This document shows, one piece after another, positions 1 through 64,000 of a stretch of 64,000 nucleotides of DNA. Made by a program: the position numbers and the translations under genes. The DNA comes from Geopsychrobacter electrodiphilus DSM 16401 (GTDB taxonomy: Bacteria; Desulfobacterota; Desulfuromonadia; Desulfuromonadales; Geopsychrobacteraceae), in assembly GCF_000384395.1 (NCBI RefSeq), contig NZ_ARWE01000001.1:2516501-2580500 (forward strand). The letters are read 5' to 3'. The stretch's first letter is position 1. Every line of letters begins with the position of its first letter. Under the pieces are notes generated by a model, which ran no database searches, had not been told where the DNA came from, and worked only from the letters and a program-made list of their open reading frames with translations.

Positions 1-1430
1 CAGCGGCGGTGATTTTCCCACTTGATGAGCAACCAACCGAACCTCTCGAAGTGTTTGTCGACCTGCGCGCTGGGCTCGATAAAACCGGGCGCACCGCCGT
101 ACAACGATCGCACTCGTGCAACAGCTGGCCGGAAGCCCTGGCTGGCTCTGCCCAGCTGAATATTCCGCATGAGCGCTTCAGCTTTTTGTATACGGCGGCG
201 GTCCGTACCCTGACCCTGCTCTCCGCCGGTGAGGTCGTGCCCGGTCCCTACACCTACAACCGCTTCTGGTTCCGCGATGCCTGCCTGATGCTCAACGCCA
301 TGCTCTGTCTCGGCCTGGAAGAACGCGCGCGCCGCTGCCTGGACAGCTTTCCAGTGCGGCAGAAGCTCACCGGCTATTTTTGCAGCCAGGAGGGAGAATG
401 GGACTCCAATGGCCAGGTCCTGTGGATTATTAAACGCTATCTGCAATTGAGCGGCAGACCGTTCCCTGCAGCCTGGCAGAAGGTCCTCTGGAAAGGCGCC
501 GAATGGATTCTGCGCAAGCGGCTGGCCGCAGAGCCCGCTACCCCGCATGCCGGTCTGTTACCACCTGGCTTCAGCGCCGAACATTTCGGGCCCAACGATT
601 ATTATTATTGGGATGATTTCTGGGGTGTCGCCGGACTGCAGGCCGCCGCCAAACTGGCAGACCGCGTCGGTGAAACTGACCGCGCCGCCAAATATGCCAC
701 GGCCGCAGCCGAATTCAGCGCCGCGGTCTGGCGCAGCATCGCCCAGATTCCCGAACAGCGCAGCCGGGGCGCGATCCCTGCTTCGCCCTACCGACGCCTG
801 GATTCCGGCGCCATCGGCTGTCTGGCGGCAGACTATCCACTGCAGCTGGTTGCGCCCGGGGACTCCCGAGTGGCTCGGACCGCCACATTTTTACAGGAGA
901 ACTGTTTTGTCGACGGGGCTTTTTTCCAGGACATGATTCATTCCGGGATCAATCCTTACCTGACCCTGAGCGTCGCTCAGACCTTACTCCGTAACGGCGA
1001 CCTACAGTACCGCAAGCTGGTCGAACGAGTGGCGACGCTGGCGACGCCCACCGGGCATTGGCCGGAGGCGATCCACCCCTTCAGCGGCGGCGGCTGCATG
1101 GGGGACGGCCAACACGGTTGGGCCGCGGCCGAATGGGTGATGATACTGCGAAACATGTTTCTTCGCGAAGAAGCCGGAGGCCTCATCCTGCTCTCGGGAA
1201 TTTTCCCGGAATGGCTGCAGTCATCCGAAACGCTCAGCTTCGGGCCGACCCCGACTCCCTGGGGCGCGATCAGCCTGAGGCTGTTCAAAAAGGCGGGTGA
1301 ACATTTTCTCGAACTCAACGCAGTTTGGCGCGGCCTGCCCCCTCCCCTCGAAGCGCGGCTGCCGGGCTATCGTTCGCAGGTCCTCGAAGCACATCGCAAA
1401 CCTCAGCGCATGATTTTGGTGAGCGCATGA
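1..1430 (+). CDS. Six-hairpin glycosidase-like protein (5' end outside window)
   Basis: The frame is open from the first bases of the window, so the gene very probably starts upstream; the GTG at 9 is only the first in-frame start visible. The product has the look of an (alpha/alpha)6-barrel carbohydrate enzyme of the glucoamylase/amylo-1,6-glucosidase type: a YTYNRFWFRDACLML segment near residue 81, a WDSNGQ segment near 131, a DYYYWDDFWG segment near 198, and a GDGQHGWAAAEW segment near 367. The substrate cannot be told. Its stop codon overlaps the start of the glycosyltransferase gene (ATGA), so the two are co-translated, which fits sugar or glycan metabolism. Confidence 0.75.
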   Translation, partial: AAVIFPLDEQPTEPLEVFVDLRAGLDKTGRTAVQRSHSCNSWPEALAGSAQLNIPHERFSFLYTAAVRTLTLLSAGEVVPGPYTYNRFWFRDACLMLNAMLCLGLEERARRCLDSFPVRQKLTGYFCSQEGEWDSNGQVLWIIKRYLQLSGRPFPAAWQKVLWKGAEWILRKRLAAEPATPHAGLLPPGFSAEHFGPNDYYYWDDFWGVAGLQAAAKLADRVGETDRAAKYATAAAEFSAAVWRSIAQIPEQRSRGAIPASPYRRLDSGAIGCLAADYPLQLVAPGDSRVARTATFLQENCFVDGAFFQDMIHSGINPYLTLSVAQTLLRNGDLQYRKLVERVATLATPTGHWPEAIHPFSGGGCMGDGQHGWAAAEWVMILRNMFLREEAGGLILLSGIFPEWLQSSETLSFGPTPTPWGAISLRLFKKAGEHFLELNAVWRGLPPPLEARLPGYRSQVLEAHRKPQRMILVSA

Positions 1431-2722
1431 ACATCTGCATGTTTACCAATACCTTCCTGCCGCACGTCGGCGGGGTGGCCCGCTCGGTGGCGACCTTTGC
1501 CGAGGATCTGCGCCAACGCGGGCACCAGGTGCTGGTGGTCGCCCCGAATTTCCCCGGTCAGGATCCGACCATCGACTCTCGAAATCAGGTGGTGCGTGTC
1601 CCGGCTATTCAAAATTTCAATGGCAGTGATTTTTCCGTGCGCGTTCTGCTGCCGGGACAGTTCAAGAGTCAGCTTGACCGGTTCGCGCCGGACATCATTC
1701 ACAGCCACCACCCCTTTCTGCTCGGCGATGCCGCGATCCGTACGGCTCGGATCCGCCATCTTCCGGTGGTCTTCACCCATCATACCCTGCACGAGCGCTA
1801 CACCCATTACGTCCCCTTTGATTCGCCACTCATGCAGCGCTTTGTCATCGACCTGGCGACCCGCTTCGCCAATCTTTGCCAACTGGTCATCGCGCCTAGC
1901 GAGAGCATCGCCGCGCTCCTGAAAACACGTGGGGTCAGTACGCCCTGCCGGGTTATTCCAACCGGGGTCGATACAGATTATTTCTCTCGGGGCGATGGTC
2001 AACGCTTCAGGCATAAACAGAACATCGCCGCAGACGCCTTCGTCCTCGGTCACCTTGGACGACTGGCCCCGGAAAAAAACCTGAACTATCTGACGGCAGC
2101 CGCCATCAAGGCTTGTCGCAGCGTAAATAACCGGGTTTTTCTGATCGCCGGCAACGGTCCATCAAAGAAGCAGATCTGCCATGATTTTGCGGTCGCAGGG
2201 CTGGCCGAACGTCTGGTCATGGCAGGAGACTTACAGGGGACCGATCTTCCCGACTGCTATGCCGCCATGGACCTGTTCCTGTTCGCGTCAACTTCGGAGA
2301 CCCAGGGCATGGTCCTGACCGAAGCGATGGCCGCCGGGCGGCCGGTCATCGCACTTGATGCGCCCGGCGTTCGTGACGTCGTTAGCGACCGGATCAACGG
2401 CCGGCTGTTACCACAGAGCGCGACGGTTTCCGACTTTGTCAGCGCCATCAGCACCGCGGCCGCCACAGCGCAGGGGTTAAGCGCTTGGCAAAAACAGGCC
2501 TTGCGAACTGCGGTCAAATTTTCCCGGCAGTCCAGCACCGAACGCCTTGAAGCGGTTTATCGGGAAGCCCTTGAGCTGAAGCGCAACCATCATGCGAAGA
2601 CCCTCGCCGGCTGGGATACGCTGCGAGAATCTTTGCATGCCGAATGGAATCTGATCAGTTCAAAATGCGGCGCGGCATTTGACGCGGTCAGGGACCGGCC
2701 CGATCATGAAGAACAGACTTGA
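1427..2722 (+). CDS. GT4-family glycosyltransferase
   Basis: A 431-residue GT-B fold glycosyltransferase. The start is the ATG that overlaps the upstream stop codon as ATGA; longer in-frame starts would lie inside the previous gene. The N-terminus begins MNICMFTNTFLPHVGGV, the usual opening strand and glycine loop of GT4 enzymes. The C-terminal half has the nucleotide-sugar signature GHLGRLAPEKN and the E-X7-E pair in SETQGMVLTEAMAAG (about residues 290-304). Family members transfer a sugar from a nucleotide-sugar donor to lipid or glycan acceptors such as diacylglycerol or lipopolysaccharide; donor and acceptor are not deducible here. It is in an operon with the glycosidase-like gene and probably the TVP38 gene downstream. 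Confidence 0.88.
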   Translation: MNICMFTNTFLPHVGGVARSVATFAEDLRQRGHQVLVVAPNFPGQDPTIDSRNQVVRVPAIQNFNGSDFSVRVLLPGQFKSQLDRFAPDIIHSHHPFLLGDAAIRTARIRHLPVVFTHHTLHERYTHYVPFDSPLMQRFVIDLATRFANLCQLVIAPSESIAALLKTRGVSTPCRVIPTGVDTDYFSRGDGQRFRHKQNIAADAFVLGHLGRLAPEKNLNYLTAAAIKACRSVNNRVFLIAGNGPSKKQICHDFAVAGLAERLVMAGDLQGTDLPDCYAAMDLFLFASTSETQGMVLTEAMAAGRPVIALDAPGVRDVVSDRINGRLLPQSATVSDFVSAISTAAATAQGLSAWQKQALRTAVKFSRQSSTERLEAVYREALELKRNHHAKTLAGWDTLRESLHAEWNLISSKCGAAFDAVRDRPDHEEQT

Positions 2723-2769
2723 ACCGCACCTCCGGACACAAGGACGATCCGCGCGGACCGGAGATCTAG

Positions 2770-3402
2770 ATGCATAAAGCCTCTCTGCAACGTTGGCTGT
2801 GGCTGGCGCTGGCGATCCTGGCGGGCTTGTGGATCCTGGTGCCTCTGTTTTCCGAAGCGTCCTGGGATTGGCTGGGTTTTCTGCACAATCCTGACACTCA
2901 CCCCGGGATATTTATTCTTATGATGATTCTGCTGCCGATCCTCGGCTTCCCCATCATTCCGTTTCTGTTGCTGGCCGGAATCAAGTTCGGTCCCTGTTTG
3001 GCTGTTGGAATAAGCGTCCTGATAATCAGTTTTCACCTGGTCGTATCCTATCTGCTCACTCATTCCTTTTTCCACCAGCAGATCAGTCGGCTGCTGGCCC
3101 GCATGAACTACCAAATCCCGGAGGTTAGCGTCCGTCGGCAATTGCTGTTTTCGATCATCTTCATGGCCCTGCCCGGACTCCCCTATACCGTCAAGAACTT
3201 TACTCTGGCGATTCTTAATATTCCATTCCTGATTTTCTTCCCGGTCGGTCTGCTCTGCAATGTTACCCTGGCCCTGCCTTTTATATTTTTCGGGCCGTCA
3301 CTGTTCGACGATCCTAAGCTCAGCCTTCTGCTTTTGGCAGTTATCGCTGGAGGCTACGCACTCAGCCTCCGGCTAAAACGTAAATTTAACGAAAAAGACT
3401 GA
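2770..3402 (+). CDS. TVP38/TMEM64 (VTT, DedA-like) membrane protein
   Basis: A 210-residue integral membrane protein with about six hydrophobic segments. The central part has the VTT-domain pattern: a G-rich helix (GIKFGPCLAVG), an amphipathic stretch after it, then FMALPGLPYTVKNFTLAI, which resembles the re-entrant loop of DedA/TVP38 proteins. The family is linked to lipid scrambling or proton-dependent transport across the inner membrane. A GGAG lies seven bases before the ATG. It begins 47 bases after the glycosyltransferase, so it is likely the third gene of the operon, which would fit a lipid-glycan role; that link is inference. Confidence 0.8.
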   Translation: MHKASLQRWLWLALAILAGLWILVPLFSEASWDWLGFLHNPDTHPGIFILMMILLPILGFPIIPFLLLAGIKFGPCLAVGISVLIISFHLVVSYLLTHSFFHQQISRLLARMNYQIPEVSVRRQLLFSIIFMALPGLPYTVKNFTLAILNIPFLIFFPVGLLCNVTLALPFIFFGPSLFDDPKLSLLLLAVIAGGYALSLRLKRKFNEKD

Positions 3403-3503
3403 GCGTGCGAGACTATTTCTGGAAATTTTGGCCAGCTTAAGGCAGTCAAAGGCTACCAACACCTCCGAGCCGAACCCCGCCGCCCGTCATATATGGCATT
3501 TAT

Positions 3504-3537
3504 GTCATCAGTGACGATTTCTGATGACGGGTTTTTC
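3504..3537 (+). terminator. Intrinsic terminator after the TVP38 gene
   Basis: GTCATCAG and CTGATGAC form an 8-bp stem around a 9-base loop, followed by GGGTTTTTC. It is about 100 bases after the stop codon. The rest of 3403-3768 shows no gene that I can support. Confidence 0.65.
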
Positions 3538-3611
3538 TTAGCTATCGGCGATGCTCTCTTTATTATCCTGTATTATCAGTACGTTACGCCCTATTTATCT
3601 TTTTTTATCCC

Positions 3612-3628
3612 CCGGCACGCTATTTGTA
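3612..3628 (+). promoter_or_regulatory. Weak sigma-54-like -24/-12 match
   Basis: CCGGCACGCTATTTGTA has GG, ten bases, then GT in place of the canonical GC. It lies about 140 bases before the His-rich lipoprotein gene. Only a partial match to TGGCAC-N5-TTGC. Confidence 0.3.
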
Positions 3629-3768
3629 ATTATCCAGGCAGAGGGACAGCGTTGTCATCTTCCGCTTAATCAATGGGCCATGATCCCAGGGCGAAAAGAG
3701 AACAATGACAATTTTCAAAATATCAAAACCAGGTGCAACTATCCTGTAACAATCAGAGAGGATTACAG

Positions 3769-3933
3769 ATGAAAAGATTTAATTTGTTTAAGTTGTTCGT
3801 TTTGCTCCTGACAATCGCGACGCTGTCAGGCTGTATGGTGAGGCCGATAGGATTTGGACATTATCATGGTGGGGGGCATGACAATGGTCATCATAGAGGT
3901 CATCACGACCATGACGATCATGATCGTGATTAA
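3769..3933 (+). CDS. Small His-rich lipoprotein
   Basis: A 54-residue protein. The ATG at 3769 follows GAGAGG with suitable spacing; an earlier in-frame start lacks one. Residues 1-21 are a lipoprotein signal peptide with lipobox LSGC. The mature part is short and ends in a run rich in His, Gly and Asp (GHYHGGGHDNGHHRGHHDHD), which suggests metal binding in the periplasm or outer membrane. No family recognised. Confidence 0.65.
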   Translation: MKRFNLFKLFVLLLTIATLSGCMVRPIGFGHYHGGGHDNGHHRGHHDHDDHDRD

Positions 3934-4047
3934 GCACATAGCGTTTGCGCGAAGAGTGTCGTAAGTAATGAGATAAAAGTGCAATTTGCTGCCATTTAAC
4001 TGAAGGAAACTAAGGCCCGCTTTCTTAAGTTTCCCCGAAAGTGAAAA

Positions 4048-4073
4048 GTCCGCATTCGACGAATAAAGCGGAC
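4048..4073 (+). repeat. Intergenic inverted repeat
   Basis: GTCCGC and GCGGAC flank an inner ATTCG/CGAAT pair, giving an interrupted stem-loop between the two small lipoprotein genes. It has no T-run, so it is not a clear terminator. The rest of 3934-4201 has no gene I can support. Confidence 0.35.
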
Positions 4074-4201
4074 CATCCTGATTTAGGATAGACGCGAGTG
4101 ACCAGGGCTTGATGCCTGAATTAAGATCGGTACGATTTTGAAATAAATTTACGTCTTGCCGTTCTTCGAGGCAGACTATTTACGGGGAAAAAGGAAAGAT
4201 C

Positions 4202-4384
4202 ATGAAATCGTTCATTTCGCTGGTAATCGTTGTCCTTGCGGTCAGTGTGACTTTGACGATCAGCGCCTGCGAGAAAAAAGGCACCGCACAGAAGGCAGGA
4301 GAAAAGATCGATCAAGCCGTCGCGAAAACAGCGGAAACGCTGAAAGATACGACTAAAAAAGTCGAAGACGGCCTGAAACAGTAA
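4202..4384 (+). CDS. Small lysine-rich lipoprotein
   Basis: A 60-residue protein with a hydrophobic signal segment and lipobox ISAC at about residue 23. The mature part is a short, charged, probably helical tail (EKIDQAVAKTAETLKDTTKK). Tails of this kind occur in short entericidin-like and stress-induced lipoproteins, but I do not recognise a precise family. A DUF3096 gene follows 20 bases later, so the pair is probably cotranscribed. Confidence 0.65.
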   Translation: MKSFISLVIVVLAVSVTLTISACEKKGTAQKAGEKIDQAVAKTAETLKDTTKKVEDGLKQ

Positions 4385-4404
4385 CCTCTAAAGGAGTCCT
4401 CATC

Positions 4405-4533
4405 ATGTATGTGCAACTGCAACCTGTCTTATCAATTTTGGCCGGAATCTTGATCTTGGCGATCCCCAAGGCGCTGAATTATATCGTCGCCGGCTACCTT
4501 ATTTTGATTGGCGTCTACGGCTTTATCCACTAA
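4405..4533 (+). CDS. DUF3096 small membrane protein
   Basis: A 42-residue protein preceded by AAGGAG. It has the compact DUF3096 pattern: QPVLSILAGILILAIPKALN, then YIVAGYLILIGVYGF, that is, two hydrophobic hairpin segments joined around a Pro-Lys turn. The function of the family is unknown; members are usually found among stress-induced inner-membrane miniproteins. An inverted repeat, CCCAGCC/GGCTGGG, lies at about 4550-4571 downstream. Confidence 0.8.
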   Translation: MYVQLQPVLSILAGILILAIPKALNYIVAGYLILIGVYGFIH

Positions 4534-4648
4534 AACCCATCTCTCTGCCCAGCCAGAAGATCGGCTGGGCAATCAGGGGATGCCCGGATTCCGGATCCGA
4601 CAACCCTGGGGCTGCAAGCCCAGGACCAGTTGACGGGCCCCCTGAGAT

Positions 4649-5089
4649 TCACTTCCCTTTCTTGCCCTTATGCTTGCCCTTTCCCTTGGATTTGCCTTTG
4701 TCATCATACAGATCATTACCGCGCTTCAAGGCATGAAACTCATTTGAGCCAGGCTTGATCCCCAGGCTTTTTGCCAAAACGCCCCAGCCGCGGTTTTTTT
4801 CGCTACGATATTTATCAATGACAATGTTCAATGGCTGACGCGACATTTCCCCCAACCGCAAGACCATATAGGCGTCCCCGGGCCGGTCAACCTGTCTCAG
4901 CACGGCATCGATCTGCACATCACCGATTTTAAATCGTGTCGCCAGGCTGGCCCTGAACCCTGAAGAATCCGCTGCTGCGCGGATATTTAAATTATTAATC
5001 CAATCAAAATCTGCAGCCTTGACCATTGTTACTGAAGAAATCAGCAAAAGGACGACCAGGGGGATGAACAGCATCTTTCCAAACGTCAT
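4649..5089 (-). CDS. Secreted hypothetical protein with Lys/Gly tail
   Basis: A 146-residue protein. The ATG at 5089 follows AGGAGAATCCT on the minus strand, so it is preferred to the longer open frame. Residues 1-26 form a Sec signal peptide ending VKAAD. The middle region is mixed alpha/beta and includes RFKIGDVQIDAVLRQV and DAYMVLRLGEMS. The last 20 residues are almost all Lys and Gly (KGKSKGKGKHKGKKGK), as in some proteins that bind acidic surfaces. No family is assigned and the role is unknown. Confidence 0.7.
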   Translation of the reverse strand: MTFGKMLFIPLVVLLLISSVTMVKAADFDWINNLNIRAAADSSGFRASLATRFKIGDVQIDAVLRQVDRPGDAYMVLRLGEMSRQPLNIVIDKYRSEKNRGWGVLAKSLGIKPGSNEFHALKRGNDLYDDKGKSKGKGKHKGKKGK

Positions 5090-5263
5090 AGGATTCTCCT
5101 GACTGATGTTTCCTGCCTCTAACACGAACGAACAAAGGAATTTGATAACCGCAAACCTCGCCTTACCTGAGGTCCTGATATCTGGGAGTCAGAATAGAGG
5201 ATATTGTAACTTTTCAATACCCCATTGCTCCTGAACACCCGCCGGAGCGGTCAGCCTCTTGCG

Positions 5264-6238
5264 CTAAGGCTCCGGTTCTGCAACGGTCGTCAGAGGAACG
5301 GATGTCTTCCGCCCGAGAAAATTCTGGATCAAGACCGCCACTTCTTTTGGTTTTTGAAGTTCGAGATCGTGAACCCCGTCAGGAAAAGAGACCACCTCGA
5401 CGTTGGGCAGATAATGTTTAAAGAAGGCGATGTTCATATCGGTCATCGCGCGAAACTCGGAGTGATCTCCGGAGAGGTAAAGGACCGGTGCTGTGATCGA
5501 TTTTGCTTCCTCGGAGAAATCTTCGGCATCGTTCAAAGCCCGCGCCAGGCTGAGCCAGGTGCGGCGCGAGGCGACAGCGGCATTTTTAGCGATGATGCCG
5601 GTGATTTCCTGCTGCTCTTCGCTTGTTAAATCAGCCCAGGAGGGCCCCATGATATCCTTGGCCATGGTTTCGTCAAAGAGCCCCGAGCGGACAAAACCGA
5701 TAATTATATCGCCGAATATCGGGTATTTGAGCCCCTGAATCAATCTGTGATACGGGGTATTTTTCGGCATGATGACGGCCCCCTCGATGCTGACGATAGA
5801 GATCACCCGCCCTGGGTAGCGGGCGGCAATATTGAGGGCGATCATCCCGCCGTAAGAGACGCCGACAATGTCGCATCTGGTGATTCCGAGATCGTCCATC
5901 AAGGCGACAACCTTCTCCGCCTGTTCAGCCACCGAATAGTCAAAATCGCTCTCTGGCCGACCCGATTGGCCCGTGCCGAAATTATCAATGGCAATCAGGC
6001 GATTATGGTCCTTGAGTAAAGGGATCACACGGTTAAAGCCGCTGTGAATACCAAACAGTCCGGGAATCAAAATGACCGGCGGACCCTGACCGACCTCGAC
6101 GTAATGAATCTGACTCTTCGTGACATGGGGGAAGCTGTGCGTGCCGGCTTTGACTTGTGTTTCTGGCTTGTGAGCGCAGGAGACACCGAGAAGAACGATG
6201 CAGGACAATAGCAAGAAACGGGCGATTCGTTTAATCAT
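5264..6238 (-). CDS. Alpha/beta hydrolase lipoprotein
   Basis: A 324-residue protein; the ATG at 6238 is chosen over an upstream TTG at 6256, and neither has a strong ribosome site. The signal peptide ends in lipobox LGVSC, so it should be lipid-anchored. An alpha/beta-hydrolase fold is clear: oxyanion segment LIPGLFG, then IDNFGTGQS, nucleophile elbow GVSYGG (Ser about 128), acid in YLSGDHSEF, and His in FPDGVHDLE. The substrate (ester, lipid or lactone) is not predictable. It stands alone on the minus strand, upstream of the DUF of 4649-5089. Confidence 0.85.
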   Translation of the reverse strand: MIKRIARFLLLSCIVLLGVSCAHKPETQVKAGTHSFPHVTKSQIHYVEVGQGPPVILIPGLFGIHSGFNRVIPLLKDHNRLIAIDNFGTGQSGRPESDFDYSVAEQAEKVVALMDDLGITRCDIVGVSYGGMIALNIAARYPGRVISIVSIEGAVIMPKNTPYHRLIQGLKYPIFGDIIIGFVRSGLFDETMAKDIMGPSWADLTSEEQQEITGIIAKNAAVASRRTWLSLARALNDAEDFSEEAKSITAPVLYLSGDHSEFRAMTDMNIAFFKHYLPNVEVVSFPDGVHDLELQKPKEVAVLIQNFLGRKTSVPLTTVAEPEP

Positions 6239-6330
6239 TACAGTTGTATTTCCCAAGGGGGCTAAGGCGTTTTAGTTAACTATCTACAAAACTTCAGATG
6301 CCCGGCTCTCCGTGCCATGAAGGCCCGTTA

Positions 6331-6474
6331 TTATTTTTTTGATATCTTGTTGATCAGCACCGCCAGCAGAACCACCAGCAGGACGCTGATCACCGACCAG
6401 AGAAACATTCCACCACCCATCCATCCGTGATTCATCCAACCACCGTTATGGTTCATCATGTCCGAAGAATTCAT
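6331..6474 (-). CDS. Small Met/Gly-rich membrane protein
   Basis: A 47-residue protein starting at ATG 6474 with AAGGAG eight bases upstream. The first 22 residues are rich in Met, Asn, His and Gly (MNHNGGWMNHGWMGGGM); one transmembrane helix (about 24-43) and a short basic tail follow. The Met/His-rich head might bind copper or silver, but this is only suggested by composition. It follows the coiled-coil stress gene and may share its transcript. Confidence 0.6.
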   Translation of the reverse strand: MNSSDMMNHNGGWMNHGWMGGGMFLWSVISVLLVVLLAVLINKISKK

Positions 6475-6515
6475 GCCCTGCTCCTTGACGAAAGAATCCG
6501 CTCAGCTTGTGAAAT

Positions 6516-6800
6516 TTACGTGTTTTTTATCGCAGCGCTCAAGAGATTACCCATCTCGCTCCGGATTCGTTCCGTCCCGGATTTGAATTCTTCCCATTCA
6601 TGATCGCTGGCCAACGAGATCCCCTGGAGCTTTTTCGCTGCTTCGTCCCGCTTGAATTGCAAGGCCGAAATAGTTTTATAGTGTTCGAATTTCTTCTCAG
6701 GCGAAGCCGTTTCTGCTTTCTCCTTGAGCCGCTCGATATGAACCTCCCATGCGACCATCTCGGCCGAAAGCTTTTCCACGTACGTAGTTTTCTGGTTCAT
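6516..6800 (-). CDS. Coiled-coil stress-response protein (sll1863-like)
   Basis: A 94-residue, charged, helical protein. The ATG at 6800 has AAAAGGAG ahead of it. The pattern of a short N-terminal YVEKLSAEMVAWEVHIERLKEK helix followed by a Glu/Lys-rich coiled coil and a WEEFKSGTERIRSEM segment matches small proteins annotated as the sll1863 stress-response family. Such proteins are soluble or periphery-bound with no known enzyme activity. It begins 32 bases after the mtfA stop codon and is probably in its operon. Confidence 0.65.
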   Translation of the reverse strand: MNQKTTYVEKLSAEMVAWEVHIERLKEKAETASPEKKFEHYKTISALQFKRDEAAKKLQGISLASDHEWEEFKSGTERIRSEMGNLLSAAIKNT

Positions 6801-6832
6801 GACTGCAGCTCCTTTTAGTCTTAGATGTTTGC

Positions 6833-7657
6833 TCATGCCCCCTGTTCCGGTCTCCTGGCTTTAGCTTCGGGGGAAAAGCGTCTTGCCCTCACGGCCGGAT
6901 CCTGACGGTAGTAGGCGCCAAGAACCTGGTAAAGGTCAGGTGCGTGTTCTATGAGAGCCAGAGGGCGGTCGAAGAACTCCTCGGTTGCCACGGCAAAGAA
7001 CTCGGCTTCGTTGCTGGCGCCATAGGCGTCGAGAAAGGATCTTTGGCCTTTTTCTGTCAGTATCTTCAGCCGCTGAAATTCCCTGGAGCAGACGGCTACC
7101 CACTCGTCGAGCTGCTTGCGGTCAGCAAGAGGCGGGGTGCCATCGGCGGCGCCGTCGAGCATGTCGAGCTTGTGGGCAAATTCATGATAGACGACATTGT
7201 GACCCTGCTCGGGATGGCGGGCGCCTCGTTTGACGGCGTCCCAGACAAGGATCACCGCGCCTCCGGCGATGGCCTGGCCGAGGATCGGGACAGCTGTCGC
7301 CACCGGAGCGCTGACCCGTTCGAAAACGCCGGGTGTGTGTTCGGGGATAACAACGGTGGAGGGGTAGACAAGAATCGACTCCACATTGCGGTAGTAATCG
7401 TGAGGGAGGCCCAGAAGGAGGAGGCAGGCCTGGGCGGCGATGGTAATGCGGATCTCGTCAGTCAGGTCGAGGCCACCGCACCCCTCCCAGTTCTTCTCCT
7501 CTAATAGGACCAGGATCAAGGCGCGCAACTCGGCACGCCCGGCATCATCAAGCATGCCATAATGGACCACGTTCTTGCGCAGGATGGACTCCCAATTCGA
7601 GGGGAAAGCGCGCATGCGCACTTCTTCGCGGTGATGGTCTCGAAGCCAGTGGAGCAT
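6833..7657 (-). CDS. mtfA: MtfA-type zinc metallopeptidase (M90)
   Basis: A 274-residue protein with the M90 zinc site HEFAHKLD (His158, Glu159, His162) and a downstream Glu-rich third-ligand segment, EAEFFAVATEEFFD (about 217-230). The hydrophobic GGAVILVWDAVKRGARHP stretch before the zinc motif is typical of MtfA. In enterobacteria MtfA is a cytosolic aminopeptidase that binds the Mlc repressor and so affects sugar-transport genes; whether that holds here is unknown. The start has a strong AAGGAGG. The genes for the coiled-coil and Met/Gly-rich proteins follow on the same strand. Confidence 0.9.
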   Translation of the reverse strand: MLHWLRDHHREEVRMRAFPSNWESILRKNVVHYGMLDDAGRAELRALILVLLEEKNWEGCGGLDLTDEIRITIAAQACLLLLGLPHDYYRNVESILVYPSTVVIPEHTPGVFERVSAPVATAVPILGQAIAGGAVILVWDAVKRGARHPEQGHNVVYHEFAHKLDMLDGAADGTPPLADRKQLDEWVAVCSREFQRLKILTEKGQRSFLDAYGASNEAEFFAVATEEFFDRPLALIEHAPDLYQVLGAYYRQDPAVRARRFSPEAKARRPEQGA

Positions 7658-7775
7658 ATTTTAAAACCTCCTTCGAGGAACTTGGTTTGATTGACTTTCC
7701 AGTCGGAGCGCCGCAGGCACCCCTACAACAGGGGCACTCGCTCCCTTCAGAAAGCAAGAGCCTGAACATAAAGAT

Positions 7776-8438
7776 TTAAGACGGATCTCCTGGCAAGGTT
7801 CCCTGACAACCGCCAACGGGTGGCGCAGATTCGTTGCCAGGGTCTGGGCAAACCGCCTGCAGTTCAGCGTTGGCGACGGCCAGTACAAAATGCTGCTTTT
7901 CAATTTGTTCTTTCATCAGCAGACGCTGGGAAATATCAAAGAGTGCGACCCGGCAATAAAGCCCTGAGGCAGAGGGCAAGGCCTCGACTTGCACAAAGAT
8001 CGATTGTGCAGAACAGATCAGCAGCGCCACCTCACAGATTTGCTTGCTTTGACCGGAAAAAACAGTCGAGAGAAAAGTGGAAAATTCTGCACGGGACCCT
8101 GGGGCAACGATCGACTCAAAACGCTGGCCAAGCAATCGTGCGCGTCCGACTCCAAACTGTGAGGCGGCGGTGAAGTTCGCGTCACCAATGATCCCATCCT
8201 GGTCAAGGGTCAGATAACCGACCGGTGCGAAATCGTAGAGGTCGGTGTATTTGTCCAAAGCGATTTCCAGCTCGTCTCGCGTCTGCTGAAGCACGGCGTT
8301 CTGCGTCACCAACTCGATCTGGTGAACTTCTAGCTCATGGACGTGCTGTTGCGTCTCATTACCGTTACCAAAAATCCGGGACACGACCGTCCTTGCCTGT
8401 AATTGATCTTCGGCGCTGCGGGACGCGGGGGTCTTCAC
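7776..8438 (-). pseudogene. PAS-domain sensor kinase remnant, frameshifted
   Basis: The open frame gives 220 residues: a coiled linker (HELEVHQIEL) closely like the N-terminus of the large hybrid kinase at 29272-33519, then one PAS domain (YTDLYDFAPVGYLTLDQDG) and a second helix. At about 7852-7857 the frame seems to shift: the in-frame tail becomes Pro/Gly-rich, while the other frame continues as FAQTLATNLRHPLAVV, which resembles a kinase H-box region but has Ala-Thr where Ser-His is expected. No ATPase domain follows. The GTG start overlaps the BON stop (GTGA). I read it as a decayed histidine kinase; a short PAS-only protein is the alternative. Confidence 0.65.
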
Positions 8439-8749
8439 TTGACAACCAGGTTGTTTTTCACTCCGACAACCCCCTGGACGCCACGTGCAATCTCTCCGGC
8501 CTTCTCAACGCTCATCGCCGAATCGACAAACCCACTCAGTTGAACCTCACCTTTGAAGGATTCCACCTCGATCTGCAGGCTTTTCAAGGTCGGTTCGTTA
8601 AAAATCGCGGTTTTGACCTTGGAGGTGATGACGGAATTGTCAATGTACTGACCGGTGCTTTCATGCGTAGAGGTTGCAGCACATCCCATGAATGAAGCAA
8701 CCAGGGCGAAACCGGCCAGAAACAGAATAATACGTTTGGTTTTGAACAT
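8435..8749 (-). CDS. Single-BON-domain lipoprotein
   Basis: A 104-residue protein with start at ATG 8749 (AAAAGGAGA upstream). The signal peptide ends in lipobox FMGC. One BON domain fills residues about 37-104: IDNSVITSKVKTAIFNEP, then IEVESFKGEVQLSGFVDS, then GVVGVKNNLVVK, as in the OsmY family. BON domains bind membranes or phospholipid and are common in osmotic-stress envelope proteins. It is the first gene of a unit that runs on into the PAS remnant. Confidence 0.88.
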   Translation of the reverse strand: MFKTKRIILFLAGFALVASFMGCAATSTHESTGQYIDNSVITSKVKTAIFNEPTLKSLQIEVESFKGEVQLSGFVDSAMSVEKAGEIARGVQGVVGVKNNLVVK

Positions 8750-8932
8750 GGTAGTCTCCTTTTGGTCTGTGACCAATGTTGTGTTCTCTTGGTTATTGAG
8801 CAGTAAAACGAGTCCGGTTTTCTTTTTTGCCCCACCCCTCTTTGACAAGGAGGAAACACCACGAAACCAACATACCCAGGGTGAGGTGGGGAAAATGCAA
8901 AATCTTAAAAAAATCACGGTGGCCCCTGCCAC

Positions 8933-9088
8933 CTAAATCCTGCCGACCAGCATCAAGACAAGTAAAATCACCAGGATTAAGCCGAGCCCGCTGCTGGGAT
9001 AATAACCCCACTGGCGGCTGTGGGGCCAAGCAGGCAGAGCGCCCAGCAGCATCAAGATGAGGATGACGACCAAAATTGTTCCAAGCAT
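8933..9088 (-). CDS. DUF3309 small membrane protein
   Basis: A 51-residue protein of the DUF3309 type: two hydrophobic helices (LGTILVVILILMLLGALPAW and GLGLILVILLVLMLVGR) separated by a SRQWGYYPS turn. CAAGGAG precedes the ATG. A near-perfect sigma-54 promoter match lies about 40 bases upstream. The function of the family is unknown; it usually travels with other stress-induced miniproteins. Confidence 0.82.
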   Translation of the reverse strand: MLGTILVVILILMLLGALPAWPHSRQWGYYPSSGLGLILVILLVLMLVGRI

Positions 9089-9126
9089 GATTTTTCTCCT
9101 TGATTGAATTTCTCTACGATTCTATT

Positions 9127-9144
9127 TAGCAACCAGCGTGCCAG
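9127..9144 (-). promoter_or_regulatory. Sigma-54 promoter for the DUF3309 gene
   Basis: Read on the minus strand it is CTGGCACGCTGGTTGCTA: TGGCAC, five bases, TTGC, with GG and GC ten bases apart. This is a full match to the -24/-12 consensus, about 40 bases ahead of the ATG. Confidence 0.7.
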
Positions 9145-9360
9145 CACAACCAGATCGACATTATTTCTATAACCACCTGGAATCATAGGTTAAAAAATAG
9201 ATAACTTGATTTATGGGCGAGAAAACCAGACCAATCTATCCACCATATTTAGCAGAAACTTCACATTTGACAGACTGGTGGAGGGAGGGCAGGTCATGTT
9301 TTTCAACCATTCTTCGCCAAGGAGAATGCCCTTCTGCCTGGTCATGACATGAAGAGAACA

Positions 9361-9400
9361 AAAAAAGCCCCTGTTTGACACAGGGGCCTCTCATTTTTTT
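9361..9400 (-). terminator. Terminator of the YegP-like gene (possibly bidirectional)
   Basis: GCCCCTGT and ACAGGGGC form an 8-bp stem with a short loop; a T-run follows on the minus strand, and another T-run lies on the plus side. It sits just after the stop codon of the gene at 9416-9751. The space 9145-9360 shows nothing else. Confidence 0.85.
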
Positions 9401-9415
9401 ATGATATGACGAAGG

Positions 9416-9751
9416 TTAAATGGTGAGATCCTCTACCGTCGCACCGGGTCCATTCTGTTTAACCGATGCAATCCCCGCCTCCATAGCCGCTGTGGATGAG
9501 TACATCTGGCTCTGCCCGATGATCTGTTTATTCAGTGCCTTCAGCACAAAATACGGTTTGTTGTTCTTGGATTCTTTTCGCTCATAGTTGTCATCAGCGG
9601 CCGAATTGTTCTGGATCGACTCGATACCGTTTTGGGCGCTCGCCTTGGCCTTGTACATTTCACTGGTCAAGATCACCTGCCCGTTGACTGCTTTGAGGTT
9701 AAAGTAAAATTGCTCGTCCTTGGCTCTTTCAATAACAAATTTTCCAATCAT
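9416..9751 (-). CDS. YegP family protein (two DUF1508 repeats)
   Basis: A 111-residue protein with start at ATG 9751 after AGGAGGAAAT. It has two DUF1508 units: IERAKDEQFYFNLKAVNGQV with SEMYKAKASAQNGIESI, and ESKNNKPYFVLKALNKQI with SQMYSSTAAMEAGIASV. This is the standard tandem organisation and length of YegP. The family is small, soluble and of unknown function, often induced in stress. A perfect sigma-54 promoter match lies about 110 bases upstream, and a strong terminator follows. Confidence 0.92.
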   Translation of the reverse strand: MIGKFVIERAKDEQFYFNLKAVNGQVILTSEMYKAKASAQNGIESIQNNSAADDNYERKESKNNKPYFVLKALNKQIIGQSQMYSSTAAMEAGIASVKQNGPGATVEDLTI

Positions 9752-9857
9752 ATTTCCTCCTGCCCATAGGTTGAGTCTTTCCAAGTGCCGCGTGGCAATA
9801 TCCATGCTTTAAGGATGTGATTTTCGCCAGCGGTCGTCGATTTACAGACTTGGGTAA

Positions 9858-9876
9858 GCGCAATGACCGTGCCAGA
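9858..9876 (-). promoter_or_regulatory. Sigma-54 promoter for the YegP-like gene
   Basis: On the minus strand it reads CTGGCACGGTCATTGCG, a full match to TGGCACGN4TTGC. The same 17-base word with one change occurs at 44150-44166 upstream of the GGDEF gene. Confidence 0.75.
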
Positions 9877-11008
9877 GAAAGGTCCATACAAAAGTCAGGA
9901 GTGCAACACACTGATTAGACAGGGTAAAATTAGATGACAGCGGGTAAACAGGTCTTGAGGCGGAGCCCGCATATAGCCGTTATATTTGACAGAACCGCGC
10001 TATGGTGAGGCAAATGGGGTTTCCACATCATCAAGCAGGTTTGTTGATTTTTGATTTTATTTTCAAGACGGCGCTGTCGATATTATAAGTATCGACCCAC
10101 CTTTTAGAGGATTTATTGCGCCGTTAAATGCTGCGACAGACGCCCAAAACCTTTGGCCATAAAACTGTCGTCTCCGAGCATTCGCTAATCTGCCCCCCCC
10201 CCCACTGTGAAACTCGATCAGAGGTTCTTCCCCCATGCCATCAAGCACGAATACCAAATATTCGGCTCGTGCCTTGGATGAAACATACTCATTGCGTACG
10301 GATACTTATTAAATATTAAAATCCCCTGGATCTTGCGCACCAGGATGCGCAAATTCTGCATCCGCCGGCTAAACAGATTCCCTGCTCGGCCATTCAAAAC
10401 AGCCACCATCGTCCCGGCATATTTGACAGTAATGCTATATGAGATGGATGGCACTGACGGCTTTTCTTACCCTCTCGCCCGTTATCTTTCCGTTTTAACC
10501 TGTATAATCAGCCACTTGCGCACACATAATGTCAAGAATTTCCTCCGGCATGTTTATTGCGGGACACCCTTATTAATCTCAGGGTATCGAAAGCTAGGTG
10601 GGTACCTATGTGACGCCTTCTTCATTAACTGTCCAGAAACGCCTTTCGCGAGAGAGATTGGTCTCAAGAATATCCGGCCTGGGATTGTGTTGAAAAGTGG
10701 CAAGCTGAAATTCGTGATCGCTGAGGGTCGTCGCCGGGAATTTAAATTCCGGCAATCACTCTCATAACGGGGTGGTGGGAGTTGCGGGAAAGCCTTTTGC
10801 GCCACCTCAACTGCGATGACACAGAGGCCAGGCAGAATTATACCGCCATCGGTCTGCGCCGCATATTGCTGACTGCCAGGCTGAGTAAAATCCGGGAATA
10901 AATCAGATCATCTTATTGGCTATCGAGGATATACCACCAGGCATAAACAGCTGGAAGCTCTGCCGCCCAGGTCCGAGGAGCACTCCAAGTTACCGAAAAG
11001 GAATCACG
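9877..11008 (+). other. Gene-poor interval
   Basis: About 1.1 kb with no supported gene. Open frames here (for example 10333-10767) lack a recognisable domain and a convincing ribosome site. The interval holds small inverted repeats (GTCGATA/TATCGAC at 10076-10096; an imperfect one at about 10232-10266), an 11-base run of C at 10193-10203, and two copies of a CATATTTGACAG-like word (about 9980 and 10415). It may be a decayed region. Confidence 0.5.
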
Positions 11009-12535
11009 ATGGCCCCAATGCAGGTTAAACTCATGAGTCTCCGGACTTTTATTAACGCTCTTCTGGTCCTGGCCCTGCTGATTCCGGCCTCTGCTTTTGC
11101 CGAGGATCCGAAGCTTGACACCAAGTCGCAGAAGGTCGCTCCAACGGCATTTGCCGATGAAAAACCCAGGCCGGTATTACATTGGGGTGAAGGAGACGGC
11201 AAGAGCTACTTTGTCCCGGCCCTGGACATTTCCGGCTTCTTATTAATTCTGAATCAATACGATCGGCATTTTATTGATGACGACGTCTACCATTCAGATT
11301 TTTCTTCCTTCAAAAAGAACCTGACCGGGGCATGGGTCTCTGACAGTGACCCGTTTGCCATTAACCAGTTCATGCATCCCTATGCGGGCTCCATGTATTA
11401 CGGATTTGCACGTTCCGCAGGCCTCGACTACTGGAGCTCGCTCGGCTATACCGCCAGCGGAAGTCTGCTCTGGGAACTGGCGGGCGAGACCAGTCCCCCC
11501 TCGATAAACGATGAATTCACCACCGGTTTCGGCGGAACCATCCTGGGCGAGCCGTTGTATCGAATGGCGAGCCTTTTGCTTGAAAGCGGCAATGGTAAGC
11601 CTGGATTCTGGCGCGAACTCGGTGCGGCCGCACTCTCGCCACCGACCGGCTTTAACCGTCTCGCCTACGGTCAACGTTTCAAAGGCGTCTTCCGCAGTCA
11701 CAACCCGGCCGTCTTCACGCGCTTGCAGCTCGGCGTGAATTTGAACGCTTCGGTAACCTCGAATGTCATCCGCAATCCCAACTCGGGAGCAGCACCGATC
11801 CCACAGAGCTACCAGGTCGGGGAACCAATCGCGGATTTTACCATCGGCTACGGCCTTCCGGGCAAGCCCGGTTACACCTACACCCGCCCTTTCGACTATT
11901 TTGACTTTCAGTTCACCGCCGCCGGCAGCAACGTATTTGAGAATATCATCAGTCGCGGCCTGCTCTACGGGACAGCCTATTCCGCCGGCGACAACTATCG
12001 CGGAGTCTGGGGCCTTTATGGCATGTACGATTACATCGCGCCGCAGATTTTTCGCGTCTCCACCACGGCAGTAGGCCTCGGTAGCACGGCGCAATGGTGG
12101 CTCTCAAAAAGAATTGCACTGCAGGGTACGGCTCTCGCCGGAGTCGGCTATGGCTCGGCCGGCACAATTCACGGCGCCGGCGAACGAGACTATCACAGTG
12201 GCGTCAGCCCGCAGGGTTTGCTGGCATCGCGTCTCATCTTCGGTGATCGTGCTGCGTTAGACCTGGAACTGCGCGATTACTACGTCAGCAGTTTGGCAGC
12301 CTCAGAAAACAACGGGTCGGAGAATATTATCCGCGGGGTCGCGACGCTCACCGTGCGCGTGTACAACCTCCACGGCATAACCCTCAGATACACTGTTTCG
12401 CAACGGGATGCGCACTATAGCACCCTGAATGACTCCCACCAGACCGTGGGGGCTGTAAGTATTGGCTACACCTACCTTGGGCAGACCCGCTTCGGTGCGG
12501 TCGACTGGCGGTCCAAAAGCGCCGGGGGCCCTTAA
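11009..12535 (+). CDS. DUF3943 envelope protein
   Basis: A 508-residue protein; the ATG at 11009 follows AAAAGGAATCACG, whereas the longer open frame starts without one. Residues about 10-33 form a Sec signal peptide (ending ASAFAEDP). The body contains segments typical of DUF3943: YAGSMYYGFARSAGLDYWSS, ELAGETSPPSINDEFTTGFG and LGEPLYRMA, followed by Gly/aromatic-rich beta segments to the C-terminus, consistent with an outer-membrane beta-barrel. Function unknown. The PAP2 phosphatase gene begins 20 bases after the stop codon, so the two are an operon and may act on envelope lipids. Confidence 0.85.
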   Translation: MAPMQVKLMSLRTFINALLVLALLIPASAFAEDPKLDTKSQKVAPTAFADEKPRPVLHWGEGDGKSYFVPALDISGFLLILNQYDRHFIDDDVYHSDFSSFKKNLTGAWVSDSDPFAINQFMHPYAGSMYYGFARSAGLDYWSSLGYTASGSLLWELAGETSPPSINDEFTTGFGGTILGEPLYRMASLLLESGNGKPGFWRELGAAALSPPTGFNRLAYGQRFKGVFRSHNPAVFTRLQLGVNLNASVTSNVIRNPNSGAAPIPQSYQVGEPIADFTIGYGLPGKPGYTYTRPFDYFDFQFTAAGSNVFENIISRGLLYGTAYSAGDNYRGVWGLYGMYDYIAPQIFRVSTTAVGLGSTAQWWLSKRIALQGTALAGVGYGSAGTIHGAGERDYHSGVSPQGLLASRLIFGDRAALDLELRDYYVSSLAASENNGSENIIRGVATLTVRVYNLHGITLRYTVSQRDAHYSTLNDSHQTVGAVSIGYTYLGQTRFGAVDWRSKSAGGP

Positions 12536-12555
12536 CCTTGAAGAGGAGCTTACAT

Positions 12556-13122
12556 ATGAGGATTTTTATCAACAGATATCTGGTTGTGTGCCTGATGCTC
12601 GCGGCGCTCGGGTTGAACGCCACCACTGCAATCGCCGGAGGCGATTACCCGACCGACGAATTAGTGTCCGACGTCCTCACCGGCGTTGTTCCCCTCACCG
12701 GCCTGGCTGTTGCCCTGTTCACGGGCGATACCGAGGGCCAGAAGGAGTGGCTGCGCAACACCGGGGTGAATCAGGTCCTCACCTCTGCCCTGCGGCTAGG
12801 ATTCAACGAGACCTACCTGGGTAAACGTCCAAACGGCAATAGATATGGGTTCCCTTCCGGTCACGAGGCTTTCGTGATGTCCGGTGCAACGTTCCTGGGC
12901 CAACGCTACGGCTGGAAGTGGGGCGTCCCCGCTTATCTGGCAGCCGCTTACGTCGCTCGCGTTCGAGTGGTCAACAACCATCATCACGTGCGCGATGTCG
13001 TTGCCAGCGCTGCACTGGCCTATAGCGTCGCCTTGCTCACAGTCACGTCAGAAAAGGCGTCCTATCTGGCGCCGGTGATCGGACCCGATTTCCTGGGGCT
13101 CCGTTGGCAGCGCTCTTTTTGA
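12556..13122 (+). CDS. PAP2-type phosphatase
   Basis: A 188-residue protein with ATG at 12556 after GAGGAG. A signal segment covers residues 1-25. The three PAP2 motifs are visible: KRPNGNRYGFPSGHEA (motifs 1 and 2, with PSGH) and RVRVVNNHHHVRDVV (motif 3, with the catalytic His and Asp). Family members dephosphorylate phosphatidate, undecaprenyl pyrophosphate or lipid A. It is shorter than multi-pass PAP2 enzymes. It is translationally close to the DUF3943 gene. Confidence 0.88.
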   Translation: MRIFINRYLVVCLMLAALGLNATTAIAGGDYPTDELVSDVLTGVVPLTGLAVALFTGDTEGQKEWLRNTGVNQVLTSALRLGFNETYLGKRPNGNRYGFPSGHEAFVMSGATFLGQRYGWKWGVPAYLAAAYVARVRVVNNHHHVRDVVASAALAYSVALLTVTSEKASYLAPVIGPDFLGLRWQRSF

Positions 13123-13216
13123 TGCCTCCACTCTTCCATGTTGCGGGCCCATTCAACGCAGCAGGCAGGGCATAAAACTGGTTCAAAAAGTCTGAAAATA
13201 TTGCTTTCTTAACAAA

Positions 13217-13726
13217 TCAACCAGGTCCCTTATGGAGCCTTATTTTTTTTTCAGTGCAGTACCCCGTCGGGTGCTGTCGCGCGTAAACAGCGAGCTGTTT
13301 TTGCACCTGTATGTTTTCCAGGTCCGAAAGCGGCTGATAGCCGCGGCCATAGGGCCAGCCGTAGCCCCACCGATACCAGGTGGGAAAGTCCGGAAGCCCG
13401 CCCAACCGGGCACCAAGATACATGGTTTCTGCCAGGTGTGGATCATTAGTCCGCGTCAGCACGCAGTCGCGCAGGGTCACATCAGCCCGGTCGCGGGCCT
13501 CCGCGCTCCCACCCTGCCAATAGGCGAGATCATGATTCAGGCAACAGTCACACCACTTGTCCCGGTCTCTGAAAGTTCCATCAGGAAAGAGGCTGCAGCC
13601 GTCACTGGTAAAGGGGACAAGTTCCGCGGTATCAGGACGGGTACCGAGACACGACGACAAGGACAGAGCTGTCAGCAGTGCAATTAATGCCAGGGAAAGA
13701 GACCGGCAAGCACGAGGTGAAAACAT
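13217..13726 (-). CDS. Phospholipase A2-like lipoprotein
   Basis: A 169-residue protein with signal peptide and lipobox LSSC (Cys about 26). The segment CDCCLNHDLAYWQGG (residues 59-73) carries the Cys-Cys-X-X-His-Asp signature of secreted phospholipase A2, with His65 and Asp66 as the likely catalytic pair; a preceding DGCSLFPDGTF stretch could serve as the calcium loop. Activity is a family-based guess. Next to it on the same strand is a phosphatase lipoprotein, and PAP2 is convergent, so three lipid/phosphate hydrolases lie within 2 kb. Confidence 0.75.
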   Translation of the reverse strand: MFSPRACRSLSLALIALLTALSLSSCLGTRPDTAELVPFTSDGCSLFPDGTFRDRDKWCDCCLNHDLAYWQGGSAEARDRADVTLRDCVLTRTNDPHLAETMYLGARLGGLPDFPTWYRWGYGWPYGRGYQPLSDLENIQVQKQLAVYARQHPTGYCTEKKIRLHKGPG

Positions 13727-13783
13727 GGCATGTTCCTTCCGCAGGGACGACCCTATCTCCCCCCTCTTTTCGTCAGGGGAGTC

Positions 13784-14497
13784 CTAAAGACTTTCCCCCG
13801 GATTCCGAGAGATACCAATCGTACATTTTCTATCCTTGCAGGTAATTTGTACGGGGTCTTCCAGTCGGGAAATCATTTCACTGATTTTTCGGAGGATATC
13901 ACTTCGCCGCAGTGCTAAAGCCCTCAGGTACTTAGCGTCGACGTCAGACCAGAACCCCTGATAGGTCATCATTTCCTCAATCACCGCGTCAATATCCGGA
14001 TTGCCTTCAATAATTATTTGATACGCCGCAACCATGACGCCCGTCCGGTTTTGGCCGGAACGGCAATGGACATAAACGGGCTGGTACGCCTTCTGACTCG
14101 CAATTGCGAGAAAATGGACAACGTGTTCATCTTCAACTGAAGAGGCCAAAACCGGGAGAAGTTCCCAGTCTTTAACGCGGAAGTAGTCAATATTAAAGAT
14201 CTTTTGAGTTGTAAGCTCGACCTGCTCAACCCGGGAAAGATCATCATGCATCAACTCAAGATTGACGATTGTTCTGACCCCATGTTCGATGAGCCAGATG
14301 ACCCCTTCTGTATCAGGTTTAGCCCCGCGCCACAGAACATTCTGCTTCACCTGGCAGAATCTTGAAATTGGAGAGTTGAGATTGCTCCTGCATGAGTCGG
14401 GCGCTTTTACAAAGGTGGTACTGCAACCGGTCAAGAGAAGTGAAGCTGCTATTAAGCAAAGCAGACGGCCTCTGCATAGACAAACACTCAAATCCAT
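13784..14497 (-). CDS. Tyrosine/dual-specificity phosphatase-like lipoprotein
   Basis: A 237-residue protein. The ATG at 14497 is used; a GTG three codons upstream is possible, and neither has a clear ribosome site. The signal peptide ends in lipobox LLTGC. The cysteine-phosphatase P-loop is VHCRSGQNRTG (Cys about 145), with a candidate general-acid Asp in FRVKDWELLP. The sequence order agrees with the DSP/PTP-like group found in bacterial envelopes. The substrate, phosphoprotein or phosphoinositide-like, is unknown. Possibly cotranscribed with the PLA2-like gene 58 bases downstream. Confidence 0.82.
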   Translation of the reverse strand: MDLSVCLCRGRLLCLIAASLLLTGCSTTFVKAPDSCRSNLNSPISRFCQVKQNVLWRGAKPDTEGVIWLIEHGVRTIVNLELMHDDLSRVEQVELTTQKIFNIDYFRVKDWELLPVLASSVEDEHVVHFLAIASQKAYQPVYVHCRSGQNRTGVMVAAYQIIIEGNPDIDAVIEEMMTYQGFWSDVDAKYLRALALRRSDILRKISEMISRLEDPVQITCKDRKCTIGISRNPGESL

Positions 14498-14569
14498 ACC
14501 TCTCACGATGGTGAAGGGGAAGCCGTTCTTGTATCCGACGGATTCATCCAGAAAATGTCACGGGTGAAT

Positions 14570-14662
14570 TGTCTAGAGAGTACCTCGTTCGGGGTTCGAT
14601 AACCAAGGATCTTTCCAGGTCGGTTGTCCAGCCCCGCCAGGGTTGCTGATCTGACCTCCAAA
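14570..14662 (-). pseudogene. IS30-type transposase C-terminal remnant
   Basis: On the minus strand the bases encode LAGLDNRPGKILGYRTPNEV, which matches the very conserved C-terminal LNNRP-K-LGY-TP-EV block of IS30-family transposases. Only about 30 codons remain; no terminal repeats or N-terminal parts are visible. It is a scar of an old insertion. Confidence 0.7.
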
Positions 14663-14783
14663 ATGAAGCGTTACTGTTAAATATGGCGGGCCGCGTTGGC
14701 GGCATATATTTCGTCAAGCTTAACCTTCCAAGTTTTACCTTGTATTCCCGGTGACTTGCAGATTTACAGACTACATTTCATTT

Positions 14784-14800
14784 CCGGCACGTTCGTTGCG
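14784..14800 (+). promoter_or_regulatory. Sigma-54 promoter for the CsbD/BON unit
   Basis: CCGGCACGTTCGTTGCG has GG and GC ten bases apart and differs from TGGCAC-N5-TTGC only at the first T. It lies about 88 bases upstream of the CsbD-like ATG. Confidence 0.6.
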
Positions 14801-14887
14801 ATTAAGGACATTTAAGTCATCTGGACAGAAAAAGATGACCGGTGAAGATTCTTCGCAATCCAGGCAAAATTCGAAAATGGAGGAGAC

Positions 14888-15067
14888 ATGAAAAACAGTC
14901 GTAAAGATCAGGCCAAGGGTCTGTTTCACCAGACGAAGGGTTCGGCCGAGGAGATTGCCGGGAAAATAAGCGACAATCCACAACTGGAAGCTGAAGGCGC
15001 AGGAGAAAAGGTCGCTGGAAAAATTATGGAAAAGATCGGTCAGGTCGAAAAGGTTTTGGATTCTTAA
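14888..15067 (+). CDS. CsbD-like stress protein
   Basis: A 59-residue hydrophilic protein with GGAG ahead of the ATG. Its DQAKGLFHQTKGSAEEIAGK and GAGEKVAGKIMEKIGQVEKV repeats are the CsbD pattern, seen in small proteins made under general stress and of unknown mechanism. It begins downstream of a sigma-54-like promoter and is followed by the triple-BON gene. Confidence 0.85.
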   Translation: MKNSRKDQAKGLFHQTKGSAEEIAGKISDNPQLEAEGAGEKVAGKIMEKIGQVEKVLDS

Positions 15068-15172
15068 GCTGAAGAGGATCCTGTGCCGTCGACGAATACA
15101 GCCACGCTTCTGCAGGGCATGAGGCCTATGTGGAAAAGCGTGGATACTGAGTTACTAAAAGGAATTGAAGTT

Positions 15173-15961
15173 ATGAAAGCAAAAGGAAAACTGGCAAAGA
15201 AAGTTATCTATGCCCTACCCGTCGTTATGGCGGCGCTGATGCTGCTCACCTTCAGCCTGCCCGTGCAGGCGGCGAGCACCGACACCAACATCGAATCAGC
15301 GGCCAGGAATTCCCATGTGTTCACCAGCTACCTCAAGGACGATGATATCAAGGTCCAGTCCAAGGACGGCGCTGTCACCCTGACGGGGAGCGTCGCCACG
15401 AAACTGCATAAGTCCATGGCCGGAGAGACCGTTGCGAATCTGCCAGAGGTCAAAAGTGTCGACAACCAACTGGACGTCGAGGGGGAAGTTCCGGCTGAAT
15501 TGTCCGACGCCTGGTTGCTGACCAAGGTGAAAACTGCCTTATTATTTCACCGCAGCGTGAGTGCCGTCACCGAGGTCGATGTTAAGGACGGTATCGTGAC
15601 TCTGAGCGGTGTTGCCGACAACCAGGCCCAAAAAGAATTGACCACGGAATACGCCAAGGATATTGACGGCGTCAAAGACGTCAAGAATGAAATGACTGTG
15701 GCAAAATCCTCGCAAGAAAAGCAATCGCTCGGCGACAAGATCGGCGAAAAGATCGATGACGCTTCTATCACCACCATGGTCAAAATGACATTGCTCAGCC
15801 ATCGCTCAACCAGTGCCTTCAAAACTTCGGTCACAACCAAGGATGGTGTGGTCACCTTATCTGGCAAGGCTGGCAACCAGGCCGAAATAGATTTGACCGA
15901 AAAACTGTCCAACGATGTCGATGGCGTGCAGTCGGTGCAGAACAACATGACGGTGAAGTAG
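15173..15961 (+). CDS. Periplasmic protein with three BON domains
   Basis: A 262-residue protein; the ATG at 15173 has AAAAGGAATTGAAG before it. A signal peptide (1-34, ending VQAAS) is followed by three BON domains at about 36-103, 112-176 and 196-262. Each has the DGxVTLSGxV core and ends in DVKNEMTV-type strands. OsmY, the family example, has two BON domains and protects the envelope in hyperosmotic stress; this one has three. Domains two and three are the most alike, which suggests internal duplication. Confidence 0.9.
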   Translation: MKAKGKLAKKVIYALPVVMAALMLLTFSLPVQAASTDTNIESAARNSHVFTSYLKDDDIKVQSKDGAVTLTGSVATKLHKSMAGETVANLPEVKSVDNQLDVEGEVPAELSDAWLLTKVKTALLFHRSVSAVTEVDVKDGIVTLSGVADNQAQKELTTEYAKDIDGVKDVKNEMTVAKSSQEKQSLGDKIGEKIDDASITTMVKMTLLSHRSTSAFKTSVTTKDGVVTLSGKAGNQAEIDLTEKLSNDVDGVQSVQNNMTVK

Positions 15962-16069
15962 GTAAAGCGTTAACCAGGAACCTCAGCAAGTCCATCGATT
16001 AGGAGGGTCTGCTGAGGTTCCAGCGCAGCCGACAAGGCTGGGGCTCCAAAGCTCATGAGGAGGCGCAAA

Positions 16070-16291
16070 ATGAAACCATACACGATAACAGGCATCATTC
16101 TTATTGTGGTCGCCGTCGCGGCTTTTGCCTATCAGGGCATCAGCTTTACGACCAGGGAAAAGGTTGTCGATCTCGGTCCATTGCACATGACCGCTGAGAA
16201 AACCAGAACCCTGCCCCTTTCGCCACTCGTCGGCGGGATCGCGCTCGTCGGCGGGATTGCACTGCTGGTTATGGGAAAGAAAAAGAGCTGA
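16070..16291 (+). CDS. DUF3185 small membrane protein
   Basis: A 73-residue protein with start at ATG 16070 after GAGGAGGCGCAAA. It has an N-terminal helix (ITGIILIVVAVAAFAYQGIS), a polar KTRTLPLSP loop and a second helix (VGGIALVGGIALLVMGKKK). This is the DUF3185 pattern; function unknown. It follows the triple-BON gene by about 100 bases. Confidence 0.82.
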   Translation: MKPYTITGIILIVVAVAAFAYQGISFTTREKVVDLGPLHMTAEKTRTLPLSPLVGGIALVGGIALLVMGKKKS

Positions 16292-16318
16292 ACTAAATCG
16301 ACGCTCAAAGAAGGAAAT

Positions 16319-16438
16319 ATGCCATGGGCAATTGCTATCAGCCTTATTGTTCTTTGGCTGCTGGAGTTGGGGAGTAGTCCCACTCTGGGGAGGGGGCTGC
16401 TGTCTGGTTGGCTGAAGTTTGATGAAAATACGGCATAA
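16319..16438 (+). CDS. Micro-ORF resembling the start of an lmo0937-type protein
   Basis: A 39-residue frame with GAAGGAAAT ahead of the ATG. Its first 16 residues (MPWAIAISLIVLWLLE) resemble the start of the lmo0937-type protein encoded at 22833-22979 (MLWTFCVILIVLWVLG), but the rest does not. It may be a degenerate copy or an unrelated small membrane protein. Confidence 0.4.
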   Translation: MPWAIAISLIVLWLLELGSSPTLGRGLLSGWLKFDENTA

Positions 16439-16455
16439 GTAAAGAGAGGTCGGAA

Positions 16456-17622
16456 TTGAAGAACAAATCTCCGTTCGAGGGACAAGGCAACGAGCAGGAA
16501 TCTTCGGAATCGGTTCCTGCTACTCTGCACCTGCCGGTTGATGTGCGGAATTTCTCCCTCGCGCTGCTCACGCTGCTCGCGGTGATCTTCGTGCTGAACT
16601 GGGCCAAGGCAATTTTTATTCCGCTGATGCTGGGATTGATGATCAGCTATGCGCTCGCTCCGTTTGTCACCTGGATGCATAAATGCCGAATTCCTCGGGC
16701 CATCGGTGCCGCGGTCCTGCTCCTTGGCCTTTTAGGCGGAACAGGCTCGCTGGTCTATTCACTCAGAGACGATGCCTGCAAGCTGATCGAAACCCTCCCC
16801 GACGCCGCACATAAGCTTTATCTGTCCCGACTCAAGGATCGGGGAACCTCCGTCGGTACCATGGAGAATATGCAAAAAACTGCCACCCAACTCGAACAGG
16901 TAGCAAACGTCGCAGGCGCTCCGGCACCCGATACCCCGCGAGGGGTGACGCGGGTGCAGATTGAAAGACCTCAACTGAATATTAAAGATTATCTGTGGAT
17001 GGGGACCAAGGGAGCTGTCGCCTTTGCCGGCCAGCTCATAATGGTCTTTTTCCTGGCGTATTTTCTGCTGGCTTCCGGCGATACCTTCCGACGCAAACTG
17101 GTCAAGATCGCCGGCCCCACCCTCAGCAGGAAAAAAATCACCCTGCGGGTGCTGGATAATATCGCCGAGCAGATTCAACGCTATCTGCTGGTACAGATCT
17201 TCACCAGCATCATGGTGGCTGTTGCGACCTGGCTCGCGTTTCTCTGGCTCGGTCTGGAACATGCGGCCGTCTGGGGGATTATCGCCGGGGTCCTCAAAAT
17301 CATGCCGTATCTCGGCCCCCTCGTCGTTTGCGCCGGCACCGCCCTCATCGCGTTTCTCCAGTTCGGAACCGTCGACATGGTGCTGCTGGTTTCCGGCACC
17401 TCGCTGATCATTACCAGTCTCGAAGGGTACCTGATAACCCCCTGGCTGACCGGCCGTGCAAGTCGGATGAGCCCGGTCGTGGTGTTCGTCAGCGTGCTGT
17501 TCTGGGGCTGGTTGTGGGGGGTATGGGGTTTATTGCTGGGCGTGCTCATCATGATGATCATCAAGGCGGTCTGCGATCATGTAGAAGATTTGAAGCCCAT
17601 CGGCGAACTTCTCGGTGATTAA
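16456..17622 (+). CDS. AI-2E family (PerM/TqsA-like) transporter
   Basis: A 388-residue protein that starts at a TTG with GAGAGG seven bases upstream. It has the AI-2E exporter topology: an N-terminal hydrophobic pair (LALLTLLAVIFVLNWAKAIF and PLMLGLMISYALAPFV), a long soluble helical region (about 105-180), then five or so membrane helices with the conserved GIIAGVLKIMPYLGPLVV segment. Family members export autoinducer-2, sodium or other small substrates; the substrate here is unknown. The gene closes the stress-protein run. Confidence 0.88.
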   Translation: MKNKSPFEGQGNEQESSESVPATLHLPVDVRNFSLALLTLLAVIFVLNWAKAIFIPLMLGLMISYALAPFVTWMHKCRIPRAIGAAVLLLGLLGGTGSLVYSLRDDACKLIETLPDAAHKLYLSRLKDRGTSVGTMENMQKTATQLEQVANVAGAPAPDTPRGVTRVQIERPQLNIKDYLWMGTKGAVAFAGQLIMVFFLAYFLLASGDTFRRKLVKIAGPTLSRKKITLRVLDNIAEQIQRYLLVQIFTSIMVAVATWLAFLWLGLEHAAVWGIIAGVLKIMPYLGPLVVCAGTALIAFLQFGTVDMVLLVSGTSLIITSLEGYLITPWLTGRASRMSPVVVFVSVLFWGWLWGVWGLLLGVLIMMIIKAVCDHVEDLKPIGELLGD

Positions 17623-17847
17623 CACAGCGCTAATCGGCGCGGATGAGACCATCACTGGGGTCAGAAAAACATCCGGCACTCGGTTTTCTTTAAAAAGAAC
17701 ATAATAAAGTTCACCAGAAAGTTGGATGCCTGGTGTTCGCGCCAGATGCGGAACATACTGTTTGGAAAAGCAAACTTGTCAACCTGGACCCCGTAACCTG
17801 ACCCGTGGCTCAACCCGCAAAAACGAAGAAATGAACAGGAGGAATGA

Positions 17848-18468
17848 ATGAAGACAACTATGACAAGAGTTGACAGCGTACTGATTTGTCCCGTTTGTTC
17901 TCAACAGCACCAGGCCGTTCCTTTCGCATCGTCCACCACCGTAAGTTGTGCCCGATGCGGGTCGGTCATCATTCGCGGCGGATCAAAAAGTGTCAGTCAA
18001 ACCCTGGCGTTCTCCATTGCGGCCCTGATTCTTTATATCCCGGCCAACATTTATCCAATCCTGTCCATGGAAAAGCTTGGTGTCTATTCTGAAAATACCA
18101 TCTGGCAAGGGGTAAGGGAGTTATTTCACCATGGCTATTGGGGAATTTCAGTTCTGGTGTTTTTGGCCAGCATATTCATTCCCTTACTGAAAGTTCTGGT
18201 TATGATTTACCTCTCCCTGGCGCGACACCACGGCGGCAGGCAAAAGCTAAAGCTGGGTCTTTTCAGGTTGGTGGAGCGCATCGGTCCCTGGTCAATGCTC
18301 GACGTTTTTCTGGTAGCGATCCTTGTGTCTCTGGTTAAACTGGGCGATTTGGCAACCGTCCATCCTGAATCAGGATTGACTGCTTTTGCCGCTGTGGTGG
18401 TTTTAACTCTGTTTGCCTCGGCGAGTTTTGAGGTTTCCGTGCTCTGGGAAAAGGAGGATGAAATATGA
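17848..18468 (+). CDS. pqiA: Paraquat-inducible protein A-like membrane protein
   Basis: A 206-residue protein with AGGAGGAATGA before the ATG. A zinc-ribbon-like N-terminus (CPVCSQ and CARCGS) is followed by one PqiA domain with four membrane helices, including SIAALILYIPANIYPILS and the VERIGPWSMLDVFLVAILV segment. Enterobacterial PqiA has two such domains, so this is a half-size LetA/PqiA. Such proteins partner an MCE protein to move lipids between the membranes. The stop codon overlaps the next start (ATGA). The 225 bases before it show no gene. Confidence 0.88.
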   Translation: MKTTMTRVDSVLICPVCSQQHQAVPFASSTTVSCARCGSVIIRGGSKSVSQTLAFSIAALILYIPANIYPILSMEKLGVYSENTIWQGVRELFHHGYWGISVLVFLASIFIPLLKVLVMIYLSLARHHGGRQKLKLGLFRLVERIGPWSMLDVFLVAILVSLVKLGDLATVHPESGLTAFAAVVVLTLFASASFEVSVLWEKEDEI

Positions 18469-19496
18469 GTGAAGAGAATCAGAAGAACAAAGAGACCATC
18501 GCAACGGCAACGACTCAATCACCAGTGAAGGGACCGGACAAAACACAAGGGCAACCCTTGCCGAAGCCGAAGCTGGGCAAAAAGCCCAGCCTGATATTAG
18601 CCTGGCTGGTGCCACTGCTTGCCATCGGCCTGACAGGGTTTTTCGTCTATCACAGCCTGCCCGAGAAAGGTCTGGATATACGTATTCTGGCAAAAAATGG
18701 TGCTGCCATCGATCCTCAACGTACCTTGCTTAAATATCGCGGCGTGCGGGTCGGCATCGTCAGCCAGGTGGGCCTGAATGACAGCGCTGAACAGGTCGTG
18801 ATTGAGGCTACGCTGGACAATGATTACCGCGACTTTGCTAAAGAAAAATCTCAGTTCTGGGTCGTTCGTCCCGAGATTTCCTTAGCCGGGGTTCAAGGTC
18901 TGGATACCATCGTTTCGGGCCCCTATATCAACCTGCGGCCCGGAAACGGAAAACAGAAATTAGAATTTGAAGCGCTCTCTTCGCCAGCTGTATCCGATAA
19001 TTTAGGTGAAGGGTTGCGGCTGCAGATTAAATCTCCGCGCTTGGGGGCGATGAAGATCGGCACCCAAATAATGTATCGCGAGGTGACCATTGGCGAGGTT
19101 TATAATTTTAAGCTTTCGGAAACCGCGCAGTTTGTGCGTCTTCTGGTTTTCATCGAGGAGCCATACAAAAATCTGATTCGGAAAAACAGCGTTTTCTGGA
19201 ATGCCGGCGGATTTGACCTGAATGTTTCACTGTTCGGAGCGAAGATCACCACCGAATCTATCAAAGGTATTTTAACCGGAGGAATTGGGGTCGCAACACC
19301 AGAAGATCCCGCGGAAGTCGTCCAAGATGGTGCAGTGTTCGAGCTCCGTGAAAAGCAGCAAGGGGAATGGTTGGAATGGGCGCCCAGTATTGATGTTATG
19401 GGAGGCAAAAACGAAGGCCGCAGTCACGAGGCACCGAAAAAGAAGAAAACGCTGGAGGAACATAAGGGAGCGTTTTTTTCAAATCCACATGCCTAG
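18465..19496 (+). CDS. pqiB: PqiB-like MCE-domain protein
   Basis: A 343-residue protein. A cytosolic Pro/Lys-rich head is followed by one membrane helix (about 43-62) and two MCE (MlaD) domains at about 68-160 and 182-280; LLKYRGVRVGIVSQVGL and QIMYREVTIGEVYNFKL mark their starts. PqiB of E. coli has three MCE domains and a long coiled-coil needle; this one has two and a Lys-rich tail (EAPKKKKTLEEHKG), so it is a short version. It is translationally coupled to the PqiA-like gene; no PqiC lipoprotein gene follows. Confidence 0.87.
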   Translation: MSEENQKNKETIATATTQSPVKGPDKTQGQPLPKPKLGKKPSLILAWLVPLLAIGLTGFFVYHSLPEKGLDIRILAKNGAAIDPQRTLLKYRGVRVGIVSQVGLNDSAEQVVIEATLDNDYRDFAKEKSQFWVVRPEISLAGVQGLDTIVSGPYINLRPGNGKQKLEFEALSSPAVSDNLGEGLRLQIKSPRLGAMKIGTQIMYREVTIGEVYNFKLSETAQFVRLLVFIEEPYKNLIRKNSVFWNAGGFDLNVSLFGAKITTESIKGILTGGIGVATPEDPAEVVQDGAVFELREKQQGEWLEWAPSIDVMGGKNEGRSHEAPKKKKTLEEHKGAFFSNPHA

Positions 19497-19924
19497 GAGA
19501 AGGCCAATCGGGGTCGGGCCTCAACAACCGGCAGGACAAATATACTGCACCTACTGGTCAGTGGCGGGATCCACTACGGTCAGGGCGCCTTCCCTGCTAC
19601 ACAGCCCTCGCCTTCCTTCAGCGCCCACGCCTCTCCGAACATCGCATCAGTTGAAACAGTAGTTTTCGATATTTCAATTTAGCCCCATTACCGCGCCAGA
19701 ACGACGAATATACAGCAGGTCCAGCCCTTGATTTGTGGAGGCTGATCCCTTTGACCGAGGTAGATCTTATCTTGTACATAATCAGTCGACATGGCATCCT
19801 TCAGCTTCTCAAGTGTTGGCTTCGCCTTACTTGAAAAACTGGAGTTTGCTCTCTGCTTTAGAAATTCATCAACCACTTTGACACCACAGATGTCTCGGCC
19901 GCCTCCCCCAGTGGAATTTATTTT
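19497..19924 (+). other. Gene-poor interval
   Basis: About 430 bases between the PqiB-like and DUF2914 genes. A minus-strand frame (19688-19954, 88 codons) is open but has no family likeness, no clear ribosome site, and overlaps the start of the DUF2914 gene. I do not call it. Confidence 0.4.
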
Positions 19925-21031
19925 ATGGGAATAAAAACCTTGTATCAGCAGCATGAAGCACGCCTTACCGCCATCAGGCGCTTTCTGCCAGGCCTCGCGT
20001 TTATTAGCGGTTTTACCTGGGATTCGGTGTCCATGGGGCGGGTGGTTTCATTTTATGACCTCCTTATTCTTACCACTTACTATTTCGGCGCGGGTCTGAT
20101 CCTCGTCCTTCTGGTGCGAGAGATACAACCCCGCTGGCAAAACTGGTTCACCTTTCTTATCCAGTTTTTTTTCGGCAGCCTGTTCAGCGCCCTGGTGGTC
20201 TTTTATTTCAAGAGTTCCGGTTCCCTGTACACTTTTCTGGTCGTGATATTCCTGGCTTTGATGCTGGTTTCCAACGAATTTATTGCCGAAAGATATCGGA
20301 GCCGGACCCTGACCTGGACCATGTTTGCCGCTTGCGGCACCATGTATCTTAATTTTCTTATCCCTCACGTCGTCCACTCTATCAAGCCGGTCTGGTTTTA
20401 TCTGAGCTGCATTTTCAGTCTGACGGTGGTTTTCGCGATCCACGGCTTCGCTTACGCCAAGCAACGCGAATCCATGACAATTGAAACCAAAAGATTGCAG
20501 TATCTCAGGGAGTTACTACAAATGGCCCCGTCCCTGGCAGTGGTTGCCCTGCTGGTGGTTCTCTATCAGTTTCAACTCATTCCACCCGTGCCGCTGGTCT
20601 TGAAGGAAAGCTATATCTGCAAGGACTTCAGCAGCGAGAACGGAGTCTATCAGTGTCAGGCCGAAAGACAATCCCTGGCACGGGCCCTGGGCTTTGGTGG
20701 TGACGTCATTCATATTACCAAAGGGGAGAAGATCTATAACCTGAGCGCAGTCTTTGCGCCGACCCGCATAACTGTCGACCTGGAGCAACGTTGGTGGTTA
20801 TGGAATGAGCAGCTCGGCAGCTGGCTGGCCAGTGGTGTGGTGCCCCTCCCGATGGTCGGGGGGCGTAAGAATGGGTGGCGCACTTACAGTTACATCCAGG
20901 CCAGCACTCAAGCGGGAGACTGGAAAGTAGAAACCGCCCTTAAGGATGGTGCGGTGCTTGCCGTTGCCTACTTCACGGCCAAAGATCAAGTAGAGCCAGC
21001 GCCCCGAACCCATGCGGTCAGGGTACTCTAG
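19925..21031 (+). CDS. DUF2914 membrane protein
   Basis: A 368-residue protein. Residues about 20-215 contain six or seven hydrophobic helices; the C-terminal 110 residues are a soluble DUF2914 domain with DLEQRWWLWNEQLGSW, GWRTYSYIQ and GDWKVETALKDGAVLAVAYF. The domain is thought to be a beta-rich ligand-binding module outside the membrane; its function is unknown. The ribosome site is weak. It is monocistronic as far as I can see. Confidence 0.85.
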   Translation: MGIKTLYQQHEARLTAIRRFLPGLAFISGFTWDSVSMGRVVSFYDLLILTTYYFGAGLILVLLVREIQPRWQNWFTFLIQFFFGSLFSALVVFYFKSSGSLYTFLVVIFLALMLVSNEFIAERYRSRTLTWTMFAACGTMYLNFLIPHVVHSIKPVWFYLSCIFSLTVVFAIHGFAYAKQRESMTIETKRLQYLRELLQMAPSLAVVALLVVLYQFQLIPPVPLVLKESYICKDFSSENGVYQCQAERQSLARALGFGGDVIHITKGEKIYNLSAVFAPTRITVDLEQRWWLWNEQLGSWLASGVVPLPMVGGRKNGWRTYSYIQASTQAGDWKVETALKDGAVLAVAYFTAKDQVEPAPRTHAVRVL

Positions 21032-21273
21032 ACAGGTCAGCTTCTTTTATCCAGAGGCAAAATCTTTTAAAGAGCGCGACATACCGCCGCGAGTCCTCTA
21101 GCCCCAAATCATGCATTCCGTAACGAAGTCTCTGGGACCTGCCCCTGTTACATATGGTGGCAATATCAAATACGACGGCTTTCGTTGAGAAAACTTACAC
21201 CCACCAATTTTCAATCACCATATTTTACCCATTAGAATCAGACACTTACCAACACTTGAAGGATTATCCCTCT

Positions 21274-21290
21274 TGGCCTGATTGTTGCGA
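21274..21290 (+). promoter_or_regulatory. Sigma-54 promoter for the DUF948/YtxH unit
   Basis: TTGGCCTGATTGTTGCG has GG and GC ten bases apart and matches TGGC-N7-TTGC. It lies about 100 bases upstream of the first frame of the small-protein run (21392) and 360 bases before the DUF948 gene. Confidence 0.5.
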
Positions 21291-21391
21291 TTATATCGGG
21301 CTGACAGCGCATGATGCCCTGCTCAAATTCAGAGCCACAAATAATCTTTTCAACTGCTGGTTTAAATTCAGCACACCAAAAAGAGGCTATC

Positions 21392-21766
21392 ATGAATCAC
21401 ATGATAAACTATTCAGGATGGATAACCGGAGAGCTGTGGATCGAACAACTGGTGGGTGTGATGACTTTAGGGTTGCTGATTGTCATGCTCACACGAGTTT
21501 ATCGCACCTTCGTTACTATTGAGTTCGAACCGGTGCGGCGGCAAAGGTTGGTTCCGTGCCGGTTGACCAATCTTCAGGCCAAACGGCGAGTCGTCTATGT
21601 CGAGCCAATTAGCCAAGGTATGAATAACGCGATTTTCCATAACAGGAGGACACATGACCGTCCAAGTCGACATTGTCACACTGAGCGTTTTGGTGATTGT
21701 CATTATTTTTGCGGCGACACTGCTGCCGATGATCTGGCAGTGGAAAAAGACCGGCAAGGAGGCTGA
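21392..21766 (+). CDS. Possible small membrane protein (doubtful)
   Basis: A 124-codon frame preceded by AAAAGAGGCTATC. It has one hydrophobic helix (LVGVMTLGLLIVML) and a basic stretch after it. The last 40 residues overlap the DUF948 gene and look like a shadow of it, so if real it may be frameshifted or shorter. No family recognised. Confidence 0.35.
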   Translation: MNHMINYSGWITGELWIEQLVGVMTLGLLIVMLTRVYRTFVTIEFEPVRRQRLVPCRLTNLQAKRRVVYVEPISQGMNNAIFHNRRTHDRPSRHCHTERFGDCHYFCGDTAADDLAVEKDRQGG

Positions 21767-22049
21767 TGCGCTGTTGAGCGAATTGCGCCGCGAATTGGTC
21801 CCAACTCTGAAAGACGTCAGGGAGATAACGGAGCGCATCAACCGGGCCTCGGTGAAGATTGAAAAAGGGAGCGGCCACGCCGAAAACCTCTTCGAATCCC
21901 TCGACGAGATTGTCGGTTCGGTGCGCCAGATCAGCCATAGTTTTCGTTATGATGCCTGTCATCTTGCCGAGAACGCCGCCTTCCTCATAACGGGTCTCAG
22001 AGCAGCCATCAAGGTTTTCTCCAAAGAGACTCAAGACAAAGGAGTTTAG
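21654..22049 (+). CDS. DUF948-like membrane protein
   Basis: A 131-residue protein with AGGAGG before the ATG. One N-terminal helix (VTLSVLVIVIIFAATLLPMI) is followed by a long amphipathic helix: LLSELRRELVPTLKDVREI, then a Ser-rich region. This agrees with the DUF948 pattern. It lies three bases before the YtxH gene, so the two are cotranslated. DUF948 and YtxH neighbours are typical general-stress genes in many bacteria. Confidence 0.78.
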   Translation: MTVQVDIVTLSVLVIVIIFAATLLPMIWQWKKTGKEADALLSELRRELVPTLKDVREITERINRASVKIEKGSGHAENLFESLDEIVGSVRQISHSFRYDACHLAENAAFLITGLRAAIKVFSKETQDKGV

Positions 22050-22052
22050 CGT

Positions 22053-22391
22053 ATGTCAGAAAAAAATTCGAACGGATTGGGCCTGACTTTTTTAGCGTTT
22101 ACCCTGGGTGCAGCCATCGGAGGGGGGCTGGCATTGTTAACTGCTCCCCGTTCCGGGGCGGAATCGCGGGAAAAGATGCGAGGAATGGTGGACGACAAAC
22201 GGGTGAAATTGGATGAACTGACAGAGGACGCGGAAACCCGAATAAAAAAAGTGATTCAGGAGAGTCATGAGGTTCTTGAGAAGAAGGTTGATCTTATCAA
22301 GGCCGCACTTAAAGCGGGCAAGGACGCGATAGACGCAGAAAAAGCTAAACAGAAAAAATCAACCAAAGCAGACACACCTGCCGATGCTTAG
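22053..22391 (+). CDS. YtxH domain protein
   Basis: A 112-residue protein. The N-terminal hydrophobic GLTFLAFTLGAAIGGGLALL segment followed by TAPRSGAESREKM is the YtxH signature. The rest is a charged coiled coil ending in a Lys/Ala tail. YtxH proteins are general-stress proteins bound to the membrane, with no known activity. It follows DUF948 almost without spacing. Confidence 0.88.
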   Translation: MSEKNSNGLGLTFLAFTLGAAIGGGLALLTAPRSGAESREKMRGMVDDKRVKLDELTEDAETRIKKVIQESHEVLEKKVDLIKAALKAGKDAIDAEKAKQKKSTKADTPADA

Positions 22392-22425
22392 GGAACAGAT
22401 GGTCCTGAAGCTATAGCAGCTTTTA

Positions 22426-22457
22426 GACCGAATTGGAGAACCTTCTCCAATTCGGTC
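22426..22457 (+). repeat. Perfect 15-bp inverted repeat
   Basis: GACCGAATTGGAGAA and TTCTCCAATTCGGTC are separated by just two bases. The hairpin has no T-run. It lies between YtxH and DUF3185, where it could protect the upstream message or attenuate. Confidence 0.7.
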
Positions 22458-22493
22458 CCACCCAAATTGCGACAACTACCCAAAGGAACAACC

Positions 22494-22697
22494 ATGGCCA
22501 AAGGAACCTCACAGCTGATGGCAATTATTCTACTGATCGCTGGAATCGCACTTCTGATCTGGGGAAGCGATCTTTACGGTGCGTTCGGCAACAAGCTTAC
22601 ACGAGCTCTCGACGGCTCCGTTGACACCAAAACAATTGTAGTCCTGGTCGCAGGAGGCGTCTGCACCCTCCTCGGCCTGGCTAAACTCAGAGGATAG
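22494..22697 (+). CDS. DUF3185 small membrane protein
   Basis: A 67-residue protein with CAAAGGAACAACC before the ATG at 22494. Two hydrophobic helices (LMAIILLIAGIALLIWGSD and TIVVLVAGGVCTLLGLAKL) flank a polar middle, as in the DUF3185 protein at 16070-16291. It is part of the small-protein run. Confidence 0.78.
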   Translation: MAKGTSQLMAIILLIAGIALLIWGSDLYGAFGNKLTRALDGSVDTKTIVVLVAGGVCTLLGLAKLRG

Positions 22698-22832
22698 ATA
22701 AGCGCCGCTCAAACATTGGTAAAGGGAGTCTGTCCGTCTGTTGCAAACACAGGCAACACGCAATCTGCACAGAGAGTGGAATAGCGGTATACAGACAATC
22801 AGCCACCAGCAACCAAAAATGGGGAGTTTTTT

Positions 22833-22979
22833 ATGCTTTGGACATTTTGCGTCATACTGATCGTACTGTGGGTTTTAGGGATAGTGACCTCCACGACCAT
22901 GGGCGGGCTGATCCATATTCTGCTGGTCATAGCGGTTATCATGGTCCTGGTGCGTATCATCCAGGGAAGAAGGATTTAG
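22833..22979 (+). CDS. lmo0937-type small membrane protein
   Basis: A 48-residue protein, too short for most gene finders. It reads MLWTFCVILIVLWVLG, then TMGGLIHILLVIAVIMV and ends RIIQGRRI: the lmo0937 pattern of two hydrophobic helices with a Gly-Gly-X-Ile-His turn and a basic tail. Function unknown. A weak GGGGAG precedes the ATG. Confidence 0.8.
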   Translation: MLWTFCVILIVLWVLGIVTSTTMGGLIHILLVIAVIMVLVRIIQGRRI

Positions 22980-23014
22980 TAAGGAGTTAAAGCCTTCGGT
23001 AAAACAATTTTTTC

Positions 23015-23054
23015 AAAAGAAAGGGCGCACTGCGGTGCGCCCTTTCTTTTGAGG
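23015..23054 (+). terminator. Bidirectional terminator
   Basis: A perfect 16-bp stem (AAAAGAAAGGGCGCAC and its complement, loop TGCG) with A and T runs on both sides. It serves the lmo0937-type gene and the convergent DUF1207 gene. Confidence 0.9.
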
Positions 23055-23059
23055 TTTGC

Positions 23060-23938
23060 TTAAAAAGAGATGTTGATGCCCCCGCCAAAGTACTCGGCGC
23101 GCAAGGCGTAGAATTGGCCGAAGGGCAAATTGCCGTGATAGTACTCACCAAATATCTGAATCGAGCGTTTCTCGGCATAGGGGCTGCGAATGTTGACACC
23201 GGCCTTGACGGTTAGGTCCGTATCCCAGTCGGTTTCTGCCCAGGAATGCCAGAGAACGCTGGCAAAGGGGTAAGCTGTTGAGGTGATGACGGGCTTGGTG
23301 AGGAGATAATCTATCCCCGCCTGAGCGCTGAAGCGCTTGAGGGGGGTCGAGGTATGGACAATATAGGAGGGTCCGGCGGTGAGGCGCAGACCTTTCCAAT
23401 CCCAACCGGCGAGCAGTTCGATGGTCTCGAAGCTTAAGTTGATGCGAGGTTTCTTCAGTTCAGCGTTCTGAGGCAGCAGCAGAAACTCGTCCCCCAGGTG
23501 AGAAGACTGGTGGAAGAGACGCGCCCGGGCAGACCAGACCCCATTTCGATAACCCAGCGGGAAGCCGATAATATAATCCGCGTTGACCAGATCGAGGGAT
23601 TCGGCGTCCATATTGAACTGGGCAAGGACTGCCCCGCTGATACCCAGCTGCCAGGCATCGGTCTCACCCCACCCAGGCACGCGCACCAGCCCGAAGCTAT
23701 CGCCAAACCCGACCGAACCAACGTTTAAGCTGCTGCCGGGGAGGTTAAGGCGCAGCCAGGTGACATAGGTGCGAGGTTCCTTGGCGCTCGACAATGAATT
23801 CACGAAGAGAGAATCCACCGGAAAGAGGATCGCAGAGCGGTTGGCGACCGGCTCCGCCTTCTCCGTTTGCACAGCGCTGAATCCGGTAATGAGAGGAAAA
23901 AACAGGACCAGAATCAGGAATAAAATTAACTTTTGCAT
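23060..23938 (-). CDS. DUF1207 outer-membrane-like protein
   Basis: A 292-residue protein; the ATG at 23938 has TGGAG upstream and starts a clear signal peptide (KLILFLILVLFFPLITG). The mature part is rich in alternating beta segments, with the DUF1207 markers LFPVDSLFVNSL, HQSSHLGDEFLL, FETIELLAGWDWKGLRLTAG and the C-terminal YFGGGINISF, ending in Phe like outer-membrane barrels. Function unknown; it may be a porin-like barrel. It is divergent from the first DUF3494 gene and is not obviously part of that unit. Confidence 0.82.
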   Translation of the reverse strand: MQKLILFLILVLFFPLITGFSAVQTEKAEPVANRSAILFPVDSLFVNSLSSAKEPRTYVTWLRLNLPGSSLNVGSVGFGDSFGLVRVPGWGETDAWQLGISGAVLAQFNMDAESLDLVNADYIIGFPLGYRNGVWSARARLFHQSSHLGDEFLLLPQNAELKKPRINLSFETIELLAGWDWKGLRLTAGPSYIVHTSTPLKRFSAQAGIDYLLTKPVITSTAYPFASVLWHSWAETDWDTDLTVKAGVNIRSPYAEKRSIQIFGEYYHGNLPFGQFYALRAEYFGGGINISF

Positions 23939-24174
23939 CGCGAAACTCCATTGAGGGGTGAATTTCTTTGTTGCGTTGTTGGATACGCATTTAAAAACTT
24001 TCCTTTTCAAGGGTTTTCACCACCACATCGGCAGTCACCATACCCTCAACATCTTGAGGACCCACCAAATATTGAGGCCACAAAAAACAGTCACGGAAAC
24101 TTTGCCTCTTGTTAATGCAGAGCTAACAGACCGTAATAAATCACTTTTTATTTTTAAAAATACAAATTACGAAA

Positions 24175-24191
24175 TTGGCAAACTCCTTGCG
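24175..24191 (+). promoter_or_regulatory. Sigma-54 promoter of the first DUF3494 pair
   Basis: TTGGCAAACTCCTTGCG matches the -24/-12 consensus with GG and GC ten bases apart. The word is 14 of 16 identical to the one at 33840-33855, and each lies about 175 bases before its DUF3494 start. A TGTTA/TAACA inverted pair lies at about 24112-24130, just upstream. Confidence 0.7.
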
Positions 24192-24363
24192 GAGACTGTA
24201 AGCATATCCTCTCTGTCTCATCTTTGGTAGAAGCTGCCAGTTTCCAGAAAAGGAGAAATATTTTAACGGCAGCATTATCGGCATAAGGCGAGAAGAGCAG
24301 TCAATTGAAAGATTGTCCCAGACAAATCAAGACTAGCTTAAATGAACTCTAAAAGGAGTACTT

Positions 24364-25260
24364 ATGAAAATGTTCAAATCGAGTAGAGCCTACCTGATAC
24401 TTACAGTCATTCTGTGTGTCATTGCCAGCGGCTCGCTGGCTCTCGCTGGATCCCATCATGAGAAAAAAAGCCACCATGTCAAGCCGGCCAAAGACCTGCC
24501 AACTGCTTCTACAACCGATATCCTTGGCTCCGCCGCACAGTTCGGCGTTTTCGGCGGCGGCGCCGGCATGACAAACCAGGGAATTCTTACCATTGTGAAC
24601 GGGGATATCGGCACAACCGGTGTATCGACCCTGGTGACCGGATTCCACGATAGCAATGCCGTATTTACCGAAACCACCATGAACATCGGGCAAGTCAACG
24701 GTACCGTACACACGGCCACCGCGCCGGCCGGTTCGGTCCCGAACGTTATTGCCGCAGCGGCCGCACTTGATGCTCAAACCGCCTTCGACAATCTCTCTCC
24801 CGCAGCGCTTCCCGGTGGCATAGATGTTTCCGCCTTTGGTGGCGGAGCCGGCGAACTCGGAAATCGCACCCTCGCACCCGGTGTGTATCAGTCGGCGCCA
24901 GGTTCCTTTGCGATCCAGGGCGGAGATCTCACCCTTGATGCCCGTGGTGATAAAAAAGCGGTCTGGGTTTTCCAGATGGCAACCACACTGACGGTCGGCG
25001 GCCCGGGTGCAGCTTTCCCCCAGAGCGTCATTCTGGTGAACGGCGCGCAGGCCAAAAACGTCTTCTGGCAGGTCGGCAGTGCTGCAACAATTAACGCAGC
25101 AGGCGGCGGCACCATGGCAGGAACCATCATTGCCTCTTCCGGTGCGGCATTCTCTACAGCTGGTAACGTCGTCCCCGTGATTCTCGAAGGCCGTGTACTT
25201 GCCCTGCATGCTTCTGTCACTCTGGTAAATACCCAGATTAACGTACCCGCAGTTAAATAG
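24364..25260 (+). CDS. Secreted DUF3494 (ice-binding-like) protein 1
   Basis: A 298-residue protein with AAAAGGAG before the ATG. A Sec signal (residues 1-29, ending LALAGS) and a His/Lys-rich linker (HHEKKSHHVK) are followed by a full DUF3494 domain from about residue 55: FGVFGGGAGMTNQG, then NGDIGTTGVSTLVTGFHD, then GVYQSAPGSFAIQGGDLTLD, AVWVFQMATTLTVG and AKNVFWQVGSAATI. DUF3494 folds as a right-handed beta-solenoid; characterised members bind ice, but many occur in non-cold bacteria as adhesins. It pairs with a close paralogue 56 bases downstream. Confidence 0.93.
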   Translation: MKMFKSSRAYLILTVILCVIASGSLALAGSHHEKKSHHVKPAKDLPTASTTDILGSAAQFGVFGGGAGMTNQGILTIVNGDIGTTGVSTLVTGFHDSNAVFTETTMNIGQVNGTVHTATAPAGSVPNVIAAAAALDAQTAFDNLSPAALPGGIDVSAFGGGAGELGNRTLAPGVYQSAPGSFAIQGGDLTLDARGDKKAVWVFQMATTLTVGGPGAAFPQSVILVNGAQAKNVFWQVGSAATINAAGGGTMAGTIIASSGAAFSTAGNVVPVILEGRVLALHASVTLVNTQINVPAVK

Positions 25261-25316
25261 AGGCTGGTGCCTGAATGAATAATCGCAGTTGAAACTGCTT
25301 TCAATAAGGAAACAAC

Positions 25317-26342
25317 ATGAAGAAGTTAAAGGTCGGCAAAGTTTATCTGGTTTTGATGGTCATGCTGAGTGTTATCTTCAGCAGTTCGCTGGTTTTCGCC
25401 GGCTCCCAACAAGACTGCAATGAGCATAGGGATGATTCCAACAGGCATGAGCATAGTTCACTTGTCTATGCTGATTCCCATCTGCATCGTAAGCACAACA
25501 ATAAAGAGCACAACAACAACGGTAACACCAAAGAGCCCAACAACGACAACCACAGTAACAATGGCAATAACAATCCACCCAGCGTTCCGCCCGTCGTTTT
25601 AACGCCTAACGTCCTTGGCTCCGCTTCATTGTTTGGAGTTTTCGGTGGCGGCGCCGGCATGACCAACCAGGGAATTCTGACTGTCGTTAATGGCGATATC
25701 GGCACCACCGCGGCCTCGACTTTGATCACCGGTTTCCACGACAGCAATGCCGTTTTTACCGAAACTCCCCTGAATATCGGGGCAGTCAACGGTACCGTAC
25801 ATACGGCCACTGCTCCATTTGGTTCGGTCCCGAACGCCATTGCCACCGCGGCGGCACTTGATGCCCAAATCGCCTTTGATAATCTCTCCCCCGCCACACT
25901 CCCCGGTGGCATGGATGTCTCCGCCTTTGGTGGTGGAGCCGGTGAACTCGGTAATCGCACCCTCAGCCCCGGAGTCTATCTCTCCGCTCCGGGTTCCTTT
26001 GCGATCCAGGGTGGTGATCTCACCCTGGATGCCGCTGGTAACGCCAATGCAATCTGGGTTTTCCAGATGGCCACCACTCTGACGGTTGGTAGTCCGGGTT
26101 TCCCCCAGAGCGTTGTTTTAGTCAATGGTGCTCAGGCCAAGAACGTCTTCTGGCAAGTCGGCAGTGCGGCAACGATTAACGCAGCTGGCGGCGGCACCAT
26201 GGCCGGAACCATCATTGCTTATTCGGGAGCTAGCTTCTCGACTGCCGGCAATGTCGTCCCCGTGACTCTGAATGGCCGCGTACTGGCCCTGCACGCTTCA
26301 GTCACGCTGGTAAACACCCTGATTAACGTGCCTGCTCCCTAA
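25317..26342 (+). CDS. Secreted DUF3494 protein 2 with Asn/His-rich linker
   Basis: A 341-residue paralogue of the preceding gene. After the signal peptide (ending LVFAGS) comes an unusually long linker, about residues 30-92, made mostly of His, Asn, Glu, Lys and Asp (HRKHNNKEHNNNGN), then a DUF3494 domain from about residue 98 that is nearly the same as in protein 1 through most of its length. The linker could bind metal or act as a flexible spacer. AAGGAAACAAC precedes the ATG. A strong terminator follows, so the two form one transcript. Confidence 0.93.
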   Translation: MKKLKVGKVYLVLMVMLSVIFSSSLVFAGSQQDCNEHRDDSNRHEHSSLVYADSHLHRKHNNKEHNNNGNTKEPNNDNHSNNGNNNPPSVPPVVLTPNVLGSASLFGVFGGGAGMTNQGILTVVNGDIGTTAASTLITGFHDSNAVFTETPLNIGAVNGTVHTATAPFGSVPNAIATAAALDAQIAFDNLSPATLPGGMDVSAFGGGAGELGNRTLSPGVYLSAPGSFAIQGGDLTLDAAGNANAIWVFQMATTLTVGSPGFPQSVVLVNGAQAKNVFWQVGSAATINAAGGGTMAGTIIAYSGASFSTAGNVVPVTLNGRVLALHASVTLVNTLINVPAP

Positions 26343-26366
26343 GAAACAGGTTTCAAGACAGGCAAT

Positions 26367-26417
26367 AAGAAGGGAGCCAGGCTGCTGATTAAAAGCAGAC
26401 TGGCTCCCTTCTTTGTG
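26367..26417 (+). terminator. Terminator after the DUF3494 pair
   Basis: A 14-bp stem (AAGAAGGGAGCCAG with CTGGCTCCCTTCTT) plus an inner CTGC/GCAG stem, then TGTGT. It lies 25 bases after the stop codon and is strongly folded; the T-run is short. Confidence 0.8.
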
Positions 26418-26447
26418 TCTATTAGACTTTTGGTGCTACGGTTATTC

Positions 26448-27446
26448 TTATGACCGGACGATCCCCAGTTTCCGCATCCGGGCGCGGAGGGTGCTGGGAT
26501 TGAGGCCCAACAGAAGTGCCGCTCCGTTTTTGCCATCGATGCGCCAGCCAGCATCCTGCAACACCTGAAAAACATAATCACGTTCCAGGTCGATCAAAGC
26601 CACAACACCCTGCCCCACCACTCCTTCTGTCTGTCGATCCTCGTCAAAGCAGTTCAAAACCTGGAGAGTTGAACCCTGACTGATGATAACAGCCCGCTCG
26701 ATGACGCTCTCTAATTCCCACAGGTTTCCGGGCCAGGGATATTCCTGAAGTTTCTTCAGGGTCGCTTCAGGAACGGTCGTTACCTCCCTGCCAAGCTTCT
26801 GATTAAATTGGCCTAGAAAGTGATCGACGAGCAGCGGGATATCTTCCTTGCGTTCCCGGAGCGGCGGCAGGGTGATGGAAAAAAGATTGAGTTGGGCATA
26901 GAGGTCTTGCCGGGACTTGCTGTTGGGGATTTCTTTTTTTAAATTGCGGTTGGTGGCCAGAATGATCCGCACATCGGTCTTGATGGTGCGGAGACTCCCC
27001 AGGAGTTCTAACTCACCATCCTGAATCACCCGCAGGAGCTTGCGTTGCAGCTCCAGCGACAGGTTACCGATTTCGTCAAGAAAAAGGGTACCGCCAACGG
27101 CCATTTCGAAGCGTCCGATCTGTCGGTTATCGACTCCAGCTCCTTCCTCTTTTTCTTCCCCTAAAAGTTCGCGGGCGATACGGTTCTCCGGCAAAGCTGC
27201 ACAGTTGACCGTGATCATCGGCTTGTTTTTGCGCGCACTGCAATGGTAAATCATGCGAGCGATCATGCCCTTCCCAGTGCCGGACTCACCCAGAAGAAGA
27301 ACAGGAGCATTCAGGGGCGCAACCTGCTTTACACTCTGAAACACCTTCGCAAGAGCGGCGCTTCGACCTATTATTTCGTCGAATTTTAACTGCGGCGCGA
27401 CCTTTGTCTCGAAGGAATGCTTTTCTGGTGGTATGAGGGTTCTCAA
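26448..27446 (-). CDS. Sigma-54-type AAA+ protein with lost GAFTGA loop and no receiver
   Basis: A 332-residue protein that starts at a TTG with GGAG nine bases upstream. It consists of an AAA+ domain (about 21-250) and a Fis-type C-terminal helix-turn-helix ending LGLNPSTLRARMRKLGI, and lacks any receiver. It is a paralogue of the regulator at 27719-29275. Walker A (GESGTGKG, 53-60) and Walker B (LFLDEI, 121-126) are intact. The GAFTGA loop reads EEGAGVD (about 100-106), the second arginine finger is Gln (Gln185 in DLYAQLN) and the sensor-II Arg is Trp (Trp243 in GNLWEL). It probably cannot activate sigma-54 alone; an inhibitor or co-oligomer role is inferred. A sigma-54-like promoter precedes it. 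Confidence 0.88.
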   Translation of the reverse strand: MRTLIPPEKHSFETKVAPQLKFDEIIGRSAALAKVFQSVKQVAPLNAPVLLLGESGTGKGMIARMIYHCSARKNKPMITVNCAALPENRIARELLGEEKEEGAGVDNRQIGRFEMAVGGTLFLDEIGNLSLELQRKLLRVIQDGELELLGSLRTIKTDVRIILATNRNLKKEIPNSKSRQDLYAQLNLFSITLPPLRERKEDIPLLVDHFLGQFNQKLGREVTTVPEATLKKLQEYPWPGNLWELESVIERAVIISQGSTLQVLNCFDEDRQTEGVVGQGVVALIDLERDYVFQVLQDAGWRIDGKNGAALLLGLNPSTLRARMRKLGIVRS

Positions 27447-27533
27447 AAGTTATGTCTCCGTCTATCCATCCGGAATTAACACTATTGTTTTCCTGGGCCT
27501 ATTGGTGATGGCCAGGGTGTGATTAATTGAATT

Positions 27534-27561
27534 TGCAACTCGCGTACCAGAGGTGGTACGC
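27534..27561 (-). promoter_or_regulatory. Sigma-54 promoter overlapping an operator-like palindrome
   Basis: On the minus strand, CTGGTACGCGAGTTGCAA has GG and GC ten bases apart and differs from TGGCACGN4TTGC only at the fourth base. The palindrome GCGTACCAGAGGTGGTACGC (27542-27561) covers the -24 side, so a bound protein would block the promoter. It lies about 90 bases upstream of the TTG start of the degenerate AAA+ gene. Confidence 0.6.
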
Positions 27562-27643
27562 AAAGAAGGTCAGCCAAGCATTTGATTTTACTGGGGGATA
27601 TGCACTAAAGATGGGCTGGGTCGCGCCGGACCCGTAAAGATGA

Positions 27644-27679
27644 TCCGTCACATATAACCATGCTGTTATATATGACGGA
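27644..27679 (-). terminator. Hairpin after the NtrC-type gene
   Basis: TCCGTCACATATAAC and GTTATATATGACGGA form a 15-base stem with one mismatch and a six-base loop, in the space after the regulator's stop codon. There is no T-run, so termination strength is uncertain. Confidence 0.5.
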
Positions 27680-27718
27680 CCACTCTATGAAAGATATTCT
27701 GGGTGTGCAGAGTTTTCT

Positions 27719-29275
27719 CTATTGCCTGGCAATGCCCATTTTTCGCATGCGGGCACGCAGGGTGCTGGGGTTGAGACCCAAAAGGAGCGCCGCGCCGCTT
27801 TTTCCTTCGATGCGCCACCCGGTTTGCTGCAGCACCTGGCAGATATGATCGTGTTCCAGATCAGCGAGGGCCTTGATTTCCTGGTTTTCAACCTCACTGG
27901 CTCCCACATCCGCCACAGCCTGGATCATTTCAAAGCGGTCCAGAACCTGAAGTGAATTTCCCTGGCTGGTAATGACCGCCCGCTCGATGATGCTTTCCAG
28001 CTCCCGCACGTTGCCGGGCCAGTGATACTCATGGAGATGGTTCAGAGTGTTGGTCGAGACCGTCTCTATTTTCTTCCCGATTTTTTTGTTGAAGATGGCA
28101 ACGAAATGGTTGACCAGCAGCGGGATATCTTCCTTGCGCTCCCTTAAGGGCGGCAGGGTGATAGGGAACACGTTGAGCCGGTAATAGAGATCCTGCCTGA
28201 ACTTGCCGGTGCGAATCTCTTCTTTCAAATCACGGTTGGTGGCCGCGATGATCCGCACATCGGTCTTGATGGTGCGGGGGCTGCCCAGCCGCTCAAACTC
28301 GCCGTCCTGAATCACTCGCAGGAGTTTGCTTTGCAGTTCCAAAGGCATTTCACCAATTTCGTCGAGAAAAATAGTGCCTCCGTTGGCCAGCTCAAAGCGG
28401 CCGATCTGCCGGGTATCAGAACCGGTAAACGCTCCCTTTTCCCGGCCGAAGAGCTCGCTTTCCACCAGAGTAGCAGGAAGCGTCGTGCAGTTGACCGTAA
28501 TAATGGGATGGTCCTTGCGCGTGCTGCTGCGATGGATTGCTCGCGCCACCACCCCTTTACCGGTGCCGGTCTCCCCCAGCAACAGCACGGTTGCATTCAT
28601 GGGTGCGACCTGTTGGACCTGTGAATATACGACCGCAAGGGCATCACTTTGACCGACGATTTCGCCGAAATTGTATTTTTTGTCCACCTCATTCCGCAGG
28701 TAAACATTCTCCTCTTTGAGCCGGTCTTTCAGCTGTCTTATCTCCGCATAGGATTTATGCAGGGATTTTTCTGCCTTTTTACGTTCCTCTACTTCCTGGA
28801 TGAGTTGCATATTCGCACTGGTCAGGTCACTCGTCCGCTCTTGCACCGTCTCTTCCAGCCGCATGTTGTGATGCTGGAGTTTTTTGTACAGCATCCGCAC
28901 TTCCAGCATATTGCGGATCCGCGTCTTGACTTCGACCAGTTCAAATGGCTTGCTGATGAAATCCTTTGCGCCGACTTCGAGGGCCCGCATCTTGTGTCCC
29001 GGTTGGGCGGTAATCACCAGAACCGGAATATAGCCCTCCGGGTTTTGGGCCTGAAGGGCTTCCATCACCTGAAATCCATCCATTCCCGGCATCTGCAGGT
29101 CGAGCAGGATCAAATCGTAATTATTTTCGTGGTGCAGCGCACAGACTTCTACAGGGTTCGTCGTTGAAGTCACGCAGGTATAGCCAGCGTCACTCAGCAA
29201 CTGTTCCAGCAGCTCCACATTGGTCTTCTGATCATCGACAACCAGGATTTTGGCGTTTAAAATTTCGGCGGTCAT
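27719..29275 (-). CDS. NtrC-type sigma-54 activator with receiver
   Basis: A 518-residue protein. Receiver domain about 8-125 with phospho-acceptor Asp59 (LILLDLQMPGMDG) and Lys109; coiled-coil linker about 130-200; AAA+ domain about 203-435 with Walker A GETGTGKG (234-241), intact GAFTGS (281-286), Walker B FLDEIG (303-308), DLYYRLN arginine finger and WPGNVREL sensor II; and a Fis-type helix-turn-helix ending LGLNPSTLRARMRKMGI. It should drive sigma-54 promoters when phosphorylated. Its start overlaps the stop of the hybrid kinase (ATGA), so the kinase is its cognate partner. The DUF3494 promoters nearby are the natural candidate targets. Confidence 0.94.
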   Translation of the reverse strand: MTAEILNAKILVVDDQKTNVELLEQLLSDAGYTCVTSTTNPVEVCALHHENNYDLILLDLQMPGMDGFQVMEALQAQNPEGYIPVLVITAQPGHKMRALEVGAKDFISKPFELVEVKTRIRNMLEVRMLYKKLQHHNMRLEETVQERTSDLTSANMQLIQEVEERKKAEKSLHKSYAEIRQLKDRLKEENVYLRNEVDKKYNFGEIVGQSDALAVVYSQVQQVAPMNATVLLLGETGTGKGVVARAIHRSSTRKDHPIITVNCTTLPATLVESELFGREKGAFTGSDTRQIGRFELANGGTIFLDEIGEMPLELQSKLLRVIQDGEFERLGSPRTIKTDVRIIAATNRDLKEEIRTGKFRQDLYYRLNVFPITLPPLRERKEDIPLLVNHFVAIFNKKIGKKIETVSTNTLNHLHEYHWPGNVRELESIIERAVITSQGNSLQVLDRFEMIQAVADVGASEVENQEIKALADLEHDHICQVLQQTGWRIEGKSGAALLLGLNPSTLRARMRKMGIARQ

Positions 29276-32200
29276 GTTTTTGATTTTCCCTTTTCGACGG
29301 CCATGGCCGCCTCCATTTTTGCATGTTTCAGCGTCAGGTCCAGGGTATCCATGAACTCGGCTACCTTGATCGGTTTGGTGAGATAGCGGAAAAATCCGGC
29401 TTCAAGCCCCTTTTCAATATCGCGGGGGATAGCATTGGCACTCAAGGCAATGACCGGAATGTGCGCTGTTTCCGGAATGTCAGCCAGAATTTTCAGAGCA
29501 TCAATGCCACTGATACCGGGCAGATTGATATCCATCAAAATCACATCCGGCTGAGAGGTGCGGGCAATCTCGACCCCTTTAATTGCGTCTTGCGCACTCA
29601 GAAAGCGAATGTCGGGCCGACGCGCCAGAAGATCTTCGACCAGCATCAGGTTCGCCGGGTTGTCCTCAACATAGAGCAGGGTCCTCTTCTGCTCGTCCGC
29701 TTGATCATCCGTTGCGACGATTGTTGTGAATTGGTGGATGTGGGTGGACGCCTGGTGTTCAGTCGTCTGAATCAGTTCGAACCAGAACACGCTCCCCTCC
29801 CCAACCGTACTCTCAAATCCGATACCACCACCCATCGATTCGACCAGACGCTTACAGACCACCAGGCCGATACCGGTCCCTTCTTCAACGTCACCCTTTT
29901 GGCCGAGGCGATTAAACGGCTGGAAGAGTTGCGTAAGCTGTTCCGGAGTCAGCCCCGCGCCGGTATCACGGACACTGATTCGAATAAAATCCGGGGGGGT
30001 CAAGGTACAGCTCACCGTAATCGTTCCGTATTCCTTATTGTACTTGATCGCGTTGGAAAGCAGATTGAGGAGTATCTGCTTCACCCGTGTCCGGTCGGCG
30101 TTGACAAAACAAGGGGATTTAATCTCGGAGAAGATCACCTGAATATTGCGTTCCTTGGCCTGAGGTTCAACCATGGCCTCGCACTCGTTCAAGACGTCCT
30201 CAAGGGAGACCGGTTCCAGTGATAGCGAGAGTTTACCGGACTCGATCAACGCCAGATCGAGGATTTCATTGATCAGTTCCAGCAGATACCAGCCGGCTTT
30301 TAGAATTTGATCAATGCTCCTCTTCTGGACAGGGGTCGGCTCCGGCTTTCCCGATTCCATCAGCTGTGCAAACCCGAGAATCGCTCCGAGCGGGGTACGC
30401 AGCTCATGACTCATGCTGGAAAGAAAATCTGATTTAGCGAGGTTAGCTTTTTCTGCCACCGACCTGGCACTCTCCAGTTCGACGTTCTTTTCCCTTAATG
30501 CCTCATCCAGGCGTTTGCGCTCGGTCACGTCGCGGGCCCCGAAGAAGATGCCCTGTAGCTTGCTGTCCCGATCGTAGAAGACGTTGGCATTGAAAGAGAC
30601 CACCGTCTCCTTGCCGTCACGGGCCCGTGCGGTGAGTTCATAGTTAGAGGTGTTTATTTCTTTCAGCACCCGTTTAATCCCGTCCTCGACCAGAGAAGGA
30701 TCAGTGAAGTAGTTCTTGAATGGTGCGCCGATCAATTCCTCGCGCGTGCACCCGGTGAGCGCTTCCATCTGCTTGTTAACATCGGTGATGATGCCGGACG
30801 GATTGGTGGTCGTGATCGCGTCAATGTTAGCTTCAATCAGGTTGCGGGTATAAAACTGCTGGTCCTGCAAACGCTGACTGAGTTCCTTCTGCTCTTTCTC
30901 AATCTGTTTGCGCGCGGTGTTATCTGTACCGATAAGCAGATAGCCAATAATAGTCTCTTGATCATCACGCAGGGCGGTGACCGAGACGACCGCCGGGAAG
31001 CGACTGCCATCCTTGCGGATATAGGTCAGCTCGTAGATATCCTCAATGCCGCGCCGCGCCTTGAAGACCAATGCGTCGAAGCCCGGGGTGATCTCGGTCT
31101 CGAGCTCGGTACTGAGCGCCTGGGCGCGGGTGATAATCTCCTGGGGATCAGAAATATCAGCCGGGGTGTTCTTGTTCACCACCTCGGCGGCGGTGTAGCC
31201 GAGCATCTTCTCGGCGCCGACGTTGAAGATCTGAATAACCCCCTCGGCATCGGTGGCGATGCTTGAGAAGTTGGCGCTATTGAAAATCGCCCTCTGCAGC
31301 GCTCCCGCCTGGAGGAGGGCCTCTTCGGCCTGTTTGCGCGCAGTGTTATCGGTACCGATGAGCAGATAACCGATGATGGTCCCCTGATCATCACGCAGGG
31401 CGGTGACCGAGACGACCGCCGGGAAGCGACTGCCATCCTTGCGGATGTAGGTCAGTTCGTAGATATCCTCGATGCCGCGCCGCGCCTTGAAGACCAATGC
31501 ATCGAAGCCCGGAGTGATCTCGGTCTCGAGCTCGAGGGTCAACGCCTGGGCGCGGGTGATAATCTCCTGCGGATCGGAGATGTCAGCCGGGGTGTTCTTG
31601 TTCACCACCTCGGCGGCGGTGTAGCCGAGCATCTTCTCGGCGCCGACGTTAAAGATCTGGATGACCCCCTTCTCATCCGTTGCAATACTCGAGAAGTTGG
31701 CGCTGTTGAAAATCGCGCTCTGCAGAGCTCCCGCCTGGAGGAGGGCCTCTTCGGCCTGCTTGCGAGCAGTGTTGTCGGTACCGATAAGCAGATAGCCGAT
31801 AATAGTCTCTTGATCATCACGCAGGGCGGTGACCGAGACGACCGCCGGGAAGCGGCTGCCATCCTTGCGGATGTAGGTCAGCTCGTAAATATCCTCAATG
31901 CCGCGCCGCGCCTTGAAGACCAGGGCGTCAAAGCCCGGGGTGATCTCGGTCTCGAGCTCAATGGTCAGCGCCTGGGCGCGGGTGATAATCTCCTGCGGAT
32001 CGGAAATGTCAGCCGGGGTGTTCTTGTTCACCACCTCGGCGGCGGTGTAGCCGAGCATCTTCTCGGCGCCGACGTTAAAGATCTGGATGACCCCCTTCTC
32101 ATCCGTGGCGATACTCGAGAAGTTGGCGCTGTGGAAAATTGCGTTTTGCAAGGCGCCCGCCTGGATCAGTGCCGCTTCGGCCTGCTTGCGGTCGGTAATG

Positions 32201-33519
32201 TCCTCCATGGCCAGCAGGATAATGTCCGAACCGATTTTCTCGCGGAAGATCTGCCGCGCATTGAGCAGGATAAACTTGTGGCCGATGCCGGGAAAATCAT
32301 GTTCAACTTCGTAGCCATTGATCACGGTATCCAGGGGGAGGATTTCCTCGACCAGCAGTCGCAGTTGGGGAATATCCCACTGTCGGTTGCCGATATCATA
32401 GATGAAATTCCCGATTGTTTCCTCGGGGGTGACTTTGAACATCTCGTAGAAGCTGTGATTGGCGGTAAGAATTTTTAAATCGAAATTAAGCACCACCAAC
32501 GGCTCGCGCAGCGTATCGACAATATTTTCAGCGTATTCCCTGGCGTCCTGGATTTCCATTTCCAACTGCCTGCGCTCGGTAATGTCCTCCATGGCCAGCA
32601 GGATAATGTCCGAGCCGATTTTTTCGCGAAAGATCTGGCGGGCGCTGAGCAGAATGATCTTGTGCCCGATGCCGGGAAAATCATGCTCGACCTCATAGTC
32701 CTTGATCACGGTATTCCGGGGGAGAATTTCCTCGACCATGAGTCGCAGCTGGGGAATGTCCCATTGCCGGTTACCGACTTCGTAGATGAAATGACCGATG
32801 GTTTCCTTGGGGGTGACCTTGAAGGTCTCGTAGAAGCAGTGGTTGGCGGTGAGAATCTCCAGATCAGAGTCCAGCACCAACAGGGGCGCACGCAGGGTTT
32901 CGACAATATTCTCGGAATATTCCCGCGCATCCTGGATTTCGGATTCCAACTCCCTGGCCACCGTGACATCGACGATAGAGGAAAGGATGTCCCTCCCATC
33001 GCTCTCATTCGTACCCAGGACGGTACTTTGAATCTGGGTATGGATCACCTGACCGTTTTTTTGAGTCAGCTTGATTTCACAGCCCTGCATATCATTTTTT
33101 TGTAAAACATTTTTTAGGTGACAGCTAAAAACTTTTCGCCCCTCGGCATCGGCGATGAAACGGCTGATGGGAATATCTGCGAGCAGTTCCCGCTCAATAC
33201 CGAGCAGACTGGCGCCGGCCAGGTTGATTTCCTGTATCAGCCCCTGCGCATCAAAGGTGAAATAGCCGACAGGAGCAAAATCATAGAGTTCAGAATATTT
33301 ATCCCGCGATAACTCAAGCTTTTGTTGGGCTTGTCGGAGTTCGTCACTCTGCATCTCCAGCTCGATCTGGTGAACCTCTAGTTCATGGACGAGCCGCTGC
33401 GTCTCTTCCTCATTGTGGGGGAAATTCACCGAGGATGATCTCTCCCCCAGCTGATCTTCGGCAAGCAGGCGTAATTCGGCGTCTGCTATCGGCTGCCCCT
33501 TGCGTTTGTTGCTTTTCAT
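29272..33519 (-). CDS. Hybrid sensor histidine kinase with seven PAS domains
   Basis: A 1415-residue soluble-looking kinase with no obvious membrane helix. A coiled N-terminus (HELEVHQIEL) leads to PAS1 (about 75-190), PAS2 and PAS3 (about 204-331 and 332-459), PAS4 to PAS6 (from 459, 601 and 743; near-identical) and PAS7 (about 890-1010). HisKA with FLSSMSHELRTPL (His1038), an ATPase domain (about 1138-1251, with NLLSNAIKY, DTGAGL and GTGIGL) and a receiver (Asp1330 in LMDINLPG) follow. The repeated PAS units point to recent tandem duplication. The neighbour NtrC regulator is the likely phosphotransfer target. AGAGGAATCC precedes the ATG. The signal sensed is unknown. Confidence 0.94.
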   Translation of the reverse strand: MKSNKRKGQPIADAELRLLAEDQLGERSSSVNFPHNEEETQRLVHELEVHQIELEMQSDELRQAQQKLELSRDKYSELYDFAPVGYFTFDAQGLIQEINLAGASLLGIERELLADIPISRFIADAEGRKVFSCHLKNVLQKNDMQGCEIKLTQKNGQVIHTQIQSTVLGTNESDGRDILSSIVDVTVARELESEIQDAREYSENIVETLRAPLLVLDSDLEILTANHCFYETFKVTPKETIGHFIYEVGNRQWDIPQLRLMVEEILPRNTVIKDYEVEHDFPGIGHKIILLSARQIFREKIGSDIILLAMEDITERRQLEMEIQDAREYAENIVDTLREPLVVLNFDLKILTANHSFYEMFKVTPEETIGNFIYDIGNRQWDIPQLRLLVEEILPLDTVINGYEVEHDFPGIGHKFILLNARQIFREKIGSDIILLAMEDITDRKQAEAALIQAGALQNAIFHSANFSSIATDEKGVIQIFNVGAEKMLGYTAAEVVNKNTPADISDPQEIITRAQALTIELETEITPGFDALVFKARRGIEDIYELTYIRKDGSRFPAVVSVTALRDDQETIIGYLLIGTDNTARKQAEEALLQAGALQSAIFNSANFSSIATDEKGVIQIFNVGAEKMLGYTAAEVVNKNTPADISDPQEIITRAQALTLELETEITPGFDALVFKARRGIEDIYELTYIRKDGSRFPAVVSVTALRDDQGTIIGYLLIGTDNTARKQAEEALLQAGALQRAIFNSANFSSIATDAEGVIQIFNVGAEKMLGYTAAEVVNKNTPADISDPQEIITRAQALSTELETEITPGFDALVFKARRGIEDIYELTYIRKDGSRFPAVVSVTALRDDQETIIGYLLIGTDNTARKQIEKEQKELSQRLQDQQFYTRNLIEANIDAITTTNPSGIITDVNKQMEALTGCTREELIGAPFKNYFTDPSLVEDGIKRVLKEINTSNYELTARARDGKETVVSFNANVFYDRDSKLQGIFFGARDVTERKRLDEALREKNVELESARSVAEKANLAKSDFLSSMSHELRTPLGAILGFAQLMESGKPEPTPVQKRSIDQILKAGWYLLELINEILDLALIESGKLSLSLEPVSLEDVLNECEAMVEPQAKERNIQVIFSEIKSPCFVNADRTRVKQILLNLLSNAIKYNKEYGTITVSCTLTPPDFIRISVRDTGAGLTPEQLTQLFQPFNRLGQKGDVEEGTGIGLVVCKRLVESMGGGIGFESTVGEGSVFWFELIQTTEHQASTHIHQFTTIVATDDQADEQKRTLLYVEDNPANLMLVEDLLARRPDIRFLSAQDAIKGVEIARTSQPDVILMDINLPGISGIDALKILADIPETAHIPVIALSANAIPRDIEKGLEAGFFRYLTKPIKVAEFMDTLDLTLKHAKMEAAMAVEKGKSKT
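30868..32145 (-). repeat. Three tandem 426-bp PAS-coding repeats
   Basis: Units begin at 32145, 31719 and 31293 on the minus strand. Landmark words recur exactly 426 bases apart (for example GTAGCC at 31195, 31621 and 32047). Protein units differ at only a handful of positions; the third diverges in its last 15 codons. Recent duplication or gene conversion. Confidence 0.9.
32143..32910 (-). repeat. Two tandem 384-bp PAS-coding repeats
   Basis: PAS2 and PAS3 units of the same kinase, 128 codons each; the word CCAGCAGGAT occurs at 32211 and 32595, 384 bases apart. They are more diverged than the three 426-bp units and so older. Confidence 0.8.
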
Positions 33520-33583
33520 GACGGATTCCTCTGGACTTGGGGTGGGGAAAATGGTTTTTATTTTCTAATATTGAAACTAAAGT

Positions 33584-33886
33584 TCAGCCCCAAGTTGATT
33601 CCTGATTCCTGCTATTTAATTTTTTTTTTTTAGAAGTACGCATGATATCAGCCTTACTTTGAAATAGCCCCATAAATCGGGGAATCAATTCCGATTTTCC
33701 ATAATAATCCTCCATATTAAACAGTTCCGCCAAATACCAAGGCCAGGCCACCGTTACATCCACCTGCCTTCTCGCCTGTCTCTCTTTGTAAATAACCGAT
33801 ATTAAACCCTTATTCTGCAATAAAATTTTTACCTCGGGTTTGGCAGGCTCCTTGCGATAGTAGGCCATTATCCTTATTTCGCCCAC
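33584..33886 (-). CDS. Possible small hypothetical protein
   Basis: A 100-codon frame starting at GTG 33886 with AAGGG seven bases upstream (ATG at 33868 is an alternative). The product is basic and starts YYRKEPAKPEVKILLQNKG; no family recognised. The plus-strand sigma-54 promoter at 33840-33856 lies inside its 5' end, which weakens the case for a gene but does not exclude it. Confidence 0.3.
   Translation of the reverse strand: MGEIRIMAYYRKEPAKPEVKILLQNKGLISVIYKERQARRQVDVTVAWPWYLAELFNMEDYYGKSELIPRFMGLFQSKADIMRTSKKKKLNSRNQESTWG
33840..33856 (+). promoter_or_regulatory. Sigma-54 promoter of DUF3494 gene 3
   Basis: TTGGCAGGCTCCTTGCG matches TGGCAC-N5-TTGC with GG and GC ten bases apart, about 176 bases before the ATG. 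Compare 24175-24191: near-identical word, near-identical distance. Confidence 0.7.
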
Positions 33887-34030
33887 AAATCAACCCTTAC
33901 CGGAAGGACTGTTTCTCTAAACGCAGGTCATGATCGTTGAATCTAAAAACGATATGACCAAGGAGAGTGATCGCAAAGAAGGGTTGGATGAAATTAAACG
34001 TATTTTCACTGAGTTTTACAGGAGGCATTA

Positions 34031-35875
34031 ATGAAAAGATTGAGAATGTTGAAGACGTGTCTGGGATTTGGGTTGTTGTTGAGTATTTTTCTACTCTCCG
34101 GCTGTGGGGGCGATGCTGGCGTGGGTGTCTGGGACGCACCCACTAATAATACAAATAAACTATTAACTTCCATCTCGGTGACGCCAGCAGCGTCATTCGT
34201 CCCCATCAATGGTATTCGACAATTCACGGCCACTGCTTCATATGACGATGGATCGACCGGCGACGTCACCGCTTCTTCCAGTTGGACTTCGTCTACCCCC
34301 GCTATTGCCACCGTTGGTACTATTGCACCGACGACTGGCCTGGCCACTGGCCTGACCAGCGGCGTCTCGGATATCACAGCCTCTTTCGGCGGCCAGACTG
34401 CGACAGCTACATTAACGGTAGCAACCTTGACCTCGCTCCAGGTGACCCCTGTTTCGGCTTCCGTCACGCTGGGTGGCACCCGGCAATATACGGCTCGGGC
34501 GACTTACAGCGATGCGTCAATCCACATCGTGACCTCCGATCCCGCCACGGTCTGGAACTCGTCGATCCCCGGCGTTGCCACCATCTCGGCCAATGGCCTT
34601 GCGACAGGCGTGGCCGACGGCACCTCAAATATCACGGCCACGTTCGGTGGACTGACTTCGGCCGCGGTAACTTTGAATGTTGATGCGACACTCCCCTTGA
34701 TAATTATCCCCGGCGCGGTTTGTACAGTAGACAGTGGGCCCACCATCCCGACAGTCACAATGTCCGATCCGACCAGTGATAACCTGCTTGTGAAGACCAG
34801 CACTGCGGGTGTCGCCAATAACGGCAAATTAATTACCGCCACCTTCAGCCTGGCCATGGATCCGACAACAATCACTGCGCCGCCCACATTCACAATCATG
34901 GAGACTGTAAGCTTAAACAGTGTGGCCGGTTCCGTCACCATGGATGCCACAAACAAGATTGCGACCTTTACCACCGACGCAGCGCTATTGCCTGATACGG
35001 ATTATACAGCGTCTATTTCGACCGCCGCCATGAGCGCTGACGCCATCGCTATCTCCTGTCCTTATGAATGGGACTTCACCACCGCCACCAACGTAGCCAC
35101 AGGTGTCGGGTCGGTCAACTTTGGTGCAGCCGCAACCTTCGGAAGTGCCTCGACCGCCGGGATTGTCAACGTCGGCGCGACCACAGTCAACGGTGATGTT
35201 GTTCTGGATCCCGATTTTACCTGTAATGGTGTAACCGTCGGCAGTGCCGGACTTATCGGCCAATGCAATGGTATCGCGCCCACAATCAACGGGGATGTCA
35301 TCAGCCCTTTGTATCCCGATGCAGGCGTAACTTCCGGTAAGATTGTTGCCGATTTACGGGCCGCATATATCGCCCTATCGCCCGCTCAAATGAGCACCGG
35401 AGTCACCACCATTGCCGATGGCACGACTTTAGGGGCCGGAGCTGGAACAGCCGCCGTACTCAACGACAACTTGTTCTTCCCTGGTATCTACAAAACCACC
35501 TCAGGGGGGATGCTGATTACGGGTGATCTCACCCTCGACGGCCAGGGCGATTCGGATGCGGTCTTTGTTTTCCAGTCCGACAGCTCAATCGGAACGGCAG
35601 CCACCGGCGCCGCCGATCCTCATACCCGGATCCTCCTGACCAATGGCGCCAAAGCGTCCAACGTTTATTGGTGGGTTGGCAGCAATCAGGCGACCCTCGG
35701 AAGTCACACGATCTTTCAAGGCAACATCCTGTCCTATAGCAGCATCACCATGGAAACCGGCGCATCCTCCTGCGGCAGATTATTTGCCGGGGCGTCTACC
35801 GATGGTGCCTTTACCTTCGGTGATAATATCGTTTCGGTACCGGGGAACGTGAACGCTCCTGCCGGCTGCAAGTAA
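34031..35875 (+). CDS. DUF3494 lipoprotein with Ig-like domains (3)
   Basis: A 614-residue protein with AGGAGGCATTA before the ATG. Signal peptide with lipobox LLSGC. Two BIG2-like Ig domains follow (about 45-130 and 133-222, with VTPAASFVPINGIRQFTATA and VTPVSASVTLGGTRQYTARA), then an SbsA-type Ig-like domain (about 235-350) and a DUF3494 domain of the version that includes a Cys pair (about 360-614; GDVVLDPDFTCNGVTVG, ADLRAAYIAL, VFVFQSDSSIG). Large modular surface proteins of this type act as adhesins; no ice binding can be claimed from this. Its promoter looks sigma-54-dependent. A hairpin follows. Confidence 0.9.
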   Translation: MKRLRMLKTCLGFGLLLSIFLLSGCGGDAGVGVWDAPTNNTNKLLTSISVTPAASFVPINGIRQFTATASYDDGSTGDVTASSSWTSSTPAIATVGTIAPTTGLATGLTSGVSDITASFGGQTATATLTVATLTSLQVTPVSASVTLGGTRQYTARATYSDASIHIVTSDPATVWNSSIPGVATISANGLATGVADGTSNITATFGGLTSAAVTLNVDATLPLIIIPGAVCTVDSGPTIPTVTMSDPTSDNLLVKTSTAGVANNGKLITATFSLAMDPTTITAPPTFTIMETVSLNSVAGSVTMDATNKIATFTTDAALLPDTDYTASISTAAMSADAIAISCPYEWDFTTATNVATGVGSVNFGAAATFGSASTAGIVNVGATTVNGDVVLDPDFTCNGVTVGSAGLIGQCNGIAPTINGDVISPLYPDAGVTSGKIVADLRAAYIALSPAQMSTGVTTIADGTTLGAGAGTAAVLNDNLFFPGIYKTTSGGMLITGDLTLDGQGDSDAVFVFQSDSSIGTAATGAADPHTRILLTNGAKASNVYWWVGSNQATLGSHTIFQGNILSYSSITMETGASSCGRLFAGASTDGAFTFGDNIVSVPGNVNAPAGCK

Positions 35876-35906
35876 GGACCAGAGGTATTCAGCGCAAAAA
35901 ACAAAA

Positions 35907-35949
35907 CAAGGGAGACAGGCAAAAATAGGCTTCAGCCTGTCTCCCCTTG
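35907..35949 (+). terminator. Hairpin after DUF3494 gene 3
   Basis: CAAGGGAGACAGGC and GCCTGTCTCCCCTTG pair over 14 bases with one bulged C. No T-run follows, so this is a probable but weak terminator or an mRNA-end stabiliser. Confidence 0.55.
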
Positions 35950-36028
35950 AATCTTCTAAAATGTTGAAGTTGGAAAGTACAACGGTAATCACGGATAAGA
36001 TTCATCCACATAATTTTGGGAGCTTCAT

Positions 36029-37078
36029 ATGAAAAGAGAATATTCAATAGGTTTGCTTCAAAAGAAGATGTTGCCATTGTTGTTAGCGGTTATCCTTCTC
36101 TGTCCCTTGGCGGCTCAGGCCGAGATCAAGGCCAAGAGCTTTGAGTTGAGTCCTTTTATTGGCTACCATTTCTTTGAGGGTCAACAGAACCTGGAAAATG
36201 ATTTTGTCTTCGGCGGCCGCGTTGGTTATAACTTCACCAACCGTTTTGGTATTGAAGGCGCCCTGGAATTCATCAACACTGGCGTTGATGATAAAAATCA
36301 AGCATTTACCTCTAAAGGCCAGTTTGCAACTCCAATTAATGACGTAGATATGACGTCCTTTCATCTGGACGCTCTCTATCATTTCATGCCGGAGAGTAAA
36401 CTTAATCCCTACATCGTGGCCGGGTTCGGCGCTGCTCATTATAACCCGAGCATCAGCGATAACCTCATGGCGATTGTTAGTTACGGGGTCGGCGCGAAAT
36501 ACTGGTTGGTCGAAAACATCGGGCTGAGAGCCGATCTCAGAGATAATATGGTTGTGGATGAAACATTCCACAATGTCGAAGCAACTCTGGGCGTTATCTT
36601 CAGATTCGGCGGCGATTCAAAACCCGAAGCCACCCCGGTCGCGAAGTATGAGCCGGCCCCCAAGCCAGTGGTAGTAGCTGAAAAGCAGGTTGTCGTCGCT
36701 CCGGTTAAACCAGAGATCACTGTTCTGGAATTCGACGACGTCCATTTCGATTTTGATAAGGCGACCCTCAAACCCGCCGCGAAGAAAAGTCTGGATGAAT
36801 ATATCCAGGTCCTGAAGAAAAACCCCAGGGCTAAAATCCGTATCGAAGGATATACCTCCGAAAAGGGCACGGATGAATATAACCGGGATTTAAGTAAAAA
36901 AAGAGCCGATGCCGTCAAGTCGTACCTGATGCGCGAAGGGGGCATAAAGTCGAGTCGCCTTAAATCCTTCGGCTATGGCGAGACCGACCCGGAAGCCTAT
37001 GAGGCAAATCCTGAAATAATCAACTCGCGTGCCGCAAAGAAAAACATGCGCGTTCTTTTTGAAATAGCCGTGCAATAA
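36029..37078 (+). CDS. OmpA-family outer membrane protein
   Basis: A 349-residue protein with a Sec signal (residues 1-31, ending AAQAEIK). Residues about 37-200 form an eight-strand OmpA-type barrel (SPFIGYHFFEGQ, FGGRVGYNFTNRFGIEGALEF, YGVGAKYWLVENIGLRADL). After a Pro/Val/Lys linker, the C-terminal OmpA domain (about 230-349; FDFDKATLKPAAKKSLDEY, NRDLSKKRADAVKSYL) can bind peptidoglycan. It stands alone between two DUF3494 genes and ends at a good terminator. It might help anchor or display them, but this rests only on position. Confidence 0.93.
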   Translation: MKREYSIGLLQKKMLPLLLAVILLCPLAAQAEIKAKSFELSPFIGYHFFEGQQNLENDFVFGGRVGYNFTNRFGIEGALEFINTGVDDKNQAFTSKGQFATPINDVDMTSFHLDALYHFMPESKLNPYIVAGFGAAHYNPSISDNLMAIVSYGVGAKYWLVENIGLRADLRDNMVVDETFHNVEATLGVIFRFGGDSKPEATPVAKYEPAPKPVVVAEKQVVVAPVKPEITVLEFDDVHFDFDKATLKPAAKKSLDEYIQVLKKNPRAKIRIEGYTSEKGTDEYNRDLSKKRADAVKSYLMREGGIKSSRLKSFGYGETDPEAYEANPEIINSRAAKKNMRVLFEIAVQ

Positions 37079-37164
37079 GGGGATCAGGTTCGGGCAGGGG
37101 ATATTTTTCAGACCCGACCTATAATTTGTTCAAGACGGGCAAATCAGCCCTCTCTGTAACCCCA

Positions 37165-37206
37165 AAGAAGCCCGTAACCGATAATCGGTCGCGGGCTTCT
37201 TTATTT
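37165..37206 (+). terminator. Terminator after the OmpA-family gene
   Basis: AAGAAGCCCG pairs with CGGGCTTCTT around an inner ACCGATAATCGGT-like loop, followed by TATTTTATTTT. The closely related AAGAAGCCCGC stem is reused at 40146-40186. Confidence 0.9.
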
Positions 37207-37296
37207 TATTTTGACCCGATTTAATCCCGGACGGCAGAGTCTACATTCGACTCCGGAGTGTGATTCTGAAAGGTCATTCTCCCTTCCATCTCCCAC

Positions 37297-37322
37297 CATA
37301 TTTAACGGTTTCGTTAAATATG
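37297..37322 (+). promoter_or_regulatory. Operator-like 26-bp palindrome
   Basis: CATATTTAACG, four bases, then CGTTAAATATG: a perfect inverted repeat with 11-base arms and TTTAAC/GTTAAA half-sites. It lies about 95 bases upstream of a -24/-12-like sequence, where an enhancer-binding protein would bind. The rest of 37207-37489 has no gene. Confidence 0.55.
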
Positions 37323-37414
37323 CGGGGCTAGAGTGACGCCCAGACAAACTTCTTCAACCATCAAAAATACGAAATTATTCTATATAATCAATAACTTACG
37401 CACGAAATGCCTAT

Positions 37415-37431
37415 TTGGCACAGAAGGTGTA
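37415..37431 (+). promoter_or_regulatory. Sigma-54-like promoter of DUF3494 gene 4
   Basis: TTTGGCACAGAAGGTGTA has a perfect TGGCAC but GT rather than GC at the -12 box (GG, ten bases, GT). It lies 60 bases before the ATG. Confidence 0.45.
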
Positions 37432-37489
37432 ACTATAGATTATTGACAGGTCATCCGATTTGTCACCATTCAAACGAGGAGTAAGTAAA

Positions 37490-38308
37490 ATGTATAAAAA
37501 ATTAAGAAGCAATTTGGGGTTTTTGGGACTGTTCCTGATCATCGCTCTGGCAGGCTGCGGCGGTAGTGGTGATGGGGGAGCTGGGGGCCAGGCGAATCTG
37601 GGTCCCATTGGGAATGTCAGTGTTGAAGCGGCCGGCGTCAACCTGGGAACAGCCGGCAACTATGCGATCCTGGCAAAAACCGGTGTCGCAACCGTTCCCC
37701 CTTCGGTCGTAACCGGCAATGTTGCCGTGAGTCCAGAGGCCCGCGTGGCGTTAACTGGCTGGGACCTGGTGTCTGAACCAACGGATACCTATTTTACCTC
37801 GGCGCAAGTGGTTGCCCCGGGAAAACTCTATGCGGCCGACAATGTGGGGGGCACAACTTCTGTTGACCTGACCACCGCCGTAGCCAACATGGAAACTGCT
37901 TACACTGATGCCGCCGGCCGGACCGCATCCTCGGCCGCAACTACCAACGTCGGTGCTGGCACCCTCACCTCCTTGGTTCTTCTCCCAGGCGTCTATGAGT
38001 GGGGTAGTGCTGTTACCATTCCCACCGACCTTACTCTCGCTGGCAGTGCAACCGACGTGTGGATCTTCAAGATCGCCGGGACCCTCAACATGGCCGCTGC
38101 CAAAAACGTTATCCTCACGGGTGGCGCTCTTCCCCAGAACGTCTTCTGGCAGGTGAGTGAAGCAGTGACCGTTGGTGCCAGCACCCATTTCGCAGGAGTC
38201 ATCCTCGGTCAGACAACCATCACCTTCGGCGATCTTGCCTCGCTCAACGGGCGGATGCTGGCGCAGACGGCGGTCACTCTTGGTGCAACGACAGTAACCG
38301 TTCCCTAA
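37490..38308 (+). CDS. DUF3494 lipoprotein (4)
   Basis: A 272-residue lipoprotein with start at ATG 37490 after GAGGAG. Lipobox ALAGC, a Gly-rich linker (GGSGDGGAGGQ), then one DUF3494 domain (about 45-272; [96 protein letters not shown]). It resembles the DUF3494 domain of the next gene far more than those of genes 1-3. It lies about 100 bases before that gene, separated by a perfect hairpin. Confidence 0.92.
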   Translation: MYKKLRSNLGFLGLFLIIALAGCGGSGDGGAGGQANLGPIGNVSVEAAGVNLGTAGNYAILAKTGVATVPPSVVTGNVAVSPEARVALTGWDLVSEPTDTYFTSAQVVAPGKLYAADNVGGTTSVDLTTAVANMETAYTDAAGRTASSAATTNVGAGTLTSLVLLPGVYEWGSAVTIPTDLTLAGSATDVWIFKIAGTLNMAAAKNVILTGGALPQNVFWQVSEAVTVGASTHFAGVILGQTTITFGDLASLNGRMLAQTAVTLGATTVTVP

Positions 38309-38334
38309 GGACGAAAATCAACTGAGCTAAATCA

Positions 38335-38370
38335 AGTGGAGTGGTGAACAATCAGGTTCACCACTCCACT
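38335..38370 (+). repeat. Perfect 15-bp hairpin between DUF3494 genes 4 and 5
   Basis: AGTGGAGTGGTGAAC, loop AATCAG, GTTCACCACTCCACT. No T-run follows, so readthrough into gene 5 with differential message stability is plausible. Confidence 0.65.
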
Positions 38371-38404
38371 GAATCTGAAAAAGGTCCCCAGGGAGGGGGC
38401 AAAA

Positions 38405-40069
38405 ATGAATAAGTTTTTAAAAGGCACCAACAAATGGGTTATGGCCCTGCTCCTCGTCGCCTTTGTCGCCGGCTGCGGCAACAGTAACGATACGACCGGT
38501 TCCAATGAAATTACGGCATACTCTCTGAGTGGAACTGCTGGAGTTGTCACTGAAGGGACAACTCCCAAGACCATTGACGTGGTGATGCCCTTCGGGACAG
38601 ATCTCTCGCAGGCGCTGATTGCGACCTACACATCCACCGGCATTAGTGTTGGAATCAACAAGGTTCTGCAGGAGAGTGGAGTCACGGAGAATGTTTTTCT
38701 CTCGGTTCCCCAGGCTCCGGTCATTTACACCGTGACCGCGATAGACGGCTCAACGGCGACCTATGATGTCAACGTTACTGTGGCGGCAAACGATGCCGCT
38801 GTCATGACCACCTTTTCTCTTGGCAATACTGCAGGCATTGTCCATGAGAACACAGTTCCCAAGACCATTGACGTCGTGATGCCCTTCGGGACGGACCTGT
38901 CGCTCCCGCTGGCAGCGACTTTCGTGGCGACAGGGGACGTTAAGATCGGCACCATCCTTCAGGAGACTGGCATGACGAATGTGTTCCCCCTGAGCCCCCC
39001 GGCTTCGGCGATCTACACCGTCATTGCTGCAGATGGCATCGCAAAGGCGACCTATGAAGTCAACGTCACTGTGGCGGCAAACGATGCTGCTGTCATGGCC
39101 TCTTATTCAATTAACGGCTTTAATGGAATTATCAGCGAAAATACCAATCCCAAAACCATCGCAGTGTTGATGCCTTTCGGGACAGACCTGAGCACTGATC
39201 TGGCCGCAACATTCACAGCGTCCCCCGGAGCAAATGTCACGATTGAGACGACACCTCCGACACCGCAGGTAAGTGCTGTAACGCTGAATAATTTCAACAA
39301 TCAGGTCATTGTAAGCTATACGGTTACCGCTGCTGACACCGTTACAACCGCGACTTATGATGTCTCCGTTACTTTGGCCCCCGATACCGTACCGTTTGTC
39401 GACCTTGGAACAGCTGCCAACTACGCGATTTTGGCAAAAGCTGGTGTTTCAACGGTTCCCTACTCGGTCGTGACCGGGAATGTCGGTTTAAGTCCCACCG
39501 ACAGAGGCGCTTTAACCGGTTGGTCGGAGACCTCTGACACCACGGATACGTACTCGATTTCTGCGCAAGTGGTTGCACCTTTCGAACTCCACGCCGCCGA
39601 CTATCTGGGAGGATCGACTTCAGTTGACCTGACCACCGCCGTCGCCAACATGGAAACCGCGTACACCGACGCCACCGGACGGACCGCAACCTCGGCCGCG
39701 ACAACTAACGTCGGTGCCGGCACCCTGACGTCCTTAACCCTCACCCCCGGTGTCTATGAGTGGGGGACCGGAGTTATCATCCCGACCGATCTCACTCTCA
39801 ATGGTAGTGCAACTGATGTCTGGATCTTCAAAATTGCCGGGACCCTCGACATGGCCGCTGCCAAGAATGTCGTCCTCGTGGGTGGCGCACTGCCTGAGAA
39901 CATCTTCTGGCAAGTTACCGATGCGGTGAACATTGGGGCGAATACCCACTTTGAGGGAAATATCCTCGGTAAGACTGCAATCACATTTGGGAATCTCTCA
40001 TCGATCAACGGACGACTGTTGGCTCAGACTGCTGTCGCACTTGACGCGACCACAGTTACCGCTCCTTAA
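38405..40069 (+). CDS. DUF3494 lipoprotein with three Ig-like repeats (5)
   Basis: A 554-residue lipoprotein (lipobox FVAGC) with GGGAGG before the ATG. Three tandem repeats of about 90 residues come first (about 37-125, 128-215 and 218-320), each with a PKTIxVxMPFGTDLS core and a final ATYDVNVTV-type strand. They look like DUF5018-type/Ig-like modules. The C-terminal DUF3494 domain (about 330-554) is very close to that of gene 4 (TDVWIFKIAGTLDMAAAKNV). The repeats probably lift the DUF3494 head away from the outer membrane. A strong terminator follows. Confidence 0.92.
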   Translation: MNKFLKGTNKWVMALLLVAFVAGCGNSNDTTGSNEITAYSLSGTAGVVTEGTTPKTIDVVMPFGTDLSQALIATYTSTGISVGINKVLQESGVTENVFLSVPQAPVIYTVTAIDGSTATYDVNVTVAANDAAVMTTFSLGNTAGIVHENTVPKTIDVVMPFGTDLSLPLAATFVATGDVKIGTILQETGMTNVFPLSPPASAIYTVIAADGIAKATYEVNVTVAANDAAVMASYSINGFNGIISENTNPKTIAVLMPFGTDLSTDLAATFTASPGANVTIETTPPTPQVSAVTLNNFNNQVIVSYTVTAADTVTTATYDVSVTLAPDTVPFVDLGTAANYAILAKAGVSTVPYSVVTGNVGLSPTDRGALTGWSETSDTTDTYSISAQVVAPFELHAADYLGGSTSVDLTTAVANMETAYTDATGRTATSAATTNVGAGTLTSLTLTPGVYEWGTGVIIPTDLTLNGSATDVWIFKIAGTLDMAAAKNVVLVGGALPENIFWQVTDAVNIGANTHFEGNILGKTAITFGNLSSINGRLLAQTAVALDATTVTAP

Positions 40070-40145
40070 TGCCAATACTCGCCAGGGACTCTTGAAAACC
40101 AGGCGAATATTACTGCCCAGTAGGGCAACTGTTTGAAATATAACC

Positions 40146-40186
40146 AAGAAGCCCGCAACAAGTCATTTGTTGTGGGCTTCTTTATT
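40146..40186 (+). terminator. Terminator after DUF3494 gene 5
   Basis: AAGAAGCCCGCAACAA, loop GTCAT, TTGTTGTGGGCTTCTT, then TATTG. A 16-base stem with one mismatch. Confidence 0.9.
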
Positions 40187-40283
40187 GAGCAGCCTGAGAT
40201 GACTCATCGCGACCACCGGGGATTATTGTGCAAATTAAGGAAAAAGGACGGTTACACTCATCTTCCCGCTCAGGGGATCCCTT

Positions 40284-40460
40284 TCGCCTAGGAGGCTGTC
40301 GGACTATGAGGGTCGAAGCGAAAATTCGGAAGTTTGAGAACAGATTTTGGTTCGTTTGCAGGCTCATAGCCGTAGCTATGAGACAAAAAGGAACTAAAAT
40401 ATGGGCCAAACAGCCGGATTTGCAGCTGGCTCATGGATAGTCCGACAGGCTCCTAGCTGT
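40284..40460 (+). mobile_element. MITE-like element with CTAG target duplication
   Basis: About 170 bases bounded by terminal inverted repeats: CTAGGAGGCTGTCGGACTAT at 40288-40307 and the complement of CTAGGAGCCTGTCGGACTAT at 40437-40456 (19 of 20 positions). The outer CTAG on both sides could be a 4-bp target duplication, as with some IS5-group elements. Inside is a CTCATAGC/GCTATGAG hairpin and one 44-codon frame (40306-40440) with no known domain. No transposase is present, so it would have to be mobilised in trans. The remainder of 40187-40587 has no gene. Confidence 0.75.
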
Positions 40461-40587
40461 GGCATTTGGCGGTCTTACTAAATGTGACAGTTTTCCTTAA
40501 CGGTATTTCCCTCCACTCCGCAATATTTTTCTTAATTTATTCAATAAAAACAAAGCCTTAACCTTGCTAAATTAGAAAATATTTTCT

Positions 40588-40604
40588 CGGCAAGGTACTT
40601 GCTC
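40588..40604 (+). promoter_or_regulatory. Sigma-54 promoter of DUF3494 gene 6
   Basis: CGGCAAGGTACTTGCT has GG and GC ten bases apart, and differs from TGGCAC-N5-TTGCT at two positions. It lies about 150 bases upstream of the ATG. Just before it, CCTTAACCTTGCTAAATTAG (40556-40575) resembles a word upstream of the riboswitch leader at 44493-44512. Confidence 0.55.
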
Positions 40605-40754
40605 AGTACTATGAGTAAGTTCTCGAGTTCTCTGCGTACATTCGTCAGAGCATTCGTCATTCGGGTTTTAACCTGAAAGGTAGTAGCAGGCGCCTGGTTA
40701 ACCACTAAGAATTCCGTTTTAGCGGCTTAACAAGTCCCCAACGAGGAGACAAAT

Positions 40755-42095
40755 ATGAACAGCATTAAAGGGTATTTAAATAGTTGGTTTCTGGGGTTAC
40801 TCCTTATCACTTTTTTGGCCGGGTGCGGCGGCAGTAGTAACAGCGCTACCGATGCCACAACCGCCAAAGACACGAAGGCTATCACCACGTTTTCGCTTGA
40901 TGGCGCCACCGGGATCGTCGCAGAGTCAGCCAGGGAGATTCTGGTGACTCTGCCGAACGGCACACCACTAGAAGCTTTGGTTGCGAAATTCACCCTCACC
41001 GGCGAATCCGTCGCTGTCGGTTCGACGCCGCAGACGAGTGCTGTCACACGGAATGACTTTAGTAAACCGGTTGACTACAGGGTTACCGCTGAGGACAAGA
41101 CCCAGACGGTATATACCGTGACCGCGACCGTTGCTCCGGCTGAAGCCAAGGCCATTACCAGCTATTCGATTCGAAATGGGGCTGTTTTCATTGATGAAGC
41201 GACCAAGACTATTTCCGTGATCATGCCGGCCGGGACCGACAAAACGGCTCTGGTTGCGACTTTCATCACCACGGGGCAGTTCGTCGACGTGGTGAATACC
41301 GGACTCCAGCAGGAGAGTGGTTTTACGGTGAATGATTTTACCGATCCAGTAGACTATCTGGTGACCGCTGGCAATTCAACAGAGGCAACTTATAGCGTAA
41401 CAGTGACTGTGCGCTCTGCCCTTGGGCCCGACCCGGTCAATCTCGGCACCGCCGGCAATTTTGCAATTCTGGCCAAATCTGGGGTCTCAACCACCGGAGC
41501 CACTGCCATTGTCGGCAATATCGGCGTGAGTCCTTCCGCCGCAAGTTACATCACGGGATTTGCCCTCACCGCTGATTCCACCAACACCTTTTCAATCTCG
41601 TCGCTCGTGACCGGGAATCTCTACGCCGCCGATTATGCCACACCAACCCCGGCGAATATGACCACGGCGATCAGCGATATGGAAATCGCCTTCACCGACG
41701 CCGCCGGACGCTCAAACACCGATTACACCGAACTCTATGCCGGAGACATCAGCGGGCGCACCCTGGTTCCAGGCCTCTACAAATGGGGCACCGGAGTTCT
41801 TATCACCAGTGCCGGTGTGACTCTTAGCGGGGGAGCCGACGACGTCTGGATCTTCCAGATCGCTCAGGACCTCACCGTCAACAACAGCGCCATTGTGCAC
41901 CTGAGCGGCGGAGCCCAGGCCAAAAATATCTTCTGGCAGGTTTCCGGACAGGCGACCTTGGGTACGGCGGCAGACTTCAAGGGGATTTTGTTGAGTCAAA
42001 CCCTGATCTCGTTCAATACCGGCGCCAAATTAACCGGCCGAGCCCTGGCACAGACCGCAGTAACATTAAATGCCACGACCGTCACAGCGCCTTAG
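40755..42095 (+). CDS. DUF3494 lipoprotein with two Ig-like repeats (6)
   Basis: A 446-residue lipoprotein (lipobox FLAGC) with ACGAGGAGACAAAT before the ATG. Two repeats (about 40-125 and 128-217; TKTISVIMPAGTDKTALVAT and similar) precede a DUF3494 domain (about 222-446) of a third subtype: [73 protein letters not shown]. That subtype recurs in the deleted gene 7 and in gene 8. Its repeats are like those of gene 5, so the Ig parts have been mixed with different DUF3494 subtypes. Confidence 0.92.
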   Translation: MNSIKGYLNSWFLGLLLITFLAGCGGSSNSATDATTAKDTKAITTFSLDGATGIVAESAREILVTLPNGTPLEALVAKFTLTGESVAVGSTPQTSAVTRNDFSKPVDYRVTAEDKTQTVYTVTATVAPAEAKAITSYSIRNGAVFIDEATKTISVIMPAGTDKTALVATFITTGQFVDVVNTGLQQESGFTVNDFTDPVDYLVTAGNSTEATYSVTVTVRSALGPDPVNLGTAGNFAILAKSGVSTTGATAIVGNIGVSPSAASYITGFALTADSTNTFSISSLVTGNLYAADYATPTPANMTTAISDMEIAFTDAAGRSNTDYTELYAGDISGRTLVPGLYKWGTGVLITSAGVTLSGGADDVWIFQIAQDLTVNNSAIVHLSGGAQAKNIFWQVSGQATLGTAADFKGILLSQTLISFNTGAKLTGRALAQTAVTLNATTVTAP

Positions 42096-42107
42096 CAGCA
42101 GAATATA

Positions 42108-42142
42108 TCCCCTCTGGCACACAACCAGAGGGGACTTTCATT
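42108..42142 (+). terminator. Terminator after DUF3494 gene 6
   Basis: TCCCCTCTGG and CCAGAGGGGA with loop CACACAA, then CTTTCATTT. It lies just after the stop codon. Confidence 0.75.
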
Positions 42143-42282
42143 TGTCATAAGGTATGGCTGTTGCCGCTGCTCGGCAACTGGAATAAACCAAGGCAGGTTG
42201 AAGCAAAATGAACTTACTCGCATTTGATTCATTACTTGAGTTACTTTCAAAAGTTTATTAGGTGAGTCTGGAGGGACCAAAC

Positions 42283-42857
42283 ATGAAAATATTTAAAAGC
42301 TATCGCAATAAATGGATCATGACCCTGTTTATGTTAATATTCGCAGCCGGGTGCAGCAACAGTAACCACATCTCCATCAGTTCCGCGAGGGTAACAAATG
42401 CAAAGGCGATCACGACTTATTCGCTGAACGGGGCTGACGGGATAATTGATGAGTCGGCCAAGACCATATCAGTCACCATGCCAACCGGGACGAACCTGAC
42501 CGCCCTAACTGCGACATATACCACCACGGGGAAGTCCCTCGCTGTAGGTCCTACGCAGCAAATAAGTGGCGGCACCCCGAATGACTTCACTGCTCCGCTG
42601 AGCTATACGGTCACCGCTACTGACAGTTCAACTGCGATCTATACCATAAGCGCATCCGTTGCTCCGTCCGAGGCCAAAGCGCGCACCAGTTTTTCGCCGA
42701 GTGGTGTGACAGGAGCCATCAATGAAACGACCAAAACCATAGTGGTGGCCATGCCAACCGGGGCAGACCAGACTTGACCTTCAATACTGGCGCCAAAATG
42801 TACGGACGAGCGGTGGCACAAACCGCAGTAACATTGAATACGTCGGCCATGACTTAA
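42283..42857 (+). pseudogene. Deleted DUF3494 lipoprotein gene (7)
   Basis: ATG at 42283 after GGAGGG. The first 164 codons encode a lipoprotein signal (FAAGC) and one and a half Ig-like repeats like those of gene 6, then reach TGA at 42775-42777. Immediately after, in another frame (42780-42857), the last 25 codons of a DUF3494 domain appear: FNTGAKMYGRAVAQTAVTL, ending in TAA. Compared with gene 6 an internal stretch of about 0.8 kb, holding nearly the whole DUF3494 domain, is missing and the frame is broken. A short Ig-only lipoprotein could still be made. Confidence 0.85.
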
Positions 42858-42910
42858 CCTAACCTGTAAGACAAGACCCTCCTCCTTGGATGACAGGTGA
42901 GGTTGATCCT

Positions 42911-42945
42911 TTCCGGAGCTCAGGCTCCGGGAGGAATTTTTACCT
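42911..42945 (+). terminator. Terminator after the deleted DUF3494 gene
   Basis: CCGGAGC, TCAG, GCTCCGG, then GAGGAATTTTTACC. It lies between two convergent genes. Confidence 0.75.
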
Positions 42946-43037
42946 TTCAGCACCCGCTAGCCAAATCAACCCCTTCAGTCCATCAACAACCAAATGAGCC
43001 AAAATCATCTCGTTCTCTTCACACGAGAATCCATCTT

Positions 43038-43976
43038 TTAGGCGTCAGCGCACACTGCGATTCGATAGGCGTTCTTCCCTGCCGCTTTGGCCAGGTACAG
43101 CGCCTGGTCAGTGCTCTTCATCAAGGATTCCGCGTCCTCGCCATTCACTGGATAGATACTGACCCCGGCGCTGGTAGTTATGTCCACAATATGATCCTCT
43201 ATGTCATAAGGTTGCGACACGGCAGCGATTACTCTGGCCGCCACCAAGGCCGCATATTCAGCTCCGCTGACGTGCCACAGGGCGATGGCGAATTCGTCAC
43301 CCCCAAGGCGCGCCACGGTGTCCTCCTGGCGCACAGCAATCAACAGGCGTTTTGCGACCATTTTCAGCAAGATATCCCCGACGCCGTGGCCGAGGGTATC
43401 ATTGATCGCCTTGAAGCCATCCAAGTCCAGATAAATCATGGTCATGGCACCCCTGTTCCTCTGCGCATGAACCAGGGCCATCGTTATCCTGTCGTCGAAA
43501 AGTCGACGGTTGGCAAGGCCTGTCAGAGGGTCATTCAGCGCCAATTCTTCCAGCAACGCTACGTAACTGCGAGCCTTCTTATGCAACAGGCGAACTTCCA
43601 CCATGTTACGTACTCGCATCAACACTTCGGCCAAATCGAAGGGTTTGCTGACGAAATCTTTTGCGCCGCTCCGCAGCGCACGTAACTTGTGAGTTGGTTC
43701 GGCGGTCACGGCGAGGACTGGCAGGTAGCCATCCGTTTCAAGCTCCTTCAGGCCTTCCATCACCTGGAAACCATCCATATCGGGCATGCGCAGATCGAGA
43801 AGGATTAAATCGTAATGATTTTCACGGTGCAGCGCGCAGACAGAACAGGGGTCCTGGGTTGTGGTAATTTGCGTATAGCCGGCACCCCGCAGCATTGCTT
43901 CAAGCAGTTCCACATTGGTTTCCAGATCATCCACGATCAGAATGTCGGCATTCAGGATATCGGTGTTACTTACCAT
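43038..43976 (-). CDS. GGDEF response regulator (diguanylate cyclase)
   Basis: A 312-residue protein; ATG at 43976 with GGGAG eight bases upstream. The receiver (about 10-130, acceptor Asp61 in LILLDLRMPDMDG, Lys111) is very like that of the NtrC-type regulator at 27719-29275, suggesting shared ancestry or shared phosphodonor. A GGDEF domain follows (about 145-305; DPLTGLANRRLFDDR, DLDGFKAINDTLGH, RLGGDEF at 223-229). The active site is intact, and the inhibitory RxxD site (RQED, 216-219) sits five residues before it. It should make c-di-GMP or a related dinucleotide. A perfect sigma-54 promoter lies about 175 bases upstream. Confidence 0.93.
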   Translation of the reverse strand: MVSNTDILNADILIVDDLETNVELLEAMLRGAGYTQITTTQDPCSVCALHRENHYDLILLDLRMPDMDGFQVMEGLKELETDGYLPVLAVTAEPTHKLRALRSGAKDFVSKPFDLAEVLMRVRNMVEVRLLHKKARSYVALLEELALNDPLTGLANRRLFDDRITMALVHAQRNRGAMTMIYLDLDGFKAINDTLGHGVGDILLKMVAKRLLIAVRQEDTVARLGGDEFAIALWHVSGAEYAALVAARVIAAVSQPYDIEDHIVDITTSAGVSIYPVNGEDAESLMKSTDQALYLAKAAGKNAYRIAVCADA

Positions 43977-44149
43977 GACCAGGCTCCCGGGCATCTTCGG
44001 CGTTTGATTCATCATTTGCATATTCCAGGCATTTTCAGGAACGGGATTAGCTGTCTCATCCGGTCCCGACCAACAGAATGAATGCATAACCGAAAGTATT
44101 TCCGGCTAAAAACAGAATCATAATTTTTTGCTTTAACCAGTTAATACAT

Positions 44150-44166
44150 CGCAACGACCGTGCCAG
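44150..44166 (-). promoter_or_regulatory. Sigma-54 promoter of the GGDEF gene
   Basis: On the minus strand, CTGGCACGGTCGTTGCG is a full -24/-12 match and differs by one base from the promoter of the YegP-like gene at 9858-9876. Confidence 0.75.
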
Positions 44167-44492
44167 AGAAGACCTGCTGGTATTTCCGCTACAAAGGTAT
44201 GATTTTACATGGGAAAACAGGGAGGGGCCCTGAGAGGAGCAGACGGTGGCCACCAAAAGGTGCGGCCCTGAACGACATAACTTTTAAATATGATGGGCGG
44301 TGTTCTGAGCAACAGGTCTCAATGTCTTCACAATTTCTCCCTCTCCTTCCCCAGACAAATTCCATGAGGAAAGAAAGTCTCTTCGCCAAAGAGTCCGGTT
44401 CTTAATAATATTTTCCGTCATTTAAAACAGATCTGTTGAATTCGATAGATTTTAATGTAGGCGTTAATATACACATTTTTATCATCATCATC

Positions 44493-44560
44493 TTTAACCA
44501 TGTTAAATTAGTAAGTTAGCAACATCTTTCCACATACGTAAATTTTGGCGCGTTACTTGA
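44493..44560 (+). promoter_or_regulatory. Sigma-54-like promoter and palindrome before the riboswitch leader
   Basis: TTGGCGCGTTACTTGAA (44545-44561) has GG, ten bases, then GA instead of GC; the same TTGGCGCG-YTAC-KTGAA word appears before DUF3494 gene 8. The inverted pair TTTAAC/GTTAAA with a CAT centre lies at about 44496-44510. No gene is visible in 44167-44760. Confidence 0.45.
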
Positions 44561-44769
44561 AATGACTATATCTTCAAGAGCATGAATTTAAACCGGGCTT
44601 GCGGTGACAATTCAAGGATGGCCGCAAAACCAGCCCGTAACTCCCGGAGACCGGAGATATCAAGTCAAGAGTTGTAGGAGGAGGAGCATTACAGCCTCAA
44701 GGTAGCGTTTGCAAAGACGAACATTCATATCGGTCAGCTTCTGAGCTGGAATGCGATATGAATCGATTG

Positions 44770-44880
44770 ATAAACGATAAAACTTAACCATCCGCAAGGA
44801 TGGGGCGGAAAGCCTACAGGGTCTCCATGAGACAGCCAGGATGCCGAAATATCATAGAATTTCGGTATTCTGGCTTTTTT
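44770..44880 (+). promoter_or_regulatory. GEMM-I-like riboswitch with terminator
   Basis: The core resembles GEMM-I (cyclic-dinucleotide) aptamers: AACCATCC-GCAA-GGATGGG (P2 capped by a GNRA loop, about 44787-44803), then GGGGCGGAAAGCC, then a P3 stem GGGTCTC/GAGAC followed by AGCCAGGATGCCGA. The stretch ahead of P2 departs from the usual GGCAAACC, so the ligand (c-di-GMP, cGAMP or other) is open. AGCCAGGATGCCGAAAT (44834-44850), which includes the 3' aptamer strand, can instead pair over 17 bp with ATTTCGGTATTCTGGCT (44859-44875), followed by a T-run: a transcription-terminating expression platform. Ligand binding would then favour readthrough into the gene at 45002. Confidence 0.72.
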
Positions 44881-45001
44881 ACATATTTCCCTGAGAACAC
44901 TGAAATCTACTAACAGTCGCTTCATGGTCGAAGGTTGGGCATGAGCACAATCGAAGGATAACAACAACCCGAAGTGGTTTCTTCCACTCAAAAGGAATTT
45001 T

Positions 45002-45244
45002 ATGAACAGCCTCAATGCACAGTATGAGATGTTGGCGCGAGCCGCCCAGAGAGACCCCAATTTTAACACCCTGGCACTTGCCGCGGGGGGCTATGGCAGC
45101 CCCATTCACGAAGGAGAGATGACTGGATTAACCGAAAAGAACAACCCCTCTGTAACGACCTGGCTGTGGGTTTTAGGCCTTGCTCTCAGCGCAACCTTGC
45201 TTTCGACTGCAGCCTTAATAATCCGCTGGCTGATACTGCGTTAA
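45002..45244 (+). CDS. Small membrane protein behind the riboswitch
   Basis: An 80-residue protein with AAAAGGAATTTT before the ATG. It has a polar N-terminal 45 residues (NSLNAQYEMLARAAQRDPNF) and one C-terminal helix (TTWLWVLGLALSATLLSTAA) with a basic end (IIRWLILR), suggesting the tail is inserted in the membrane. No family recognised. Being the first gene after the riboswitch terminator, it is the direct riboswitch output; a small hairpin follows before DUF3494 gene 8. Confidence 0.65.
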   Translation: MNSLNAQYEMLARAAQRDPNFNTLALAAGGYGSPIHEGEMTGLTEKNNPSVTTWLWVLGLALSATLLSTAALIIRWLILR

Positions 45245-45290
45245 AGCAAGCTGTGCCCTCTCCCCCAGGGGGCCTCAAACTGACAAACAA

Positions 45291-45315
45291 AGACCTCGCC
45301 AATTTGGTGAGGTCT
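45291..45315 (+). terminator. Hairpin after the riboswitch-controlled gene
   Basis: AGACCTCGCC and GGTGAGGTCT pair over ten bases (one G-T) with loop AATTT. No T-run, so weak. Confidence 0.5.
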
Positions 45316-45504
45316 CTGCGGCTCTCTAAAGTTCCCCTGGAGGAAAATTCAAATACCCACCAATAATTTCTGTCAGTCACGACAGTTTTGTCAAACTCGA
45401 CAGATTCTGATGGCGGTTTTTGCCTCATAACCGGTGGGTGCTCCTTAAATTTTACCGTTCAATAACAAGCACTTGGTTATTCATTACCACCTATTTATTT
45501 TTTT

Positions 45505-45521
45505 TTGGCGCGCTACGTGAA
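45505..45521 (+). promoter_or_regulatory. Sigma-54-like promoter of DUF3494 gene 8
   Basis: TTGGCGCGCTACGTGAA: GG, ten bases, GA. Same word family as at 44545; lies 60 bases before the ATG. Confidence 0.4.
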
Positions 45522-45580
45522 GACTCCATACCGAGAAGAACATGCACGTTAGTTATTTAATAACTGTCAAAGGAGATTTC

Positions 45581-46399
45581 ATGAAAAGATTTATCGAACG
45601 GAAAGCTTATCTTTTATCGATGCTCGTACTGAGTGTTTTTGTCTGCACCCTGCCCGCCTACGCCGGTTCACATCACCGGAGCAGTGACGACAATGACCAA
45701 AATTCAACCAGTAGTACCTCCGCTGCAGGGCCCAAGGCCGTAAACCTCGGGACAGCCGGGGATTTTGTTATTCTGACAAAAACCGGAATCACCACCACTG
45801 GAACCACGGCAATTGTAGGAAACATGGGTGTTAGTCCTATCGTCGCAACGGCCATGACAGGATTTGGCCTGATTGCCGATTCGACGAATACATTTTCTAC
45901 CTCGGCCTTGGTCACCGGGAAAATCTACGCAGCCGACTATGCTCCACCGACCCCGACCATAATGACCACCGCAATCGGCGATATGCAAACCGCGTACACC
46001 GACGCCGCCGGAAGAATAAATCCTGATTTTGCTGAACTCGGGGGCGGAGATATCAGCGGCAAGACTCTTCTTCCCGGCCTCTACAACTGGAGCACAGACG
46101 TTTTAATCACGAACGCCGGCATTACTCTCGCCGGTGGCCCGAATGATATATGGATCCTGCAGATGGCTGGCAATCTAACCGTGAACAACAGCGCCATGGT
46201 GACCCTCCTCGGCGGCGCCCAGGCCAAGAACATCTTCTGGCAGGTTTCCGGCCAGGCGACCCTCGGAACAGCGGCTGACATGAAGGGGATCATCCTGAGC
46301 AAAACGTTGATTTCCATGAATACCGGCGCAAAACTGAGTGGCAGAGCTTTGGCACAGACCGCAGTTACCTTAATCGCAAATACGGTTACGGCCCCTTAA
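45581..46399 (+). CDS. Secreted DUF3494 protein (8)
   Basis: A 272-residue protein; the ATG at 45581 has AAAGGAGATTTC before it. A Sec signal ending PAYAGS, without a lipobox, and a short His/Asp/Ser linker ([15 protein letters not shown]) lead to a DUF3494 domain (about 50-272) closely like that of gene 6: [59 protein letters not shown]. It thus joins the secreted form of genes 1-2 with the domain subtype of gene 6. A strong terminator follows. Confidence 0.92.
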
Positions 46400-46426
46400 G
46401 GCGTTCTGTTCAGGTATGGCAATAAG

Positions 46427-46471
46427 AAAAAAGACGGGCTGTCTGTGCGTAATTCAGCCTGTCTTTTTTTT
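46427..46471 (+). terminator. Terminator after DUF3494 gene 8
   Basis: AAAAAAGACGGGCTG pairs with CAGCCTGTCTTTTTTT; long T-run. Confidence 0.92.
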
Positions 46472-46503
46472 GTCTCACCGCAAGATCCGTATTGTTCACA
46501 GGT

Positions 46504-46611
46504 ATTGGCCGCTGAACTGACAATCTTGCCAAAAGCGGCGCCGATAATAATACCGACCGCCATATCCACAAGATTACCGCGCATCGCAAATTTCTTGACC
46601 TCATTGAGCAT
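46504..46611 (-). pseudogene. mscL: mscL 5' fragment
   Basis: The first 35 or so codons of a large-conductance mechanosensitive channel: [20 protein letters not shown], then GKIVSSAA. This is the highly conserved first transmembrane segment of MscL. The homology stops abruptly at about 46505; the frame then runs on with unrelated residues ([14 protein letters not shown]) into the terminator of the convergent DUF3494 gene. A full MscL has about 130-150 residues. The remnant sits next to the DUF3494 cluster boundary, so a deletion or insertion event ended here. Upstream AAGGAGGCCTTC looks like an intact ribosome site. Confidence 0.8.
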
Positions 46612-46917
46612 GAAGGCCTCCTTAAAGAAATGTTTGTTTAATCGAGAAAATATTTGCTCATCCAAAACAAACAACCCTGCTCATAAAAAAAATCACCAAC
46701 AACTCACTTCAATCTCTATATAATTGCTCACTTGATCCAACCGACCGGGCCTAAAAGGGAGAGAGGCCCACGAAAAGCCATTTTTTTATATTTCATTTAA
46801 AGGACCATGCATGCCCTCCACCAATTCTCTCAGGCAAATTAGCAACACAACCGTGGGTCAACCGCATGTTAAATTTGCTCGATCGGCAATCATTGGAATA
46901 TCAGAGGCATAAAAATA

Positions 46918-47229
46918 ATGAACTGGCAGGTCTACATTCTTCTCTGCTCGGACGAATCACTCTATACCGGCATCACGACGGACATTGAGCGGCGGATGGC
47001 TCAACACCTGGATGGAACCGGAGCCAAGTATTTTCGCGGGCGTAAGCCGCAGCGCCTCGTCTATCTGGAGAGGGGACATGACCGCAGCAGCGTCAGTCGG
47101 CGGGAGGCTGAAATCAAGCGGATGCAGGTCAACGCCAAGCGACGGCTGATCGCCTCGCCACTGTTACAAACAAAAACAGCGACCAGGCCGAAAAGCGGCG
47201 CTGACAAAGAGTCGGCGATTGAGGTTTGA
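46918..47229 (+). CDS. GIY-YIG nuclease-superfamily protein
   Basis: A 103-residue protein. VYILLCSDESLYTGITTDIERRMAQH has the GIY (VYI) and YIG (YTG) motifs of the UPF0213/YhbQ group, with Arg and His in the expected places, and ends with a basic tail. Such small domains may act on DNA ends, but the activity of this group is poorly known. No clear ribosome site; the gene follows an empty stretch of about 300 bases (46612-46917). Confidence 0.85.
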   Translation: MNWQVYILLCSDESLYTGITTDIERRMAQHLDGTGAKYFRGRKPQRLVYLERGHDRSSVSRREAEIKRMQVNAKRRLIASPLLQTKTATRPKSGADKESAIEV

Positions 47230-47320
47230 AAGTTGGCGTCCTTGGACCTCTGCATAATTTACACTTGATCGGTAGTAGAGATTCAAATATTCTATTTCTA
47301 CGATGAATGGAGGTTGAACG

Positions 47321-47509
47321 ATGCCGATATATGAATACCAGTGCAGCGGATGTGATACCCGAACTGAAAAAATCAGCCGGACCGACGTGCACGAAATTGA
47401 CTGCCCGCAATGCAACGGGAAAGCACGACGAATCGTTTCAGTGGTTGCCGCCAAGGCCAATGATTCTGTGCCGGGGGCAGGTTGTCGCCCTTCGTCAGGA
47501 TTCACCTGA
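47321..47509 (+). CDS. FmdB-type zinc-ribbon protein
   Basis: A 62-residue protein with ATGGAGGTTGAACG ahead of the ATG. It begins MPIYEYQCSGC, then has CPQCNGKARRI: the CX2C-CX2C zinc ribbon of the FmdB regulatory family. Members are often found near amidase or one-carbon genes, but no such partner is here. A strong terminator lies about 45 bases downstream. Confidence 0.88.
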   Translation: MPIYEYQCSGCDTRTEKISRTDVHEIDCPQCNGKARRIVSVVAAKANDSVPGAGCRPSSGFT

Positions 47510-47550
47510 GGCTAAACCCAATGAGCAGCGTGACTGCTTAAAACGAGAAC

Positions 47551-47590
47551 CGAAACAAAAAAAGCCCGTTCAATTTGAGCGGGTTTTTTT
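47551..47590 (+). terminator. Terminator after the FmdB-type gene
   Basis: GCCCGTTCAA and TTGAGCGGGT pair over ten bases (one G-T), with A-run before and T-run after. It can work on both strands. Confidence 0.88.
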
Positions 47591-47779
47591 CTGGCCAAAG
47601 AAAAACCCTCGAAAAAAGGAGGGCAAGCTTTTTCACTATTCAATAAACAAGTCCATTAGCGCGCTTCGAGGTACAGCACACTTCACTTGCAACGCAATTA
47701 AATAAGGGAGGCCCGAAGCTCGAGGAAGGGACTGTGTCTCAAAAGCCAACCAAGCAACTGCCCCCTGGCAAACTCAAAA

Positions 47780-48634
47780 TCACCAGGAAGGTTGAAGATC
47801 CCGGGTTTTGATATATTCCCGGATGGCATCACGATCGTCCTCATTCAAATCCAGAAACTGCAGACCCAGCCCAACCGGCAGTGCCTTATTAAGCATCTTC
47901 TCTGGATGATTGACCCAGGCCACTCGTCCTGTGCAGACGATCTCCCTTCCCACCCCGGGGATGACAAATTTAATCCTCAGGGCAGAATCGACAAGCAGGA
48001 TATCTTCGGTTTCGATGAAGACTCCTCCGGTGCTGAGATTAACCGAATAGTTGGATAACAGGTTCTGCTCCTCACCATAACGGATACTGATGCGTGCCTC
48101 GGCGCGGGGGGCGACCCGGGTGCGGACATGCAGGAAACGGTGGGCAGCCTCGGCGAAATGATGTTGTTTGATCGGTTTGAGAAGGAAATCATCACAGCCT
48201 GACTGGCGACAACGCTCCAGATCAGTGGGTCGGGAACCCTGAGTAACCATGACCACTGGGGTGTGACTTATCTCGGGGTCCGCCTTGATCCTCCGGCAGG
48301 CCTCATCACCGTCCATCTCTGGCATATGGAGATCCATGAATACCAGATCGGGCCGATGCTCCTTGGCCAGAGCGATGGCCTCAATGCCGTTGCGGGCCAG
48401 CAAAATTCGAAACCCCTCCCGCTGAAGAAAGGTCTTTTCCAACTCCAGAAAAAGTTCCACATCATCAACAAGCAATACAATGATCTCAGGCACTGGCTGT
48501 CCCCCTGCTTCTGCAATTATATCCATCGCCATCTGTATGTCCCGCCAGCCCTGACTACCATAAGGCAGTGAGTTAAAGAAAGAAGAGAAAAATTCACTTG
48601 CGAGGGGTACCGCAACGGCACGCTGTCCGTCCAT
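47780..48634 (-). CDS. Response regulator with PilZ domain
   Basis: A 284-residue protein. Receiver (about 52-168, acceptor Asp101 in LVFMDLHMPEMDG, Lys153) and a PilZ domain (about 175-275) that keeps both c-di-GMP-binding parts: RxxxR (Arg177 and Arg181) and NxSxxG (Asn199, Ser201, Gly204). It should bind c-di-GMP and respond to phosphorylation. The ATG at 48634 has no strong ribosome site; a later ATG at 48532 is possible and would remove a non-conserved head. It lies about 3.8 kb from the GGDEF protein and is a plausible effector of its product. Confidence 0.9.
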   Translation of the reverse strand: MDGQRAVAVPLASEFFSSFFNSLPYGSQGWRDIQMAMDIIAEAGGQPVPEIIVLLVDDVELFLELEKTFLQREGFRILLARNGIEAIALAKEHRPDLVFMDLHMPEMDGDEACRRIKADPEISHTPVVMVTQGSRPTDLERCRQSGCDDFLLKPIKQHHFAEAAHRFLHVRTRVAPRAEARISIRYGEEQNLLSNYSVNLSTGGVFIETEDILLVDSALRIKFVIPGVGREIVCTGRVAWVNHPEKMLNKALPVGLGLQFLDLNEDDRDAIREYIKTRDLQPSW

Positions 48635-48902
48635 TCACTGTCATCGGCAGCATGTGACAATATTAACCAACGCCGACAGCTTGTCAATCTTAAGCGACTC
48701 AAATCTTTTTTAGATAGTAGCCAGAGATTCGGTTCCCGTGGTTACAAAGGGGGTTAGAGCTAACGTTCAATTCGCAACCAATTCAAGAAAGCCTACGAGC
48801 CGGACCAACTCAACCCACTCCTTCCGCTGAACTTTCCCCGCAAACTGCCTCCGAAACCCGCTTTCCATTGGGGTCCTCCCGTGCATCATGGGAGGATAAA
48901 TA

Positions 48903-49364
48903 TCACCAATCCACTGGTCCTGGCTCTTTTTTAACCAGCAGAATGGAACAGGGCATGCGGCGGATCAGCTCTTCGTTGCTGCGACCGAACAGGAAGTGCT
49001 CAAGCCGCCCTTCTTCGTGGGCAAGCATGATCATCAGATCGATCTTGTAATCATTTACTACAGTAATGATCTCCCTGTCCGGCTCACCCTCTCTAACCAG
49101 TTCGGACACCCTGAGCCCCTTCTCCCGCTCGCTGGCCACCAACTTTTCCAGATCCGCTTTGGCTTCCTCGCGCAGCTTCTCGTAGTCCTTTTTTAGAGAC
49201 ACCATCGGCAGATTCCAGCCTTCCAGGCCGAAAGGGTTGTGCATTACGTGGATGAGAAATAGCTCCGCATCATATTTTCTGGCCAGCGAGACCCCCTGCT
49301 GGACCGCCTCAACGCAGTTTTTTGTCATCCGGCTGACGACAAGGATTTTGTTGATATTTTTCAT
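48903..49364 (-). CDS. Universal stress protein (UspA-type)
   Basis: A 153-residue protein with start at ATG 49364 after AGGAAGGAG. Usp fold: N-terminal KILVVSRMTKN, a long helix, then VREGEPDREIITVVNDYKIDLMIMLAHE and the C-terminal ATP-site-like FLFGRSNEELIRRMPCSILLV (the usual G-2x-G-9x-G-S is replaced by FGRSNEEL, with the first Gly of the loop missing). Monocistronic on the minus strand. The 270 bases before it show no gene. Confidence 0.87.
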   Translation of the reverse strand: MKNINKILVVSRMTKNCVEAVQQGVSLARKYDAELFLIHVMHNPFGLEGWNLPMVSLKKDYEKLREEAKADLEKLVASEREKGLRVSELVREGEPDREIITVVNDYKIDLMIMLAHEEGRLEHFLFGRSNEELIRRMPCSILLVKKEPGPVDW

Positions 49365-49812
49365 AATTGACTCCTTCCTGAGGTGATTCGAAACGAAAAA
49401 CCACCATGATTTAAAGCGCTTGTTCAATTATCCTCTCGTCGAGAAGACCTGTCAAACCGGGAGAAGTAAAGGCAGATTTTAATTACCTTAGGGGACATCA
49501 CTCATCAAAAAAATGCCGCACCTTCTCTCCTTCCCCACCCGTGGCAAAGAACCCAGCTAACTCCCGTCCGACCGTTTCCGCGCCTGAGTATTCGTTACAA
49601 CAGGCACCTCATTGAACCTCGTCGGCGATCAGACAGGTATCCACTTTGCCCAGCCTGACGTGGCTCATGGAAAGGAAAGGATTTTTATTGCAATTCCAGA
49701 CCAAAGAGGTAAACTTTATGCCATAATTTTCCGATCCACTATCAGGTCCCCACGTCGTGTAGACTTTATGGATTGCTGGATATCATCTCGTGTCACTGTG
49801 TGGAGGTCCAAA
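49365..49812 (+). other. Gene-poor interval
   Basis: Intergenic space of about 450 bases between the divergent stress-protein gene and the periplasmic protein gene. No clear promoter, structured RNA or gene was seen. An open frame from 49612 is only an N-terminal extension of the next gene with no ribosome site. Confidence 0.4.
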
Positions 49813-50244
49813 ATGGCTAAATTCATTAAATCAGGGATCAGTGTAGGGCTTGCCCTCGTTCTGATGACAGGAGTTGTCTTTGCCGGGGAGAATGGGCATG
49901 AAGACCATTCCAGAGCATCGATGACCATGCACCACATGCACATCATGATTAATAATGCTGTAGCTATGGCAGCTGAGGGTTCAAATATGGTTATGACGGG
50001 ACAGATGGATATGGCAAAAGGTATCGATAATATCAGCATTAAGCAGGGTCGAAAAATGATCGAAGACGCCGAAAAGCTAGCCACAGAGGTTCTAAATGGA
50101 AAAGCAATGAAAGCCCTGCATACTGGTGGTTATGGTCAGAATGTGTCCCCCGAAATGGCTTATACACATGAACTCGCGAGTGTTGCGTTAGCCTATATCC
50201 AGGCAATGAAAAAAATGTCTGCTTCTCCTGCATCCCATGAATAA
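49813..50244 (+). CDS. Periplasmic Met/His-rich hypothetical protein
   Basis: A 143-residue protein; the ATG at 49813 has GTGTGGAGG before it. A signal peptide (residues 1-24, ending VVFAGEN) is followed by a helical, Met- and His-rich mature part (HEDHSRASMTMHHMHIMINN) and an MVMTGQMDMAKGIDNISIKQGRKMIEDA helix. Composition suggests a metal-handling role, such as copper, but no family is recognised. Just downstream lie an IS scar and the cytochrome gene. Confidence 0.65.
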   Translation: MAKFIKSGISVGLALVLMTGVVFAGENGHEDHSRASMTMHHMHIMINNAVAMAAEGSNMVMTGQMDMAKGIDNISIKQGRKMIEDAEKLATEVLNGKAMKALHTGGYGQNVSPEMAYTHELASVALAYIQAMKKMSASPASHE

Positions 50245-50430
50245 CAAGATCCAACGGATAAGGAGACGAGACACATCTTATCGAACGGCAGACAACAGCA
50301 TGACAGCTCACCTTGATTCCAGGTACTTGCGCCGTCTTGCATTTTGTACTGCAAGGATGTCTTGTTTTACCCTGGCCTCAAAAATACAAAACGATTTGCT
50401 CAAATCAGGTCTTCATTTCTGAGAATGACA

Positions 50431-50448
50431 AATTGGCAGAGTTCTTGT
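50431..50448 (+). promoter_or_regulatory. Weak sigma-54-like match upstream of the cytochrome
   Basis: ATTGGCAGAGTTCTTGTT has GG and GT ten bases apart (GC expected). It lies about 350 bases before the cytochrome, with an IS scar between, so its role is doubtful. Confidence 0.25.
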
Positions 50449-50485
50449 TTATTCAGTGAGCGAATTCCTATAAAATATCGACAAA

Positions 50486-50638
50486 CTTAGAGAACGCGAC
50501 AATCAGCAAATCGACATGTAATTCGTCTACCGCGACGGATTGGTGCCGAAGGCTCATCTGCTACGTAAAATCGACAGAGTAATTGACTTCGCATTTATTC
50601 GCGAGACGGTCAAACATCTCGCTTGTCGCACCATCTGA
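50486..50638 (+). pseudogene. IS1182-type transposase N-terminal remnant
   Basis: Reading the frame at 50522 gives FVYRDGLVPKAHLLRKIDRV, then IDFAFIRETVKHLACRTI and a stop. It matches the conserved N-terminus of IS1182/IS4-type transposases (DLVPxDHLLRKIDxxIDFSFI). The preceding codons (RERDNQQIDM) are in the same frame but separated by a TAA at 50519, probably from CAA. About 50 codons survive; no ends were found. Confidence 0.78.
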
Positions 50639-50795
50639 CTCAAACTCAAACCGCGAGATAAAAGCCTGCCCCAGACTTATAGTCGTATGCTCCTCCGGAA
50701 TGGTTTTCTCTCTCGCCATCGTATTAATGGCTGGGTTGATCCCTCAATCTGTATCCGTTGTCACGCTTAAGTAAATGACTGAAAGAAGAAATCGT

Positions 50796-53700
50796 ATGCA
50801 AAAGCCCATATTGATCTCTATCTGTCTGTTTTTTTTAACCCTCGCCGGTTGCTCAGGTGGTAGCAATAATTCGGCAGGCGCTGGGCAGAAGATTCACCCG
50901 GCGTCATGGAACAATGATCCACTGATCGGTCATCAACAGAACTTTCAGGGAACCTTGAGTGACAAGACTCCGTGGACGACCTGTGCCAATGGCGCTTGTC
51001 ATGGGACCACTTTACAGGGAAGTTCAGGCCCGAGCTGTCAGAATGCAGCTTGTCACAACACTGGTACGAATGGCTGGCCACCGGCCCCTGCAAACCATAT
51101 CGGCTACAGCCCCGCATCCAACGGGACACACGGTCTGGGGGCCAAGGGTGTGACTAACCCGGCACTAAGCATGGGCAATTACTGCCTCATGTGTCATGGG
51201 ACACCTACAAATGCACTGCAGACCCGGTTTAATGGCGGGTTCGTGAGTAATCCGGCGATTCTCAATAATGCCAACGGCAACTGCTCCGCCTGTCACACCG
51301 CCGCCACGGCTCATCCGACAAACTGGGTGAGCACACGGCCCGGGAATGTTGTGAATCACAATGATGGCAACATCACTGCCCATCCCAACATCAAGAGCGA
51401 TTCCTGCGCCCTGTGCCACAATACGACCAGTGGCAGCCCAAATAGCAGCCCATTCCCTGGCGCACCGACTTGCTTTGATAGTGGTTTTAATGGAACAAAT
51501 AACTGTCATCCGGGCGGACCGGGTGGCGCCGGACACGTTACACTTGCCAAGGACGGAATCGACTATACGCAGCCGGATCTCCATGGTCCGGACGCCAAGG
51601 CTAACCTGATCTACTGCCAGACCTGTCATGCAACGGCCGGTGGGGCCGGCAGCAATCCGCGCTTCAATATCCCCACGGGCCGTTTGTCAGCAGGGTCAGG
51701 GCTCGGCAACAACATTCAAAATGGGTGCGAACTTTGCCACCCGATTGGTGCTGCACACCCGACCGGCCAGGATCGCTGGACCTTTAACACGGATACGGCC
51801 TATCCGACCCGGCGCACGCACTTCGCTGCCGGGCTTGACGGAACCAACCCGCGTAACCTCAGTGGCTGTTCGCTCTGCCACAATGTAACGGCTGCGGATA
51901 GCAACACGTCGCCGGCCAAGGCCTGTACGACCTGCCATCTCAGCCTGACTGCTACCGGGCCGTCCAAAGGACTCCTCTGCACCTATTGTCATGCCGCGCC
52001 GCCTGCCGGTTCAGCTGATCTAACCGGTGGAACAGGGGTTAATCATATCGGAATTCTAACCGGTGGACTTGATGTCAGCGCTATCCCCCTGCACCAGAAG
52101 TGCTCGCTCTGTCATGGCGCCAGTGAGAATGGCACAACGGGCCAACTGGCGACGGCGTATCCGGCTGATTATCTTCTGACCAACTACACACAGGCCACGG
52201 CGAAGACAGATGCGACTTATGAGGGTGGGGATCACCTCGATGGCAACCTCGAAATGAATGTCGGTGGAGCAGGCTACAGTCGAAGCAACACTCCAGCGTA
52301 CAGTTGTACCAAATCCTGTCATGCTACCGAAGTGGGCCATGTTTTCACCAACTCGGGCTTGACGCTTGAATCGGGAAATTTCGGCTCCGGGGCCTGCAAC
52401 AGTTGTCATGATTATCCACCGAACGGGGGTGCCTGGCCTGATGGTCGTGCCTTAAGCAGCACCAATCACCTTTCCCTTGGGCCATTAGGTAGAACAGGCG
52501 CCGGACTGACAGATGCCCAGTTCTATGCGAACCATGATGTCTGTGCAGTCTGTCATGGGGTGAAGGGGAACAAGACCCCGCCCACCCTGGCGACGGCCCG
52601 AACCGGAGCGGTGGACTTAAGCCTCAGCGGTGGTGATAAATATCTCGAGCCGGATTATCACAACGACGGCAAGGTGCAGATGAATGGTTATGATGCCACC
52701 GTACCGGGAGCTGATGCTACGAGTGACAACAATGCCCGCTATGATGGAGCCGGTGGCTGTACGAATGCCTGTCACCCTACAGGGACCAGCTATAAATTGA
52801 CGCCTTCAGGGGCGAATACTGTCCAGAAGCGAGAATTCGGCGGCGGGTGTAATGCTTGCCACGGATATCCACCAACCTCTGGAGCTCATACAAAACATGC
52901 TGGCGGAGGCTCAAACTACTCGTATGATTGTCAAGTTTGTCATACCAGCCCATTCGATGGAACGACGCATAACCAGAGCGGGATGACCCCAGGCTCTGGC
53001 ACCTTGAACCCTGCGCTCGTGAATATTAAAGCGCAGTTGGGAGGATTCGGGAATATTCCCGCGGCAGGCACTTTTGATTCGGTAACAAAAAATTGTTCCA
53101 ATACCTATTGTCACGGTACCGGTACGCCCACATGGAGCCCTGCAAGTGCCGTCAGTTGCGGCGACTGCCATGGTGATGCCAATGGCCGCCCGGGGACCCC
53201 TGGATCCGGAGGAAACCATTTTACCCCGGGGCACTCGACCACGGCGACCAACTGTGATTTCTGCCATCCGCATAACGGCAATGATGTCCTCCAGCACGTA
53301 AACGGGCCTGCAGATAAGACCAATACGCCTTATCGGTATGTGGCCACGGTTGGAACAACAGGGACGGCCAACAACAAACTTGGAACCCATACTTACGGAA
53401 ACGTCACCCTTGGGACTGAAGCGTCCACTCTGTTCAGCTATACCCAGAGTACCTGCAGTTCCAATGCTGCTGGATGCCACGTCTCTCCTGGCAAATGGGG
53501 GGGGACAGGCGCCTGCGATGCCTGCCACTTTGTCGGTAACACCGTCGGTGCGCCAGAGGTAACCTCATCCAGTACGCACGTCAAAACGACAACGACTGGG
53601 GCTTTTGGGGCCTGCACTGATTGTCACTCCGGGCATGTTGGCAGCGGCGGGGTCACCATCGAACTTCCGCCGAAAAATTGGCAAAACCCGGTTGATAACA

Positions 53701-55022
53701 GCGAAACCCACGTGACTGGTGACATGCAGACCGCGCTGGGGATCGACTACACCACGCACGGCGGCATCAACCTCGGTGGACCGGGGACTGTAAACAGCAT
53801 CAGCACCAAGGGCACTGAAGCCGAAATCTGCTGGAGTTGCCATGATGCCAACGGCATCGGCGAACTGGCAAGCGGCGGTGGAGCGACCTACAAGTTCGGT
53901 GTGCTGTCGACCTCGCAAACCCTTACCGCCAACCATGTCTCTGACTGGACCACGCCGAATGCCTGGCGGATTGATGCCTATGCCAGTATCCTGACGCGAC
54001 CGATTGCTTCGGTCCACTCGGTCAACATGAGCGGCACCGTCGGCCATTCATCGTCAGTGACCAATAACGTCGATGCCAGTGGTCGAGTCAATCGCGGTGC
54101 ACTCAATGGTTTTCTCCCGGGCAACGCATCAGGGCAAGGAAATTCCAGTGCAGTTGTCCTTGAAGACAAGAAGTACATCCGCTGCAGTTACTGTCATGAT
54201 GTTCATTCACTCGGACGAAACGGATATAAGCCTGCGGGAACCCCTTATCTGCGCGGTTCCTGGCTGAGCGACCCCTACCAGGCCGATGTGCCGCCGAACG
54301 GAGACTATAACGTCTCCACCAATTATTTCATCGCCGCCCAGACCAACGGCATGCCGCGGGTCAAGGCCGAGAGCATCGGTGACGGCTATTATATCGATCA
54401 AAACAGTGGTAATCCGACCAGTGGAAAAACCCTGGCAAATTCAGCCGGACTCTGCACCCTGTGTCATGGCAGCGATGTTGACAACATGGATTACTACACC
54501 AGCAGCAGCCTGTGGCGCACCACCAACGGTCACAGTAACGCGGCTATCGGTGGCATGGGCAGCAACGCGCGTAATCTATTCGATGCCCGCCGTGGCCTTT
54601 CCACCTATTTCATGGCAATGCAGGACAGGATCAGCGCAGCCACCAACAGCGGAACGCTGCCCTGGGGGCCGATCCTGAACCGTACCAAACCGGATGCCGT
54701 ACGTAATTCGGGTTGGTACGGAGGCACGGTCGGGTCGATCACCCCTGGAGGTGGTTATAGTGCCTGGTACAGTTTGAATGGTATCGGGAGTCACACCGGA
54801 GTTTCCGGCGACCTGGCGCATGAGTTCAGCTGTTCGAAGTGCCATAGTCCGCATGCGACCGGTCTGCCTGCACTACTGAAAACCAACTGCCTTGATGTCC
54901 AGTTGAACGCCTGGACCAACTCAAGCAACTCGGCGGTCAATTACAATGCTGCCCAGGCTAACAACTGCCACCGCAAGACCAGCACCACCGAAGGTTGGAA
55001 CAATTTGGCCCCGAAGCAGTAA
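50796..55022 (+). CDS. Giant multihaem cytochrome c lipoprotein
   Basis: A 1408-residue protein from ATG 50796; an in-frame ATG at 50775 has no better ribosome site. Signal peptide with lipobox LAGC. By eye I count 21 CX2CH motifs, three CX4CH (CANGACH, CQNAACH, CSNTYCH), two CX3CH (CTKSCH, CTNACH), one CX6CH (CSSNAAGCH) and longer C-to-CH gaps (one CX10CH near residue 230, one very long near the end), so about 24-29 haems. This mixture is the CXXXXCH/CXXCH group of outer-surface cytochromes from Geobacter-type bacteria, used for extracellular electron transfer. The partner and acceptor are unknown. It is monocistronic, ending in a perfect 20-bp hairpin. Confidence 0.93.
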   Translation: MQKPILISICLFFLTLAGCSGGSNNSAGAGQKIHPASWNNDPLIGHQQNFQGTLSDKTPWTTCANGACHGTTLQGSSGPSCQNAACHNTGTNGWPPAPANHIGYSPASNGTHGLGAKGVTNPALSMGNYCLMCHGTPTNALQTRFNGGFVSNPAILNNANGNCSACHTAATAHPTNWVSTRPGNVVNHNDGNITAHPNIKSDSCALCHNTTSGSPNSSPFPGAPTCFDSGFNGTNNCHPGGPGGAGHVTLAKDGIDYTQPDLHGPDAKANLIYCQTCHATAGGAGSNPRFNIPTGRLSAGSGLGNNIQNGCELCHPIGAAHPTGQDRWTFNTDTAYPTRRTHFAAGLDGTNPRNLSGCSLCHNVTAADSNTSPAKACTTCHLSLTATGPSKGLLCTYCHAAPPAGSADLTGGTGVNHIGILTGGLDVSAIPLHQKCSLCHGASENGTTGQLATAYPADYLLTNYTQATAKTDATYEGGDHLDGNLEMNVGGAGYSRSNTPAYSCTKSCHATEVGHVFTNSGLTLESGNFGSGACNSCHDYPPNGGAWPDGRALSSTNHLSLGPLGRTGAGLTDAQFYANHDVCAVCHGVKGNKTPPTLATARTGAVDLSLSGGDKYLEPDYHNDGKVQMNGYDATVPGADATSDNNARYDGAGGCTNACHPTGTSYKLTPSGANTVQKREFGGGCNACHGYPPTSGAHTKHAGGGSNYSYDCQVCHTSPFDGTTHNQSGMTPGSGTLNPALVNIKAQLGGFGNIPAAGTFDSVTKNCSNTYCHGTGTPTWSPASAVSCGDCHGDANGRPGTPGSGGNHFTPGHSTTATNCDFCHPHNGNDVLQHVNGPADKTNTPYRYVATVGTTGTANNKLGTHTYGNVTLGTEASTLFSYTQSTCSSNAAGCHVSPGKWGGTGACDACHFVGNTVGAPEVTSSSTHVKTTTTGAFGACTDCHSGHVGSGGVTIELPPKNWQNPVDNSETHVTGDMQTALGIDYTTHGGINLGGPGTVNSISTKGTEAEICWSCHDANGIGELASGGGATYKFGVLSTSQTLTANHVSDWTTPNAWRIDAYASILTRPIASVHSVNMSGTVGHSSSVTNNVDASGRVNRGALNGFLPGNASGQGNSSAVVLEDKKYIRCSYCHDVHSLGRNGYKPAGTPYLRGSWLSDPYQADVPPNGDYNVSTNYFIAAQTNGMPRVKAESIGDGYYIDQNSGNPTSGKTLANSAGLCTLCHGSDVDNMDYYTSSSLWRTTNGHSNAAIGGMGSNARNLFDARRGLSTYFMAMQDRISAATNSGTLPWGPILNRTKPDAVRNSGWYGGTVGSITPGGGYSAWYSLNGIGSHTGVSGDLAHEFSCSKCHSPHATGLPALLKTNCLDVQLNAWTNSSNSAVNYNAAQANNCHRKTSTTEGWNNLAPKQ

Positions 55023-55023
55023 A

Positions 55024-55069
55024 CCAGCCGGAATATGCGGGCGTTTCGACGCCCGCATATTCCGGCTGG
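55024..55069 (+). terminator. Hairpin after the cytochrome gene
   Basis: CCAGCCGGAATATGCGGGCG, loop TTTCGA, and the exact complement: a perfect 20-bp stem starting right after the TAA. No T-run, so it may act in message stabilisation or as a Rho-type stop. Confidence 0.75.
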
Positions 55070-55228
55070 CCCGTGACCTGAGCCTTGGCATTGCAATAAC
55101 CCTGAACGCTCAACAATCAAATCAACCTAAAAGATCTGGAACCTTAAATTGGATAGCGAGGACCGCCCCTTTTTTTCTAATTAAGAAACGGTCCCGTCTG
55201 CCAGGGGCCTCAACGGCCTGCGCCGGAA

Positions 55229-56950
55229 TCAGGGATACAGGTCCGGCAACCGCGCAGTAATTACGGCATTCGAAGTCGCTTGCCAGTTGGCGATAAGATC
55301 AGCCAACGCCTGACCATCCCATTCACTACCTGAAACCCCATACAGACACTGATCGAGGGCATCCAACTCCTGACGCAGGATCGGATCGGCGGCCTGTGCC
55401 AACTGTTCATAAGCACTCCCCTGCGCTGCGGGCCAGAGAATATGTGTCCAAACCCGCAATGCCTGCCGCGTCGTCTGGGGATCGTTGCGCCGGGCAGCTT
55501 GCACCACCGCCTTGCGGGCCGACTTTTCGGTGGGCTGAAGATCGACAACGGACGGCTTTGGACTGGGCTGAGCGCGCCGCCACAGACGCCAGAGCAGGAC
55601 CAGAGTCAATAACCAGCCGAGCCCCAGAGCGAGACTGAGCCAGGGCCAGAAACCGGACAGTGGGTGGACTGCAGCAGGGCTCGCAGGTGCTGGTGCGGCG
55701 GGCAAGGAATTCTCTGCGACCGACGGCTCGCCAGACGGGCGTACTACTGGCGGAGGTGCGGGCGATGCCGGGCTGGTGAGTGCTGCATCGGTTGACGGCG
55801 CGACCTCAAGGTCAACGGCATCGAGATGAGCCTTCTGCCAGCGGCCGCTGGTGACATCCCACCAGTCGAGGTCAATGGCCGGCAGGGTAAACTTGCCGGC
55901 CCGGGTCGGGACTATGGCTATCTTCTGTTCCAGCACCCCGGTAATCCCGCTGCTGCTCTGCAGATCTTTACGCTTGGGTTGATCAGGATAGGTTTTAAAT
56001 TCGGCCGGCATCTCCGGTTTCAACTCCGGCAGCTGGGCCGCCATTACGCCGCTGGCGCCCAGGTGCAGGGTGCGCGTCGCCGGCTCACCGACGGTCAGTT
56101 TGGGCGGATGTTTCTGCCAGTCATCTTGCAGATCAAGACTGTTGGCCGGAATCCACGAGCGACGGCCGATGTCTGCTGGCAGCGACAAAACCTCGACCTG
56201 CAGCGGCTGAGAGGTGCGCCGCACCCGCTTCCCCTGCTGGCCAAAAGGATCGAAACGCGTGCGGCCGGCGGCGATGCTGCCATCAAACTGCAACGCGGGA
56301 ATCTGCATCGTCCCCACCCCCTGCGGGAAAATCGCGTAGTCGCGTTCGATCACCTGATAGAGCTGGCCATTACGACGGGTTTCATAACTGCGATCGTCTC
56401 CCAGTTTCTTGACCACCGCAGACATGCCGGTCGGCTGTGGTTCGTTCAACTGGCCGTCAAGCAGGTCGACGCGCCTGAGCAGGCTCACCTTGAATAACAG
56501 TTGCCCCTGGGTCACAATTTTATGCGGACTGACCTCGGTCTCCAGCAGCAGCGCATCATTTGAGCCGCTCCCCTTGGCCGGAGTCTTCGAAATCTCAATC
56601 GGCAGCGGGAGTGAACAATCCTTGCCGAAGCAGACCGCCGGAACCATCACGGTCCCATGGCCGCGGGGCATCAGGGTCAGGCTGTAAACCACTGAGCGGC
56701 TAAAGCTGCCATTGACAATCTGCACCTGGCTGCTCTGGGACCGGTTGAGGATCTCCCAGTTCTTCTCCAGTGCGCTCAGGTCAGGTTCACCATCGGGGCT
56801 GCCGTCGACCCGAAGTTGCAATTGCAGGCTTTCGCCGGCGGCAATCCGGTCGCGGTCGGCCACGGCCTGAACCGTCGCCGCCCGAGCACCGCTCCCCCAG
56901 AGAATAAAGACCAGCAGAGGGATAAGAACAATACGCCATCTGTTTACCAT
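55229..56950 (-). CDS. batD: BatD-like membrane protein
   Basis: A 573-residue protein. A signal peptide (1-24), then an Ig-like oxygen-tolerance region typical of BatD (ADRDRIAAGESLQLQLRVDG, RSQSSQVQIVNGSFSRSVVY, ATVQA strands), a Pro/Ala-rich linker (about 405-440), one membrane helix (about 443-465) and a cytosolic helical tail. BatD belongs to the Bat (aerotolerance-related) complex, where MoxR, DUF58, BatA and BatB act at the membrane. The gene start overlaps the end of the BatB/C gene. Last gene of the operon. Confidence 0.9.
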   Translation of the reverse strand: MVNRWRIVLIPLLVFILWGSGARAATVQAVADRDRIAAGESLQLQLRVDGSPDGEPDLSALEKNWEILNRSQSSQVQIVNGSFSRSVVYSLTLMPRGHGTVMVPAVCFGKDCSLPLPIEISKTPAKGSGSNDALLLETEVSPHKIVTQGQLLFKVSLLRRVDLLDGQLNEPQPTGMSAVVKKLGDDRSYETRRNGQLYQVIERDYAIFPQGVGTMQIPALQFDGSIAAGRTRFDPFGQQGKRVRRTSQPLQVEVLSLPADIGRRSWIPANSLDLQDDWQKHPPKLTVGEPATRTLHLGASGVMAAQLPELKPEMPAEFKTYPDQPKRKDLQSSSGITGVLEQKIAIVPTRAGKFTLPAIDLDWWDVTSGRWQKAHLDAVDLEVAPSTDAALTSPASPAPPPVVRPSGEPSVAENSLPAAPAPASPAAVHPLSGFWPWLSLALGLGWLLTLVLLWRLWRRAQPSPKPSVVDLQPTEKSARKAVVQAARRNDPQTTRQALRVWTHILWPAAQGSAYEQLAQAADPILRQELDALDQCLYGVSGSEWDGQALADLIANWQATSNAVITARLPDLYP

Positions 56951-58809
56951 GATCGATCCGTTTCGGTTTGATGACCGCGCTGGCGGTATTGATAAAGAAA
57001 TTTGCGCCGCATCAAACCACCCGGGTCATCGGGGATCTGCTGCAGCAGCATACGCGATTCGCGCTGCTCGGCCGTCTCGGGCGGCGGCTCTTCAGACCCG
57101 GCGACAGAGCTGAGCTTGTCGTCGGGATTTTTCTCGGCAGGCTTCGGTTTCTGCGCCTCAGCTGTTTTGTCCTGCGCAGAGGAGGCGGGCGGCTTGTTCT
57201 GCGCTTTTTTATCTGCCGCGGCTTGCGCCGACGACTGATCCTTCTGCTGCTTCTCATCACTGCCAGATTTACTCTGGTCGTCCTTTTGTTTGCCCTGCTT
57301 ATTCTGATCAGCCGCCGAGGGCTGCTTTTGTTTCTGCGCTTTATCCTGGTTCTGGTCGGAGGCTTTCTGTTGATCATCAGATTTTTGCTGTTGATCGCCT
57401 TTGGAGTTCTTATCACCTGGTTTTTTCTGCTGGTCCTTTTTCTTCTGCTTTTGTTTCTGCAGCTCCTTTTCGACCAGCTCCTTGTTATATAAGGCGTCGG
57501 CGTGGTCCGGTGCTTTTTTCAAGGCCTGTTGATAAGCCTTGAGAGCGCCCTGCAGATTTCCCTGTTTCGCCAGCGCGTTCCCCTGGTTGTAAAAATCATC
57601 GGCCGTCTGCGGCTGTGCGAGCAACTTGGCGGCGGCACTATATTTTCCGGCTCGATATAGCGCACTTGCCTTCCAGCGTGCATCCTCAAAGCGCGCGGCC
57701 GCGCCGGTGTAATCCTTATGGTTGAAGGATTGCTGCGCCTGCTGATTGGGGGTTCGCCACAGCTCCTGCCAGCTGAGCGCCTGGGCGGGAGCAGGAAAAA
57801 GAAACATCAGGGGCAAGACCAGCAGCCAGCCGCGGCGAAAGGCGAACGCGGCCAACAGCGCCAGCGGCCAGAGCAACCAGACCCCCTCTTCACGCCAGAT
57901 ATCCCCGGAGACCGAGGAGCTCTGCCCAGACTGGTCGAGGCGATGTTTGTCCAGCCCGGAAAGCAGACTATGCAGGTCAGCATCATCGACACTGATACTG
58001 TGGTAGGGGCCTCCTCCAGCCTTGGCCAGCCGCTGCAGGCCGGCAACGTTCAGCTGCGGCAGCACCAGATTACCGGTCGCATCCTTGAAAAAACCACCGC
58101 CCGGCATAGGAATGGGTGCACCCTCTTTGGTTCCGACGCCGAGCACCGCCAGGTCATATCCCTGACTTGCCAACTGACGAGCGGCGTCCATGCTGGAGTC
58201 AGGCCGGTCTTCATCGGTCACCAGCAACAAGCGTCCCTTCTTCAGTCCCGCCTGTTTCAGGAGTTCCTCCCCCAGCCGCATGGCACGCGCCGGATCACTC
58301 CCCTGGGCGGGCATCATCGCGGGGTCCAGACTTTTCAACAAGGCTTCGATGGTGTGCCGGTCTTCGGTCAGCGGCGTCACGGTAAACGCATCAGCAGCGA
58401 AAACGATCAGGGCGGTCTGTCCCTCTTTACGCTGACGCAGCAGATCTTCAATTTTGAGCCGTGCGCGTAAAAAACGGCTCGGCTTTAGATCGGCTGCCTG
58501 CATCGAACGGGAGAGATCGAACAGCACCACCAGCGCCGATTGCGGCCTGAAGAGCGGCTGCGGCTGACGTTTCCAGACCGGCCCGGCGAGAGCCAGAAGC
58601 GCCAGCAGCAGCCCGAGCAGCAACAGCCAGAGCGGCCAGTTGGCACGCCGCACCGAACGCCCGAGCAGAAGATGCGGCAGCAGTTCGGGATCACAAACCG
58701 CCTGCCAGCTGCGGCTGCGCAACTGGCGACGCGCCAGCCAGACAAGCAGCAGCAAGGCCGGGGGGAGTCCCCACAACCAGTCGGGACGTAAAAAGTGAAA
58801 CTCGCTCAT
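56944..58809 (-). CDS. BatB/BatC fusion (VWA plus TPR)
   Basis: A 621-residue protein. Two N-terminal membrane helices (about 8-27 and 57-77), a VWA domain (about 90-290) with MIDAS DLSRS (Asp98, Ser100, Ser102), a further membrane helix (about 315-345), TPR units (FYNQGNALAKQGNLQGALKAYQQAL) and then a long, low-complexity Gln/Lys/Ser/Asp tail (QKQKKKDQQKKPGDKNSKGD) as in BatC. It joins BatB and BatC, which are separate proteins in some bacteria. The low-complexity tail (about 470-590) is disordered. Overlaps the BatA and BatD genes. Confidence 0.9.
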   Translation of the reverse strand: MSEFHFLRPDWLWGLPPALLLLVWLARRQLRSRSWQAVCDPELLPHLLLGRSVRRANWPLWLLLLGLLLALLALAGPVWKRQPQPLFRPQSALVVLFDLSRSMQAADLKPSRFLRARLKIEDLLRQRKEGQTALIVFAADAFTVTPLTEDRHTIEALLKSLDPAMMPAQGSDPARAMRLGEELLKQAGLKKGRLLLVTDEDRPDSSMDAARQLASQGYDLAVLGVGTKEGAPIPMPGGGFFKDATGNLVLPQLNVAGLQRLAKAGGGPYHSISVDDADLHSLLSGLDKHRLDQSGQSSSVSGDIWREEGVWLLWPLALLAAFAFRRGWLLVLPLMFLFPAPAQALSWQELWRTPNQQAQQSFNHKDYTGAAARFEDARWKASALYRAGKYSAAAKLLAQPQTADDFYNQGNALAKQGNLQGALKAYQQALKKAPDHADALYNKELVEKELQKQKQKKKDQQKKPGDKNSKGDQQQKSDDQQKASDQNQDKAQKQKQPSAADQNKQGKQKDDQSKSGSDEKQQKDQSSAQAAADKKAQNKPPASSAQDKTAEAQKPKPAEKNPDDKLSSVAGSEEPPPETAEQRESRMLLQQIPDDPGGLMRRKFLYQYRQRGHQTETDRSW

Positions 58810-59807
58810 CCGCGCCTCCTGCTGGACAATGACGGCAGCTGTGGCACCAGGATCAACAACAGCGCCCCGACCAGCGCCGCTGCCAACGGCCAGAAGTAGA
58901 GCTCGGAGATCGGCCGATAGACGTCGCGGTCACGCACGACTGGCTCAAGTCGATCAAGCTCGGCGTAGATTTTGGCCAGCTGTTCGGTGTCGCGGGCGCG
59001 GAAATAACGACCGCCGGTCTTCTCGGCGATGGCGGTCAGGGTCTTCTCATCCAGATCGGCCGAAGGGTTGATGGTCTGTCTGTAGAAGAAACTGCGCACC
59101 TCCATGCTGTCGGCACCGATCCCGATGGTGTAGATTTTCAGGCCTTCACGGGCCGCGAGTTCGGCGGCCTTGAGCGGCGCGAGCTGACCTGCGGTATTCG
59201 CCCCGTCGGTCAGCAGGATCAGAACCTGCTTCTTCCCCTCCCCCGCCTTCAGACGTTTAACCGCCAACCCGATGGCATCGCCGATCGACGTTCTTTCCCC
59301 CGCCAGCCCCAGGGCGGATTCATTCAGCAGCTGCTGAACCGTGTGCCGATCGAAGGTCAGCGGTACCTGCACGTAGGGTTTTTCACCGAAGAGGATCAAC
59401 CCGAGACGGTCACCGACGCGGCGCTGAATAAATTCTCCGGCCACGGCCTTGAGGGCGGTGAGCCGATCGACGGTTTCGTTGCCGAGTTTAAAATCCTTGG
59501 TCTGCATGCTGCCGGAGAGATCGACCGCCAGAAGCAGATCGCGCCCACTGACCGGCAGTTCAATCGGATCCCCGAGCCATTGCGGTCTGGCCGCAGCACC
59601 GACCAGCAATAACCAACACAACAGCGCCAGAGGGATCTGCCAGCGGCCCTTGCGCTGAACTTGCTGATGCCGGGTCTCGCCGAAGGGGGAGAGATTCGGC
59701 ACCCAGAGCGCGGCTTCTTCAGCCGCCAGGGCCGGGGGACAGAATTTGTAAATCAACCAGGGGACAATCAGCAGAAGAAAGGCCCAGGGCCAGGCAAATT
59801 GAATCAT
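58806..59807 (-). CDS. batA: BatA-like VWA membrane protein
   Basis: A 333-residue protein: membrane helix (about 5-22), second helix (about 58-74), VWA domain (about 90-285) with MIDAS DLSGSM (Asp96, Ser98, Ser100) and LLTDGANT, then a C-terminal helix (about 306-325). The layout is that of BatA. The stop codon overlaps the BatB/C start (ATGA). VWA proteins of this sort pair with MoxR AAA+ chaperones to assemble or remodel periplasm-facing complexes. Confidence 0.92.
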   Translation of the reverse strand: MIQFAWPWAFLLLIVPWLIYKFCPPALAAEEAALWVPNLSPFGETRHQQVQRKGRWQIPLALLCWLLLVGAAARPQWLGDPIELPVSGRDLLLAVDLSGSMQTKDFKLGNETVDRLTALKAVAGEFIQRRVGDRLGLILFGEKPYVQVPLTFDRHTVQQLLNESALGLAGERTSIGDAIGLAVKRLKAGEGKKQVLILLTDGANTAGQLAPLKAAELAAREGLKIYTIGIGADSMEVRSFFYRQTINPSADLDEKTLTAIAEKTGGRYFRARDTEQLAKIYAELDRLEPVVRDRDVYRPISELYFWPLAAALVGALLLILVPQLPSLSSRRRG

Positions 59808-60313
59808 CGGCCCCTCCAGAAAGATAAGGATCGCGGGGGAAGTTTTTTCAGCCAGCTGCGGCAGAGCGGGATCAATTGCGAGCCTTCGATCTCGGCGGCA
59901 GGTCGATAGGGAGCCACACCCAAAACCTTTCCAGGGCCCGAAGAAAAGGGGCGGTCAGGAAAAGGACGATCCAGAAATTCAAGCCAGGCGTCACCGCTCA
60001 ACCCCGCAACCTGATGGCGGGGAAAATGACTGATCGCTGCCTGACGCAGCAGCCGCGACAGCGCCGTCGCCAGTTCATTGCCCCTCAGGGTTTGCAGACT
60101 GTCGAGTTGGCGAAGTGCCAGCCGCCGCAAGCGACGGCGCTGACGAAAGCGGATAAACAGCAGCAGACCCAAACCCAGAAGAATAATGATTCCGAGCAAC
60201 AGCCACCAGCCCGGCGCCAGCGGCCAGTAGCCGATTTTCGCCGGCAGGTGGATATCACGCAGCGGGAGATCGGGCGGAGTTATGGCCGGATTTATGGCTG
60301 ATGACGGGGTCAT
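59804..60313 (-). CDS. DUF4381 membrane protein
   Basis: A 169-residue protein. The ATG at 60313 overlaps the stop of the DUF58 gene (ATGA), so a ten-codon longer frame is not used. It contains LPLRDIHLPAKIGYWPLAPGWW, one membrane helix (about 34-53), then an Arg-rich basic stretch and a soluble domain with WLEFLDRPFP. This is the usual fourth protein of MoxR/Bat operons. Function unknown. Confidence 0.88.
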   Translation of the reverse strand: MTPSSAINPAITPPDLPLRDIHLPAKIGYWPLAPGWWLLLGIIILLGLGLLLFIRFRQRRRLRRLALRQLDSLQTLRGNELATALSRLLRQAAISHFPRHQVAGLSGDAWLEFLDRPFPDRPFSSGPGKVLGVAPYRPAAEIEGSQLIPLCRSWLKKLPPRSLSFWRGR

Positions 60314-61248
60314 TGGCCTGCCCCTTTCACCCCGGTCAAACATTCAAGCGGATCGAGATCGGTCGGCAGGGAGTAGAGGCGCGAACGCTGGCGGCGGCAA
60401 AAGTCGTGCAGCAGTGCGCGGCGCTCAACAAATTTACGTTGATAATCCTGACGAGCCCTGAAATCTGAGGTGGCGATGGTCAGATCACGCGCGCCATCGC
60501 TCAGACGATAGGTCCCCGCAGGCGGAAGTTCGGCCTCGAGGGGGTCGAAACAATGCACCAGGCCCAGTTCGCAATGCCGGCTCAAAAGCGCCAGCTGTTT
60601 CTCGACCGATTCGTCCCACTGGCTGAAATCGCTCAAAAGCAGAATCAGGCTCCCGGGCCGGGCGACCCGCTGCAGACGCTGCAGGGTTTCGGCCAACCGT
60701 TGTTGCGGGGCGAAGGGCTGGTGGGGCGCGCGTTGCCAGGCCGGATCGGCGACCATCTGGCGCAACAGCTGCAGCACCCCCTTCTTCCCGAGCTGCGGGC
60801 GCAGTTCGAGGTTGCGTTCTTCGGAGAAGATGAAACCACCGACCCGGTCGCCGCGCGCCTGCGCCTGCCAGGCGAAGAGTGCCGCCAGCTGGGAAGCCTG
60901 CACCGCCTTAAACCGGCCACGGGTGGCGAAGAACATCGGGCGCCGGTAGTCGAGCGCGATCAGCACCGGGCGCTCGCGCTCTTCATGAAACAGCTTGGTG
61001 TGGACCTTGCCGCGCCGTGCCGTGACCCGCCAGTCGATGCTGCGCACATCATCACCTGGCAGATAGGCGCGGACCTCGGCGAACTCCATGCCGCGCCCGC
61101 GAAAGCGGCTGTGGTAACCGCCGTTTAGCGCGGCAAGCTGCCGTCCGGGTTGCAGGTTCGACGGCAGCAGCCGGTCGCCCAGCGCAATCAATTCGGCCAG
61201 ATCGATGGCCACCGGCGAATGTTTTAAGGATGAGACATTGAGCGACAT
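60310..61248 (-). CDS. DUF58 protein
   Basis: A 312-residue soluble protein. The DUF58 core GGYHSRFRGRGMEFAEVRAY, with LPGDDVRSIDWRVTARRGKVHTKLF, is complete, followed by a VWA-like half: ALDYRRPMFFATRG and LLLSDFSQWDE. It lies between the MoxR ATPase and DUF4381, with TGATG overlap to the former. DUF58 proteins work with MoxR ATPases, but the biochemical role is not defined. Confidence 0.93.
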   Translation of the reverse strand: MSLNVSSLKHSPVAIDLAELIALGDRLLPSNLQPGRQLAALNGGYHSRFRGRGMEFAEVRAYLPGDDVRSIDWRVTARRGKVHTKLFHEERERPVLIALDYRRPMFFATRGRFKAVQASQLAALFAWQAQARGDRVGGFIFSEERNLELRPQLGKKGVLQLLRQMVADPAWQRAPHQPFAPQQRLAETLQRLQRVARPGSLILLLSDFSQWDESVEKQLALLSRHCELGLVHCFDPLEAELPPAGTYRLSDGARDLTIATSDFRARQDYQRKFVERRALLHDFCRRQRSRLYSLPTDLDPLECLTGVKGAGQ

Positions 61249-62225
61249 CAGGGCACCGGCACCCGCGCAATCAGTTCAGCAATCAGGCGGTCGGCATTCA
61301 TCCCGTTGGCCTCGGCCTCATAACTGAGAATCAGACGATGGCGCAGCACATCGAAGGCCAGGTGCTGGATATCTTCGGGCAGCACATGATCACGTCCGGC
61401 CAGCCAGGCGCGGGCGCGAGCGCAACGATCGAGGGCGATACTCGCCCTGGGGCTGGCACCATACTGAATGGCATGCTGCAGATCTTCACCGTAAGGCTGT
61501 GGGTTACGGGTCGCCAGCACCAGCTGCAGCAGATACTCTTCGAGATTTTCGGCCAGATAAAGATCGAGCACCTGTTGCCGCGCCTGGCGCAGTTCGTTGG
61601 TCGACAGAGGAGCAAATTCCCGCGGCCTGATGGTGGCGTCAATCTCCTCTGCGGCTTCCCGCCGGGCCAGCCTCAAAATCAGACGTTCACTCTCGACGTC
61701 AGGGTAGTCAACCCGCACATGCAGCAGAAAGCGATCGAGTTGGGCCTCGGGGAGCGGATAGGTTCCCTCCTGTTCGATCGGATTCTGGGTCGCCATGACC
61801 AGAAAAGGGTCAGCCAGCGGGTAGGTGGTCTGGCCGATACTGATCTGGCGCTCGGCCATCGCTTCGAGCAACGCCGACTGCACCTTGGCCGGGGCGCGGT
61901 TGATCTCGTCGGCCAGGATCAGGTTGTGAAACAGCGGACCTGGCATAAAAGCGAAGGAGCCCTCCTGGGCACGATAAACATCGCTACCGGTCAGGTCGGC
62001 CGGGAGCAGGTCGGGGGTAAACTGCACCCGGTGAAAGCTCCCCTCCAGCAGTTCACCCAACTCCCTGATGGCACGGGTTTTGGCCAGGCCGGGCGCGCCT
62101 TCGACGAGTAAGTGGCCGTCGGCCAACAGCGCAATCAACAAGCTCTCGACCAGCTGTGGCTGACCGATAACCTGGAGGGTAAGAGCGTCTTTCAACTGAC
62201 CAAAACGTTGCTGCAATAATTCCAT
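61248..62225 (-). CDS. moxR: MoxR-family AAA+ ATPase
   Basis: A 325-residue protein with start at ATG 62225 after AAGGA (an in-frame ATG three codons earlier lies too close to it). Walker A GAPGLAKT (43-50), Walker B NLILADEINRAP (about 101-112), sensor and arginine-finger parts (QNPIEQEGTYPLPEAQLDRF) and the C-terminal lid (YGASPRASIAL) are all intact. MoxR proteins act as chaperones for VWA-domain partners; here those are BatA and BatB. It heads the six-gene operon moxR-DUF58-DUF4381-batA-batB/C-batD on the minus strand. Confidence 0.95.
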   Translation of the reverse strand: MELLQQRFGQLKDALTLQVIGQPQLVESLLIALLADGHLLVEGAPGLAKTRAIRELGELLEGSFHRVQFTPDLLPADLTGSDVYRAQEGSFAFMPGPLFHNLILADEINRAPAKVQSALLEAMAERQISIGQTTYPLADPFLVMATQNPIEQEGTYPLPEAQLDRFLLHVRVDYPDVESERLILRLARREAAEEIDATIRPREFAPLSTNELRQARQQVLDLYLAENLEEYLLQLVLATRNPQPYGEDLQHAIQYGASPRASIALDRCARARAWLAGRDHVLPEDIQHLAFDVLRHRLILSYEAEANGMNADRLIAELIARVPVP

Positions 62226-62311
62226 GAGAAGCATCCTTGTGTCGTAAAAAGCCTGTCAAAATCCCCTCGAAACTTTAATCAGCTTGAGCGGTTAAAGCAA
62301 GGAGCAATCCC

Positions 62312-62350
62312 CCGCTCCCGCCCATCGCCAAAACGATGGGAGGGAAGCGG
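62312..62350 (-). terminator. GC-rich hairpin between the DUF4340 gene and moxR
   Basis: CCCGCTCCCGCCCATCG and CGATGGGAGGGAAGCGG are largely complementary with loop CCAAAA. No T-run; it may be a weak terminator for the upstream pair. Confidence 0.45.
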
Positions 62351-62360
62351 AGAACCTACA

Positions 62361-63317
62361 TCACTCCTTGGCGGGTGGAGTGTCTTTGGCCTGCGGTTTT
62401 GCGACCGGGCGCGGTTGAACCAGGGTTGCCCGGGTGTAGGCGGCGAGGTCATCCTTCAGCCCTGGAGACACCTTGAACAACCAGGGTTGGTCTGAGACCT
62501 GCAACTGCAGATCCTTGCCATCAGCCCCTTTGATGAACTGATAGCTGCGCTGGCGGCCATCTGCCAGGCTCAAGGCGACATTCAAAACAACCGGACCGGC
62601 CAGCGACTGCTCGGGTTTGCCTGCCACATCGAGGATAGTCAGATTGGCCAGTTTATTGAGCAGTTCGGTAACCTTCGCCGCATTGGTCTGCTCGCCGTCT
62701 TTCAGGTCGGCGACCTCCAGCTGTTTCCCCTTCTTCACCAGTTGGCAATCCGCCAGAGTGAGACCGGTGATCTGCCCGTCGCTCAGATGCAGCTGCCCTT
62801 TATCGACCCAGTCTGCGGCCTTCAGACTGACCTGATAGGTGCTGAACGGTATGTCATAGACATTTTTTTCACCAGCGACCCGGGCATGGACCTTACGAAA
62901 CCCCGGCGAGCTGCCAAGCAGCAGACTCCCGAGTTCCTTATCCCCGTGCCGCAAGGTCAGGCGACGTTCGAAACTGTCATCGGCCACCTTAAAGCGCTTG
63001 TCGGCGCTGTCATTTTCGGCCACCGGCCAGGGTCGCCGCAGGTCGGTCAGGGACTTCAGCAGTCCATCAATTTTCGCGCCATCTGCCAGGGCGCCGAAGT
63101 GAGCGGGCAGGGTCCAGTGACCATCCTGCTTTTTCAGCACCAGCTGCTGTTTCTCGGGCCCTTCAATCGTTAACTGATCCGGGGTGTCATTCCCCAGGGC
63201 AAGCAGACGCTCAGTCGCGTCAAAAGCCTTGAGATGATCACTGTTGATCCCCAGCGCGAAAGCCAGACCGATCTGCGCCAGCAACAACAGGCTTAATAAG
63301 ATTAATTTAGTGCGCAT
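62361..63317 (-). CDS. DUF4340 protein
   Basis: A 318-residue protein with one N-terminal signal anchor (LILLSLLLLAQIGLAFALG). The rest has the DUF4340 layout of two beta-rich repeats: QQLVLKKQDGHWTLPAHFGA with DGLLKSLTDLR, and QLEVADLKDGEQTNAAKVTELLNKLANL. It partners GldG-type proteins in ABC transporters of gliding/secretion type. Three bases separate it from the gene at 63320, so the two are cotranscribed; a GC-rich hairpin then separates them from moxR. Confidence 0.88.
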   Translation of the reverse strand: MRTKLILLSLLLLAQIGLAFALGINSDHLKAFDATERLLALGNDTPDQLTIEGPEKQQLVLKKQDGHWTLPAHFGALADGAKIDGLLKSLTDLRRPWPVAENDSADKRFKVADDSFERRLTLRHGDKELGSLLLGSSPGFRKVHARVAGEKNVYDIPFSTYQVSLKAADWVDKGQLHLSDGQITGLTLADCQLVKKGKQLEVADLKDGEQTNAAKVTELLNKLANLTILDVAGKPEQSLAGPVVLNVALSLADGRQRSYQFIKGADGKDLQLQVSDQPWLFKVSPGLKDDLAAYTRATLVQPRPVAKPQAKDTPPAKE

Positions 63318-63319
63318 CT

Positions 63320-64000
63320 TCAGCTCCTCCCTTCCAGCAGCAGTTGATAGCGCCGCTCCACACTGCGTTTTCGCAAACGATAGAACAAAAAGACCAGCAA
63401 CAGGCCGAACAGCTCCAGCCCATAGTTGAGATACTCGTACTCCATCTGCACCTCACGGCTCAATGGCAGCAGCGTACGCGAATAGTGTCCGCGACTGCGG
63501 ATACTCAGGAGACCGGCATCTTCCAGGGACCAGTCGAGGGTATTTTCAACCAGCTGCAGCGCACCCAGCTCCTGTTGACCGGCGACACTTGACGCCAGCT
63601 GCAGGGTCTGGTCACTGAGAAAATCGCTGGAAGAGAAGAGGATCAAACGCGCCGATTCGGGCGAACGGTCAATCACCGTCGCCAGTTGCGGGGCCTTCTC
63701 GCTCGTGGTTTTAGCCTTAGCTGTTTTCTCCGGCGCCTCCAGCAGAGGAGAGGGTTTCCCTTTGAAGTAGGAGTCGAAACGACCTGTCACAGCGACCCCT
63801 AAGAGTTTTTCGCCCAGGTCCGTTCCGGGTGAGAAGGCGGCCTGCCCGTTTGCCGCAAGACGCGGAATCAGGTTGAGCTGACCAGAGGTCCAGGAGTCGG
63901 CAGAACTCTTAAGCAGCCAGTCGACCTTTTTCCCGGCGGTCTTCGCGGTGTCGAGCTGAATCGGTGACGCCCAGTCGATCATCACCCGGTTGAGGGATTT
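63320..64000 (-). CDS. GldG-like ABC-transporter auxiliary protein (C-terminal part)
   Basis: The gene runs off the window, so only the C-terminal 226 or so residues are seen. They show a soluble domain (GQAAFSPGTDLGEKLLGVAV; LILFSSSDFLSDQTLQLASS) and a C-terminal membrane helix (YGLELFGLLLVFLFYRLRKR) with a basic end. This agrees with the GldG/DUF7088 protein that accompanies ABC permeases (GldF type). The missing upstream part should hold the rest of that domain, and ATPase and permease genes are expected beyond. Confidence 0.8.
   Translation of the reverse strand, partial: KSLNRVMIDWASPIQLDTAKTAGKKVDWLLKSSADSWTSGQLNLIPRLAANGQAAFSPGTDLGEKLLGVAVTGRFDSYFKGKPSPLLEAPEKTAKAKTTSEKAPQLATVIDRSPESARLILFSSSDFLSDQTLQLASSVAGQQELGALQLVENTLDWSLEDAGLLSIRSRGHYSRTLLPLSREVQMEYEYLNYGLELFGLLLVFLFYRLRKRSVERRYQLLLEGRS

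Follow-up and report, generated by a model that had tools for sequence, protein, structure and literature searches.

Seven intact DUF3494 genes and a predicted sigma-54 control circuit at one locus of Geopsychrobacter electrodiphilus

What could a bacterium do with eight DUF3494 genes at a single locus, and how might it control them? These genes lie at positions 24364-46399 of the window, the 64,000-nucleotide stretch of the Geopsychrobacter electrodiphilus genome that we analysed; the host is related to metal-reducing species. A preliminary description, made from the letters alone, had counted seven complete DUF3494 genes and a broken eighth, and the profile search confirmed this count. All seven intact genes scored 116-250 bits against PF11999, above the curated cut-off of 28.7 bits, and the domain of g7 is lost. 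The whole-genome search gave no further matches, and these seven are thus the genome's entire PF11999 complement.

All eight genes are on the forward strand, and they differ in export signal and architecture. As read from the sequence, g1 (24364..25260; 174 bits; His-rich linker), g2 (25317..26342; 178 bits; His/Asn-rich linker) and g8 (45542..46399, likely start ATG 45575; 250 bits) encode secreted proteins without a lipobox that have short His-, Asn- or Ser-rich linkers, and g3-g6 encode lipoproteins, in agreement with the three secreted proteins and four lipoproteins described before. The different stalks described earlier were likewise found by domain search and reading. The stalk of g3 (34031..35875; 116 bits) consists of two Big_2 domains and one Big_5 domain, the short g4 (37460..38308, start probably at about 37490; 202 bits) has none, and g5 (38405..40069; 198 bits) and g6 (40755..42095; 249 bits) carry three and two repeats, respectively, those of g5 being of the MPFGTDLS type by reading. 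The repeats of g5, g6 and g7 are DUF5018/DUF6242-like with scores under the Pfam cut-offs. g3, g5 and g6 all combine a lipobox with a C-terminal DUF3494 domain, with Ig-like repeats over the cut-off in g3 only. The g3/g4 interval holds a gene for an OmpA-family outer-membrane protein with a barrel (36029..37078, forward strand; PF00691, PF13505). The broken copy g7 (42262..42777, likely start ATG 42283) retains a signal peptide with lipobox and the repeats, and then stops. As a 74-nt piece matching the end of the g6 domain (3' side) at 78% identity persists directly downstream in another frame (42780..42853), the plain reading of g7 is an internal deletion of a DUF3494 gene.

In a tree of 135 domains, which is weighted to g6-like domains because the relatives were the best 80 of 578, the DUF3494 domains of the locus took five places. 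The g1 and g2 domains are sisters (support 100/98), g2 being a local duplicate of g1, and g4 and g5 also form a local pair. g8 splits from g6 on a branch with slightly less than full support (94/95). The tree thus has one place more than the four subtypes proposed earlier (1/2; 3; 4/5; 6/7/8), as g8 leaves g6. The five places, the secreted and lipoprotein forms and the varied stalks support the diversified surface repertoire that had been suggested. As a side aspect, g1 and g2 resemble Bacteroidota and Ignavibacteriota genes.

The Cryosericum odellii lineage comes from thawing permafrost, and its ice-binding protein (9lhn/9li0) is 64% identical to g6. The model of the g6 domain (pLDDT 94) matched this protein with a TM score of 0.95, and g6 is 44-49% identical to antifreeze proteins of Flavobacterium frigoris (FfIBP 4nu2, 44%), Colwellia and snow mould. 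The g2 domain model reached a TM score of about 0.7 to DUF3494 ice-binding proteins, and hence both modelled domains have the beta-solenoid fold of solved ice-binding proteins. In contrast, g1-g3 show only a distant relationship to ice binders of solved structure, which counts against the reading favoured below. The locus thus has fold and sequence in common with FfIBP, ColAFP, LeIBP and the C. odellii protein, but differs from these in its seven copies, five types and a shared predicted sigma-54 control signal. SfIBP_1 of Shewanella frigidimarina, with its tandem array of beta-sandwich domains, has reportedly been proposed as an ice adhesin. Like g3, it combines Ig-like domains with DUF3494 (6bg8); however, the likeness is distant (68 bits), and the g3 locus has an OmpA neighbour and a predicted dedicated regulator.

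Three regulator genes and a kinase gene, all on the reverse strand, lie between the DUF3494 genes. A hybrid histidine kinase (29272..33519), rich in PAS domains and ending in a C-terminal receiver, adjoins a response regulator, RR (27719..29275), in which the domain search identified a receiver, a sigma-54 AAA+ domain with a GAFTGA-type loop (GAFTGS) and a Fis-type HTH, as expected of a sigma-54 enhancer-binding protein. RR shares these domains, and predicted operators upstream of -24/-12 promoters, with NtrC-class response regulators, from which it differs in its putative targets, among them surface proteins with DUF3494 and envelope proteins of the BON and DUF2959 kinds. In the paralogous AAA+ regulator RR2 (26448..27446), the receiver and the GAFTGA loop were both absent by domain search and loop reading. 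The third regulator (43038..44087) is a receiver-GGDEF protein (diguanylate cyclase) whose receiver is 65% identical to that of RR.

PF11999 was present in 9 of the 136 genomes of the order. Full-length RR also matched in nine, namely in eight of the nine PF11999 genomes and in one of the 127 others (Fisher 3e-11), and an OmpA gene stands beside DUF3494 in eight of the nine. G129, in which RR and the operator are present but PF11999 gave no match, has its kinase gene extending to the edge of a contig, so that this exception may be an assembly gap. In a set of 11 genomes, the RR receiver belongs to a class with 54-77% identity, whereas no other receiver among those listed with an E value of 1e-15 or lower exceeded 42%. 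Near DUF3494 genes, class members are joined to various output domains (sigma-54 AAA+, GGDEF, nucleotide cyclase, kinase, PAS). Among the ten outside genomes, seven had been picked for a receiver neighbour beside DUF3494 and gave 14 members; 11 members were at most about 6 kb away from DUF3494 and three were not, and the class was absent from the three genomes picked without such a neighbour. In a phylum sample of 395 genomes, with 10 candidates scored per genome, the receiver matched in three (one at 44% identity), including one without PF11999 (G162). PF11999 itself occurred in 24 of these genomes, 23 of which lacked the receiver, G000 being the exception, and we therefore rejected the receiver as a universal DUF3494 marker. 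The idea of dedicated regulators is thus supported within the order, where RR co-occurs with DUF3494 genes that have operators and sigma-54-type promoters in common, but not outside it.

A core block of the hybrid kinase, RR, g3-OmpA-g4-g5-g6 and a DUF1207 gene near the block edge (23060..24010, reverse strand; PF06727) recurs in the same order in a genome of another family, G135, where its flanks are not syntenic with those in the window. G135 is tentatively D. soudanensis WTL. The block was probably transferred between the families, since several of its genes exceed RpoB (80%) in identity: RR (86%), DUF1207 (84%), g4 (84%) and g6 (82%). LeuS is 70% identical. These values and the non-syntenic flanks disfavour vertical inheritance. 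As the kinase (79%), g3 (79%), OmpA (73%), g5 (73%) and RR2 (66%) do not exceed RpoB, strong conservation with rearrangement may be an alternative to transfer. The G135 counterpart of g8 (90%) lies outside the block there, at 1501904-1502785. The case raised in the preliminary description, a block fixed in all relatives, applies in part: g3-OmpA-g4-g5-g6 and the regulators are fixed in two genomes of different families, but g1, g2, g7 and the GGDEF regulator are variable, as is the location of g8, and each of the seven remaining PF11999 genomes in the order holds one or two copies.

What is new here is the predicted control of DUF3494 genes by a regulator, an operator and promoters. Upstream of g1, g3, g4 and g6, a sigma-54-type promoter follows a paired operator by about 120-132 bases on the forward strand, the operator being clear for g1 and degenerate elsewhere. 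The predicted pair before g1 (24044..24077) has no mismatches to a pattern that was built with it, and the g1 promoter (24176..24191) scores 12.2 bits on an approximate sigma-54 matrix. The pair before g3 (33709..33742) has 7 mismatches and precedes a 14.1-bit promoter (33841..33856) that is near-identical in relatives, and the pair before g6 (40457..40490) has 10 mismatches (8 in G135) with a promoter (40588..40603) of 13.4 bits (9.3 in G135). At least 12 bits were thus reached for g1, g3 and g6, and transcription starting, as is usual, 12 nt past the -12 element would give these three genes leaders of roughly 140-160 nt. An operator-like pair before g4 (37293..37326; 8 mismatches, 7 in G135) is followed, 123 nt past its start, by a weak sigma-54-like promoter (37416..37431; 8.9 bits, 10.7 in G135). 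The matrix scan gave no sigma-54-type promoter before g7 and g8 and no good one directly before g2, g5 and ompA. On the reverse strand, RR2 (27534..27549; 15.3 bits) and the GGDEF regulator (44150..44165; 16.9 bits) have such promoters; the latter lacks a good operator, its best pair having 13 mismatches.

The pair pattern had been derived by visual comparison of 8 upstream regions. It matched 15 sites in 8 of the 136 genomes, 7 of these regions being among the matches; the reversed-pattern control gave none. Given how the pattern was built, the association of operator and PF11999 is partly circular. All eight sites independent of pattern building had a sigma-54-type promoter of 10.9-16.6 bits at a distance of 120-133 nt (one on the opposite strand), and judged by their density, sites of at least 11 bits occur in about 0.04 of 350-base stretches. 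A separate pattern was derived from the window's own promoters, and its six window matches are by construction. Across the fetched loci, 14 of 115 DUF3494 upstream stretches contained a promoter of at least 12 bits, compared to 2.8 expected. The same operator and promoter also precede BON, DUF2959 and PAS genes in relatives, and sigma-54-type promoters in the window precede a DUF1508 gene, a gene for a small protein and a gene pair of BON and what we take to be a CsbD-like protein.

Taken together, these data suggest that the locus may serve a mobile envelope-stress module under sigma-54 control as its surface arm, with ice as the most likely ligand, a reading that we regard as about evenly balanced between right and wrong. 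The multi-PAS kinase would phosphorylate RR, which would bind the paired 16-bp dyads, some 120-135 bases ahead of the -24/-12 promoters, and turn on the putative units g1-g2, g3-OmpA, g4-g5 and g6. As several genes are preceded by the same control signals, most of the DUF3494 set is probably switched on together under stress. The soluble g1 and g2 proteins, and separately g8, would be exported, and the lipoproteins would be anchored to the outer membrane, g3, g5 and g6 on Ig-like stalks and g4 without a stalk. Their beta-solenoids could then hold a regular crystal surface, likeliest ice, for survival of freezing or a grip on ice. DUF3494 proteins would thereby gain a predicted regulator, an operator and a co-regulated gene set, and the arrangement suggests that their genes travel between bacterial families with their own control circuit. 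Several findings speak against this reading. Besides the distance of g1-g3 from solved ice binders, these are the degenerate g3 and g6 operators, the weak g4 promoter, the block genes that do not exceed RpoB and the lack of a tie between the regulator and DUF3494 outside the order. The operator pair is absent in two of the nine PF11999 genomes (G055 and G134), the lead gene of G055 having no 12-bit sigma-54-type promoter, and g8, the top PF11999 scorer, is outside the predicted regulon. Its membership was rejected because neither g8 nor its G135 orthologue has the operator or a sigma-54-type promoter. Control of g8 by a candidate riboswitch at 44772 was not supported either, as an ORF (45002-45244) intervenes, and this leader RNA had no Rfam match at gathering score.

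With the same module and control, the ligand of the DUF3494 proteins in a metal-reducing subsurface lineage could instead be a mineral or some other surface with a repeating structure, and their role attachment, which is possible, with the balance against it. As far as its description goes, D. soudanensis, the tentative G135, comes from anoxic brine 713 m underground, which is not icy and counts against the ice reading, in a mine set in banded iron formation. Among the best 80 of 578 close domains, record titles include Sideroxydans, Gallionellaceae and archaea from DeMMO, presumably a deep mine, although palsa, fen, bog, Chersky, Glaciimonas and Polaromonas also appear. The four lipoproteins and the OmpA neighbour suggest attachment, but the near relative of g6 was deposited as an ice-binding protein, and no report of a DUF3494 protein binding mineral was found in the sources consulted. 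A mineral-binding array on the mobile module, in which types arriving from other phyla (compare g1/g2) would join its operator, appears rather doubtful. Through the predicted regulator, operator and gene set, the ligand of subsurface DUF3494 proteins, ice or mineral, and the trigger of the kinase become testable.

We consider it unlikely that the proteins act more generally in osmotic or envelope stress, in or on the envelope alongside BON, CsbD-like and DUF2959 proteins, with no crystal outside the cell as ligand. The shared control of BON, DUF2959 and PAS genes in relatives and the promoters at the CsbD-like/BON pair, the DUF1508 gene and the small protein would agree with such a role, but the conserved fold of solved ice binders, the export signals and the stalks argue against it. 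Simple tandem multiplication of a single antifreeze gene, kept for dose and with meaningless variety, would explain the local pairs g1/g2 and g4/g5, and tandem copies have been proposed to serve bulk production in the part of the literature consulted (PMC9957290); in view of the five tree places and the mixed anchoring and stalks, it is very improbable.

The open-licence PMC literature yielded no paper joining DUF3494 or an ice-binding adhesin lipoprotein with Geobacter, none on "ice-binding protein" with Desulfuromonas and nothing on C. odellii ice-binding. Its matches for ice-binding protein, DUF3494 and response regulator lacked OmpA, and those listed on mineral, two-component and sigma-54 lacked DUF3494. 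A comparable case involves the DNA-binding domain pfam04397, which we take to be LytTR. In the sections consulted, genomes (MAGs) from the Central Arctic Ocean have up to nine ice-binding protein genes, often adjacent, with two-component regulators among the neighbours, as in our locus, but these regulators carry pfam04397, and no sigma-54 control or operators are described there (PMC9957290). The concentration of DUF3494 genes, which had been called unusual, is so among the genomes of the order and of the phylum sample, but with such clusters in print, it is by itself not new. A neighbour match of any kind was found at 27 of 80 named loci, many being low-identity OmpA or kinase matches, and other fetched loci had four to six DUF3494 copies, some of them partial.

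The profile search returned seven intact DUF3494 genes between 24364 and 46399 (g1-g6 and g8, each above the PF11999 cut-off), as the preliminary description had proposed, and these are the entire PF11999 set of the genome, a single contig of 4,241,730 bases of which the window covers 2516501-2580500. The deleted eighth gene, g7, is without its DUF3494 domain; its reading frame stops at 42777, and a 74-nt remnant of the domain's 3' end starts at 42780 in a different frame. Reading the sequences, we found plain signal peptides in g1, g2, and g8 and a lipobox, Cys followed by Gly or Ser, in g3-g6 and g7, which agrees with the earlier count of three proteins secreted without lipobox and four intact lipoproteins. 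The seven domains occupy five places in a tree of 135 domains, in line with the suggested minimum of four subtypes, although g6-like domains are over-represented in this tree because its rows were drawn from matches confirmed with g6. g1 and g2 group with Bacteroidota and Ignavibacteriota genes (support 100/100), g3 with genomes G135 and G130 and a Desulfuromonadaceae MAG, g4 and g5 with their own G135 orthologues, and g6 with G135 and the MAGs Kmv16 and CG_2015-17_54_20 (100/93), while g8 pairs with one G135 gene (100/100), adjoined by a Bacteroidota group (94/95). These five places indicate that the set is not a single amplified gene.

PF11999 is rare among relatives, occurring in 2 of 9 genus, 2 of 44 family, and 9 of 136 order genomes; G135, of the same order, likewise has seven such genes, and four of these form one block. 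Among 395 sampled genomes of the phylum, 24 matched, 20 of them above the cut-off, and only the window's own genome carried seven copies, two others having six weak ones. However, six ORFs with a DUF3494 domain lie within 15 kb of a Kiritimatiellae contig, a Gallionellaceae contig has four, and PMC9957290 gives as many as nine ice-binding proteins for individual Arctic MAGs, so that the concentration, described earlier as unusual, is so within genus, family, order, and phylum sample but is by itself already known. The domain family is a known one; what is unusual about the locus is its ordered arrangement.

This order is largely shared with G135 (one contig, 3,958,620 bases), which, by the genome report PMC4914508, would be Desulfuromonas soudanensis WTL. 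The comparison set 53 genes of the window against the 114 kb surrounding the G135 cluster plus three further 12-kb stretches. From 22392 to 42095, the window genes, g1 and g2 excepted, match G135 in identical order, with identities of 78% for a small DUF3185 gene, 84% for DUF1207, 66% for RR2, 86% for RR, 79% for the hybrid histidine kinase HK, 79% for g3, 73% for OmpA, 84% for g4, 73% for g5, and 82% for g6. The g8 orthologue (90%) lies outside the G135 block. A fixed syntenic block in relatives is therefore found in part: the order is kept, but g1 and g2 are unmatched and g8 is elsewhere. No flank synteny was detected beyond paralogue-type matches in 50 and 44 kb of G135 and 22 kb on each side in the window; the flank matches included a 38% RR-PilZ match 31 kb away, a PAS match, and BON matches, one of which adjoins DUF1207 in G135. 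With RpoB (80%) and LeuS (70%) as yardsticks, several block genes, though not the others, exceed RpoB in identity, which suggests transfer, and the block is probably mobile.

Within the order, the regulator RR (receiver, sigma-54 AAA+, and HTH) largely co-occurs with the DUF3494 genes. In eight of the nine PF11999 genomes of the order, an OmpA-family gene adjoins the PF11999 genes and a sigma-54 regulator lies within a few kb; in the ninth, G134, genes and regulator are on different contigs. Full-length RR (alignment from residue 1-4 to 517-518) was found in 9 of 136 order genomes, namely 8/9 with PF11999 versus 1/127 without (Fisher 3e-11). The exceptions are G055, where even the closest match (75%) leaves out the receiver, and conversely G129, whose absent DUF3494 gene may be an assembly gap, as its kinase frame heads toward the end of a 3.8-kb contig. 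In other phyla, seven loci (L069, L078, L084, L034, L041, L087, and L108) have RR-like receivers (62-73% identity) at most about 6 kb from DUF3494, with differing outputs (nucleotide cyclase, GGDEF, kinase, PAS); three further members of this receiver class in those genomes had no DUF3494 within the stretch fetched, and G162 carries one member and no PF11999 in the phylum sample. The evidence for dedicated regulators and promoters is strong within the order but absent from the phylum sample outside it, so that the earlier claim holds for the order.

With an approximate sigma-54 matrix, 11 sites of at least 12 bits were predicted on both strands of the 64-kb window, including those of g1 (24176), g3 (33841), g6 (40588), RR2, and the GGDEF regulator. 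Upstream of DUF3494 genes in the fetched loci, 14 of 115 stretches reached this threshold versus 2.8 expected from density, six being the lead genes of G135, G061, G001, G131, G130, and G100; counting window g3, seven of eight lead genes have such a promoter, and that of G055 has none. Before g4, the window and G135 alike show an operator-like pair and a weak promoter; before g8, neither pair nor sigma-54-type promoter was found. The window's top-scoring site (19.4 bits; 9128-9143, minus strand) precedes a BON gene and the gene of a very small protein. Directly upstream of the g3 ribosome site, ACGTANTTTCACTGAGTT (33998-34015, plus strand) occurs once in the window and is kept with small changes in 6/6 aligned leaders.

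In eight of ten promoter regions compared, a pair of 16-bp dyads with the pattern CCTCAACATATTGAGG is located near -131 and -113 relative to the -24 box; at window g3 one half only is recognisable, and the g6 pair is degenerate. Allowing 3 mismatches, the pair pattern gave 15 sites in 8 of 136 genomes (seven of the nine PF11999 genomes plus G129; none in G055 and G134), and the reversed pattern gave none. Seven sites had served to build the pattern; all eight new ones have a sigma-54-type promoter 120-133 nt downstream (10.9-16.6 bits), at L179 on the opposite strand. Pfam identifies the genes that they precede as DUF2959 lipoproteins at L175 and L177 and a PAS protein at L178; reading the sequences adds a similar lipoprotein at L174 and a PAS protein at L179. 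BON proteins follow the sites at L168 and L176, and a small membrane protein starts behind that at L169. A second, exact pattern built from the window's own promoters gave 10 sites in its genome, the highest of 136 (reversed, 0), six being window sites matched by construction; this looser signal is widespread, as 72/136 genomes have at least one site. In the window, operator-like pairs with 7-10 mismatches at -129 to -136 also precede a DUF1508 gene, a small protein, and a CsbD-like/BON pair. As a control of spacing, we allowed up to 10 mismatches and counted pairs by distance: 6/11 promoters had one at 125-137 nt (13 offsets) versus two at 60-124 nt (65 offsets).

In the circuit that we propose, HK, in which reading revealed no obvious membrane span, would take up a signal via its PAS domains, and phosphorylated RR would occupy the paired operator and drive sigma-54 transcription of g1-g2, g3-OmpA, g4-g5, and g6. 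RR2 (26448-27446, minus strand), which kept AAA+ and HTH but lost the receiver and GAFTGA loop, may brake the circuit or possibly be a decoy; a sigma-54-type promoter of its own, preceded by an inverted repeat, stands before it, and in G135 the loop of a similar paralogue is altered. A receiver-GGDEF protein, its receiver 65% identical to that of RR, may contribute c-di-GMP output. Three PAS stretches of HK (30904-32055, minus strand) are 92-93% identical in DNA at 426-nt spacing, which points to a tandem duplication that took place recently within the gene; in G135 the kinase frame is shorter (1292 versus 1430 aa, stop to stop).

Ice binding is plausible for g6, as its domain model (pLDDT 94) fits the Cryosericum odellii ice-binding protein (TM 0.95, 1.3 A, 64% identity) and the domain shares 44-49% identity with antifreeze proteins from snow mould and from bacteria of sea ice. 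By their sequences, g8, g4, and g5 are plausible ice binders as well, and g1-g3 are possible ones. The g2 model (pLDDT 85) keeps the fold (TM about 0.7). Against a purely icy role, we count the DUF3494 proteins of tropics and hot springs and the mineral-like substrate suggested in PMC7783341, as well as the deep anoxic brine that is the habitat of D. soudanensis.

In a c-di-GMP-I (GEMM) riboswitch (44772-44848, plus strand; 42.8 bits), the GGC core starts with A instead of G, a change that characterises the cGAMP-sensing GEMM-Ib class known from Geobacter. It is followed by an 80-aa ORF (45002-45244) with a hydrophobic stretch at its C-terminus and no match in the Pfam search. At 50775-55022 (plus strand), a 1415-aa lipoprotein with a Cytochrome_C7 match and, by reading, many CxxCH haem motifs is of a type as in metal-reducing bacteria.
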